From Tribonema minus (lineage: Eukaryota > Sar > Xanthophyceae > Tribonematales > Tribonemataceae): a DNA stretch of 64,000 nucleotides. Every line of letters starts with the position of its first letter. Within the stretch, counting starts at the first letter, position 1. This document shows, piece after piece, positions 1 to 64,000 of the stretch. The notes below the pieces were generated by a model that saw only the letters and a program-made list of their open reading frames with translations, was not told the DNA's origin and searched no databases. The stretch is from the NCBI GenBank assembly GCA_017506865.1, contig JAFCMP010000514.1, positions 1,903,979 through 1,967,978 on the forward strand. Direction: 5' to 3'. The position numbers and the translations under genes are program-made.

Positions 1-868
1 CTCTCTGACATTGACTGCTGTTCCCCGTCACAGCGCACGCTGACATTGATCGGGCTTGTAATGTTGGGCGGTAGCATAAGTGCTCTGTTGTTGACGGCAC
101 ATGAAACATCCAGCAATCAGTATTCTGCGCTCAGCTCTGAATGCGTGCATGTCTGCATCACCACGTGTGCTGACTGCTCGTCTGCTGTTGTTTCCACAGG
201 ATACAACAAAAATTATCAAATTATCAATATCATTGGCTACCAGAAGGACGTCGGAGTAGGGATGCGCGAGGGTTCTTGCGGCGCGCGCATGCGTGCGCTG
301 TTGCGTTTTCCAACGACATGTGCGCGGACGCCGTGGAAGGTGCGTGGCGCCCAAGCCCTTAGCAAATGCATGCGCAATCGGCCTGACGCCAGTGCACACT
401 ACGACACGCGACCCTCGTGGCGAGGCTCAACAGCTACATACAGCGCAAGCATGCGCATGCCGAGCGTTGCCACAGCAATGTGCAGTGCGCATATGTTCGC
501 TAAGGGCTTGGGCGCCACACACCTACCACGGCGTTCGCGCACATGTTGTGGAAACACACAACAGTGCACGTGTGCGGGCGCCGCAACAAACCCTCAGCAT
601 CGCGCACGCCGCCGTCCTCCTTGTAGCCAATGATATTTATAACTTGATAATTTTTGTCTCCTGGGGACACAACAATGGCAGCAGAGCGGTCAGCACATGT
701 GGTGTTGCAGGCATTCGTGCGATCCGAGCTGCGCAAAGCACGACTCGGAGGGTGCTATGTGTTGCACGCGCAGTCGATGACGAAGCACTTGACGTTACCG
801 CCGGACATCTCAAGCTCGATCGATGTCAGCGTGCACTGTGCCCAGGAACAGCAGTGAGTGTCAGAGAG
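1..868. repeat. Large imperfect inverted repeat (foldback-like element)
   Basis: The left arm (about 1-375) is the reverse complement of the right arm (about 487-868), with many mismatches and small indels. The ends match best: CTCTCTGACATTGACTGCTG at position 1 pairs with the reverse complement of the segment ending GTCAGAGAG at 868. The inner end pairs around CCAAGCCCTTAGC (352-364) and GCTAAGGGCTTGG (499-511). A spacer of about 110 bases separates the arms. Short open frames in the two arms translate to related peptides (both contain VLLVANDI), simply because the arms are copies. No transposase is visible. The left boundary coincides with the window edge, so no target-site duplication can be tested. 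It could be a foldback or MITE-type element, an inverted duplication, or a hairpin-RNA locus. Confidence 0.75.
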
Positions 869-1696
869 CAAACGCTTTTTCAGCTGCAACTGGATGACTG
901 AAAAGCGTGCCTAAGGTTAGCTGCGATGCTGTCACTTGCATCATGGCAGAGAGTGGTGTGGTGTGGTGTTGGAGCCCCAGCATATTGGCTGGAGGTCACA
1001 GGAAGCCCATTTTGGCAGTTAGGCAGGTGAGATAGGGAGGGCAAGCTGGGACAACAACATTCTTAGGGAAGGCCCCCCACAGGGTCAATAGGGTGGCTAA
1101 AATGAGCTTCTAGGTTGGAGGGGACCACTGCTGTTGTACCATCTGTTGCAGCTCCTGTGGGTGCCTCCCATCTTTCGACAAAAGTGCATGTTCGCAGGCA
1201 GGTATCGACGATGGCCGACACGCGCTAGCGGCGGTCCCTCTGAGGACGCAGAGACTGATACAAGCTGCGTGCTTGCCAAGCCAGCAGGCCAAAGCAGCGT
1301 GAGGCAGCAGTATGCCCCCCCAACACTCTCCCACACCCATGAAAGCAGCAGCTTACCAGTTGGGAAGTCGGTACCCCGATCCGCCGCCCAAAGGCGACGC
1401 CGATCAGGGCTACCGTCGCCCATCTGAGGGTTGGTCCGAGCCTTCACGCTTTCATGTCTGTGTCTACTTCAACTTGAAGTCTTCAGTAACTCGACTCGAG
1501 TCAAGGTGAGAGTCGAGTCGAGTTCTGAAACTGTCATCGCGAGAAAGGCAGCGCTAGCGCAGTGCTTGTGCGACCTGCAGCAGGCAGAACGTGTACGCAA
1601 CTGCTTGAACATCAAGCCTTGAGCAGCGGCGGTCTTTACGACTAGCACTCTCCCTTCTTAGCCTTCGCCACTGACGAGCCCACGTAGCACAGCACA
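869..1696. other. Gene-free flank upstream of the SYP7 gene
   Basis: I see no convincing coding sequence here. Open frames of 60-116 codons overlap on both strands and have no recognisable motif. The segment should contain the promoter and 5' UTR of the SNARE gene starting at 1,697. Two short palindromes lie 170-230 bases before its start codon and are listed separately. Confidence 0.6.
1466..1524. repeat. Two adjacent short palindromes
   Basis: ACTTCAA-C-TTGAAGT at 1466-1480 is a perfect 7+1+7 palindrome. AACTCGACTCGA (1488-1499) pairs with TCGAGTCGAGTT (1513-1524) around a 13-base loop. They lie upstream of the SYP7 start codon and could be protein-binding sites or a hairpin in the 5' UTR. 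No function can be read from sequence alone. Confidence 0.55.
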
Positions 1697-4600
1697 ATGC
1701 CGGCAGGCATGGATCGAGAGCTGGACGTGCTTCTCATGAAATTGCAGAAAATACTACTGTCGGTTGGTGGGGATGACTTGGAGAGCGGAGGCAAGAAGAA
1801 GTCGTCCAAGGACGACAGATTTAACCTCGTCAAGGCCAGCGTCATGAGGCGCCTGACAGAGACCTGCGAACTGATGGAGAAGGCAGCCGCCACCAGCGGT
1901 GGAGGCCTTGCTTCGTCCACTGCTGACCCCAAGGCCGTAATCAAGAGGAATCAGGACATCAGGAGCAATCTGAGGACTCTGGAGGCGGAGTGGGGGGAGA
2001 TGGACGTCATGTTCCAGGCGGAGAGGACCAAGCGGAGGTCAAAAATGACCAAGGAGGAAATGGAGGCCCGCAGGCAGTTACTGGTGGACCTGCAGAGAGA
2101 GGTAAATGTTTCAGACAATAAGGGTGTGCGTGGTCTGGCAAGCCGCTGCACTTGACGCAAAACCGGCAATGTCTGCCTCTGACCATGGCATACAAAAGCT
2201 GCCCAGCCTGTGCTCTCTGCTGATAAACAGAGGACCGGCATGCGCGCAAGTCCTGCATATACAAGCTGCAGAGCATTATTCAGGAATAACACGAAAGGAG
2301 AATTTGCAAGCATTTGCTCACACCAGTCTCCAGTGAGGGCATCAATGTGTTGCGCGGCTGTGAATTGCCCCAGCGAGGAAGCGCCAGCGTGCTCGTGCAG
2401 CGAGTGCATGCACAATGAATTCATGCTGCTGCAAACATCAGCTTATGTCAATCAGGCAGCTGCTTTCGCCGTTCATCAATGCAGGCCTACAATTTGCATG
2501 CATGAGCTTGTTGGCATGCTGATACATGTCAGCAACTGATGCTTCTTGATTTCCGCGCCCAGCGCCTTTCTTTGCATGTACTGTACAAACTGTGCCTATG
2601 CAATGCCCTCCACTGGCAGCTGCCCGTGGTTTGCCAACTGCATGGCGGCAAGAGACCATGTTCTGCTGCACACCCACTTATAGTGTGATCGCTAAGTGTC
2701 AACCTGCAGTGTGCCCTGCGAAGCGCTGACCGGCTCCTCTCTTGCGCACCGCGCCTCTACTGATCAACCGCAACAGATAGCGGAGCTGAAGGCCCTCAAC
2801 CAGCAGGCCGCCGTGGGCGCCTCCGTGGGCGTCGCCTCCAGCGCGTACGCCGCATTCAAGCCGCAGGACTCGGCGGCGGCGCTGGCGGGGGGCGCCAAGG
2901 GGGGCGCGGAAGTGCGGCCGGCCAACCTGTCCAACGAGCAGGTGCGCGACTGCTGCACTCGTGCCGCGTTCGCGAGATGCAGGGCAGGGCAGTTCGTGTG
3001 GTACTGGCTCCTGGGCGACATCTTGCACACGCGAGTCGCGGATGTGTAGAGTCCGCGCAAAGCGCACAGCATTGAGCGGGAGACACAGCATTGCGCGGAG
3101 ACTGATGCACTTTGCATGGCTAGTCTATCAGTCCAGTCGGTGGTACGTTCTCGCGTCAAGCGGACGCTGGAGCGCTTTGTTCGGGCCGATTGTGCCAGTG
3201 GACGATGCGAACCTGGGCTGCAGGCTGCACGCTCTTCGACTGCCCGTCATGCACTGAAGATGTCACTGATGTGTGAAGTGGCCGCAGGTTCCGCTTAACC
3301 TATGCTGCTGCCATATTAGCTGCTGATACGACAAAGCGTGGTCGTGTTTTGCGTTTTATTCGTGCAGCACTACCGCATCCAGCAAATACGGGAGCGCAGC
3401 AAGGAGATGGAGAACACATACCTTAGCAAGGCAAGTTTCCTCGAAGCTGCGTGCATGCACTTGTGGCGCCGTGTGCCGGCACAGTGAATTGCTGCAGTGG
3501 CTGGAGTGCTTCGTATATACTTCTATTGTACTTGTCCATGAAGAGAAGAAGAGCTGTTGCCTTCATCTTGCTGGCATTGTGCACAATGGCGTTGCTGCCA
3601 ATCTCTTCCACCACTGCATATACAGCAATGCTGGTGGTCTTGGTCTTCTTTGAGCGCACATGCCTAAGTATACCCTGTCACCATATGCCGCTCCTGGTGC
3701 TGCTTTGTAAAGCAACTCGCACACTGTTGAAACCATGACTGCCGGTCATATTTTTGCCCGAACAGATTGAGGAGCACGTGGACCGGCTGGGAGACCTTGC
3801 CAGGGGTATGGGCGAGGAGCTCGTGCTACAGGTATGTATGTAGCCTTGGTATGTATGTAGCCCTTGATTTACAAGCAGGGCCTCCATAACTGGCTCCATA
3901 TCTTGTCTGGAATTTAGGTCCTCGCATTTTGCGCAAAAGATTTCATCTATGTGCAGAAGATCTTGTCTGTGTGCCAAGCTCGAAAAGTGGCGAGCGCATG
4001 TGCGCATCGCGCCATGCAGCCATCAGACGGCCCTGGCGGCCACCGTGATGATAGTCGTGTGGGGTATGGGCTTGGAGCTGTTCCCACTGTGTGTGTATGT
4101 GCTGAAAACTCTGTTCGAGGTTTGTGTGTGGTGTCACTACGACCAGTGCTGCCCTCAGATGTTTTTGCCCTGAATTCGTGGCTGTTGTGTGTTGTGTTGT
4201 GACTCGCGTAGCTAACAACCCCTCTGCTGCGATTCTGGCCAATATGAACAACTGGCAGCATCAAGCACAGTGCAAGATGTAGGATCTTCTGCGCACGTGG
4301 TTTGAAGATGCTTCAAAGCCAACTTCAAATCAGTGTATTTCGAAGTGCATACTTTTTGCAGCCACTTTTGCTGTCTCGATTGCACGCTGCTGCAAGGAAG
4401 ACGGAGCGCTCATTGACAAGCATTGTAGGCGACAGCACTCATACTCACGTGCACCCCTTGTATGACATGTATTGCACGTACGTGCCTGCAGGAGCGCATG
4501 CTGGATGACCTTGGGAACCGCATTGAGAGCACACAGGAGAAACTGGCGAATGTGAACGTGCGCATGAAGGACACCCTCAAGAAGGTACGGCAGCGTTGCC

Positions 4601-5163
4601 TTGCTGCTTGATGGGGGGGGGGGGGGGGGGGGCAGGGGGCATAGCTAATGATGTTGGTGGTAATCACAGGGGGGGGGGGGGGGGTCGCGGTGTAGTGTGC
4701 GAGCAAGCTGCTGATTGGTTTGGCGGAGTGAAGAGATGGCGCGGAGGTACACTTATTTGACTATCTCGCCAATCACGTGATTCAGCAGCAGGGTGCGTGC
4801 TGCAGTTGCTGCGCGCATGCTGCACCACGCACAGTCTAGTGAAGAATGAAAGGCAAGTGACAGGCAGTGGCGCCAATCAGTGGGATTTGATGCCAGCCTG
4901 GCAGACAGCATGTTACTCAAGTTGCAGGGTGCTGCAGGCATGCATACACTGCCTGCGTGTGCTGACCCATGACATATCTAGGGCTCAGTTCAGTTACATG
5001 TGACCATGCGGTTGCAACGCAGCTGCAATTGACTTCGCGATCTCTGCGGGCTGTGCATCTTTCTCAGGTGCGCGCGGCGGACAAGTTCTGCGTGGACATA
5101 ATGTGCGTGCTGCTCATGCTGGGGCTGGCCGCCGTCCTCTACGCGGTCATCAAGAACGGCTAG
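1697..5163 (+). CDS. SYP7: SYP7-family Qc-SNARE, six exons, 295 aa
   Basis: Tail-anchored SNARE of the plant/green-lineage SYP7 group, which supplies the Qc helix for membrane fusion in the secretory and endomembrane system. Exons: 1697-2101, 2777-2941, 3368-3430, 3766-3831, 4492-4584, 5068-5163. All five introns are phase 0 and the joined frame is open throughout. Residues 1-190 form the variable N-terminal region with a charged helical stretch (MTKEEMEARRQLLVDL). The SNARE helix covers about 200-268, with Gln233 at the place of the ionic zero layer (EELVLQERMLDD). NVNVRMKDTLKKVRAADKFC closely follows the SYP71 end region as I remember it. Residues about 271-292 are a single C-terminal membrane anchor (IMCVLLMLGLAAVLYAVI) followed by KNG. 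Arabidopsis SYP71 is about 266 aa. The first ATG is used; Met5 is an alternative. Intron 3 has a GC donor. Intron 5 holds poly-G tracts. Confidence 0.9.
3431..3765 (+). other. GC-AG intron in SYP7
   Basis: Exon 3 ends AGCAAG and is followed by GCAAGT, the standard context of a GC donor. The acceptor is CCCGAACAG before 3766. Using the nearby GT at 3435 instead would shift phase and put an in-frame TGA right after the junction. The GC donor keeps the frame that encodes the SNARE helix. Confidence 0.8.
4613..4684 (+). repeat. Poly-G tracts in intron 5 of SYP7
   Basis: An uninterrupted run of 20 G (4613-4632) is followed by a G5 block and a 16-G run (4669-4684). All lie on the transcribed sense strand within the intron. 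Four or more G-runs in about 70 bases can in principle form a G-quadruplex in the pre-mRNA. Run lengths may be inexact because homopolymers are error-prone. Confidence 0.85.
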
Positions 5164-5510
5164 GCCATCAACTTCAAGTTCAGGCGTCTGCCCTGTCGCA
5201 AGCGCAACTTGCAGTTGAGCTAGCTGAGCACTGCCGTGCGGCGTGTGTGGCGCCTGTGCCAGACGGGGCAGCGCTTGCACTCTGCGGCATAGGCGCTGAG
5301 TGGCGGTATCATGCGCAGCGCGTATCGTCTCGTTGTCTGGGTGTCGTTGCACTGCCAATTGCGCATTATGGGCATCACAGTCTGTGGTTGCATTCAAGGG
5401 GGAGAGTGATGGGGGAGGGGGGAAAGGCAGTTTCAGTTGTAGTGGGCACAAAGCTGCTGCTGCTGTAGCGGATGCGGCAGTGCCACTTTGTTGTGGTCCA
5501 TATCTGTGTA

Positions 5511-5515
5511 TGTAA
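5511..5515 (+). terminator. Candidate polyadenylation signal TGTAA for SYP7
   Basis: TGTAA lies 348 bases past the SYP7 stop codon on the same strand. Chlorophyte mRNAs commonly use TGTAA 10-20 bases before the cleavage site. A pentamer occurs often by chance, so this is only a candidate. Confidence 0.35.
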
Positions 5516-5885
5516 TCGTCTCATTCGTGTCATCTGATGGTTGGTTATTCCTCTGCATGTGTCGCAGCATACTCATGGAAGCACGTTGGAAACCAGTTGC
5601 GCGCAGCTTGCTCGGGTTCTTTGGTGCTTTGCCTCTCCGCATTGCTGTTTTGCTTTATGAGTGCAACGCATGGTGAGCTGCTGCCATCATGCACTATGTA
5701 CCTACATTTTCCCACTGCTCCCGCTGGGAGGCTGGCATTGGAAGTGTGCACACTCCAAAGAAACCATGTGTTTGCCTGTGTTCATGAAATATGAGTTGCA
5801 CACACAGCGCATTTATGTATGCACAACATCACTTCTGCATGTCATCACCGTTTGACATCGTGTGACACGGGTGCCTCCAAATGAT

Positions 5886-6021
5886 CCTTGCATCATGAAT
5901 TAGCTTGTAAAATGTTGCTTCCAGGTGTCAGTTGACTTCTCAGTATCATGAACACGACTTCAGAACTTCTCTGTGTCCCCTTGCATCATGAGTGAGCTTG
6001 ATGCTGCCAGGTATCAGTTGA
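5886..6021 (+). repeat. Imperfect direct duplication upstream of the 6,118 gene
   Basis: Segments 5886-5935 and 5979-6021 share CCTTGCATCATGA, then AGCTTG, then CCAGGT.TCAGTTGA, differing by a few substitutions and a gap of about seven bases. The copies are about 93 bases apart. Confidence 0.7.
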
Positions 6022-6117
6022 ATTCGACACGTTCAATGTGCAAACCTTCACGTGTCAACACACAACGTCTCCGGGGGGTCGTCCCACGAACTTCAAACTT
6101 CGCCTTTCACTTCAACA

Positions 6118-8515
6118 ATGCCAACTTCAATGAAGTTTTCAACTGAAGGGGAAGGAAACTTTTGCACAAGCTGTCAGTGCACCATGCCGCCGCATGTGAA
6201 AGATGAGGAATTGAAAGAAGAGGAGCCTGCCGAGCTGGAGACACAGGCTGAGCGAAAATCCGGCCAGAAGTTCCCAACACCTACTCCGGTAAGGTAGTTC
6301 AAAATTTCTCATCGCAGTCGCATTGTGTCTCGCGCTGCTTCTGCTGCACACATTATGGTGCTCACGTCGTTCGCTGTGTTTGCCTGTCGTGCATGTGCCG
6401 TGCAGGGCTTTGCTGACAGAGTGTTCTATGTGAGTACCCGGTGGGGGAAGTGTGGTGGGTCTGGAGCGCGTTGCCATTGCGTCTGTAGTTTAAACTCGAG
6501 CCCTTTTAGGCATCTTCATTTCAGACAAGTGCCGCACGCTAAGCAGCTAGCTTCTCCAGAATGTGACGTCAAGAGCTTGATAGCGAGTGGCGTGCTCGCT
6601 ACTCGATGGCCGCCTGGACATTTGTCGCACTCCTGCGTGAGGGATACAGGCCCCGTTCGCCCCTTGTCATGGCATCATGTCTGTAGATATCACTCCCCAA
6701 ACATCACCTTTGCAGCTCGAGACAAATCTGCAGCGAAGCTGGTACTGACAAGCTTCTTTGAGCAGGTTTGATTTGCAGCAAAGTTGTCTTCGTGTGCCCA
6801 TCTCTTTTTGAAGAAACAAGTACACCACTTATTCAATGTGACATTCAGAACTGACTTCCACTCACCCTTTGCAGTGCGTCGTGCAATAAAAGCGCCCGCT
6901 GGTCTCAATCGCTGATCGATGAGGTACTGTGGGCCCAGATATGGTGCTATTGGCCTAGACTAATTGGAGAGCCTCTGTGCTGTTGTTGAAAATTGCTGCA
7001 GGAAACGTTGCATCGGCAATTACCTGGGAGGTAAGTGGCAGTAGGGTTCGCGATCAAGACCGCTCTGATGTGTTGTTTTGGCGCTTATAACACAGCTGCT
7101 TTTCAAGCTGGTGTTGCTGATGACCTCATGCTGTGGCACTGCTTGTTTGCAGGACAGAACGCTAATTCGTATGTCAAAACGAGAAAAAGCCTCTCTTCAG
7201 TGGAGCACTTTGTACCGCAAGTGTCCTACAAGCACATTAGCCGACAGCACTCCAGTTCAGTCATTATGAAGTGATGCAGCTGAGGACAAAGCGGCTTGCA
7301 TCAGCTCTCGTCAGCAAAGGTCTACGTCATCCTGCATTGCGCAGCACTCATGAGGCACAGCATTCAAGACAGGTCTGGTGAACTCACCACACTGCATGTC
7401 GCCGAGGCTTCTGAACTCGCCGCGGCGCCATTCGCCTCCTGAAGCTGCACCACTGCCGCCACCGCCCCGCAGCGTCATGGCGCAGGAGTGGTGTCTTGCG
7501 TACGGCGTGCTGCCTGTGGAGGAAGCGGACAAGCTGTACAGGGCGCTGTGCAAGCAGAAGGGCGTCAAGCCCTCGGAGTCCCCCATGAAGGCGCCGCGCG
7601 CCGCGCCCGCCGCAAAGAAGCGGAAGGCGTCTGCGGGCAGGGTGGTGAAGGAGGACGGCGACGGCGCCACAGGTGGGGGTTTGGCACCGCTGTGCCGTCA
7701 AACGATGGTGGTGGTCGCTGCGTGCTAACTGCGTGGGGCTACTATCGGACATTGATGTACGACTGCGATGCAGACAGTTGTTTACCTCAGTTTTCCAGCG
7801 CAGGATGCTGACGATGTCGTCAGATAACACGCCACGGATGGTGGTCTGCTGCTGAGGCAGGGCAGGGTGTTGAGTTGGCGCGCATGCAATGATGCGTTGT
7901 GTAGTCCATCGGCAGAAACTCCACAGCACATTATGAGCCCACGCCATCTGTCAAGGCTTGAATTGCGTTATGTGGTGAGTACTAACAAATGCATTACTTG
8001 TGACGGACATTGCAGCAGCAAGCTAGCACGCGCAGCGGTAGCTTTGCATGTGACACTTGAAGTTCTACCACAGTACTTCGTATGGTGGTACCATGGGATG
8101 GCATTTGCACCCAGCATAGGGTGCGTGCAGCGCATGTTGCGGTGCAGCTGTTCAGGCAGCGAAACGGGAGCTTCATGGCATGCAATGGGCCATAGCCACT
8201 GATGTTCCAGAAGACTTCATAGTGGGATCACATGTGGGGGGGCAAGCCATGCATACGGCTACACAGCTCACAACGTTCTTTTCGATGCTCTGTTTTTTTA
8301 TTGGCTGCTAAATGACTGCTGTGCTTTACGGTACCTGATAGTGCATTTGCCAAACAACTGGAAAGCTGGAAGGCTTTGGCCCTCACGAGGGAATTGTCTG
8401 CATGCTGAAGCACTTGACCCTCAATATGCCTTGTGTCACTCCTCTTGTGGCCTCACTGTTGCCAGGTTTTGATGCCGGCAACGCATTTGAAGGAGTCGGA
8501 GCAAGTGGCATCTAG
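6118..8515 (+). CDS. Small conserved protein of unknown function, multi-exon, about 157 aa
   Basis: Exons proposed: 6118-6288, 6406-6429 (24 nt), 7002-7030 (29 nt), 7473-7672, 8466-8515. The joined core reads SGQKFPTPTP, then GFADRVFYETLHRQLPGS, then VMAQEWCLAYGVLPVEEADK. Splice phases match at every junction (0, 0, 2, 1), with good donors GTAAGG, GTGAGT and GTAAGT. From memory this resembles a land-plant and algal family of unknown function with a DRVFYE...SEMAQEWC..YGVL core; I cannot name a gene. After the core comes a Lys/Arg-rich tail (PAAKKRKASAGRVVKEDGDG) that looks like a nuclear localisation signal. The last exon adds a short acidic end, FDAGNAFEGVGASGI. Less certain: the first ATG (6118, or 6184) and the last exon. 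If the 7672 donor is not used, the frame stops at 7728, giving 159 aa. Confidence 0.62.
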
Positions 8516-9419
8516 AGCTTGATGCCCCAAACAGTCCAATCAGACCACGCAATGGCTTCAAAAAGCGATGCTTACTTGCCACATGTACTTGCCTCAAGTG
8601 AAACAAACAGCCGGGGTGGGTGAGACGGGGAGCAGACATCACGCATGATGCACACACATCCATCACATTGCGACCCGCCAGCCACCAAGCACGAATCCCA
8701 CGGGCCGTTTCAGCAAAGTTCAACAATGTGGTGACGGACATGAAGTTGAGGTGTGTGGCGACCAGCCACTCACTCCAAATGCAAAAACAGAAGCACCATC
8801 TTAATCACATGGCATATACTGTGTGTGTCCTGCTTCTGATGCAATGCAACGCCATGCATGTTGAGATCTGCAACATGGTATTTGCGTGCAGTGGAGCCAG
8901 CAACTGTCACTGTCGTATGCGCCTGCCTTTGACAAAAGCTGGTGCCTTGCCGTTCGCTCTGAGCTCATGCATTGCTTGCTACTGTTCCTATGCTATCTGC
9001 ATTGCACCAGTACGCCGTACCGCTGCTGATAGTGTTGTCATTTGCACGGAGTGCATCGGGCCTTCAATAGCATTGCGCTGCAGCAGAGATTGCTATGGAC
9101 GTGAGCTGTATGTAACCGGTCGCACTACTGCTTTCAAATGCACCATTAGCAGAGAAATTAAGAATCTCTTCAGAAATGTGTCAACTTGTTGTCAAGGCCC
9201 ACTCCATGATCATGATTGGCATAACAAAAAACACAATTACCTGCTGGGTTTGCTTGACAGCATGAACATGATTCTTTTTCAGAATGCTTTGAACGTCAGG
9301 CGCAGTGTGTACCGCATGATGTGCACAGACAGGTTGAAGCACAGAGAAAACTGTGGATCCACAGATCACAGATGTACAATTTGATCCATCTCTGATACAA
9401 GGGTGAACCTTCTTGAGCA
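8516..9419. other. Gene-free space between two converging genes
   Basis: This should hold the 3' UTRs of the + strand gene ending at about 8515 and of GPI8 on the - strand. TGTAA at 9111-9115 (+) is a candidate polyadenylation signal for the former. A 254-codon open frame at 8620-9384 starts at GTG and is rich in Cys, His and Met, with no domain. I read it as non-coding. Confidence 0.5.
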
Positions 9420-10526
9420 TTATGCAGCGCTTTTGTGCTGGCTGGTCCAGCTGATGGGGTAGCCATCATATGTCAGCTGCAAGTGTGTTTTGGCCCCAAA
9501 ATAGTCGCTCGCGGCTGCCATCATGATCTGCTCACTGCCAGCGGTGGCATGCACTGCCGGCACCGAGTTGAGCTCGCGCGGCTTGTACGAGCGCAGCAGC
9601 GCAGCCACACTCGCTTTATTTGCGGCAGCCGATGCAGGCACCTTGAAAAACTCTACCGTCGCTGTACTAAACCTGTCCATGGTGGGCAGGCCGAGCTCGC
9701 CGTCCACTCTGTGCGCGTACGAGTTCTCCCCCAGCGAGCTGCTGCCCACGCACACGACACCGGGCGCCGCGACGGCGCTGAAGAGCGAGCCCGCCTGGCA
9801 CGTGTCCACCATCATGAGCACCCTGCCGTAGCGGCCGCTGGCGCGCATGTCAGCGAGCGCGTCGCCCAGCTCCTGAGCGCTGACCTCGTTGGCGTCCTGG
9901 AACTTGAGGAAGCCGTCGCCGCCGTGGCCGCTCATGTAGACGAGCACGTTGCTGGCGGCGTCTGTCCGGAGGGACTTTGAGAAGGGGTCCGTGGGAGGCA
10001 CGCGGCCGGTCAGCAGGCGCAGGAAGGCAGCGGCAGTGACCTCGTCTCCCCGGTAGTCCACTTCCACGTCATCGCTGTAGGACTGGAAGTGATTTTCTTC
10101 GCCGTGATACAGATGCCCTCTGTAGGAGTTGCGAGCATTGCAGGGCATATCGTCGGCCAGCATGAGTATGATGTGGCTGTCTTGTATGCCCAGCTGCTTG
10201 ACGGTGCGGTAGATGGCCAGGGTATTGGCGATGTGTCGGTAATTGAACCAGTATCTTGACGTACAAACCTGCGTAGATACAGAGCGGCGACAGAGGGCCT
10301 TCAGTGTCTGCGTACGCTGCGTATAACAGCAGTGTCACCAAAGAGTAACTTGCAATGGCAAAGCAATGATGCACTTCCTCACCAGCACAGCCCAGTTGTT
10401 GTGCTGCTGTGGCGGCTGCTGCTGCCCCTTTGGTTGGTATTGATTTGCTCTGCATTGCAGGTGACGCTCATTGAGCAGTAGGGGCAGCAACAGAAGCCCT
10501 ACTAGCTTGCGAGAACGCCTTGTCAT
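9420..10526 (-). CDS. GPI8: GPI-anchor transamidase catalytic subunit (PIG-K/GPI8), two exons, 330 aa
   Basis: Caspase-fold (C13) cysteine protease of the ER GPI-transamidase. It cleaves the C-terminal signal of precursor proteins and transfers them to GPI. Exons 10526-10383 and 10268-9420 are separated by a 114-nt phase-0 intron (donor GTGAGG, acceptor CTACGCAG). Residues 1-18 contain a hydrophobic signal (LVGLLLLPLLL). HNNWAVL joins VCTSRYWFNYRHIANTL across the intron, as in the family. Catalytic His163 is in YMSGHGGDGFLKF and Cys205 in MMVDTCQAGSLF, within one residue of the human numbering as I recall it (His164, Cys206). Cys91 in MLADDMPCN matches the cysteine that disulfide-bonds PIG-T in other species. 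GENSYAH and MDRFSTATVEFF are further family blocks. The protein ends SQHKSAA with no C-terminal membrane segment, unlike human and yeast enzymes. Confidence 0.95.
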
Positions 10527-10664
10527 GGGTTTATGAGAAGCAACGATACTTCAAGTTTGTGAACCTCAACTTCAAACAAGGAATAAATGAAAAAACAGTT
10601 GAGCTCGAGCTCCTCAGCCAGCTCTCCAGCAGAACCTGGAGCCACAGCCTCTTGTAAGCGCACG

Positions 10665-11544
10665 CTAAGCATCAATATCGTAACGGTCATCCTCGTCGCC
10701 ACCAGCGCGGCACGTGAGCTGCTGCGGCTGCAGCGGGTTATTTAGAGGGCATCGTGTTTCGCTGTTGTCAGGGCACTTGCAGACAAGGCATGTGTTGGCC
10801 GCACTATACCGTGCGTGGCTATCGTTCAAACAACAAGCACGCCGAGGGCGCGCGCATTCTGGCGTGTTGCAAGTGGCGCTCTCTGCCTGCACGCAGCCCG
10901 CCACAAAAATGCCCTGCACCTGATTCTGGGACACCATAATTTCTCGGCATTGACGCCTGTGCGGAGCTACTGCACGATGATGGGATGATAATGACAGCGA
11001 AACAGATATAAGCATGCTCTTCGACCGGGCATGGAGTTTTCGGTCGTTTGCAGTTGTGTGCATCAGCGGCCCTCGCAGATTTTTTTAGTTGTGCTCAGCT
11101 GTGTGCACGCGCGCGACTACTTCGAAGTGCATGTATTTGCAGGCTGCTTCTTGCAGCAGACGGCAGTGATATTTTCGAGTCTCGTCCTTCTGAGTATAAA
11201 CTACCTTGAAATAAGGTATGCCGCGTGCTTTTGAGATTGGCGCAATACATCCGAGAAAGCGACATGTTGCAGTCCAGGAAAGCGAATCTGCAGGTTGTCA
11301 GTCACCAATGTATGACTCGTGCCCACCAAGTCTTCTGTTACAAAGTGCACTGAAAAATCGCTGCATATATGGAGTGAACTCCTAGAAACGCGGGTTACCT
11401 AGCCTCCCTTGGGGCCTGTACATATACACACAGCAAGTCCATGAGTGTACTGAACAAAACACCTCCTAATTGAGGGCACAGCAAACAAGAATCTGCTCTG
11501 CGCCAGCGTGTCGTTTTGCCGCTGCACTGCGGCACACAAACTTG
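10665..11544 (-). CDS. Possible Cys-rich protein, partial exon set, uncertain
   Basis: A candidate last exon (10913-10665, acceptor CAGGTGCAG) encodes 82 residues with eleven cysteines, including ATCNTPEC, RACCLND and NTCLVCKCPDN, and ends in the acidic GGDEDDRYDIDA. A second candidate exon starting at 11544 (acceptor GTGTTGCAG) reads QVCVPQCSGKT and ADSCLLCPQL, a similar C-x3-C...C-x2-C spacing. Codon choice looks gene-like, but I cannot find a start codon or connect the exons. The stop would lie only 138 bases from the GPI8 start on the same strand. It may be a small secreted Cys-rich protein or chance. Confidence 0.28.
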
Positions 11545-11894
11545 CTGCAACACAGTACCCCACTCTTCTTGAAAAGCATTGTGTCCAGGCATACTACTTG
11601 GTGATCTGGCAACCCCTTGATTGTCGCAAACCTACTTCGCTCAAGCAGGATGCCGGAGTCTGAGGTCTGCGATTTCATGTGCTTCCGTACAATTGGGGAG
11701 CTCCCATACCGGAGCTGCGGTCATGCACTTCCTCCAACAACAAAGAACCCATGAACTACGGGCAGGAAATAACCGAGTGGTGGCTCTGCGTACAATTATG
11801 TTGCCTAGTTGCTACACAGCCACGTTGTGCTGAAGAAACCCCGCATGTACTCCACACCACTGCTGCGCATGGCTCGCAAGATACAGCACGTCTA

Positions 11895-11899
11895 TTACA
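11895..11899 (-). terminator. Candidate polyadenylation signal (TGTAA) for the giant gene
   Basis: TTACA on the + strand reads TGTAA on the - strand, about 335 bases after the stop codon at 12,234. It fits chlorophyte usage, but a pentamer is weak evidence. Confidence 0.3.
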
Positions 11900-12233
11900 T
11901 TGACATGAAGCAAGGCGGACCATTGTGATTGCATGCTGTCAATCACACTCTATAGAGCAAACGCCAGCCTGAGTTGCTGCAAAGAACACGATGTTCCTAG
12001 GTAGCCTGCGCTGAGTGGCAGCGCATACTTGTGTAGACTATCCATTCCAGCCCGCAGCAAGGGCACACAAGAACACGGTGTGCAAGAGCAAGTGCATTGC
12101 AAAGAGAGACACCAAGGATCGTCAAGAAGCAAGTTCGGGCGAAGCACACACTCGCATTCTCAACTCAGCGATACACTACACAACTCACCCCCCACAACAC
12201 CCTACAAGGGTGTCCCTGTGCCAGTCGAATGCC

Positions 12234-12862
12234 TCATGGTGTGTAAACCACAAACGCAACAACATAGCTCATGTTGGCGCAACTTCCTGAGAGAGGAACA
12301 GTGATGGTAAACGAGCCAGCAGCGACTGTGGTGGATGTCACACCCATCAGAGTCAAGTTGCTGCACGAGGTGACTATGGTGGGAATCACCACAGATGCCG
12401 TGGTGACCTGGCTGTTTGCAACGACAATGGTGTCGAGTGCACCTGGGCTGGCTCCAACATTGCGGGTGACCTGCCCAACAGTGGAGTCCAAATCACGAGT
12501 CGCAACAGGGCTAGGGCCTGAGACAGCATCTGTTGCCGTCCTGAAGCCGCGCACCGCAGATGCACCAAAGTCGATGTACGCTGATGCTGAGGCCTTGAGG
12601 GTGACAGCACCACCTGTCGATGTCACCGTCACGGCACCGCTACCAGAGATATCCAGGGTGCCGCCAAGAGCTGACAAGCCCACGTCAGTGGCAAGGCTCA
12701 TGTAGGACCGGGTTGCGGATGTTGCGCTGGTTTGTACGAGGACGGTGCCAGGTGAAGCCGGAGCTAGTCCATCGCCCGCACTTATCGTCACATCACCACC
12801 GTTTGTTGCGGACCCGCTGCTGTTCCCGGCAGCGATGGAAATCCCACCACCGGAAGTAGCAC
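12234..12862 (-). CDS. C-terminal exon of the giant repeat protein
   Basis: This is the last exon, about 209 codons. It first continues the repeat pattern (GATSGGGISIAAGNSSGS, NGGDVTISAGDG), then becomes non-repetitive. It contains AYIDFGASAVRGFRTATDAV, VANSQVTTASVV and AGSFTITV, and ends VVAFVVYTP. Two cysteines (VTSCSNLT and SGSCANMS) are the only ones in the inferred protein and could form a disulfide. NSS, NLT and NMS are possible N-glycosylation sites if the protein is secreted. The beta-rich end resembles, in general style only, the terminal domains of viral and phage fibre proteins. I cannot assign a family. It joins the repeat exon in phase 1: ACA-G plus GT gives Gly, restoring GTG-ATS. 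Confidence 0.85.
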
Positions 12863-15800
12863 CTGCAGCAGACATTGTGCAATGTTGAGTGAGTTTGAGG
12901 GTCAGGTTCATTGTAGAGAAAGCAAACACGATGCTGCCACGTATTGTGGCAGCAAAACTCCATGCACAAGATGTAGACTTCCGAGGTGAGCAGAGGCACG
13001 ACAAGGCAGTCCACGGAATTCACTTAGACAGCAATTGTATATACCCCAACTGACCTGTACCCGCCAGCAAAGAAATGGAGCCCGACGATCCGCTAGATGC
13101 GGCACCCGTAGCCATCACAATGCTGCCACTAGCGCCTGATGATGATGCCCCTGTTCTCACAGCCAGGGCCCCTGTTGTGGCCCCAGGCCCGCTGGCAATG
13201 TTCACTGTGCCGCTGGCCGCACTCGCAGAGCCAGCCCCGCTGGCAACCTCAACTGCTCCTCCTACTCCGCCAGACGAAGCACCACCTGTGACATGCACGG
13301 CACCGCCAGGAACGGTTCCAGCGGCACCGCTGCCACCGGTCAGCGCTAAAGCACCGCCTGCAGCCCCGTTGAATGAGTCACCCGCACTGAGTTGGACAGC
13401 GCCACCAGTGGACCCGCTGCCTGCGGCCATGGTCACACTACCTGCCGTGCCTGCGGTGCTGTCACCAGCGGAGATAGCGACAGTGCCACCCGTGAGTGCA
13501 CCATCAGACGCGCTCAGGGTCAGCAAGCCCCCTGCACCCGTGCCGCCCGCCCCTGAGGCCAGGCTGGCAGATCCACCTGTGCCGCTGGCACTCGCACCAG
13601 CTGCCAATGCGAGATCGCCGCCAGCACTGCTAGTCAGAGCATCGCCAGAGGTAAGGCTGATCGCTCCTCCTGCTCCAGCTTTGCCGCTGCCTGCAGTGAA
13701 CGTCATGGGCCCGCCGTCTACTGTGCCCGCACCCGCAATGATGCGTACAACACCGCCTGTGGATGAACCCACACCGGTTGCGAGTGTCAAGGCCCCGCCA
13801 ACTCCGCTGACAGCGACTCCTGTGTGCAACGATATGGCACCCCCATCGCCGGACTGAGTGCCGCCTGCGCCCGCTGTGAGAGTGAGGTCACCGCCAACAC
13901 CTGATGTGCCGGAGGTAGTACCGGCCGCCAGAGTCATGTCGCCACCATCGGACGATGTGCCCACACCGGCTTGAATGATCATGTGGCCTCCTGATGCACC
14001 TGTTCCGGCATTCAACTGCATGGTTCCACCTGCACCGCTTGAGCCAGTGCCGGCTGCAATGCTGATGGGTCCACCAGTGACGCCCGACCCTGCAAGAGCC
14101 TGCAGTCTGCCGCCAGTGGTAGCACCGCCGCCTGCACTAAGGCTCAACGCGCCGCCAACACCGATGCTGCCAACCCCTGAGGATACGTTAAGCATACCTC
14201 CAATGGCTGCCGCTCCAGAGGCGAGCGTGAGGACACCGCCCGTACCGGAGCTGCTTGAGCCAGCACCTACAGCCACGCTCACCGACCCCCCTGCATTTAG
14301 GCCTGCCCCACTGCTGATAGCCACCGACCCGCTGGTGGCAGCAGAAGATGCTCCCGAAGAAAGGGTCACATTGCCGCTTGCACCAGCACCACTGCCTGAA
14401 GCGAATGTAAGCATGCCTGTCGTTGTTGTGGTGCTGGCACTGTTGATGGAAACTGAGCCGCTGCTGGTTGAGCCGCTACCTGTGATCATCTTGACATCGC
14501 CGCCAGCACCAGTAGACCCTGCACCGCCTCGGATGTCTACAGCACCGCCAGTGGCCGATTGTCCTGCCTGCACCAGCACATCTCCGCCGGCCCCCTGGGT
14601 ACCTTGTCCAGCCAGCAAGCTTAGCTTCCCTCCTGCCCCGCTGGCTGCCGCTCCGCTAGCGATAGTTATGGGGCCACTGTTGCCTGACAGAGATGCGCCA
14701 GAGCCAAACAGCAACGCACCACTGGTTCCACTTGTGCCGCTTGCTGCTGACTGCAGAGTCACTGCTCCACTGTTGCCGGCGGTAGTCGCGCCGCTTGTGA
14801 ATGTCAGTGCACCGCCGTTACTGGCACCGCTGCCAGCAGCAACAGTGACGCTGCCGCCATCACCAACTGCACCTCTGCCTGCTGAAATGCTGACTGCACC
14901 ACCGCTGGCTGACATGCCAGACTCCACCAAAACAGCCCCTCCAGTGCCAACGGTGCTGGCGCCTACTGTAAGGCTCAGCATGCCCGCCCGTCCGCGTGCT
15001 GTGCCGCTGCTGATCGTGACTGCACCGCTGTCACCGTTCGCTGATGCGCCAGAGCTAAACGATACAACCCCGCTTCCGCCTGCTGATGCAGCATCGCCTG
15101 ACTGCAGTAATAGCGAGCCGCTGTTTCCGCTGCTACCGCTACCGCTGCTGATGGACACAAGACCGCCCAGAGTACCGGTGCCTCCATTGACGGTGACTGC
15201 ACCTCCGGTACCCCCGGCTCCAGAACCCGCTGCGACATGGACTGCACCACCTATCATGGAGCTACCTGCCGCCAGTTGAAGCTCTCCACCTGCACCGGTA
15301 TCGCCACCACCTGCTGCCACTCTCACCAGGCCGCCAACACCGCTTGTTGCAGCGCCACTGCCGATCGTGACTGAGCCACTGTTGCCGGATCCGGACGGAC
15401 CAGAGCTGAATGATATGGCACCACTCATGCCAGCTGCACCGCCTGTGCCTGAGGCAATGGCGACGCTGCCACTGCTGCCGGATGCGCCTGAACCGCTGGC
15501 TACGACAATGCTACCTCCCACCAGTCCGGTTCCTGAAGTGAGGGACACTGCACCACCAACGCCATTTGTCCCATCAGTGCTGCTCCCTGCACCTGCCGCC
15601 AAGGACAACATGCCGCCGATCTGTGACCGTCCTGCGCTGACAACAACTCCTCCCCCTGTGCCAGTGCTGCCACTACCGACTGTGAGCTTGAGGCTCCCCC
15701 CAACCCCGCTGCTGGCATCTCCGCTTCCGATGAGCAATGCGCCAGTGTCACCAAAGGTGGACGATCCTGAGCTGAGGACAAGATCACCGCTACCTGATGG

Positions 15801-18800
15801 TGTTTCGGCAGCAGCGCTGGCAGACAGTATGATCACGTCACCACTTGCTGCACCTGGCCCTCCGTGCCCGCTGATGATGCTGACCTCCCCTCCGAAGTCT
15901 GCAGCACTGTTGCCAGCGCTCATGGTCACAGCACCACCAGCACCCGAACTGCTGGTGCCAACTGCTAGTTTGATGCTACCACCTTGGCCATCAGCAGCTG
16001 CTCCGGTTGATATCGAGACCTCGCCGCTGTCGCCGAAGCTACTGCTGACACCAGTGCTCAGAACCAGCGAGCCACTTTCTCCTGAAGTCCCTGGTGCGGA
16101 CATCAGTGACACTGATCCGCTGCTCCCAATTGATGAGGCGCCGCCCTTGATAACGACATCACCACCACTGCTGCTCCCTGAGCCACCAGCAATTGTGACC
16201 ATTCCTCCGACGCCACTTGTGCCCGCCCCGCCTTTGAGACTAATTTCCCCACCTGCCGCAGACTGTCCTGCCTGCATCAGCACTGCTCCCCCTGCCCCTG
16301 AGCTGCCTTGCCCAACCACCAGGCTAATTCCGCCGCCCCTGCCTCCGCTCATGGCTAAACCGCTGCCAATAGAGACACTGCCGCTGTCACCTGATAACGA
16401 CGTGCCGGAGCTCAAGACAAGGGCACCACTTGCGCCGGACGTACCACTGGCTGCGGACACCAGGCTGACAGCTCCGCTGCTGCCAGTGGTAGAGGCGCCG
16501 CTGGCAAGCAACATGTCGCCACCTGCCGAGGTACCGCTGCCAGAGGTGATGATCACGTTACCCCCGGGTCCGGATGCACCTGCACCGGCATCGATGCGGA
16601 CAGCACCACCAGCTGCTGCTTGTCCTGATGCGACCACCACATCACCTCCGATGCCAGTAGTGCTACCTCCAACAGTCAGACTGAGCAGGCCACCGCCCCC
16701 TCCAGTGGCAGCACCACTGCCAATGAGGACAGCACCACTGTTGCCTGCCCTGGACATGCCAGAGCTCAAAGCCACAGCTCCACTAACACCTGAAGGCCCA
16801 GAATCACTGGATATCAAGGTTAGACGGCCGCTGTCGCCTAAGGTGCCGCCACCGCTGGACACCGAAACCTCGCCACCAGCAGGCCCGATCCCGCCAGCAA
16901 TGCTGATAGCCCCGCCAGCACCGGATGTCCCCGATCCTGCTGTCAGGCTGATGGGGCCACCGGAAGCAGACTGCCCGGCTGCCAACATCACAGCACCACC
17001 AGCCCCAGAGTCTCCGCTGCCGGCAGCCAAACTCACCAGGCCGCCCGCTCCTCCTTCAGAACTTCCGCTCCGCACAAGAATATCTCCGCTGTTGCCTGAA
17101 CCAGACGCACCAGAGCTAATTATGACTGTCCCTGTGTGCCCAGAAGCACTGCCATCGGCGGACGCAACAATCACGTCACCGCTGGATGCGCTGGTCGAGG
17201 AGCCGCTGCTAATGTGCACGTTGCCACCGTCTCCGTCACTGCTAAACCCTGCAGTCAGCTGCAGAGGCCCACCAGCACCGCTGGTGCCGCTGCCGACGGT
17301 CAGGCTCAAGGCACCGCCCCTGCCGCCTGTGGCACCTCCTGTAGTGATGTCAACAGCACCGCTGTCACCTGCACCAGAAGCACCAGACCGCAGAGCAAGA
17401 TTGCCGCTTACACCGCTTGAGCCACTGTCTCCGGAGGCCAAGCTGACAGAACCTGTTGTTGTTGCGGATCCGTGAGCACTGCTGATTGACACAGCTCCAC
17501 TTGAGATGCCAGAGCCTGTCACCAGCCTTACTGCACCCCCAGCACCGCTCGTGCCGCTTCCTGCAGCAATGCTGACAGCACCACCGAGTGTTGACTGGCC
17601 TGCTTGTACAACAACACCTCCACCAGCACCTGATGTTCCTGAGCCAACAACAAGGCTCAACTGCCCGCCGGCCCCTTCACTAGCTGTGCCGCTGCCAATT
17701 AAGACAGAGCCACTCGGCCCCAATGATGATGTCCCAGAGCTGAACACAAGGTTGCCACTGGCGCCAGATGCACTGCTGGACCCTGAAACGAGGCTGACTG
17801 CTCCGCTGTTACCGGAGGATGCTGCACCACTTGCAAAGGACAAAGCGCCACCAGTGGAGCTGCCATCGCCAGCTGTCACGCGGACACTGCCACCATCGCC
17901 GGCAGTACCTGTGCCTGCTGCTATGCTGACGGCACCACCACTGGCGGACAGTCCTGCCTCGATCATGACTGCACCTCCTTCACCAACAGTGCCGGACCCT
18001 ACTGTCAGGCTCAGCTCGCCTCCACTGCCCGCAGTGGCAACACCAGTGCTGATGCGTACTGCGCCAGTGCTGCCGAGAGCAGCTGTGCCGGAGCTGACTG
18101 ATACATCTCCGCTGACTCCTGCCAAAGCAGCATTGCCAGACTGTACTGACACAGCCCCGCTGTTGCCAGAGTTGCCGCTGCCGCTGCTGACAGAGAAAGC
18201 ACCGCCAATAGCACCAGTGCCTGCTGCAAGGCTCATGGAACCACCGGACCCGAAGGACCCTGAACCCGCCAAAACTGAAACATCTCCGCCTGATGCAGAT
18301 GCCCCAGAGCTCAGCAACACGCTTCCTCCAGTGCCAGATGTACCTGTGCCGACAGTGAGGCTCAAGAGGCCACCACCGCCATTTGCAGCACTGCCGCTGC
18401 CGATCAGCACAGATCCGCTGGTGCCAGATGATGACATGCCAGTGCTGAAAGAGACAGCACCACTCATGCCCGCTGGCCCGCCTGTGCCAGTGCCGATGCT
18501 GATGTCGCCACTGCTGCCAGATGCGCCAGCACCGCTGGTGACCTCAATCCCTCCACCCACAGATCCTGACCCTGATACCAGTGATACAGCACCACCAGTG
18601 CCGCCTGCGCTGCTTCCTGCACCTGCAGACATGGTCAATGCACCACCAGTCTCTGACTGCCCGGCACTGAGGACTACCTGGCCGCCTGTGCCGGTGGTAC
18701 CACTGCCTACCGTCAGGCTCAGGTCTCCTCCAACTCCATCCGTGGACGACCCGCTACCTACCAGCAGAGAGCCAGTGTTGCCAGTCGCTGATGCGCCTGA

Positions 18801-21800
18801 GCTGAAGACGAGGGAACCGCTACCAGCCGAGGCTCCGCCATCTGCAGACAGCACACGCACTTCCCCACTAGCAGACGACGTGCTTGCTCCGCTGATGATG
18901 CTGACTGCACCTCCAGTAGAGGAAGTGCTAGATCCTGCACTGACTGCTACCGAGCCGCCATTGCCGCTTGTGCCACTGCCGACAGACAGCAGCAGACTGC
19001 CACCGCTGCCAGAAGCAGATGACCCAGTGCCAATGAGCACAGATCCAGTGCTGGCAGCACTGCTGCTGCCAGAGCCAAGTGTCACTGTGCCACTAATGCC
19101 AGCAGCTGTGGGTGCAGAAGCAACAGAAACTGCGCCGCTTGCCCCAGAGAGCCCTGTGCCACTGACCACCTGCACATTGCCGCCACCAGTGCTACCAGCA
19201 CCACCAGCAAGGAGCACTGCGCCGCCTGTGCCGCTTGAACCTGTACCTGCCACAACCGCTATGGCACCACCTGACATGGATTCCCCTGACTGCACCAGCA
19301 CATCTCCACCTGTGCCAGAGCTGCCTGGGCCAACCACCAGGCTCAGCTTCCCGCCAGAACCTCCCATGGCTGCGCCGCTGCCAATTGACACAGCGCCGCT
19401 AGTGCCAGACTGGGATGTGCCAGTGCTGAGCACAAGCTCGCCGCTTGCCCCCACAGCTCCACTTGCACCAGATACGATGCGAACAGCACCGCTGCGGCCA
19501 CTCGCTCCGGTGCCAGTCGCCAGGTGAAGTGCACCACTGCTGGAGCCGCTGCCTGATGCTATGCTCACCGCACCACCAGATCCCGTGATGCCTGTCCCTG
19601 CTACCATACGCAAATCACCGCCCGTGGCTGCTTGTCCTGACATCAGCACCAATGCGCCTCCTGAACCAGCATCGCCACTGCCCACAGACAGCTGGAGCAT
19701 ACCTCCACCTCCACCAGTGGCTGAACCGCTGCCGATCAACACTGCGCCGCTGTTGCCTGACCCTGATGCACCCGTGCTCAGCGTCAACATGCCGCTGACT
19801 CCGCTTGCACCACCGTCGCCTGTCAACAGCGACAGTGCGCCGCCATCATTGACTGCGCCGCTTCCGGTCTTGACAGTCACTGCGCCCCCCTCGGTGCCAG
19901 CACCAGACAGAAGGTTAATGGGACCGCCAACACTGCTTGTGCCAGCACCAGCAGCAATACTGACCGCGCCGCCAGTTGTGGATGCCCCTGACGCCAATAG
20001 CAAATCACCACCAGCACCAGAGTCACCGCTGCCCACAGTCAGACTTACAGGGCCCCCGACTCCGCCTGAGGCGCTGCCACTGCCGACAAGTACAGCACCT
20101 GTGCTGCCAGACGTCGATGCGCCAGAGCTCAGCACCAGCTTGCCAGACATTGTGCCAGCAGCAGATGCAACTCTGACATCGCCGCTTGCCGCCCTGTTGG
20201 ATGAACCACTGCTGAGGTTGACGTTGCCACCATCGCCGCCGCTGCTGAATCCTGCAGTAAGCTGCAGTGCACCACCTGCACCGCTGGAGCCACTGCCGAC
20301 GGTCAGGCTCAAGGCACCGCCTCTGCCGCCTGTGGCACCTCCTGTAGTGATCTCAACAGCACCGCTGTTGCCTGCACCAGAAGCACCGGACCGCAGAGCA
20401 AGATTGCCGCTCACACCGGTTGAGCCACTGTCTCCGGAAGCCAAGCTGACAGAACCTGTTGTTGCTGCTGATCCGTGAGCACTGCTGATTGACACAGCTC
20501 CACTTGAGACGCCAGAGCCTGTCACCAGCCTTACTGCACCTCCAGCACCGCTCGTGCCGCTTCCTGCAGCAATGCTGACAGCACCACCAAGTGTTGACTG
20601 GCCTGCTTGTACAACAACACCTCCACCAGCACCTGATGTTCCTGAGCCAACAACAAGGCTCAACTGCCCGCCGGCCCCTTCACTAGCTGTGCCGCTGCCA
20701 ATCAAGACAGAGCCACTCGGCCCCGATGATGATGTCCCAGAGCTGAACACAAGGCTACCACTGGCGCCAGATGCACTGCTGGACCCTGAAACGAGGCTGA
20801 CTGCTCCGCTGTTACCGGAGGATGCTGCACCACTTGCAAAGGACAAAGCGCCACCAGTGGAGCTGCCATCGCCAGCTGTCACGCGGACACTGCCACCATC
20901 GCCGGCAGTACCTGTGCCTGCTGCTATGCTGACGGCACCACCACTGGCGGACAGTCCTGCCTCGATCATGACTGCACCTCCTTCACCAACAGTGCCGGAC
21001 CCTACTGTCAGGCTCAGCTCGCCTCCACTGCCCGCAGTGGCAACACCAGTGCTGATGCGTACTGCGCCAGTGCTGCCGAGAGCAGCTGTGCCGGAGCTGA
21101 CTGATACATCTCCGCTGACTCCTGCCAAAGCAGCATTGCCAGACTGTACTGACACAGCCCCGCTGTTGCCAGAGTTGCCGCTGCCGCTGCTGACAGAGAA
21201 AGCACCGCCAATAGCACCAGTGCCTGCTGCAAGGCTCATGGAACCACCGGACCCGAAGGACCCTGAACCCGCCAAAACTGAAACATCTCCGCCTGATGCA
21301 GATGCCCCAGAGCTCAGCAACACGCTTCCTCCAGTGCCAGATGTACCTGTGCCGACAGTGAGGCTCAAGAGGCCACCACCGCCATTTGCAGCACTGCCGC
21401 TGCCGATCAGCACGGATCCGCTGGTGCCAGATGATGACATGCCAGTGCTGAAAGAGACAGCACCACTCATGCCCGCTGGCCCGCCTGTGCCAGTGCCGAT
21501 GCTGATGTCGCCACTGCTGCCAGATGCGCCAGCACCGCTGGTGACCTCAATCCCTCCACCCACAGATCCTGACCCTGATACCAGTGATACAGCACCACCA
21601 GTGCCGCCTGCGCTGCTTCCTGCACCTGCAGACATGGTCAATGCACCACCAGTCTCTGACTGCCCGGCACTGAGGACTACCTGGCCGCCTGTGCCGGTGG
21701 TACCACTGCCTACCGTCAGGCTCAGGTCTCCTCCAACTCCATCCGTGGACGACCCGCTACCTACCAGCAGAGAGCCAGTGTTGCCAGTCGCTGATGCGCC

Positions 21801-24800
21801 TGAGCTGAAGACGAGGGAACCGCTACCAGCCGAGGCTCCGCCATCTGCAGACAGCACACGCACTTCCCCACTAGCAGACGACGTGCTTGCTCCGCTGATG
21901 ATGCTGACTGCACCTCCAGTAGAGGAAGTGCTAGATCCTGCACTGACTGCTACCGAGCCGCCATTGCCGCTTGTGCCACTGCCGACAGACAGCAGCAGAC
22001 TGCCACCGCTGCCGGAAGCGGATGACCCAGTGCCAATGAGCACAGATCCAGTGCTGGCAGCACTGCTGCTGCCAGAGCCAAGTGTCACTGTGCCACTCAT
22101 GCCAGCAGCTGTGGGTGCAGAAGCAACAGTAATTACGCCGCTTGCCCCAGAGAGCCCTGTGCCACTGACCACCTGCACATTGCCGCCACCAGTGCTACCA
22201 GCACCACCAGCAAGGAGCACTGCGCCGCCTGTGCCGCTTGATCCTGTACCTGCCACAACCGCTATGGCACCACCTGACATGGATTCCCCTGACTGCACCA
22301 GCACATCTCCACCTGTGCCAGAGCTGCCTGGGCCAACCACCAGGCTCAGCTTCCCGCCAGAACCTCCCATGGCTGCGCCGCTGCCGATTGACACAGCGCC
22401 GCTAGTGCCAGACTGGGATGTGCCAGTGCTGAGCACAAGCTCGCCGCTTGCCCCCACAGCTCCACTTGCACCAGATACGATGCGAACAGCACCGCTGCGG
22501 CCACTCGCTCCGGTGCCAGTCGCCAGGTGAAGTGCACCACTGCTGGAGCCGCTGCCTGATGCTATGCTCACCGCACCACCAGATCCCGTGATGCCTGTCC
22601 CTGCTACCATACGCACATCACCGCCCGTGGCTGCTTGTCCTGACATCAGCACCAATGCGCCTCCTGAACCAGCATCGCCACTGCCCACAGACAGCTGGAG
22701 CATACCTCCACCTCCACCAGTGGCTGAACCGCTGCCGATCAACACTGCGCCGCTGTTGCCTGACCCTGATGCACCCGAGCTCAGCGTCAACATGCCGCTG
22801 ACTCCGCTTGCACCACCGTCGCCTGTCAACAGCGACAGTGCGCCGCCATCATTGACTGCGCCGCTGCCGGTCTTGACAGACACTGCGCCCCCCTCGGTGC
22901 CAGTACCAGACAGAAGGTTAATGGCACCACCAACACTGCTTGTGCCGGCACCGGCAGCAATACTGACCGCGCCGCCAGTTGTGGATGCCCCTGATGCCAT
23001 TAGCAAATCACCACCAGCACCAGAGTCACCGCTGCCCACAGTCAGACTTACAGGGCCCCCGACTCCGCCTGAGGCGCTGCCACTGCCGACAAGTACAGCA
23101 CCTGTGCTGCCAGACATCGATGCGCCAGAGCTCAGCACCAGCTTGCCAGACATTGTGCCAGCAGCAGATGCAACTCTGACATCGCCGCTTGCCGCCCTGT
23201 TGGATGAACCACTGCTGAGGTTGACGTTGCCACCATCGCCGCCGCTGCTGAATCCTGCAGTCAGCTGCAGTGCACCACCTGCACCGCTGGAGCCACTGCC
23301 GACGGTCAGGCTCAAGGCACCGCCCCTGCCGCCTGTGGCACCTCCTGTAGTGATGTCGACAGCACCGCTGTCACCTGCACCAGAAGCACCGGACCGCAGA
23401 GCAAGATTGCCGCTCACACCGCTTGAGCCACTGTCTCCGGAGGCCAAGCTGACAGAACCTGTTGTTGTTGCTGATCCGTGAGCACTGCTGATTGACACAG
23501 CTCCACTTGAGATGCCAGAGCCTGTCACCAGCCTTACTGCACCTCCAGCACCGCTCGTGCCGCTTCCTGCAGCAATGCTGACAGCACCACCAAGTGTTGA
23601 CTGGCCTGCTTGTACAACAACACCTCCACCAGCACCTGATGTTCCTGAGCCAACAACAAGGCTCAACTGCCCGCCGGCCCCTTCACTAGCTGTGCCGCTG
23701 CCAATCAAGACAGAGCCACTAGGCCCCGATGATGATGTCCCAGAGCTGAACACAAGGTTGCCACTGGCGCCAGCTGCACTGCTGGACCCTGAAACGAGGC
23801 TGACTGCTCCGCTGTTACCGGAGGATGCTGCACCACTTGCAAAGGACAAAGCGCCACCAGTGGAGCTGCCATCGCCAGCTGTCACGCGGACACTGCCACC
23901 ATCGCCGGCAGTACCTGTGCCTGCTGCTATGCTGACGGCACCACCACTGGCCGACAGTCCTGCCTCGATCATGACTGCACCTCCTTCACCAACAGTGCCG
24001 GACCCTACTGTCAGGCTCAGCTCGCCTCCACTGCCCGCAGTGGCAACACCAGTGCCGATACGTACTGCACCAGTGCTGCCGAGAGCAGCTGTGCCGGAGC
24101 TGACTAATACATCTCCGCTGACTCCTGCCAAAGCAGCATTGCCAGACTGTACTGATACAGCCCCGCTGTTGCCAGAGTTGCCGCTGCCGCTGCTGACAGA
24201 GAAAGCACCGCCAACAGCACCAGTGCCTGCCGCAAGGTTCATGGAACCACCAGACCCGAATGACCCAGAACCCGCCAAAACTGAAACATCTCCGCCTGAT
24301 ACGGATGCCCCAGAGCTCAGCAACACCCTTCCTCCAGTTCCAGATGTACCTGTGCCAACAGTGAGGCTCAAGAGGCCGCCACTGCCATTTGCAGAACTGC
24401 CACTGCCGATCAGCACGGACCCGCTGGTGCCAGAGCCAGAGGAACCGGTGCTGAAAGATACAGCACCACTCGTCCATGCTGCTGCGCCGTTGCCAGATGC
24501 AATACTGACGTCGCCACTGTGACCAGCAGTACCGGCACCGCTTGACATCTCAATCGTGCCGCCGACTGCTCCAGATCCAGACAGCAGTGTAACAGCACCG
24601 CCACCCCCGCTGGCGCTGCCATCTCCTGCAGTCAAACTGAAGGCACCGCCAGCCCCTGAGCCAGACATGTTGCTGTGCGCACTGCCACTGGCCAATGAGA
24701 CTACGCCGCCCGCAGTTCCTGTGCCAGCTGCAAGACTGATGGAGCCGCCGACCCCAGACAGCCCTGATCCTGCTGTCACACTGACGGGACCACCGCTGAC

Positions 24801-27800
24801 TGATTGCCCAGAACTCAGCACCACACCGCCACCTGCGCCCGAGGTGCCTGCGCCAACAGTAAGACTCAACATGCCACCTCCACCTGTCATGGAGGTGCCG
24901 GTACCAATCAGCACGGATCCACTGGTGCCAGATGATGACATGCCAGTGCTGACAGAGACAGCACCACTCATGCCCGCTGGCCCGCCTGTGCCAGTGCCGA
25001 TGCTGATGTCGCCACTGCTGCCAGATGCGCCAGCACCGCTGGTGACCTCAATTCCTCCACCCACAGATCCTGACCCTGATACCAGTGATACAGCACCACC
25101 AGTGCCGCCTGCGCTGCTTCCTGCGCCTGCAGCCATGGTCAATGCACCACCAGTCTCTGACTGCCCGGCACTGAGGACTACCTGGCCGCCTGTGCCGGTG
25201 GTACCACTGCCTACCGTCAGGCTCAGGTCTCCTCCAACTCCATCCGTGGACGACCCGCTACCTACCAGCAGAGAGCCAGTGTTGCCGGTCGCTGATGCGC
25301 CTGAGCTGAAGACGAGGGAACCGCTACCAGCCGAGGCTCCGCCATCTGCAGACAGCACACGCACTTCCCCACTAGCAGACGACGTGCTTGCTCCGCTGAT
25401 GATGCTGACTGCACCTCCAGTGGAGGAAGTGCTAGACCCTGCACTGACTGCTACCGAGCCGCCATTGCCGCTTGTGCCACTGCCGACAGACAGCAGCAGA
25501 CTGCCACCGCTGCCGGAAGCGGATGACCCAGTGCCAATGAGCACAGATCCAGTGCTGGCAGCACTGCTGCTGCCAGAGCCAAGTGTCACTGTGCCACTCA
25601 TGCCAGCAGCTGTGGGTGCAGAAGCAACAGAAACTGCGCCGCTTGCCCCAGAGAGCCCTGTGCCACTGACCACCTGCACATTGCCGCCACCAGTGCTACC
25701 AGCACCACCAGCAAGGAGCACTGCGCCGCCTGTGCCGCTTGAACCTGTACCTGCCACAACCGCTATGGCACCACCTGACATGGATTCCCCTGACTGCACC
25801 AGCACATCTCCACCTGTGCCAGAGCTGCCTGGGCCAACCACCAGGCTCAGCTTCCCGCCAGAACCTCCCATGGCTGCGCCGCTGCCGATTGACACAGCGC
25901 CGCTAGTGCCAGACTGGGATGTGCCAGTGCTGAGCACAAGCTCGCCGCTTGCCCCCACAGCTCCACTTGCACCAGATACGATGCTAACAGCACCGCTGCG
26001 GCCACTCGCTCCGGTGCCAGTCGCCAGGTGAAGTGCACCACTGCTGGAGCCGCTGCCTGATGCTATGCTCACCGCACCACCAGATCCCGTGATGCCTGTC
26101 CCTGCTACCATACGCACATCACCGCCCGTGGCTGCTTGTCCTGACATCAGCACCAATGCGCCTCCTGAACCAGCATCGCCACTGCCCACAGACAGCTGGA
26201 GCATACCTCCACCTCCACCAGTGGCTGAACCGCTGCCGATCAACACTGCGCCGCTGTTGCCTGACCCTGATGCACCCGAGCTCAGCGTCAACATGCCGCT
26301 GACTCCGCTTGCACCACCGTCGCCTGTCAACAGCGACAGTGCGCCGCCATCATTGACTGCGCCGCTTCCGGTCTTGACAGACACTGCGCCCCCCTCGGTG
26401 CCAGTACCAGACAGAAGGTTAATGGCACCACCAACACTGCTTGTGCCGGCACCGGCAGCAATACTGACCGCGCCGCCAGTTGTGGATGCCCCTGACGCCA
26501 TCAGCAAATCACCACCAGCACCAGAGTCACCGCTGCCCACAGTCAGACTTACAGGGCCCCCGACTCCGCCTGAGGCGCTGCCACTGCCGACAAGTACACC
26601 ACCTGTGCTGCCAGACCTCGATGCGCCAGAGCTCAGCACCAGCTTGCCAGACATTGTGCCAGCAGCAGATGCAACGCTGACGTCGCCACTTGCCGCCCTG
26701 TTGGATGAACCACTGCTGAGGTTGACGTTGCCACCATCGCCGCCGCTGCTGAATCCTGCAGTCAGCTGCAGTGCACCACCTGCACCGCTGGAGCCACTGC
26801 CGACGGTCAGGCTCAAGGCACCGCCCCTGCCGCCTGTGGCACCTCCTGTAGTGATCTGAACAGCACCGCTGTCGCCTGCACCAGAAGCACCGGACCGCAG
26901 AGCAAGATTGCCGCTCACACCGCTTGAGCCACTGTCTCCGGAGGCCAAGCTGACAGAACCTGTTGTTGTTGCTGATCCGTGAGCACTGCTGATTGACACA
27001 GCTCCACTTGAGATGCCAGAGCCTGTCACCAGCCTTACTGCACCTCCAGCACCGCTCGTGCCGCTTCCTGCAGCAATGCTGACAGCACCACCGAGTGTGG
27101 ACTGGCCTGCTTGTACAACAACACCTCCACCAGCACCTGATGTTCCTGAGCCAACAACAAGGCTCAACTGCCCGCCGGCCCCTTCACTAGCTGTGCCGCT
27201 GCCAATCAAGACAGAGCCACTCGGCCCCGATGATGATGTCCCAGAGCTGAACACAAGGTTGCCACTGGCGCCAGATGCACTGCTGGACCCTGAAACGAGG
27301 CTGACTGCTCCGCTGTTACCGGAGGATGCTGCACCACTTGCAAAGGACAAAGCGCCACCAGTGGAGCTGCCATCGCCAGCTGTCACGCGGACACTGCCAC
27401 CATCGCCGGCAGTACCTGTGCCTGCTGCTATGCTGACGGCACCACCACTGGCGGACAGTCCTGCCTCGATCATGACTGCACCTCCTTCACCAACAGTGCC
27501 GGACCCTACTGTCAGGCTCAGCTCGCCTCCACTGCCCGCAGTGGCAACACCAGTGCTGATGCGTACTGCGCCAGTGCTGCCGAGAGCAGCTGTGCCGGAG
27601 CTGACTGATACATCTCCGCTGACTCCTGCCAAAGCAGCATTGCCAGACTGTACTGACACAGCCCCGCTGTTGCCAGAGTTGCCGCTGCCGCTGCTGACAG
27701 AGAAAGCACCGCCAATAGCACCAGTGCCTGCTGCAAGGCTCATGGAACCACCGGACCCGAAGGACCCTGAACCCGCCAAAACTGAAACATCTCCGCCTGA

Positions 27801-30800
27801 TGCAGATGCCCCAGAGCTCAGCAACACGCTTCCTCCAGTGCCAGATGTACCTGTGCCGACAGTGAGGCTCAAGAGGCCACCACCGCCATTTGCAGCACTG
27901 CCGCTGCCGATCAGCACGGATCCGCTGGTGCCAGATGATGACATGCCAGTGCTGAAAGAGACAGCACCACTCATGCCCGCTGGCCCGCCTGTGCCAGTGC
28001 CGATGCTGATGTCGCCACTGCTGCCAGATGCGCCAGCACCGCTGGTGACCTCAATCCCTCCACCCACAGATCCTGACCCTGATACCAGTGATACAGCACC
28101 ACCAGTGCCGCCTGCGCTGCTTCCTGCACCTGCAGACATGGTCAATGCACCACCAGTCTCTGACTGCCCGGCACTGAGGACTACCTGGCCGCCTGTGCCG
28201 GTGGTACCACTGCCTACCGTCAGGCTCAGGTCTCCTCCAACTCCATCCGTGGACGACCCGCTACCTACCAGCAGAGAGCCAGTGTTGCCGGTCGCTGATG
28301 CGCCTGAGCTGAAGACGAGGGAACCGCTACCAGCCGAGGCTCCGCCATCTGCAGACAGCACACGCACTTCCCCACTAGCAGACGACGTGCTTGCTCCGCT
28401 GATGATGCTGACTGCACCTCCAGTGGAGGAAGTGCTAGACCCTGCACTGACTGCTACCGAGCCGCCATTGCCGCTTGTGCCACTGCCGACAGACAGCAGC
28501 AGACTGCCACCGCTGCCGGAAGCGGATGACCCAGTGCCAATGAGCACAGATCCAGTGCTGGCAGCACTGCTGCTGCCAGAGCCAAGTGTCACTGTGCCAC
28601 TCATGCCAGCAGCTGTGGGTGCAGAAGCAACAGAAACTGCGCCGCTTGCCCCAGAGAGCCCTGTGCCACTGACCACCTGCACATTGCCGCCACCAGTGCT
28701 ACCAGCACCACCAGCAAGGAGCACTGCGCCGCCTGTGCCGCTTGATCCTGTACCTGCCACAACCGCTATGGCACCACCTGACATGGATTCCCCTGACTGC
28801 ACCAGCACATCTCCACCTGTGCCAGAGCTGCCTGGGCCAACCACCAGGCTCAGCTTCCCGCCAGAACCTCCCATGGCTGCGCCGCTGCCGATTGACACAG
28901 CGCCGCTAGTGCCAGACTGGGATGTGCCAGTGCTGAGCACAAGCTCGCCGCTTGCCCCCGCAGCTCCACTTGCACCAGATACGATGCTAACAGCACCGCT
29001 GCGGCCACTCGCTCCGGTGCCAGTCGCCAGGTGAAGTGCACCACTGCTGGAGCCGCTGCCTGATGCTATGCTCACCGCACCACCAGATCCCGTGATGCCT
29101 GTCCCTGCTACCATACGCACATCACCGCCCGTGGCTGCTTGTCCTGACATCAGCACCAATGCGCCTCCTGAACCAGCATCGCCACTGCCCACAGACAGCT
29201 GGAGCATACCTCCACCTCCACCAGTGGCTGAACCGCTGCCGATCAACACTGCGCCGCTGTTGCCTGACCCTGATGCACCCGAGCTCAGCGTCAACATGCC
29301 GCTGACTCCGCTTGCACCACCGTCGCCTGTCAACAGCGACAGTGCGCCGCCATCATTGACTGCGCCGCTTCCGGTCTTGACAGACACTGCGCCCCCCTCG
29401 GTGCCAGTACCAGACAGAAGGTTAATGGCACCACCAATACTGCTTGTGCCGGCACCGGCAGCAATACTGACCGCGCCGCCAGTTGTGGATGCCCCTGACG
29501 CCATCAGCAAATCACCACCAGCACCAGAGTCACCGCTGCCCACAGTCAGACTTACAGGGCCCCCGACTCCGCCTGAGGCGCTGCCACTCCCGACAAGTAC
29601 ACCACCTGTGCTGCCAGACCTCGATGCGCCAGAGCTCAGCACCAGCTTGCCAGACATTGTGCCAGCAGCAGATGCAACGCTGACGTCGCCGCTTGCCGCA
29701 CTGCTGGATGAACCACTGCTGAGGTTGACGTTGCCACCGTCGCCGCCGCTGCTGAATCCTGCAGTCAGCTGCAGTGCACCACCTGCACCGCTGGAGCCAC
29801 TGCCGACGGTCAGGCTCAAGGCACCGCCCCTGCCGCCTGTGGCACCTCCTGTAGTGATGTCGACAGCACCGCTGTCGCCTGCACCAGAAGCACCGGACCG
29901 CAGAGCAAGATTGCCGCTCACACCGCTTGAGCCACTGTCTCCGGAGGCCAAGCTGACAGAACCTGTTGTTGTTGCTGATCCGTGAGCACTGCTGATTGAC
30001 ACAGCTCCACTTGAGATGCCAGAGCCTGTCACCAGCCTTACTGCACCTCCAGCACCGCTCGTGCCGCTTCCTGCAGCAATGGTGACAGCACCACCGAGTG
30101 TGGACTGGCCTGCTTGTACAACAACACCTCCACCAGCACCTGATGTTCCTGAGCCAACAACAAGGCTCAACTGCCCGCCGGCCCCTTCACTAGCTGTGCC
30201 GCTGCCAATCAAGACAGAGCCACTCGGCCCCGATGATGATGTCCCAGAGCTGAACACAAGGTTGCCACTGGCGCCAGATGCACTGCTGGACCCTGAAACG
30301 AGGCTGACTGCTCCGCTGTTACCGGAGGATGCTGCACCACTTGCAAAGGACAAAGCGCCACCAGTGGAGCTGCCATCGCCAGCTGTCACGCGGACACTGC
30401 CACCATCGCCGGCAGTACCTGTGCCTGCTGCTATGCTGACGGCACCACCACTGGCGGACAGTCCTGCCTCGATCATGACTGCACCTCCTTCACCAACAGT
30501 GCCGGACCCTACTGTCAGGCTCAGCTCGCCTCCACTGCCCGCAGTGGCAACACCAGTGCTGATGCGTACTGCGCCAGTGCTGCCGAGAGCAGCTGTGCCG
30601 GAGCTGACTGATACATCTCCGCTGACTCCTGCCAAAGCAGCATTGCCAGACTGTACTGACACAGCCCCGCTGTTGCCAGAGTTGCCGCTGCCGCTGCTGA
30701 CAGAGAAAGCACCGCCAATAGCACCAGTGCCTGCCGCAAGGTTCATGGAACCACCAGACCCGAATGACCCAGAACCCGCCAAAACTGAAACATCTCCGCC

Positions 30801-33800
30801 TGATACGGATGCCCCAGAGCTCAGCAACACGCTTCCTCCAGTTCCAGATGTACCTGTGCCAACAGTGAGGCTCAAGAGGCCGCCACTGCCATTTGCAGAA
30901 CTGCCACTGCCGATCAGCACGGACCCGCTGGTGCCAGAGCCAGAGGAACCGGTGCTGAAAGATACAGCACCACTCGTCCATGCTGCTGCGCCGTTGCCAG
31001 ATACAATACTGACGTCGCCACTGTGACCAGCAGTACCGGCACCGCTTGACATCTCAATCGTGCCGCCGACTGCTCCAGATCCAGACAGCAGTGTAACAGC
31101 ACCGCCAACCCCGCTGGCGCTGCCATCTCCTGCAGTCAAACTGAAGGCACCGCCAGCCCCTGAGCCAGACATGTTGCTGTGCGCACTGCCACTGGCCAAT
31201 GAGACTACGCCGCCCGCAGTTCCTGTGCCAGCTGCAAGACTGATGGAGCCGCCGACCCCAGACAGCCCTGATCCTGCTGTCACACTGACGGGACCACCGC
31301 TGACTGATTGCCCAGAACTCAGCACCACACCGCCACCTGCGCCCGAGGTGCCTGCGCCAACAGTAAGACTCAACATGCCACCTCCACCTGTCATGGAGGT
31401 GCCGGTACCAATCAGCACGGATCCACTGGTGCCAGATGATGACATGCCAGTGCTGACAGAGACAGCACCACTCATGCCCGCTGGCCCGCCTGTGCCAGTG
31501 CCGATGCTGATGTCGCCACTGCTGCCAGATGCGCCATCACCGGTGGTGACCTCAATCCCTCCACCCACAGATCCTGACCCTGATGCCAGTGATACAGCAC
31601 CACCAGTGCCGCCTGCGCTGCTTCCTGCACCTGCAGACATGGTCAATGCACCACCAGTCTCTGACTGCCCGGCACTGAGGACTACCTGGCCGCCTGTGCC
31701 GGTGGTACCACTGCCTACCGTCAGGCTCAGGTCTCCTCCAACTCCATCCGTGGACGACCCGCTACCTACCAGCAGAGAGCCAGTGTTGCCGGTCGCTGAT
31801 GCGCCTGAGCTGAAGACGAGGGAACCGCTACCAGCCGAGGCTCCGCCATCTGCAGACAGCACACGCACTTCCCCACTAGCAGACGACGTGCTTGCTCCGC
31901 TGATGATGCTGACTGCACCTCCAGTGGAGGAAGTGCTAGACCCTGCACTGACTGCTACCGAGCCGCCATTGCCGCTTGTGCCACTGCCGACAGACAGCAG
32001 CAGACTGCCACCGCTGCCGGAAGCAGATGACCCAGTGCCAATGAGCACAGATCCAGTGCTGGCAGCACTGCTGCTGCCAGAGCCAAGTGTCACTGTGCCA
32101 CTCATGCCAGCAGCTGTGGGTGCAGAAGCAACAGAAACTGCGCCGCTTGCCCCAGAGAGCCCTGTGCCACTGACCACCTGCACATTGCCGCCACCAGTGC
32201 TACCAGCACCACCAGCAAGGAGCACTGCGCCGCCTGTGCCGCTTGAACCTGTACCTGCCACAACCGCTATGGCACCACCTGACATGGATTCCCCTGACTG
32301 CACCAGCACATCTCCACCTGTGCCAGAGCTGCCTGGGCCAACCACCAGGCTCAGCTTCCCGCCAGAACCTCCCATGGCTGCGCCGCTGCCGATTGACACA
32401 GCGCCGCTAGTGCCAGACTGGGATGTGCCAGTGCTGAGCACAAGCTCGCCGCTTGCCCCCCCAACTCCACTTGCACCAGATACGATGCTAACAGCACCGC
32501 TGCGGCCACTCGCTCCGGTGCCAGTCGCCAGGTGAAGTGCACCACTGCTGGAGCCGCTGCCTGATGCTATGCTCACCGCACCACCAGATCCCGTGATGCC
32601 TGTCCCTGCTACCATACGCACATCACCGCCCGTGGCTGCTTGTCCTGACATCAGCACCAATGCGCCTCCTGAACCAGCATCGCCACTGCCCACAGACAGC
32701 TGGAGCATACCTCCACCTCCACCAGTGGCTGAACCGCTGCCGATCAACACTGCGCCGCTGTTGCCTGACCCTGATGCGCCCGAGCTCAGCGTCAACATGC
32801 CGCTGACTCCGCTTGCACCACCGTCGCCTGTCAACAGCGACAGTGCGCCGCCATCATTGACTGCGCCGCTTCCGGTCTGGACAGTCACTGCGCCCCCCTC
32901 GGTGCCAGTACCAGACAGAAGGTTAATGGCACCACCAACACTGCTTGTGCCGGCACCGGCAGCAACACTGATAGTGCCGCCAGTTGTGGACACCCCTGAT
33001 GCCAACAGCAAATCACCACCAACACCAGAGTCACCGCTGCCCACAGTCAGACTTACGGGGCCCCCGACTCCGCCTGAGGCGTTGCCACTGCCAACAAGTA
33101 CACCACCTGTGCTGCCAGACCTCGATGCGCCAGAGCTCAGCACCAGCTTGCCAGACATTGTGCCAGCAGCAGATGCAACACTGACATCGCCGCTTGCGCC
33201 ACTGCTGGATGATCCACTGCTGAGGTTGACGTTGCCACCGTCGCCGCCGCTGCTGATTCCTGCAGTCAGCTGCAGTGCCCCACCTGCACCGCTGGAGCCA
33301 CTGCCGACGGTCAGGCTCAAGGCACCGCCCCTGCCGCCTGTGGCACCTCCTGTAGTGATGTCAACAGCACCGCTGTCACCTGCACCAGAAGCACCGGACC
33401 GCAGAGCAAGATTGCCGCTCACACCGCTTGAGCCACTGTCTCCGGAGGCCAAGCTGACAGAACCTGTTGTTGTTGCTGATCCGTGAGCACTGCTTATTGA
33501 CACAGCTCCACTTGAGATGCCAGAGCCTGTCACCAGCCTTACTGCACCTCCAGCACCGCTCGTGGCGCTTCCTGCAGCAATGCTGACAGCACCACCGAGT
33601 GTGGACTGGCCCGCTTGTACAACAACACCTCCACCAGCACCTGATGTTCCTGAGCCAACAACAAGGCTCAACTGCCCGCCGGCCCCTTCAGTGGCAGTGC
33701 CGCTGCCAATCAAGACAGAGCCACTCGGCCCCGATGATGATGTCCCAGAGCTGAACACAAGGTTGCCACTGGCGCCAGATGCACTGCTGGATCCTGAAAC

Positions 33801-36800
33801 GAGGCTGACTGCTCCGCTGTTACCAGAGGATGCTGCACCACTTGCAAAGGACAAAGAGCCACCAGTGGAGCTGCCATCGCCAGCTGTCACGCGGACACTG
33901 CCACCATCGCCGGCAGTACCTGTGCCTGCTGCTATGCTGACGGCACCACCACTGGCGGACAGTCCTGCCTCGATCATGACTGCACCTCCTTCACCAACAG
34001 TGCCGGACCCTACTGTCAGGCTCAGCTCGCCTCCACTGCCCGCAGTGGCAACACCAGTGCTGATGCGTACTGCGCCAGTGCTGCCGAGAGCAGCTGTGCC
34101 GGAGCTGACTGATACATCTCCGCTGACTCCTGCCAAAGCAGCATTGCCAGACTGTACTGACACAGCCCCGCTGTTGCCAGAGTTGCCGCTGCCGCTGCTG
34201 ACAGAGAAAGCACCGCCAATAGCACCAGTGCCTGCTGCAAGGCTCATGGAACCACCGGACCCGAAGGACCCTGAACCCGCCAAAACTGAAACATCTCCGC
34301 CTGATGCAGATGCCCCAGAGCTCAGCAACACGCTTCCTCCAGTGCCAGATGTACCTGTGCCGACAGTGAGGCTCAAGAGGCCACCACCGCCATTTGCAGC
34401 ACTGCCGCTGCCGATCAGCACGGATCCGCTGGTGCCAGATGATGACATGCCAGTGCTGAAAGAGACAGCACCACTCATGCCCGCTGGCCCGCCTGTGCCA
34501 GTGCCGATGCTGATGTCGCCACTGCTGCCAGATGCGCCAGCACCGCTGGTGACCTCAATCCCTCCACCCACAGATCCTGACCCTGATACCAGTGATACAG
34601 CACCACCAGTGCCGCCTGCGCTGCTTCCTGCACCTGCAGACATGGTCAATGCACCACCAGTCTCTGACTGCCCGGCACTGAGGACTACCTGGCCGCCTGT
34701 GCCGGTGGTACCACTGCCTACCGTCAGGCTCAGGTCTCCTCCAACTCCATCCGTGGACGACCCGCTACCTACCAGCAGAGAGCCAGTGTTGCCGGTCGCT
34801 GATGCGCCTGAGCTGAAGACGAGGGAACCGCTACCAGCCGAGGCTCCGCCATCTGCAGACAGCACACGCACTTCCCCACTAGCAGACGACGTGCTTGCTC
34901 CGCTGATGATGCTGACTGCACCTCCAGTGGAGGAAGTGCTAGACCCTGCACTGACTGCTACCGAGCCGCCATTGCCGCTTGTGCCACTGCCGACAGACAG
35001 CAGCAGACTGCCACCGCTGCCGGAAGCAGATGACCCAGTGCCAATGAGCACAGATCCAGTGCTGGCAGCACTGCTGCTGCCAGAGCCAAGTGTCACTGTG
35101 CCACTCATGCCAGCAGCTGTGGGTGCAGAAGCAACAGAAACTGCGCCGCTTGCCCCAGAGAGCCCTGTGCCACTGACCACCTGCACATTGCCGCCACCAG
35201 TGCTACCAGCACCACCAGCAAGGAGCACTGCGCCGCCTGTGCCGCTTGATCCTGTACCTGCCACAACCGCTATGGCACCACCTGACATGGATTCCCCTGA
35301 CTGCACCAGCACATCTCCACCTGTGCCAGAGCTGCCTGGGCCAACCACCAGGCTCAGCTTCCCGCCAGAACCTCCCATGGCTGCGCCGCTGCCGATTGAC
35401 ACAGCGCCGCTAGTGCCAGACTGGGATGTGCCAGTGCTGAGCACAAGCTCGCCGCTTGCCCCCACAGCTCCACTTGCACCAGATACGATGCTAACAGCAC
35501 CGCTGCGGCCACTCGCTCCGGTGCCAGTCGCCAGGTGAAGTGCACCACTGCTGGAGCCGCTGCCTGATGCTATGCTCACCGCACCACCAGATCCCGTGAT
35601 GCCTGTCCCTGCTACCATACGCACATCACCGCCCGTGGCTGCTTGTCCTGACATCAGCACCAATGCGCCTCCTGAACCAGCATCGCCACTGCCCACAGAC
35701 AGCTGGAGCATACCTCCACCTCCACCAGTGGCTGAACCGCTGCCGATCAACACTGCGCCGCTGTTGCCTGACCCTGATGCACCCGAGCTCAGCGTCAACA
35801 TGCCGCTGACTCCGCTTGCACCACCGTCGCCTGTCAACAGCGACAGTGCGCCGCCATCATTGACTGCGCCGCTGCCGGTCTTGACAGACACTGCGCCCCC
35901 CTCGGTGCCAGTACCAGACAGAAGGTTAATGGCACCACCAACACTGCTTGTGCCGGCACCGGCAGCAATACTGACCGCGCCGCCAGTTGTGGATGCCCCT
36001 GACGCCATCAGCAAATCACCACCAGCACCAGAGTCACCGCTGCCCACAGTCAGACTTACAGGGCCCCCGACTCCGCCTGAGGCGCTGCCACTGCCGACAA
36101 GTACACCACCTGTGCTGCCAGACCTCGATGCGCCAGAGCTCAGCACCAGCTTGCCAGACATTGTGCCAGCAGCAGATGCAACTCTGACATCGCCGCTTGC
36201 CGCCCTGTTGGATGAACCACTGCTGAGGTTGACGTTGCCACCATCGCCGCCGCTGCTGAATCCTGCAGTCAGCTGCAGTGCACCACCTGCACCGCTGGAG
36301 CCACTGCCGACGGTCAGGCTCAAGGCACCGCCCCTGCCGCCTGTGGCACCTCCTGTAGTGATGTCGACAGCACCGCTGTCACCTGCACCAGAAGCACCGG
36401 ACCGCAGAGCAAGATTGCCGCTCACACCGCTTGAGCCACTGTCTCCGGAGGCCAAGCTGACAGAACCTGTTGTTGTTGCTGATCCGTGAGCACTGCTGAT
36501 TGACACAGCTCCACTTGAGATGCCAGAGCCTGTCACCAGCCTTACTGCACCTCCAGCACCGCTCGTGCCGCTTCCTGCAGAAATGGTGACAGCACCACCG
36601 AGTGTGGACTGGCCTGCTTGTACAACAACACCTCCACCAGCACCTGATGTTCCTGAGCCAACAACAAGGCTCAACTGCCCGCCGGCCCCTTCACTAGCTG
36701 TGCCGCTGCCAATCAAGACAGAGCCACTCGGCCCCGATGATGATGTCCCAGAGCTGAACACAAGGTTGCCACTGGCGCCAGATGCACTGCTGGACCCTGA

Positions 36801-39800
36801 AACGAGGCTGACTGCTCCGCTGTTACCGGAGGATGCTGCACCACTTGCGAAGAACAAAGCGCCACCTGTGGAGCTGCCATCGCCTGCTGTCACGCGGACA
36901 CTGCCACCATCGCTGGCAGTACCTGTGCCTGCTGCTATGCTGACGGCACCACCACTGGCGGACAGTCCTGCCTCGATCATGACTGCACCTCCTTCACCAA
37001 CAGTGCCGGACCCTACACTCAGTCTCAGCTCGCCTCCACTGCCCGCAGTGGCAACACCAGTGCCGATACGTACTGCACCAGTGCTGCCGAGAGCAGCTGT
37101 GCCGGAGCTGACTGATACATCTCCGCTGACTCCTGCCAAAGCAGCATTGCCAGACTGTACTGATACAGCCCCGCTGTTGCCAGAGTTGCCGCTGCCGCTG
37201 CTGACAGAGAAAGCACCGCCAACAGCACCAGTGCCTGCCGCAAGGTTCATGGAACCACCAGACCCGAATGACCCAGAACCCGCCAAAACTGAAACATCTC
37301 CGCCTGATACGGATGCCCCAGAGCTCAGCAACACGCTTCCTCCAGTTCCAGATGTACCTGTGCCAACAGTGAGGCTCAAGAGGCCGCCACTGCCATTTGC
37401 AGAACTGCCACTGCCGATCAGCACGGACCCGCTGGTGCCAGAGCCAGAGGAACCCGTGCTGAAAGATACAGCACCACTCGTCCATGCTGCTGCGCCGTTG
37501 CCAGATACAATACTGACGTCGCCACTGTGACCAGCAGTACCGGCACCGCTTGACATCTCAATCGTGCCGCCGACTGCTCCAGATCCAGACAGCAGTGTAA
37601 CAGCACCGCCAACCCCGCTGGCGCTGCCATCTCCTGCAGTCAAACTGAAGGCACCGCCAGCCCCTGAGCCAGACATGTTGCTGTGCGCACTGCCACTGGC
37701 CAATGAGACTACGCCGCCCGCAGTTCCTGTGCCAGCTGCAAGACTGATGGAGCCGCCGACCCCAGACAGCCCTGATCCTGCTGTCACATTGACGGGACCA
37801 CCGCTGACTGATCGCCCAGAACTCAGCACCACACCGCCACCTGCGCCCGAGGTGCCTGCGCCAACAGTAAGACTCAACATGCCACCTCCACCTGTCATGG
37901 AGGTGCCGGTACCAATCAGCACGGATCCACTGGTGCCAGATGATGACATGCCAGTGCTGAAAGAGACAGCACCACTCATGCCCGCTGGCCCGCCTGTGCC
38001 AGTGCCGATGCTGATGTCGCCACTGCTGCCAGATGCGCCAGCACCGCTCGTGACCTCAATCCCTCCACCCACAGATCCTGACCCTGATACCAGTGATACA
38101 GCACCACCAGTGCCGCCTGCGCTGCTTCCTGCACCTGCAGACATGGTCAATGCACCACCAGTCTCTGACTGCCCGGCACTGAGGACTACCTGGCCGCCTG
38201 TGCCGGTGGTACCACTGCCTACCGTCAGGCTCAGGTCTCCTCCAACTCCATCCGTGGACGACCCGCTACCTACCAGCAGAGAGCCAGTGTTGCCGGTCGC
38301 TGATGCGCCTGAGCTGAAGACGAGGGAACCGCTACCAGCCGAGGCTCCGCCATCTGCAGACAGCACACGCACTTCCCCACTAGCAGACGACGTGCTTGCT
38401 CCGCTGATGATGCTGACTGCACCTCCAGTGGAGGAAGTGCTAGACCCTGCACTGACTGCTACCGAGCCGCCATTGCCGCTTGTGCCACTGCCGACAGACA
38501 GCAGCAGACTGCCACCGCTGCCGGAAGCGGATGACCCAGTGCCAATGAGCACAGATCCAGTGCTGGCAGCACTGCTGCTGCCAGAGCCAAGTGTCACTGT
38601 GCCACTCATGCCAGCAGCTGTGGGTGCAGAAGCAACAGAAACTGCGCCGCTTGCCCCAGAGAGCCCTGTGCCACTGACCACCTGCACATTGCCGCCACCA
38701 GTGCTACCAGCACCACCAGCAAGGAGCACTGCGCCGCCTGTGCCGCTTGAACCTGTACCTGCCACAACCGCTATGGCACCACCTGACATGGATTCCCCTG
38801 ACTGCACCAGCACATCTCCACCTGTGCCAGAGCTGCCTGGGCCAACCACCAGGCTCAGCTTCCCGCCAGAACCTCCCATGGCTGCGCCGCTGCCGATTGA
38901 CACAGCGCCGCTAGTGCCAGACTGGGATGTGCCAGTGCTGAGCACAAGCTCGCCGCTTGCCCCCCCAACTCCACTTGCACCAGATACGATGCTAACAGCA
39001 CCGCTGCGGCCACTCGCTCCGGTGCCAGTCGCCAGGTGAAGTGCACCACTGCTGGAGCCGCTGCCTGATGCTATGCTCACCGCACCACCAGATCCCGTGA
39101 TGCCTGTCCCTGCTACCATACGCACATCACCGCCCGTGGCTGCTTGTCCTGACATCAGCACCAATGCGCCTCCTGAACCAGCATCGCCACTGCCCACAGA
39201 CAGCTGGAGCATACCTCCACCTCCACCAGTGGCTGAACCGCTGCCGATCAACACTGCGCCGCTGTTGCCTGACCCTGATGCACCCGAGCTCAGCGTCAAC
39301 ATGCCGCTGACTCCGCTTGCACCACCGTCGCCTGTCAACAGCGACAGTGCGCCGCCATCATTGACTGCGCCGCTTCCGGTCTTGACAGACACTGCGCCCC
39401 CCTCGGTGCCAGTACCAGACAGAAGGTTAATGGCACCACCAACACTGCTTGTGCCGGCACCGGCAGCAATACTGACCGCGCCGCCAGTTGTGGATGCCCC
39501 TGACGCCATCAGCAAATCACCACCAGCACCAGAGTCACCGCTGCCCACAGTCAGACTTACAGGGCCCCCGACTCCGCCTGAGGCGCTGCCACTGCCGACA
39601 AGTACACCACCTGTGCTGCCAGACCTCGATGCGCCAGAGCTCAGCACCAGCTTGCCAGACATTGTGCCAGCAGCAGATGCAACGCTGACGTCGCCACTTG
39701 CCGCCCTGTTGGATGAACCACTGCTGAGGTTGACGTTGCCACCGTCGCCGCCGCTGCTGAATCCTGCAGTCAGCTGCAGTGCCCCACCTGCACCGCTGGA

Positions 39801-42800
39801 GCCACTGCCGACGGTCAGGCTCAAGGCACCGCCCCTGCCGCCTGTGGCACCTCCTGTAGTGATCTGAACAGCACCGCTGTCGCCTGCACCAGAAGCACCG
39901 GACCGCAGAGCAAGATTGCCGCTCACACCGCTTGAGCCACTGTCTCCGGAGGCCAAGCTGACAGAACCTGTTGTTGTTGCTGATCCGTGAGCACTGCTGA
40001 TTGACACAGCTCCACTTGAGATGCCAGAGCCTGTCACCAGCCTTACTGCACCTCCAGCACCGCTCGTGCCGCTTCCTGCAGCAATGCTGACAGCACCACC
40101 GAGTGTGGACTGGCCTGCTTGTACAACAACACCTCCACCAGCACCTGATGTTCCTGAGCCAACAACAAGGCTCAACTGCCCGCCGGCCCCTTCACTAGCT
40201 GTGCCGCTGCCAATCAAGACAGAGCCACTCGGCCCCGATGATGATGTCCCAGAGCTGAACACAAGGTTGCCACTGGCGCCAGATGCACTGCTGGACCCTG
40301 AAACGAGGCTGACTGCTCCGCTGTTACCGGAGGATGCTGCACCACTTGCAAAGGACAAAGCGCCACCAGTGGAGCTGCCATCGCCAGCTGTCACGCGGAC
40401 ACTGCCACCATCGCCGGCAGTACCTGTGCCTGCTGCTATGCTGACGGCACCACCACTGGCGGACAGTCCTGCCTCGATCATGACTGCACCTCCTTCACCA
40501 ACAGTGCCGGACCCTACTGTCAGGCTCAGCTCGCCTCCACTGCCCGCAGTGGCAACACCAGTGCTGATGCGTACTGCGCCAGTGCTGCCGAGAGCAGCTG
40601 TGCCGGAGCTGACTGATACATCTCCGCTGACTCCTGCCAAAGCAGCATTGCCAGACTGTACTGACACAGCCCCGCTGTTGCCAGAGTTGCCGCTGCCGCT
40701 GCTGACAGAGAAAGCACCGCCAATAGCACCAGTGCCTGCTGCAAGGCTCATGGAACCACCGGACCCGAAGGACCCTGAACCCGCCAAAACTGAAACATCT
40801 CCGCCTGATGCAGATGCCCCAGAGCTCAGCAACACGCTTCCTCCAGTGCCAGATGTACCTGTGCCGACAGTGAGGCTCAAGAGGCCACCACCGCCATTTG
40901 CAGCACTGCCGCTGCCGATCAGCACGGATCCGCTGGTGCCAGATGATGACATGCCAGTGCTGAAAGAGACAGCACCACTCATGCCCGCTGGCCCGCCTGT
41001 GCCAGTGCCGATGCTGATGTCGCCACTGCTGCCAGATGCGCCAGCACCGCTGGTGACCTCAATCCCTCCACCCACAGATCCTGACCCTGATACCAGTGAT
41101 ACAGCACCACCAGTGCCGCCTGCGCTGCTTCCTGCACCTGCAGACATGGTCAATGCACCACCAGTCTCTGACTGCCCGGCACTGAGGACTACCTGGCCGC
41201 CTGTGCCGGTGGTACCACTGCCTACCGTCAGGCTCAGGTCTCCTCCAACTCCATCCGTGGACGACCCGCTACCTACCAGCAGAGAGCCAGTGTTGCCGGT
41301 CGCTGATGCGCCTGAGCTGAAGACGAGGGAACCGCTACCAGCCGAGGCTCCGCCATCTGCAGACAGCACACGCACTTCCCCACTAGCAGACGACGTGCTT
41401 GCTCCGCTGATGATGCTGACTGCACCTCCAGTGGAGGAAGTGCTAGACCCTGCACTGACTGCTACCGAGCCGCCATTGCCGCTTGTGCCACTGCCGACAG
41501 ACAGCAGCAGACTGCCACCGCTGCCGGAAGCGGATGACCCAGTGCCAATGAGCACAGATCCAGTGCTGGCAGCACTGCTGCTGCCAGAGCCAAGTGTCAC
41601 TGTGCCACTCATGCCAGCAGCTGTGGGTGCAGAAGCAACAGAAACTGCGCCGCTTGCCCCAGAGAGCCCTGTGCCACTGACCACCTGCACATTGCCGCCA
41701 CCAGTGCTACCAGCACCACCAGCAAGGAGCACTGCGCCGCCTGTGCCGCTTGATCCTGTACCTGCCACAACCGCTATGGCACCACCTGACATGGATTCCC
41801 CTGACTGCACCAGCACATCTCCACCTGTGCCAGAGCTGCCTGGGCCAACCACCAGGCTCAGCTTCCCGCCAGAACCTCCCATGGCTGCGCCGCTGCCGAT
41901 TGACACAGCGCCGCTAGTGCCAGACTGGGATGTGCCAGTGCTGAGCACAAGCTCGCCGCTTGCCCCCGCAGCTCCACTTGCACCAGATACGATGCTAACA
42001 GCACCGCTGCGGCCACTCGCTCCGGTGCCAGTCGCCAGGTGAAGTGCACCACTGCTGGAGCCGCTGCCTGATGCTATGCTCACCGCACCACCAGATCCCG
42101 TGATGCCTGTCCCTGCTACCATACGCACATCACCGCCCGTGGCTGCTTGTCCTGACATCAGCACCAATGCGCCTCCTGAACCAGCATCGCCACTGCCCAC
42201 AGACAGCTGGAGCATACCTCCACCTCCACCAGTGGCTGAACCGCTGCCGATCAACACTGCGCCGCTGTTGCCTGACCCTGATGCACCCGAGCTCAGCGTC
42301 AACATGCCGCTGACTCCGCTTGCACCACCGTCGCCTGTCAACAGCGACAGTGCGCCGCCATCATTGACTGCGCCGCTTCCGGTCTTGACAGACACTGCGC
42401 CCCCCTCGGTGCCAGTACCAGACAGAAGGTTAATGGCACCACCAACACTGCTTGTGCCGGCACCGGCAGCAATACTGACCGCGCCGCCAGTTGTGGATGC
42501 CCCTGACGCCATCAGCAAATCACCACCAGCACCAGAGTCACCGCTGCCCACAGTCAGACTTACAGGGCCCCCGACTCCGCCTGAGGCGCTGCCACTGCCG
42601 ACAAGTACACCACCTGTGCTGCCAGACCTCGATGCGCCAGAGCTCAGCACCAGCTTGCCAGACATTGTGCCAGCAGCAGATGCAACACTGACATCGCCGC
42701 TTGCCGCCACTGTTGGATGAACCACTGCTGAGGTTGACGTTGCCACCGTCGCCGCCGCTGCTGAATCCTGCAGTCAGCTGCAGTGCCCCACCTGCACCGC

Positions 42801-45800
42801 TGGAGCCACTGCCGACGGTCAGGCTCAAGGCACCGCCCCTGCCGCCTGTGGCACCTCCTGTAGTGATGTCAACAGCACCGCTGTCGCCTGCACCAGAAGC
42901 ACCGGACCGCAGAGCAAGATTGCCGCTCACACCGCTTGAGCCACTGTCTCCGGAGGCCAAGCTGACAGAACCTGTTGTTGTTGCTGATCCGTGAGCACTG
43001 CTGATTGACACAGCTCCACTTGAGATGCCAGAGCCTGTCACCAGCCTTACTGCACCTCCAGCACCGCTCGTGCCGCTTCCTGCAGCAATGCTGACAGCAC
43101 CACCGAGTGTGGACTGGCCTGCTTGTACAACAACACCTCCACCAGCACCTGATGTTCCTGAGCCAACAACAAGGCTCAACTGCCCGCCGGCCCCTTCACT
43201 AGCTGTGCCGCTGCCAATCAAGACAGAGCCACTCGGCCCCGATGATGATGTCCCAGAGCTGAACACAAGGTTGCCACTGGCGCCAGATGCACTGCTGGAC
43301 CCTGAAACGAGGCTGACTGCTCCGCTGTTACCGGAGGATGCTGCACCACTTGCAAAGGACAAAGCGCCACCAATGGAGCTGCCATCGCCAGCTGTCACGC
43401 GGACACTGCCACCATCGCCGGCAGTACCTGTGCCTGCTGCTATGCTGACGGCACCACCACTGGCGGACAGTCCTGCCTCGATCATGACTGCACCTCCTTC
43501 ACCAACAGTGCCGGACCCTACTGTCAGGCTCAGCTCGCCTCCACTGCCCGCAGTGGCAACACCAGTGCTGATGCGTACTGCGCCAGTGCTGCCGAGAGCA
43601 GCTGTGCCGGAGCCGACTGATACATCTCCGCTGACGCCTGCCAAAGCAGCATTGCCAGACTGTACTGACACAGCCCCGCTGTTGCCAGAGTTGCCGCTGC
43701 CGCTGCTGACAGAGAAAGCACCGCCAATTGCACCAGTGCCTGCTGCAAGGCTCATGGAACCACCAGACCCGAAGGACCCTGAACCCGCCAAAACTGAAAC
43801 ATCTCCGCCTGATGCAGATGCCCCAGAGCTCAGCAACACGCTTCCTCCAGTGCCAGATGTACCTGTGCCAACAGTGAGGCTCAAGAGGCCACCACCGCCA
43901 TTTGCAGCACTGCCGCTGCCGATCAGCACGGATCCGCTGGTGCCAGATGATGACATGCCAGTGCTGAAAGAGACAGCACCACTCATGCCCGCTGGCCCGC
44001 CTGTGCCAGTGCCGATGCTGATGTCGCCACTGCTGCCAGATGCGCCAGCACCGCTGGTGACCTCAATCCCTCCACCCACAGATCCTGACCCTGATACCAG
44101 TGATACAGCACCACCAGTGCCGCCTGCGCTGCTTCCTGCACCTGCAGACATGGTCAATGCACCACCAGTCTCTGACTGCCCGGCACTGAGGACTACCTGG
44201 CCGCCTGTGCCGGTGGTACCACTGCCTACCGTCAGGCTCAGGTCTCCTCCAACTCCATCCGTGGACGACCCGCTACCTACCAGCAGAGAGCCAGTGTTGC
44301 CGGTCGCTGATGCGCCTGAGCTGAAGACGAGGGAACCGCTACCAGCCGAGGCTCCGCCATCTGCAGACAGCACACGCACTTCCCCACTAGCAGACGACGT
44401 GCTTGCTCCGCTGATGATGCTGACTGCACCTCCAGTGGAGGAAGTGCTAGACCCTGCACTGACTGCTACCGAGCCGCCATTGCCGCTTGTGCCACTGCCG
44501 ACAGACAGCAGCAGACTGCCACCGCTGCCGGAAGCGGATGACCCAGTGCCAATGAGCACAGATCCAGTGCTGGCAGCACTGCTGCTGCCAGAGCCAAGTG
44601 TCACTGTGCCACTCATGCCAGCAGCTGTGGGTGCAGAAGCAACAGAAACTGCGCCGCTTGCCCCAGAGAGCCCTGTGCCACTGACCACCTGCACATTGCC
44701 GCCACCAGTGCTACCAGCACCACCAGCAAGGAGCACTGCGCCGCCTGTGCCGCTTGAACCTGTACCTGCCACAACCGCTATGGCACCACCTGACATGGAT
44801 TCCCCTGACTGCACCAGCACATCTCCACCTGTGCCAGAGCTGCCTGGGCCAACCACCAGGCTCAGCTTCCCGCCAGAACCTCCCATGGCTGCGCCGCTGC
44901 CGATTGACACAGCGCCGCTAGTGCCAGACTGGGATGTGCCAGTGCTGAGCACAAGCTCGCCGCTTGCCCCCGCAGCTCCACTTGCACCAGATACGATGCT
45001 AACAGCACCGCTGCGGCCACTCGCTCCGGTGCCAGTCGCCAGGTGAAGTGCACCACTGCTGGAGCCGCTGCCTGATGCTATGCTCACCGCACCACCAGAT
45101 CCCGTGATGCCTGTCCCTGCTACCATACGCACATCACCGCCCGTGGCTGCATGTCCTGACATCAGCACCAATGCACCTCCTGAACCAGCATCGCCACTGC
45201 CCACAGACAGCTGGAGCATACCTCCACCTCCACCAGTGGCTGAACCGCTGCCAATCAACACTGCGCCGCTGTTGCCTGACCCTGATGCACCCGAGCTCAG
45301 CGTCAACATGCCGCTGACTCCGCTTGCACCACCGTCGCCTGTCAACAGCGACAGTGCGCCGCCATCATTGACTGCGCCGCTTCCGGTCTTGACAGACACT
45401 GCGCCCCCCTCGGTGCCAGTACCAGACAGAAGGTTAATGGCACCACCAATACTGCCTGTGCCGGCACCGGCAGCAACACTGACCGCGCCGCCAGTTGTGG
45501 ATGCCCCTGATGCCAACAGCAGTTCACCACCAGCACCAGAGTCACCGCTGCCCACAGTTAGACTTACGGGGCCCCCGACTCCGCCTGAGGCGCTGCCACT
45601 GCCGACAAGTACACCGCCTGTGCTGCCAGACCTCGATCCGCCAGAGCTCAGCACCAGCTTGCCAGACATTGTGCCAGCAGCAGATGCAACACTGACATCG
45701 CCGCTTGCCGCACTGTTGGATGAACCACTGCTGAGGTTGACGTTGCCACCGTCGCCGCCGCTGCTGAATCCTGCAGTCAGCTGCAGTGCCCCACCTGCAC

Positions 45801-48800
45801 CGCTGGAGCCACTGCCGACGGTCAGGCTCAAGGCACCGCCCCTGCCGCCTGTGGCACCTCCTGTAGTGATGTCAACAGCACCGCTGTCGCCTGCACCAGA
45901 AGTACCGGACCGCAGAGCAAGATTGCCGCTCACACCGCTTGAGCCACTGTCTCCGGAGGCCAAGCTGACAGAACCTGTTGTTGTTGCTGATCCGTGAGCA
46001 CTGCTGATTGACACAGCTCCACTTGAGATGCCAGAGCCTGTCACCAGCCTTACTGCACCTCCAGCACCGCTCGTGCCGCTTCCTGCAGCAATGCTGACAG
46101 CACCACCGAGTGTGGACTGGCCTGCTTGTACAACAACACCTCCACCAGCACCTGATGTTCCTGAGCCAACAACAAGGCTCAACTGCCCGCCGGCCCCTTC
46201 ACTAGCTGTGCCGCTGCCAATCAAGACAGAGCCACTCGGCCCCGATGATGATGTCCCAGAGCTGAACACAAGGTTGCCACTGGCGCCAGATGCACTGCTG
46301 GACCCTGAAACGAGGCTGACTGCTCCGCTGTTACCGGAGGATGCTGCACCACTTGCAAAGGACAAAGCGCCACCAGTGGAGCTGCCATCGCCAGCTGTCA
46401 CGCGGACACTGCCACCATCGCCGGCAGTACCTGTGCCTGCTGCTATGCTGACGGCACCACCACTGGCGGACAGTCCTGCCTCGATCATGACTGCACCTCC
46501 TTCACCAACAGTGCCGGACCCTACTGTCAGGCTCAGCTCGCCTCCACTGCCCGCAGTGGCAACACCAGTGCTGATGCGTACTGCGCCAGTGCTGCCGAGA
46601 GCAGCTGTGCCGGAGCTGACTGATACATCTCCGCTGACTCCTGCCAAAGCAGCATTGCCAGACTGTACTGACACAGCCCCGCTGTTGCCAGAGTTGCCGC
46701 TGCCGCTGCTGACAGAGAAAGCACCGCCAATAGCACCAGTGCCTGCTGCAAGGCTCATGGAACCACCGGACCCGAAGGACCCTGAACCCGCCAAAACTGA
46801 AACATCTCCGCCTGATGCAGATGCCCCAGAGCTCAGCAACACGCTTCCTCCAGTGCCAGATGTACCTGTGCCGACAGTGAGGCTCAAGAGGCCACCACCG
46901 CCATTTGCAGCACTGCCGCTGCCGATCAGCACGGATCCGCTGGTGCCAGATGATGACATGCCAGTGCTGAAAGAGACAGCACCACTCATGCCCGCTGGCC
47001 CGCCTGTGCCAGTGCCGATGCTGATGTCGCCACTGCTGCCAGATGCGCCAGCACCGCTGGTGACCTCAATCCCTCCACCCACAGATCCTGACCCTGATAC
47101 CAGTGATACAGCACCACCAGTGCCGCCTGCGCTGCTTCCTGCACCTGCAGACATGGTCAATGCACCACCAGTCTCTGACTGCCCGGCACTGAGGACTACC
47201 TGGCCGCCTGTGCCGGTGGTACCACTGCCTACCGTCAGGCTCAGGTCTCCTCCAACTCCATCCGTGGACGACCCGCTACCTACCAGCAGAGAGCCAGTGT
47301 TGCCGGTCGCTGATGCGCCTGAGCTGAAGACGAGGGAACCGCTACCAGCCGAGGCTCCGCCATCTGCAGACAGCACACGCACTTCCCCACTAGCAGACGA
47401 CGTGCTTGCTCCGCTGATGATGCTGACTGCACCTCCAGTGGAGGAAGTGCTAGACCCTGCACTGACTGCTACCGAGCCGCCATTGCCGCTTGTGCCACTG
47501 CCGACAGACAGCAGCAGACTGCCACCGCTGCCGGAAGCGGATGACCCAGTGCCAATGAGCACAGATCCAGTGCTGGCAGCACTGCTGCTGCCAGAGCCAA
47601 GTGTCACTGTGCCACTCATGCCAGCAGCTGTGGGTGCAGAAGCAACAGAAACTGCGCCGCTTGCCCCAGAGAGCCCTGTGCCACTGACCACCTGCACATT
47701 GCCGCCACCAGTGCTACCAGCACCACCAGCAAGGAGCACTGCGCCGCCTGTGCCGCTTGAACCTGTACCTGCCACAACCGCTATGGCACCACCTGACATG
47801 GATTCCCCTGACTGCACCAGCACATCTCCACCTGTGCCAGAGCTGCCTGGGCCAACCACCAGGCTCAGCTTCCCGCCAGAACCTCCCATGGCTGCGCCGC
47901 TGCCGATTGACACAGCGCCGCTAGTGCCAGACTGGGATGTGCCAGTGCTGAGCACAAGCTCGCCGCTTGCCCCCGCAGCTCCACTTGCACCAGATACGAT
48001 GCTAACAGCACCGCTGCGGCCACTCGCTCCGGTGCCAGTCGCCAGGTGAAGTGCACCACTGCTGGAGCCGCTGCCTGATGCTATGCTCACCGCACCACCA
48101 GATCCCGTGATGCCTGTCCCTGCTACCATACGCACATCACCGCCCGTGGCTGCTTGTCCTGACATCAGCACCAATGCGCCTCCTGAACCAGCATCGCCAC
48201 TGCCCACAGACAGCTGGAGCATACCTCCACCTCCACCAGTGGCTGAACCGCTGCCGATCAACACTGCGCCGCTGTTGCCTGACCCTGATGCACCCGAGCT
48301 CAGCGTCAACATGCCGCTGACTCCGCTTGCACCACCGTCGCCTGTCAACAGCGACAGTGCGCCGCCATCATTGACTGCGCCGCTGCCGGTCTTGACAGAC
48401 ACTGCGCCCCCCTCGGTGCCAGTACCAGACAGAAGGTTAATGGCACCACCAACACTGCTTGTGCCGGCACCGGCAGCAATACTGACCGCGCCGCCAGTTG
48501 TGGATGCCCCTGACGCCATCAGCAAATCACCACCAGCACCAGAGTCACCGCTGCCCACAGTCAGACTTACAGGGCCCCCGACTCCGCCTGAGGCGCTGCC
48601 ACTGCCGACAAGTACACCACCTGTGCTGCCAGACCTCGATGCGCCAGAGCTCAGCACCAGCTTGCCAGACATTGTGCCAGCAGCAGATGCAACACTGACA
48701 TCGCCGCTTGCGCCACTGCTGGATGAACCACTGCTGAGGTTCACGTTGCCACCGTCGCCGCCGCTGCTGAATCCTGCAGTCAGCTGCAGAGCCCCACCTG

Positions 48801-51800
48801 CACCGCTGGAGCCACTGCCGACGGTCAGGCTCAAGGCACCGCCCCTGCCGCCTGTGGCACCTCCTGTAGTGATGTCAACAGCACCGCTGTCACCTGCACC
48901 AGAAGCACCGGACCGCAGAGCCAGATTGCCGCTCACACCGCTTGAGCCACTGTCTCCGGAGGCCAAGCTGACAGAACCTGTTGTTGTTGCTGATCCGTGA
49001 GCACTGCTGATTGACACAGCTCCACTTGAGATGCCAGAGCCTGTCACCAGCCTTACTGCACCTCCAGCACCGCTCGTGCCGCTTCCTGCAGCAATGCTGA
49101 CAGCACCACCGAGTGTGGACTGGCCTGCTTGTACAACAACACCTCCACCAGCACCTGACGTTCCTGAGCCAACAACAAGGCTCAACTGCCCGCCGGCCCC
49201 TTCACTAGCTGTGCCGCTGCCAATCAAGACAGAGCCACTCGGCCCCGATGATGATGTCCCAGAGCTGAACACAAGGTTGCCACTGGCGCCAGATGCACTG
49301 CTGGACCCTGAAACGAGGCTGACTGCTCCGCTGTTACCGGAGGATGCTGCACCACTTGCAAAGGACAAAGCGCCACCAGTGGAGCTGCCATCGCCAGCTG
49401 TCACGCGGACACTGCCACCATCGCCGGCAGTACCTGTGCCTGCTGCTATGCTGACGGCACCACCACTGGCGGACAGTCCTGCCTCGATCATGACTGCACC
49501 TCCTTCACCAACAGTGCCGGACCCTACTGTCAGGCTCAGCTCGCCTCCACTGCCCGCAGTGGCAACACCAGTGCTGATGCGTACTGCGCCAGTGCTGCCG
49601 AGAGCAGCTGTGCCGGAGCTGACTGATACATCTCCGCTGACTCCTGCCAAAGCAGCATTGCCAGACTGTACTGACACAGCCCCGCTGTTGCCAGAGTTGC
49701 CGCTGCCGCTGCTGACAGAGAAAGCACCGCCAATAGCACCAGTGCCTGCTGCAAGGCTCATGGAACCACCGGACCCGAAAGACCCTGAACCCGCCAAAAC
49801 TGAAACATCTCCGCCTGATGCAGATGCCCCAGAGCTCAGCAACACGCTTCCTCCAGTGCCAGATGTACCTGTGCCGACAGTGAGGCTCAAGAGGCCACCA
49901 CCGCCATTTGCAGCACTGCCGCTGCCGATCAGCACGGATCCGCTGGTGCCAGATGATGACATGCCAGTGCTGAAAGAGACAGCACCACTCATGCCCGCTG
50001 GCCCGCCTGTGCCAGTGCCGATGCTGATGTCGCCACTGCTGCCAGATGCGCCAGCACCGCTGGTGACCTCAATCCCTCCACCCACAGATCCTGACCCTGA
50101 TACCAGTGATACAGCACCACCAGTGCCGCCTGCGCTGCTTCCTGCACCTGCAGACATGGTCAATGCACCACCAGTCTCTGACTGCCCGGCACTGAGGACT
50201 ACCTGGCCGCCTGTGCCGGTGGTACCACTGCCTACCGTCAGGCTCAGGTCTCCTCCAACTCCATCGGTGGACGACCCGCTACCTACCAGCAGAGAGCCAG
50301 TGTTGCCGGTCGCTGATGCGCCTGAGCTGAAGACGAGGGAACCGCTACCAGCCGAGGCTCCGCCATCTGCAGACAGCACACGCACTTCCCCACTAGCAGA
50401 CGACGTGCTTGCTCCGCTGATGATGCTGACTGCACCTCCAGTGGAGGAAGTGCTAGACCCTGCACTGACTGCTACCGAGCCGCCATTGCCGCTTGTGCCA
50501 CTGCCGACAGACAGCAGCAGACTGCCACCGCTGCCGGAAGCGGATGACCCAGTGCCAATGAGCACAGATCCAGTGCTGGCAGCACTGCTGCTGCCAGAGC
50601 CAAGTGTCACTGTGCCACTCATGCCAGCAGCTGTGGGTGCAGAAGCAACAGAAACTGCGCCGCTTGCCCCAGAGAGCCCTGTGCCACTGACCACCTGCAC
50701 ATTGCCGCCACCAGTGCTACCAGCACCACCAGCAAGGAGCACTGCGCCGCCTGTGCCGCTTGATCCTGTACCTGCCACAACCGCTATGGCACCACCTGAC
50801 ATGGATTCCCCTGACTGCACCAGCACATCTCCACCTGTGCCAGAGCTGCCTGGGCCAACCACCAGGCTCAGCTTCCCGCCAGAACCTCCCATGGCTGCGC
50901 CGCTGCCGATTGACACAGCGCCGCTAGTGCCAGACTGGGATGTGCCAGTGCTGAGCACAAGCTCGCCGCTTGCCCCCGCAGCTCCACTTGCACCAGATAC
51001 GATGCTAACAGCACCGCTGCGGCCACTCGCTCCGGTGCCAGTCGCCAGGTGAAGTGCACCACTGCTGGAGCCGCTGCCTGATGCTATGCTCACCGCACCA
51101 CCAGATCCCGTGATGCCTGTCCCTGCTACCATACGCACATCACCGCCCGTGGCTGCTTGTCCTGACATCAGCACCAATGCGCCTCCTGAACCAGCATCGC
51201 CACTGCCCACAGACAGCTGGAGCATACCTCCACCTCCACCAGTGGCTGAACCGCTGCCGATCAACACTGCGCCGCTGTTGCCTGACCCTGATGCACCCGA
51301 GCTCAGCGTCAACATGCCGCTGACTCCGCTTGCACCACCGTCGCCTGTCAACAGCGACAGTGCGCCGCCATCATTGACTGCGCCGCTTCCGGTCTTGACA
51401 GACACTGCGCCCCCCTCGGTGCCAGTACCAGACAGAAGGTTAATGGCACCACCAACACTGCTTGTGCCGGCACCGGCAGCAATACTGACCGCGCCGCCAG
51501 TTGTGGATGCCCCTGACGCCATCAGCAAATCACCACCAGCACCAGAGTCACCGCTGCCCACAGTCAGACTTACAGGGCCCCCGACTCCGCCTGAGGCGCT
51601 GCCACTGCCGACAAGTACACCACCTGTGCTGCCAGACCTCGATGCGCCAGAGCTCAGCACCAGCTTGCCAGACATTGTGCCAGCAGCAGATGCAACACTG
51701 ACATCGCCGCTTGCGCCACTGCTGGACGATCCACTGCTGAGGTTGACGTAGCCACCGTCGCCGCCGCTGCTGAATCCTGCAGTCAGCTGCAGTGCACCAC

Positions 51801-54800
51801 CTGCACCGCTGGAGCCACTGCCGACGGTCAGGCTCAAGGCACCGCCCCTGCCGCCTGTGGCACCTCCTGTAGTGATGTCGACAGCACCGCTGTCACCTGC
51901 ACCAGAAGCACCGGACCGCAGAGCAAGATTGCCGCTCACACCGCTTGATCCACCGTCTCCGGAGGCCAAGCTGACAGAACCTGTTGTTGTTGCTGATCCA
52001 TGAGCACTGCTGATTGACACAGCTCCACTTGAGATGCCAGAGCCTGTCACCAGCCTTACTGCACCTCCAGCACCGCTCGTGCCGCTTCCTGCAGCAATTG
52101 TGACAGCACCACCGAGTGTGGACTGGCCTGCTTGTACAACAACACCTCCACCAGCACCTGATGTTCCTGAGCCAACAACAAGGCTCAACTGCCCGCCGGC
52201 CCCTTCACTAGCTGTGCCGCTGCCAATCAAGACAGAGCCACTCGGCCCCGATGATGATGTCCCAGAGCTGAACACAAGGTTGCCACTGGCGCCAGATGCA
52301 CTGCTGGACCCTGAAACGAGGCTGACTGCTCCGCTGTTACCGGAGGATGCTGCACCACTTGCAAAGGACAAAGCGCCACCAGTGGAGCTGCCATCGCCAG
52401 CTGTCACGCGGACACTGCCACCATCGCCGGCAGTACCTGTGCCTGCTGCTATGCTGACGGCACCACCACTGGCGGACAGTCCTGCCTCGATCATGACTGC
52501 ACCTCCTTCACCAACAGTGCCGGACCCTACTGTCAGGCTCAGCTCGCCTCCACTGCCCGCAGTGGCAACACCAGTGCTGATGCGTACTGCGCCAGTGCTG
52601 CCGAGAGCAGCTGTGCCGGAGCTGACTGATACATCTCCGCTGACTCCTGCCAAAGCAGCATTGCCAGACTGTACTGACACAGCCCCGCTGTTGCCAGAGT
52701 TGCCGCTGCCGCTGCTGACAGAGAAAGCACCGCCAATAGCACCAGTGCCTGCTGCAAGGCTCATGGAACCACCGGACCCGAATGACCCAGAACCCGCCAA
52801 AACTGAAACATCTCCGCCTGATACAGATGCCCCAGAGCTCAGCAACACGCTTCCTCCAGTGCCAGATGTACCTGTGCCAACAGTGAGGCTCAAGAGGCCA
52901 CCACCGCCATTTGCAGCACTGCCGCTGCCGATCAGCACGGATCCGCTGGTGCCAGATGATGACATGCCAGTGCTGAAAGAGACAGCACCACTCATGCCCG
53001 CTGGCCCGCCTGTGCCAGTGCCGATGCTGATGTCGCCACTGCTGCCAGATGCGCCAGCACCGCTGGTGACCTCAATCCCTCCACCCACAGATCCTGACCC
53101 TGATACCAGTGATACAGCACCACCAGTGCCGCCTGCGCTGCTTCCTGCACCTGCAGACATGGTCAATGCACCACCAGTCTCTGACTGCCCGGCACTGAGG
53201 ACTACCTGGCCGCCTGTGCCGGTGGTACCACTGCCTACCGTCAGGCTCAGGTCTCCTCCAACTCCATCGGTGGACGACCCGCTACCTACCAGCAGAGAGC
53301 CAGTGTTGCCGGTCGCTGATGCGCCTGAGCTGAAGACGAGGGAACCGCTACCAGCCGAGGCTCCGCCATCTGCAGACAGCACACGCACTTCCCCACTAGC
53401 AGACGACGTGCTTGCTCCGCTGATGATGCTGACTGCACCTCCAGTGGAGGAAGTGCTAGACCCTGCACTGACTGCTACCGAGCCGCCATTGCCGCTTGTG
53501 CCACTGCCGACAGACAGCAGCAGACTGCCACCGCTGCCGGAAGCGGATGACCCAGTGCCAATGAGCACAGATCCAGTGCTGGCAGCACTGCTGCTGCCAG
53601 AGCCAAGTGTCACTGTGCCACTCATGCCAGCAGCTGTGGGTGCAGAAGCAACAGAAACTGCGCCGCTTGCCCCAGAGAGCCCTGTGCCACTGACCACCTG
53701 CACATTGCCGCCACCAGTGCTACCAGCACCACCAGCAAGGAGCACTGCGCCGCCTGTGCCGCTTGAACCTGTACCTGCCACAACCGCTATGGCACCACCT
53801 GACATGGATTCCCCTGACTGCACCAGCACATCTCCACCTGTGCCAGAGCTGCCTGGGCCAACCACCAGGCTCAGCTTCCCGCCAGAACCTCCCATGGCTG
53901 CGCCGCTGCCGATTGACACAGCGCCGCTAGTGCCAGACTGGGATGTGCCAGTGCTGAGCACAAGCTCGCCGCTTGCCCCCGCAGCTCCACTTGCACCAGA
54001 TACGATGCTAACAGCACCGCTGCGGCCACTCGCTCCGGTGCCAGTCGCCAGGTGAAGTGCACCACTGCTGGAGCCGCTGCCTGATGCTATGCTCACCGCA
54101 CCACCAGATCCCGTGATGCCTGTCCCTGCTACCATACGCACATCACCGCCCGTGGCTGCTTGTCCTGACATCAGCACCAATGCGCCTCCTGAACCAGCAT
54201 CGCCACTGCCCACAGACAGCTGGAGCATACCTCCACCTCCACCAGTGGCTGAACCGCTGCCGATCAACACTGCGCCGCTGTTGCCTGACCCTGATGCACC
54301 CGAGCTCAGCGTCAACATGCCGCTGACTCCGCTTGCACCACCGTCGCCTGTCAACAGCGACAGTGCGCCGCCATCATTGACTGCGCCGCTTCCGGTCTTG
54401 ACAGACACTGCGCCCCCCTCGGTGCCAGTACCAGACAGAAGGTTAATGGCACCACCAATACTGCTTGTGCCGGCACCGGCAGCAATACTGACCGCGCCGC
54501 CAGTTGTGGATGCCCCTGACGCCATCAGCAAATCACCACCAGCACCAGAGTCACCGCTGCCCACAGTCAGACTTACAGGGCCCCCGACTCCGCCTGAGGC
54601 GCTGCCACTGCCGACAAGTACACCACCTGTGCTGCCAGACCTCGATGCGCCAGAGCTCAGCACCAGCTTGCCAGACATTGTGCCAGCAGCAGATGCAACA
54701 CTGACATCGCCGCTTGCGCCACTGCTGGACGATCCACTGCTGAGGTCGACGTTGCCACCGTCGCCGCCGCTGCTGAATCCTGCAGTCAGCTGCAGTGCCC

Positions 54801-57800
54801 CACCTGCACCGCTGGAGCCACTGCCGACGGTCAGGCTCAAGGCACCGCCTCTGCCGCCTGTGGCACCTCCTGTAGTGATGTCGACAGCACCGCTGTCACC
54901 TGCACCAGAAGCACCGGACCGCAGAGCAAGATTGCCGCTCACACCGCTTGAGCCACTGTCTCCGGAGGCCAAGCTGACAGAACCTGTTGTTGTTGCTGAT
55001 CCATGAGCACTGCTGATTGACACAGCTCCACTTGAGATGCCAGAGCCTGTCACCAGCCTTACTGCACCTCCAGCACCGCTCGTGCCGCTTCCTGCAGCAA
55101 TGGTGACAGCACCACCGAGTGTGGACTGGCCTGCTTGTGCAACTACACCTCCACCAGCACCTGATGTTCCTGAGCCAACAACAAGGCTCAACTGCCCGCC
55201 GGCCCCTTCACTAGCTGTGCCGCTGCCAATCAAGACAGAGCCACTCGGCCCCGATGATGATGTCCCAGAGCTGAACACAAGGTTGCCACTGGCGCCAGAT
55301 GCACTGCTGGACCCTGAAACGAGGCTGACTGCTCCGCTGTCACCGGAGGATGCTGCACCACTTGCAAAGGACAAAGCGCCACCAGTGGAGCTGCCATCGC
55401 CAGCTGTCACGCGGACACTGCCACCATCGCCGGCAGTACCTGTGCCTGCTGCTATGCTGACGGCACCACCGCTGGCGGACAGTCCTGCCTCGATCATGAC
55501 TGCACCTCCTTCACCAACAGTGCCGGACCCTACTGTCAGGCTCAGCTCGCCTCCACTGCCCGCAGTGGCAACACCAGTGCTGATGCGTACTGCGCCAGTG
55601 CTGCCGAGAGCAGCTGTGCCGGAGCTGACTGATACATCTCCGCTGACTCCTGCCAAAGCAGCATTGCCAGACTGTACTGACACAGCCCCGCTGTTGCCAG
55701 AGTTGCCGCTGCCGCTGCTGACAGAGAAAGCACCGCCAATAGCACCAGTGCCTGCTGCAAGGCTCATGGAACCACCGGACCCGAAAGACCCTGAACCCGC
55801 CAAAACTGAAACATCTCCGCCTGATGCAGATGCCCCAGAGCTCAGCAACACGCTTCCTCCAGTGCCAGATGTACCTGTGCCGACAGTGAGGCTCAAGAGG
55901 CCACCACCGCCATTTGCAGCACTGCCGCTGCCGATCAGCACGGATCCGCTGGTGCCAGATGATGACATGCCAGTGCTGAAAGAGACAGCACCACTCATGC
56001 CCGCTGGCCCGCCTGTGCCAGTGCCGATGCTGATGTCGCCACTGCTGCCAGATGCGCCAGCACCGCTGGTGACCTCAATCCCTCCACCCACAGATCCTGA
56101 CCCTGATACCAGTGATACAGCACCACCAGTGCCGCCTGCGCTGCTTCCTGCACCTGCAGACATGGTCAATGCACCACCAGTCTCTGACTGCCCGGCACTG
56201 AGGACTACCTGGCCGCCTGTGCCGGTGGTACCACTGCCTACCGTCAGGCTCAGGTCTCCTCCAACTCCATCGGTGGACGACCCGCTACCTACCAGCAGAG
56301 AGCCAGTGTTGCCGGTCGCTGATGCGCCTGAGCTGAAGACGAGCGAGCCGCTACCAGCCGAGGCTCCGCCATCTGCAGACAGCACACGCACTTCCCCACT
56401 AGCAGACGACGTGCTTGCTCCGCTGATGATGCTGACTGCACCTCCAGTGGAGGAAGTGCTAGACCCTGCACTGACTGCTACCGAGCCGCCATTGCCGCTT
56501 GTGCCACTGCCGACAGACAGCAGCAGACTGCCACCGCTGCCGGAAGCGGATGACCCAGTGCCAATGAGCACAGATCCAGTGCTGGCAGCACTGCTGCTGC
56601 CAGAGCCAAGTGTCACTGTGCCACTCATGCCAGCAGCTGTGGGTGCAGAAGCAACAGAAACTGCGCCGCTTGCCCCAGAGAGCCCTGTGCCACTGACCAC
56701 CTGCACATTGCCGCCACCAGTGCTACCAGCACCACCAGCAAGGAGCACTGCGCCGCCTGTGCCGCTTGATCCTGTACCTGCCACAACCGCTATGGCACCA
56801 CCTGACATGGATTCCCCTGACTGCACCAGCACATCTCCACCTGTGCCAGAGCTGCCTGGGCCAACCACCAGGCTCAGCTTCCCGCCAGAACCTCCCATGG
56901 CTGCGCCGCTGCCGATTGACACAGCGCCGCTAGTGCCAGACTGGGATGTGCCAGTGCTGAGCACAAGCTCGCCGCTTGCCCCCACAGCTCCACTTGCACC
57001 AGATACGATGCTAACAGCACCGCTGCGGCCACTCGCTCCGGTGCCAGTCGCCAGGTGAAGTGCACCACTGCTGGAGCCGCTGCCTGATGCTATGCTCACC
57101 GCACCACCAGATCCCGTGATGCCTGTCCCTGCTACCATACGCACATCACCGCCCGTGGCTGCTTGTCCTGACATCAGCACCAATGCGCCTCCTGAACCAG
57201 CATCGCCACTGCCCACAGACAGCTGGAGCATACCTCCACCTCCACCAGTGGCTGAACCGCTGCCGATCAACACTGCGCCGCTGTTGCCTGACCCTGATGC
57301 ACCCGAGCTCAGCGTCAACATGCCGCTGACTCCGCTTGCACCACCGTCGCCTGTCAACAGCGACAGTGCGCCGCCATCATTGACTGCGCCGCTGCCGGTC
57401 TTGACAGACACTGCGCCCCCCTCGGTGCCAGTACCAGACAGAAGGTTAATGGCACCACCAACACTGCTTGTGCCGGCACCGGCAGCAATACTGACCGCGC
57501 CGCCAGTTGTGGATGCCCCTGACGCCATCAGCAAATCACCACCAGCACCAGAGTCACCGCTGCCCACAGTCAGACTTACAGGGCCCCCGACTCCGCCTGA
57601 GGCGCTGCCACTGCCGACAAGTACAGCACCTGTGCTGCCAGACCTCGATGCGCCAGAGCTCAGCACCAGCTTGCCAGACATTGTGCCAGCAGCAGATGCA
57701 ACACTGACATCGCCGCTTGCGCCACTGCTGGACGATCCACTGCTGAGGTTGACGTTGCCACCGTCGCCGCCGCTGCTGAATCCTGCAGTCAGCTGCAGAG

Positions 57801-60800
57801 CCCCACCTGCACCGCTGGAGCCACTGCCGACGGTCAGGCTCAAGGCACCGCCTCTGCCGCCTGTGGCACCTCCTGTAGTGATGTCGACAGCACCGCTGTC
57901 ACCTGCACCAGAAGCACCGGACCGCAGAGCAAGATTGCCGCTCACACCGCTTGAGCCACTGTCTCCGGAGGCCAAGCTGACAGAACCTGTTGTTGTTGCT
58001 GATCCATGAGCACTGCTGATTGACACAGCTCCACTTGAGATGCCAGAGCCTGTCACCAGCCTTACTGCACCTCCAGCACCGCTCGTGCCGCTTCCTGCAG
58101 CAATGCTGACAGCACCACCGAGTGTGGACTGGCCTGCTTGTACAACAACACCTCCACCAGCACCTGATGTTCCTGAGCCAACAACAAGGCTCAACTGCCC
58201 GCCGGCCCCTTCACTAGCTGTGCCGCTGCCAATCAAGACAGAGCCACTCGGCCCCGATGATGATGTCCCAGAGCTGAACACAAGGTTGCCACTGGCGCCA
58301 GATGCACTGCTGGACCCTGAAACAAGGCTGACTGCTCCGCTGTTACCGGAGGATGCTGCACCACTTGCAAAGGACAAAGCGCCACCAGTGGAGCTGCCAT
58401 CGCCAGCTGTCACGCGGACACTGCCACCATCGCCGGCAGTACCTGTGCCTGCTGCTATGCTGACGGCACCACCACTGGCGGACAGTCCTGCCTCGATCAT
58501 GACTGCACCTCCTTCACCAACAGTGCCGGACCCTACTGTCAGGCTCAGCTCACCTCCACTGCCCGCAGTGGCAACACCAGTGCTGATGCGTACTGCGCCA
58601 GTGCTGCCGAGAGCAGCTGTGCCGGAGCTGACTGATACAACTCCGCTGACTCCTGCCAGAGCAGCACTGCCAGACTGTACTGACACAGCCCCGCTGTTGC
58701 CAGAACTGCCGCTGCCGCTGCTGACAGAGAAAGCACCGCCAATAGCACCAGTGCCTGCTGCAAGGCGCATGTAACCACCAGACCCGAATGATCCAGAACC
58801 CGCCAAAACTGAAACATCTCCGCCTGATACGGATGCCCCAGAGCTCAGCAACACGCTTCCTCCAGTGCCAGATGTACCTGTGCCGACAGTGAGGCTCAAG
58901 AGGCCACCACCGCCATTTGCAGCACTGCCGCTGCCGATCAGCACGGATCCGCTGGTGCCAGATGATGACATGCCAGTGCTGAAAGAGACAGCACCACTCA
59001 TGCCCGCTGGCCCGCCTGTGCCAGTGCCGATGCTGATGTCGCCACTGCCAGATGCGCCAGCACCGCTGGTGACCTCAATCCCTCCACCCACAGATCCTGA
59101 CCCTGATACCAGTGATACAGCACCACCAGTGCCGCCTGCGCTGCTTCCTGCACCTGCAGACATGGTCAATGCACCACCAGTCTCTGACTGCCCGGCACTG
59201 AGGACTACCTGGCCGCCTGTGCCGGTGGTACCACTGCCTACCGTCAGGCTCAGGTCTCCTCCAACTCCATCGGTGGACGACCCGCTACCTACCAGCAGAG
59301 AGCCAGTGTGCCGGTCGCTGATGCGCCTGAGCTGAAGACGAGCGAGCCGCTACCAGCCGAGGCTCCGCCATCTGCAGACAGCACACGCACTTCCCCACTA
59401 GCAGACGACGTGCTTGCTCCGCTGATGATGCTGACTGCACCTCCAGTGGAGGAAGTGCTAGACCTGCACTGACTGCTACCGAGCCGCCATTGCCGCTTGT
59501 GCCACTGCCGACAGACAGCAGCAGACTGCCACCACTGCCGGAAGCGGATGACCCAGTGCCAAGGAGCACAGATCCAGTGCTGGCAGCATGCTGCTGCCAG
59601 AGCCAAGTGTCACTGTGCCACTCATTGCCAGCAGCTGTGGGTGCAGAAGCAACAGAAACTGCGCCGCTTGCCCCAGAGAGCCTGTGCCACTGACCACTGC
59701 AAATTGCCGCCATCAGTGCTACCAGCACCACCAGCAAGCAGCACTGCGCGCCTGCTGTGCCGCTGATCCTGTACCTGCCACTAGCGCTATGGCACCACCT
59801 GACATGGATTCCCCTGACTGCACCAGCACGTCTCCACCTGTGCCAGAGCTGCCTGGCCAACCACCAGGCTCAGCTTCCGCCTGAAACCCAATAGCTGCGC
59901 CGCTGCCGATTGACACAGCGCAATAGTGCCAGACTGGATGTGCCAGTGCTGAGCACAAGCTCGCCGCTGGCCCCCGCAGCTACATTGCACCAGATACGAT
60001 GCTAACAGCACCGCTGCGGCCACTCGCTCCGGTGCCAGTCGCCAGGTGAAGTGCACCACTGCTGAGCCGCTGCCTGATGCTATGCTCACCGTACCACCAT
60101 GATCGTGATGCCTGTCCCGCTACCATACGCACATCACCGCCCGTGGGCTGTGTCCTGACATCAGCACCAATGCGCCTCTGGACAGCATCGCCACTGCCCC
60201 AGACAGCTGGAGCATACCTCACCTCCACCAGTGGCTGCCACCGCTGCCGATCAACACTGCGCCGCTGTTGCCTGACCCTGATGCGCCCGAGCTCAGCGTC
60301 AACATGCCGCTGACTCCGCTTGCACCACCGTCGCCTGTCAACAGCGACAGTGCGCCGCCATCATTGACTGCGCCACTTCGGTCTTGACAGTCACTGCGCC
60401 CCCCTCGGCCAGCACCAGACTGGAGGTTAATGGCACCACCAAACAATGCTTGTGCCAGCACCGGCAGCAACACTGATAGTGCCGCCAGTTGTGGACGCCC
60501 CTGATGCCAATAGCAATTCACACCAGCACCAGAGTCACCGCTGCCCACAGTCAGACTTACAGGGCCCCCGACTCCGCCTGAGGCGCTGCCACTGCCGACA
60601 AGTACACCACCTGTGCTGCCAGACCTCGATGCGCCAGAGCTCAGCACAGCTTGCCAGACATTGTGCCAGCAGCAGATGCAACACTGACATCGCCCTTGCG
60701 CACTGTTGGATGAACCATGCTGAGGTTGATGTTGCCCACCGTCGCGCTGCATGCTGAATCCTGCAGTCAGCTGCAGTGCGCCACCTGCACACGCTTGTGC

Positions 60801-63800
60801 CGCTGCCGACGGTCAGGCTCAAGGCACCGCCCCTGCCGCCTGTGGCACTCCTGTAGTGATGTCAACAGCACCGCTGTCACCTGCACCAGAAGTACCGCGG
60901 ACCGCAGAGCAAGATTGCCGCTCACAACCGCTTGAGCCACTGTCTCCGGAGGCCAAGCTGACAGAACCTGTTGTGTGTTGCTGAACGTAAGCACTGCTGA
61001 TTGATAGAGCTCCACTTGAGATGCCAGAGCCTGTCACCAGCCTTACTGCACCTCCAGCACCGCTCGTGCCGCTTCATGCAGCAGCAATGCTGACAGCACC
61101 AACGAGTGTGGACTGGCCCGCTTTGTACAAACACACTTCCACCAGCACCTGATGTTCTGAAGCCAACAACAAGGCTCAACTCGCCGCCCGCCGGCCCCTC
61201 AGTGGCAGTGCCGCTGCCAATCAAGACAGAGCCACTTGACCCGATGATGATGTCCCAGAGCTAAACACAAGGTCGCCACTCGAGCCAGATGCACTGCTGA
61301 ATCCTGAAACGAGGCTGACTACTCCGCTGTTACCAGAGGATGCGCACCACTTGCAAAGGACAAAGAGCCACCAGTGGAGCTGCCATCGCCAGCTGTCACG
61401 CGGACACTGCCACCATCGCCGGCAGTTACCTGTGCCTGCTCCTATGCTTGACGGCACCACCACTGGCGGACACTCCTGCCTCGATCATGACTGCACTCCT
61501 TCACCAACAGTGCCGGACCTACTGTCAGCCTCAGCTCACCTCCACTGCCCGCAGTGGCAACACCAGTGCTGATGCGTACTGCGCCAGTTCTGCCGAGAGC
61601 AGCTGGCGGAGCTGACTGATCACATCTCCGCTGACTCCTGCCAAAGCAGCATTGCCAGACTGTACTGACACAGCCCCGCTGTTGCCAGAGTTGCCGCTGC
61701 AGCTGCTGACAGAGAAAGCACCGCCAATAGCACAGTGCCTGCCGCAAGGCTCATGGAACCACCAGACCCGAATGACCCTGAACCCGCAAAACTGAAACAT
61801 CTCCGCTGATGCAGATGCCCCAGAGCTCAGCAACACGCTTCCTCCAGTGCCAGATGTACCTGTGCCGACAGTGAGCTCAAGAGGCCACCACCGCCTTGCA
61901 GCACTGCCGCTGCTGATCAGAACGGATCCGCTGGTGCCAGATGATGACATGCCAGTGCTGAAAGAGACAGCACCACTCATGCCCGCTGGCCCGCCTGTGC
62001 AGTGCCGATGCTGATGTCGCCACTGCTGCAGATGCGCCAGCACGCTGGTGACCTCAATCTCCAACCCACAGATCTCTGACCTGATACCAGTGATACAGCA
62101 CCACCAGTGCCGCCGCGCTGCTTCTGCCCCTGCAGACATGGTCAATGCACCACCAGTCTCTGACTGCCGGCACTGAGGACTACCTGGCCACCTGTGCCGG
62201 TGGTACCACTGCCTACCGTCAGGCTCAGGTCTCTCCAACTTCCATCGGTGGACGACCGACCTACCTACCAGCAGAGAGCCAGTGTTGCCGGTCGCTGATG
62301 CGCCTGAGCTGAAGACGAGGGAACCGCTACCGGCGGAGGCTCCGCCATCTGCAGACAGCACACGCACTTCCCCACTAGCAGACGACGTGCTTGCTCCGCT
62401 GATGATGCTGACTGCACCTCCAGTGGAGGCAGTGCTAGACCCTGCACTGACTGCTACCGAGCCGCCATTGACGCTTGTGCCACTGCCGACAGACAGCAGC
62501 AGACTGCCACCACTGACGGAAGCGGATGACCCAGTGCAATGAGCACAGATCCAGTGCTGGCAGCACTGCTGCTGCCAAGAGCCAAGTGTCACGTGCCACT
62601 CATGCCAGCAGCTGTGGGTGCAGAAGCAACAGAAACTGCGCCGCTTGCCCAGAGAGCCCTGTGCCACTGACCACCTGCACATTGCCGCCACCAGTGCTAC
62701 CAGCACCACCAGCAAGGAGCACTGCGCCGCCTGTGCCGCTTGATCCTGTACCTGCCACAACCGCTATGGCACCACCTGACATGGATTCCCCTGACTGCAC
62801 CAGCACGTCTCCACCTGTGCCAGAGCTGCCTGGGCCAACCACCAGGCTCAGCTTCCCGCCAGAACCTCCCATGGCTGCGCCGCTGCCGATTGACACAGCG
62901 CCGCTAGTGTCCAGACTGGGATGTGCCAGTGCTGAGCACAAGCTCGCGCTTGCCCCGGCAGCTCCACTTGCACCAGATACGATGCTAACAGCACCGCTGC
63001 GCGCCACCGCTCCGGTGCCAGTCGCCAGGTGAAGTGGCACCACTGCTGGAGCCGCTGCTGATGCTATGCTCACCGCACCACAGATCCCGTAATGCCTGTC
63101 CCTGCTACCATACGCACATCACCGCCCGTGGCTGCGTGTCCTGACATCAGCACCAATGCGCCTCCTGGACCAGCATCGCCACTGCCCACAGACAGCTGGA
63201 GCATACCCCACCTCACCAGTGGCTGAACCGCTGCCGATCAACACTGCGCCGCTGTTGCATGACCCTGATGCACCCGAGCTCAGCGTCAACATGCCGCTGA
63301 CTCCGCTTGCACCACCGTCGCCTGTCAACAGCGACAGTGCGCCGCCATCGTTGACTGCGCCGCTTCCGGTCTTGACAGTCACTGCGCCCCCCTCGGTGCC
63401 AGCACCAGACTGGAGGTAATGGCACCAACCAACACTGCTTGTGCCGGCACCGGCAGCAAACACTGATAGTGCCGCCAGTTGGGGATGCCCCTGATGCCAA
63501 CAGCATTCACCACCAGCACCAGAGTCACCGCTGCCCACAGTCAGACTTACAGGGCCCCCGACTCCGCCTGAGGCGCTGCCACTGCCGACAAGTACACCAC
63601 TGTGCTGCCAGACTCGATGCGCCAGAGCTCAGCACCAGCTTGCCAGAACATTGTGCCAGCAGCAGATGCAACGCTGATGTCGCCGCTTGCCGCACTGTTG
63701 GATGAACCACTGCTGAGGTTGACGTTGCCCACCGTCGCCGCCGCTGCTGGAATCCTGCAGTCAGCTGCAGTGCCCCACCTGCACCGCTGGAGCCACTGCC

Positions 63801-64000
63801 GCGGTCAGGCTCAAGCACCGCCCTCCGCCGTTGGCACCTCCTGTAGTGATGTCAAAAGCACCGCTGTCACCTGCACCAGAAAGTACCGGACCGCAGAGCA
63901 AGATTTGCCGCTCACACGCTTGAGCCCACTGTCTCGGAGGCAAGCTGACAGAAACCTGTTGTTGTTGCTGATCCGTGAGCACTGCTGATTGACACAGCTC
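12234..64000 (-). CDS. Giant Gly/Ser-rich tandem-repeat protein, 5'-partial, over 17,000 codons in window
   Basis: One minus-strand gene runs from beyond the right edge to a TGA at 12,234. Its parts are a long repeat exon (from beyond 64,000 down to 13,055), a 192-nt intron and a last exon (12862-12234). The frame is open for 29.7 kb (13,055-42,706) and again for 16.6 kb (42,709-59,308). A one-base insertion separates these, and the remaining 4.7 kb has many indels. The protein is a hierarchy of motifs of the form [SG]-G-x-h-x-h-x-x-G every 12-17 residues, which suggests a long beta-solenoid. The 1001-residue consensus unit has no Cys, Trp or Tyr and few charged residues. No enzyme domain is visible and the N-terminus is not in the window. 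A secreted or cell-surface structural or adhesive role is inference from composition, sequons and architecture only. The opposite strand is also open for long stretches but is stopped at least once in nearly every unit. Confidence 0.9.
12863..13054 (-). other. Phase-1 intron (192 nt) near the 3' end of the giant gene
   Basis: On the minus strand the donor is GGGTACAG|GTCAGT (exon ends at 13055) and the acceptor is TGTCTGCTGCAG|GTGCTAC (exon starts at 12862). Without splicing, the repeat frame stops at 13,020 after a non-repeat tail (LGYIQLLSK). With splicing, it passes into further repeats of the same style. The matching phase and motif continuity make this the likely structure. Confidence 0.85.
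13055..17250 (-). repeat. Diverged C-terminal repeats of the giant protein
   Basis: About 1,400 codons use the same short motif but no longer match the 3,003-bp unit closely. It opens in the unit register (GGNVHISSGSSTSASSGDV instead of GGNVNLSSGSS) and then departs. Toward the C-terminus motifs shorten (for example GGMLNVSSGVGSIG, GGDLTLTAGAGG). The transition is gradual, between about 17,220 and 17,290. Diverged terminal copies are expected where a tandem array is homogenised internally. Confidence 0.85.
13055..42706 (-). CDS. Giant repeat protein, uninterrupted coding block 1
   Basis: About 9,884 codons without a stop on the minus strand, from the frame break at 42,704-42,708 down to the splice donor at 13,054. 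A formal Met-initiated frame begins at 42,746, but its first residues (MATSTSAVVHPTVA) are the out-of-frame reading of the normal unit sequence GGNVNLSSGSSNSAASG. That Met is therefore not a real start. The block carries about eight full units plus the diverged end, including all three long units. Confidence 0.9.
24426..24923 (-). repeat. Extra 166-residue subrepeat, copy 1
   Basis: A 498-base in-frame block present only in long units, inserted between the subrepeats ending AVSFSTGMSSSGT and starting SGSVLIGSGS. It begins SGSVLIGTGTSMTGGGG, contains ASGSAHSNMSGSGAGG, and has the array's only tryptophan (AAAWTSG). Confidence 0.9.
30930..31427 (-). repeat. Extra 166-residue subrepeat, copy 2
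   Basis: Same block as at 24426-24923, exactly 6,504 bases away, with a few point differences (IVSGNGAAAW here, where copy 1 has IASGNGAAAW). Confidence 0.9.
37434..37931 (-). repeat. Extra 166-residue subrepeat, copy 3
   Basis: Third copy, again 6,504 bases on. It reads SSGRSVSGGPVNVTAG where copies 1 and 2 read SSGQSVSGGPVSVTAG. Confidence 0.9.
42709..59308 (-). CDS. Giant repeat protein, uninterrupted coding block 2
   Basis: About 5,530 codons in the unit frame, from the first frameshift of the damaged zone (59,309) to the base insertion at 42,704-42,708. After that point the frame runs into out-of-frame Cys/Trp-rich sequence and stops at 42,538. Units here are all of the short 3,003-bp type. 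One unit has an in-frame 3-base loss near 59,047, giving GASGSGD in place of GASGSSGD. Confidence 0.9.
59309..64000 (-). pseudogene. Frame-disrupted part of the repeat array (probable sequence-quality zone)
   Basis: From the missing T at 59,309-59,310 to the right edge, the same units continue but with a one-base insertion or deletion roughly every 50-100 bases (for example GACCTGCAC for GACCCTGCAC near 59,461, and CTCATTGCCAG for CTCATGCCAG near 59,623), plus extra substitutions. Unit lengths fall to about 2,981 and 2,988. Clean stretches such as 62,280-62,500 remain. Neighbouring units to the left are almost error-free, so the onset is abrupt. I favour unpolished consensus in a multi-mapping repeat over true decay, but label it as disrupted because no continuous frame can be read. 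Confidence 0.7.

Follow-up and report, generated by a model that had tools for sequence, protein, structure and literature searches.

What kind of gene, and how long a one, underlies the repeats that run along one strand of a 64,000-nucleotide stretch of the Tribonema minus genome (here the window, meaning the whole stretch analysed)? A first-pass annotation, made from the letters of the window alone, had seen a single gene for a protein of at least 17,000 residues, built of nested repeats and lacking a 5' end. We arrive at a longer gene, and at a reading on which we are evenly divided: that it encodes a secreted, probably trimeric, micrometre-scale fibre, which its own ICA (Peptidase_S74) domain would cleave into two parts. 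The genome is that of a photosynthetic organism (92 LHC matches), and two antenna proteins suggest that the host alga probably belongs to the red lineage. The features of the window are as follows.

12234..12862, minus strand: exon 3, with the last rungs and the C-terminal domain, splice-consistent; stop codon at 12234-12236
12234..13019, minus strand: C-terminal open frame
12863..13054, minus strand: intron 2, 192 bp, placed from splice consensus
13055..17149, minus strand: 3' end of the giant exon 2, made of diverged rungs that separate the array from intron 2
17150..58104, minus strand: clean tandem array of 13 units, B3 to B15, with the 421-bp partial unit B16p
23577-27077, minus strand: 3501-bp unit B13
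30081-33581, minus strand: 3501-bp unit B11
36585..40085, minus strand: 3501-bp unit B9
about 42708, minus strand: single extra base in unit B8, absent from all 12 comparison units
58105..61086, minus strand: unit B2, with a clean B-type 3' half and an error-rich 5' half tracking unit Q2 of contig C491
61087..64000, minus strand: unit B1, which copies unit A4 of contig C529 with many errors and links the two contigs by overlap

Read from stop to stop, the minus strand holds two long open frames, 13020..42773 (9917 aa) and 42538..59349 (5603 aa), which overlap around one break in unit B8, where the extra base is probably an assembly error. Unit B4 has no stop in the coding frame, against 2 to 42 in the other five frames and 19.9 per 1001 codons expected under an order-1 Markov model; none of 2000 draws from that model was free of stops, so this openness is not due to chance. 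The earlier description of 46 kb open apart from one break holds as far as about 59.35 kb. Beyond that point, up to 64 kb, indels abound and interrupt the reading frame (the longest minus-strand frame listed is of 410 aa); the repeat itself, but not the open frame, reaches the window edge. We considered gene decay for this tract and rejected it, since the 5' part of the tract reproduces, at low quality, units present in clean form on C529 and C491. The 5' end is indeed missing from the window, and the cause is an assembly break, because the contig, C511, terminates at window base 64000. Without the intron the window contains 17,191.7 codons, in line with the 17,190 or so first estimated.

The nesting of the repeats was likewise borne out. 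Rungs averaging 14.75 aa, with the pattern GGxVxLxSG and alternating hydrophobic residues, are grouped in blocks of eight that span 117 to 121 aa in the unit listed, and the blocks in turn form units of 3003 bp (1001 aa), with which the three 3501-bp units alternate. Identity among units is 97.0 to 99.8%, and a 6504-bp dimer array is present. The unit had no match in Pfam or PHROGs up to E 1, nor among solved structures up to E 0.1, and its 510 pattern matches in a collection of genome contigs were all unconfirmed. Towards the 3' end, exon 2 closes at 13055, and the junction (ACAG/gtcagt ... ctgctgcag/GTGCT) keeps the rung pattern in frame. The C-terminal exon found no relative at E 0.001 among 2564 candidates; its frame gave weak matches only, all under the cut-offs, in Pfam and PHROGs, and a best match of E 0.42 among solved structures.

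The gene extends past the window, which holds its larger, 3' part; contig C529 enters the same array from the opposite side. It supplies a start codon and an exon that by eye resembles a signal peptide, followed by a PSI domain, a rung repeat of about 3,500 residues and an internal Peptidase_S74/ICA domain; extension to a start codon and signal peptide, the check that the first-pass annotation had proposed, thus recovered both, the latter as a likeness. Across the contigs the gene model has three exons and 26,455 to 28,457 residues in this assembly, the range reflecting the number of units, with a product mass of about 2.3 to 2.5 MDa and an exon 2 of some 79 to 85 kb when the pieces are summed.

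Two features of this 5' part bear on where the product may act. Firstly, the PSI domain (PF01437) scores 28.2 bits against a cut-off of 23.1 at residues 92-121 of the spliced model (107-136 of the query piece), and 23.2 bits in the raw frame; together with the signal-like first exon it fits the surface or matrix protein originally proposed and points to secretion of the product. Of the sequons invoked for the same proposal, three are present in exon 3, and the first 9,228 residues contain 45; unit B4, the one unit counted, has none, so that the array would not be marked by sequon N-glycosylation.

Secondly, the window does lack an enzymatic domain, as had been remarked, but the gene does not. 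Its ICA domain scores 36.3 bits against PF13884 (cut-off 22) and 44.1 bits in the search of its own genome, and one solved chain was matched at an E limit of 0.01, the human MyRF ICA 7dc3 (E 7.7e-9 over 112 query residues), itself crystallised with Ala at the Ser position. In an alignment of seven ICA domains the motif SDQRIK falls on the Ser and Lys positions of MyRF, whose self-cleavage needs the dyad S587/K592 (PMC8326128). The dyad is present, five residues apart, with the Ser at residue 3752. As in MyRF, the domain lies inside the chain; MyRF, however, is an ordinary-sized membrane transcription factor, whereas the present protein has a signal-like exon and carries a very long repeat region on either side of its ICA domain. 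In phage-type tail spikes it is often C-terminal with a helical end; here rungs, not a helical end, resume straight after it, and more than 22,000 residues lie on its C-terminal side. The retained Ser and Lys and the likeness to MyRF suggest that the ICA domain may bring about homotrimerisation and self-cleavage; its distance from the C-terminus, the rungs that follow it and the Ala of 7dc3 tell against this, as do the low-confidence structure models described next.

The same gene might instead yield a secreted fibre in which the ICA domain is inactive; the product would then be a Gly/Ser beta-solenoid that stays monomeric and uncut, at the cell surface or in the matrix. We think this unlikely, though worth serious attention. 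The GGxVxLxSG rungs with their alternating hydrophobics would suit a monomeric solenoid, and the first of two AlphaFold2 models has one short strand per rung. The second has no secondary structure assigned, and neither monomer model is confident (pLDDT 44 and 57); the solenoid of the first-pass annotation keeps the regular rung pattern in its favour and remains plausible, at low model confidence. Adenovirus-type fibre shafts are triple beta-spirals, trimers with a 15-residue repeat; the rung length fits that repeat, and each rung has only two strongly hydrophobic positions. Loss of the ICA function does occur in the family, as Ala replaces Ser in the second of two ICA domains that lie amid rungs in a relative, P0001 (920 aa as deposited; 541 bits, 34% identity over 73% of the ICA-containing query). 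In the present gene, however, both the Ser and the Lys positions are retained.

A distinctly less probable alternative is that C529 and C511 end in the arrays of two different paralogues, neighbouring or allelic. The two contigs are unjoined in the assembly, their clean units differ by 1.4 to 2.9%, and further array pieces exist in contigs C456 and C491. Unit B2 moreover changes from Q2-type to B-type exactly where the sequence turns clean, and this switch, with the error-rich overlap, means that the junction within C511 may be an assembler jump. Against two genes, B1 and the 5' half of B2 bear private alleles of A4 and of Q2. B1 has 23 of the 24 private substitutions of A4, the remaining one being a gap, and follows A4 at 49 of 50 informative sites, again with one gap; elsewhere these private substitutions number two in B2, one in A5p and two in A0p. 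B2 matches A5p at 28 of 32 non-consensus sites, and C491, whose unit Q1 is 99.93% identical to A4, lengthens C529 by more clean units. The orientations of C529 and C511 suit one gene, the C-terminal exon has at least one match in the genome, and a 999-aa diverged stretch of the N-terminal half has at least one full-length match at 100%, others being partial (35 to 51%). With both ends found and overlapping, a single giant gene is probable, and the single gene of the first-pass annotation would stand at a greater length; the extra base in B8 and the range in unit number at the junction temper this. C456 has no settled place; we rejected it as a proven extra segment and left it out of the length, because it could just as well represent an allele of units B11 to B14.

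That the array is an untranslated or decaying satellite, open merely by descent, is very improbable: its tandem units are near-identical and B8 carries a break, but variation among 20 units (144 synonymous and 124 nonsynonymous variants; dN/dS about 0.40, P 5.5e-14) includes no stops where 3.3 were expected, which implies maintenance of the coding sequence, stops are likewise absent from the 5,137 exon 2 codons that lie outside the array on C529 (140 expected), and the gene has splice-consistent ends and a signal-like first exon.

Relatives of the repeats offer a further comparison. The unit has 13 matches (29 to 41% identity over 9 to 52% of its length), and the rung-repeat relatives include the stramenopile proteins P0011 of Cafeteria roenbergensis, which bears EGF domains, and P0005 of Lagenidium giganteum, as well as P0004 and P0006, the last also bearing S74. 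At 634 to 1,705 residues as deposited they are too short for such an array. Tail-spike or fibre proteins of phages and polinton-like viruses combine a stalk or fibre with S74/ICA, as the present protein may, and polinton-like-virus fibre proteins commonly carry ICA domains (PMC12220804). Three other S74 places occur in the genome, at least two of them phage-like, but an endogenous viral fibre gene amplified in the host is scarcely credible given the introns, signal-like exon and PSI domain of the gene model, neighbours on the C511 side that match Peptidase_C13 and, just below cut-off, a syntaxin domain, an ICA domain nearest to MyRF and unlike the other S74 copies of the genome, the lack of any tblastn match for the ICA region or the unit in a phage collection, and the lack of confirmed matches in viral contigs for P0001 (one pattern match, unconfirmed) and P0011 (none).

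In the self-cut trimeric fibre that we favour, the chain would run from the signal-like exon through a Cys-rich PSI region and about 3,500 residues of diverged rungs of some 15 residues to the ICA domain, and on through diverged rungs, 18 to 20 near-identical units (1001 to 1207 residues) and a diverged tail to the C-terminal domain. It would enter the secretory pathway, its rungs piling along the fibre axis; the ICA domain would align three chains in register and then cleave ahead of its own Ser, like MyRF and phage tail spikes, to leave a short head fibre with the PSI domain and a C-terminal fibre of great length. By a hand estimate there would be some 1,750 to 1,900 rungs, hence about 0.85 to 0.9 micrometre at a rise of 0.48 nm per rung, or 2.3 to 2.5 micrometres were each rung a triple-beta-spiral repeat of 1.3 nm. 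The likely role is structural, with the fibre belonging to the cell surface, to a scale or wall matrix, or to a flagellar hair. The identity among units and the 6504-bp dimer array suggest that unequal crossing-over and gene conversion among units would set its length. The most specific form of the proposal, a secreted micrometre-scale trimeric fibre of 26,000 to more than 30,000 residues, with ICA-driven register and cutting and a length that varies among strains through unit recombination, is tentative.

If this reading is true, the protein ranks in size with the longest proteins known to us, and most of it is encoded in one exon of the extent given above. Titin, an intracellular Ig/Fn3 protein, and the PKZILLA synthases, which are enzymes, share the size class only; to our knowledge neither has this repeat, and we know of no earlier giant fibre with an internal ICA domain. 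A search of the open-access literature with broad terms returned no description of the protein among the matches listed, which is weak evidence of absence. Near-perfect repeats mean that assembly breaks conceal such genes, and one polypeptide could, if the reading is true, give a single-celled alga a structure on the micrometre scale.

The proposed giant gene lies on the minus strand of the window, from which the following features were read:

Minus strand of the window, long frame of 9917 codons (stop-to-stop reading)
Minus strand of the window, second long frame of 5603 codons (stop-to-stop reading)
12862..12234, minus strand of the window, last exon

The two frames overlap around a single extra base at approximately 42708 (minus strand), and the 17,190 or so in-window codons proposed in the first-pass annotation were borne out by a count of 17,191.7. 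The gene is under coding constraint. In array unit B4, the coding frame is free of stop codons while the other five frames hold 2 to 42; under an order-1 Markov model based on this unit, 19.9 stops arise per 1001 codons and none of 2000 draws was stop-free. Among 20 clean units, 268 distinct one-base variants were divided into 144 synonymous and 124 nonsynonymous changes (expected synonymous share, 31%), and none created a stop, against 3.3 expected. The resulting dN/dS is approximately 0.40, with a P value (5.5e-14) best treated as a guide only, because gene conversion makes the units non-independent. On the contig carrying the 5' part of the gene (C529), exon 2 contributes 5,137 non-array codons with no stops, against 140 expected.

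Neighbouring coding pieces in the window include a GPI8-like Peptidase_C13 match at 9420-10334 (-) and a syntaxin 6/10/61 N-terminal domain at 1688-2155 (+), slightly below cut-off. Approximately 9 kb upstream of the gene's start, a 342-aa open stretch (C529:637978-639003; locus L015 4055-5080) contains a partial duplicate of the repeat, 261 to 263 bp long and 93 to 97% identical to clean window units.

At its lowest level the repeat consists of rungs, each combining the motif GG-x-[VL]-x-[LVI]-x-S-G with a linker that is usually 4 to 8 residues long; the mean length is 14.75 aa across the 671 rungs of the 9917-aa frame; a further 380 were counted in the 5603-aa frame and 710 in the C529 frame. 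Rungs form eight-rung rows of 117 to 121 aa in the unit listed. Array units measure 3003 bp, and three 3501-bp units alternate with them as a 6504-bp dimer. Unit B4 is rich in Gly (28%), Ser (23%) and Ala (13%), with no Cys and no sequons.

The window ends where its contig, C511, ends, and C529 was picked out by a DNA search of the organism's own genome. The last 31.8 kb of C529 stay open in one frame for 10,598 codons, with matching orientation, the final stretch being error-rich again; the exon upstream reads MSGAFWWVVVAWSLCFVSTASQP... and is linked by a 75-bp gt..ag intron to a Cys-rich region. C529 and C511 overlap: the final complete unit of the former, A4, bears 24 private substitutions among 17 clean units, and 23 of these recur in B1, the first unit of C511, with a gap at the remaining site; the comparison units B2, A5p and A0p share two, one and two, respectively. 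Of the 32 sites at which A5p, the partial unit following A4, departs from the consensus, B2 shares 28. A third contig, C491, starts with the same A4 unit (there called Q1, 99.93%); three more clean units follow, Q2, Q3 and Q4, of which Q4 is truncated at 2,785 bases where the contig stops. B1 tracks A4 and the 5' half of B2 tracks Q2, both in error-rich sequence, and B2 changes to B-type exactly where it turns clean; the end of C511 may therefore be grafted beyond some units. C456 (loci L033 and L035), with 13.8 kb of similar array, aligns from end to end with the stretch of C511 in which 3501-bp and 3003-bp units alternate; it may represent either an allele or a further, unplaced array segment.

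With the direct overlap, counting A4 and B2 once each, the model is 26,455 aa long; substituting Q1 to Q4 for the overlap units, with Q4 taken as a whole unit, gives 28,457 aa. C456 is left out of both lengths. Titin and PKZILLA are giant proteins that offer a comparison.

The predicted protein carries a PSI domain (PF01437, 28.2 bits) and, internal to the chain, a Peptidase_S74 domain (PF13884, 36.3 bits) of the intramolecular chaperone autocleavage (ICA) type, with its Ser at position 3752 of the spliced model. The sole solved relative found for this region was the MyRF ICA domain (7dc3, E 7.7e-9), a chain with Ala at the Ser position. MyRF cleavage requires S587, K592 and a trimer (PMC8326128). 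Residues matching S587 and K592 are both kept in the giant protein. Within its first 9,228 residues, 17 of 18 Cys fall between residues 15 and 136.

We infer that such a protein would be secreted, its rungs stacked, and its chains trimerized and cut to yield a fibre. By hand estimate the whole protein has approximately 1,750 to 1,900 rungs. Stacked with a rise of 0.48 nm each, these would span some 0.85 to 0.9 micrometre; a rise of 1.3 nm per repeat would give about 2.3 to 2.5 micrometres. Two AlphaFold2 models (pLDDT 44 and 57) do not support a monomer solenoid, and their low confidence could reflect poor alignments or a trimer requirement.

Elsewhere in the genome, Peptidase_S74 matches lie at three further places (loci set L029, L030 and L032), which differ in type from the ICA domain of the giant gene:

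C190:226479, other Peptidase_S74 place
C71:103539, other Peptidase_S74 place
C79:1003809, other Peptidase_S74 place

Two of the three have VITATGGLSSAGGLTV-like repeats and resemble fibre proteins of viruses or polinton-like viruses. By eye, these two have helical-looking tails, one of them Gln-rich.

The assembly spans 158 Mb in 554 contigs. Its 92 LHC matches indicate a photosynthetic organism. Two antenna proteins were set against solved chains. One lies closest to fucoxanthin chlorophyll a/c proteins; for the second, LHCI chains of 9vfj rank first, followed by ACPI and CAC antennae, the latter from cryptophytes. From sequence we infer an alga of the red lineage. The TTAGGG-type pattern gave 2885 + 3778 matches genome-wide, overlapping ones included; among those listed (contigs C1 and C2), C1 has short arrays spread over its length and C2 has a terminal array at its start.

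A search with the ICA region (7994 scored candidates) returned P0001 at 541 bits and two weak matches. P0001 is 920 aa long and carries a pair of ICA domains; Ala replaces the Ser in the second, which suggests a chaperone-only copy. No match was found in phage, viral and prokaryote collections, by searches of limited reach, and among the open papers listed by literature searches with broad terms, none described this protein, which is weak evidence of absence. A search with the unit scored 7984 candidates, of which 13 reached E 0.001 or better; EGF-type domains occur in three of the six relatives run against Pfam. Because the matches include the stramenopiles Lagenidium giganteum and Cafeteria roenbergensis, as well as P0006, which carries S74, the rung family is, on sequence similarity, common to several organisms; among the relatives found, the 1001-residue array was seen in the Tribonema minus giant gene only.
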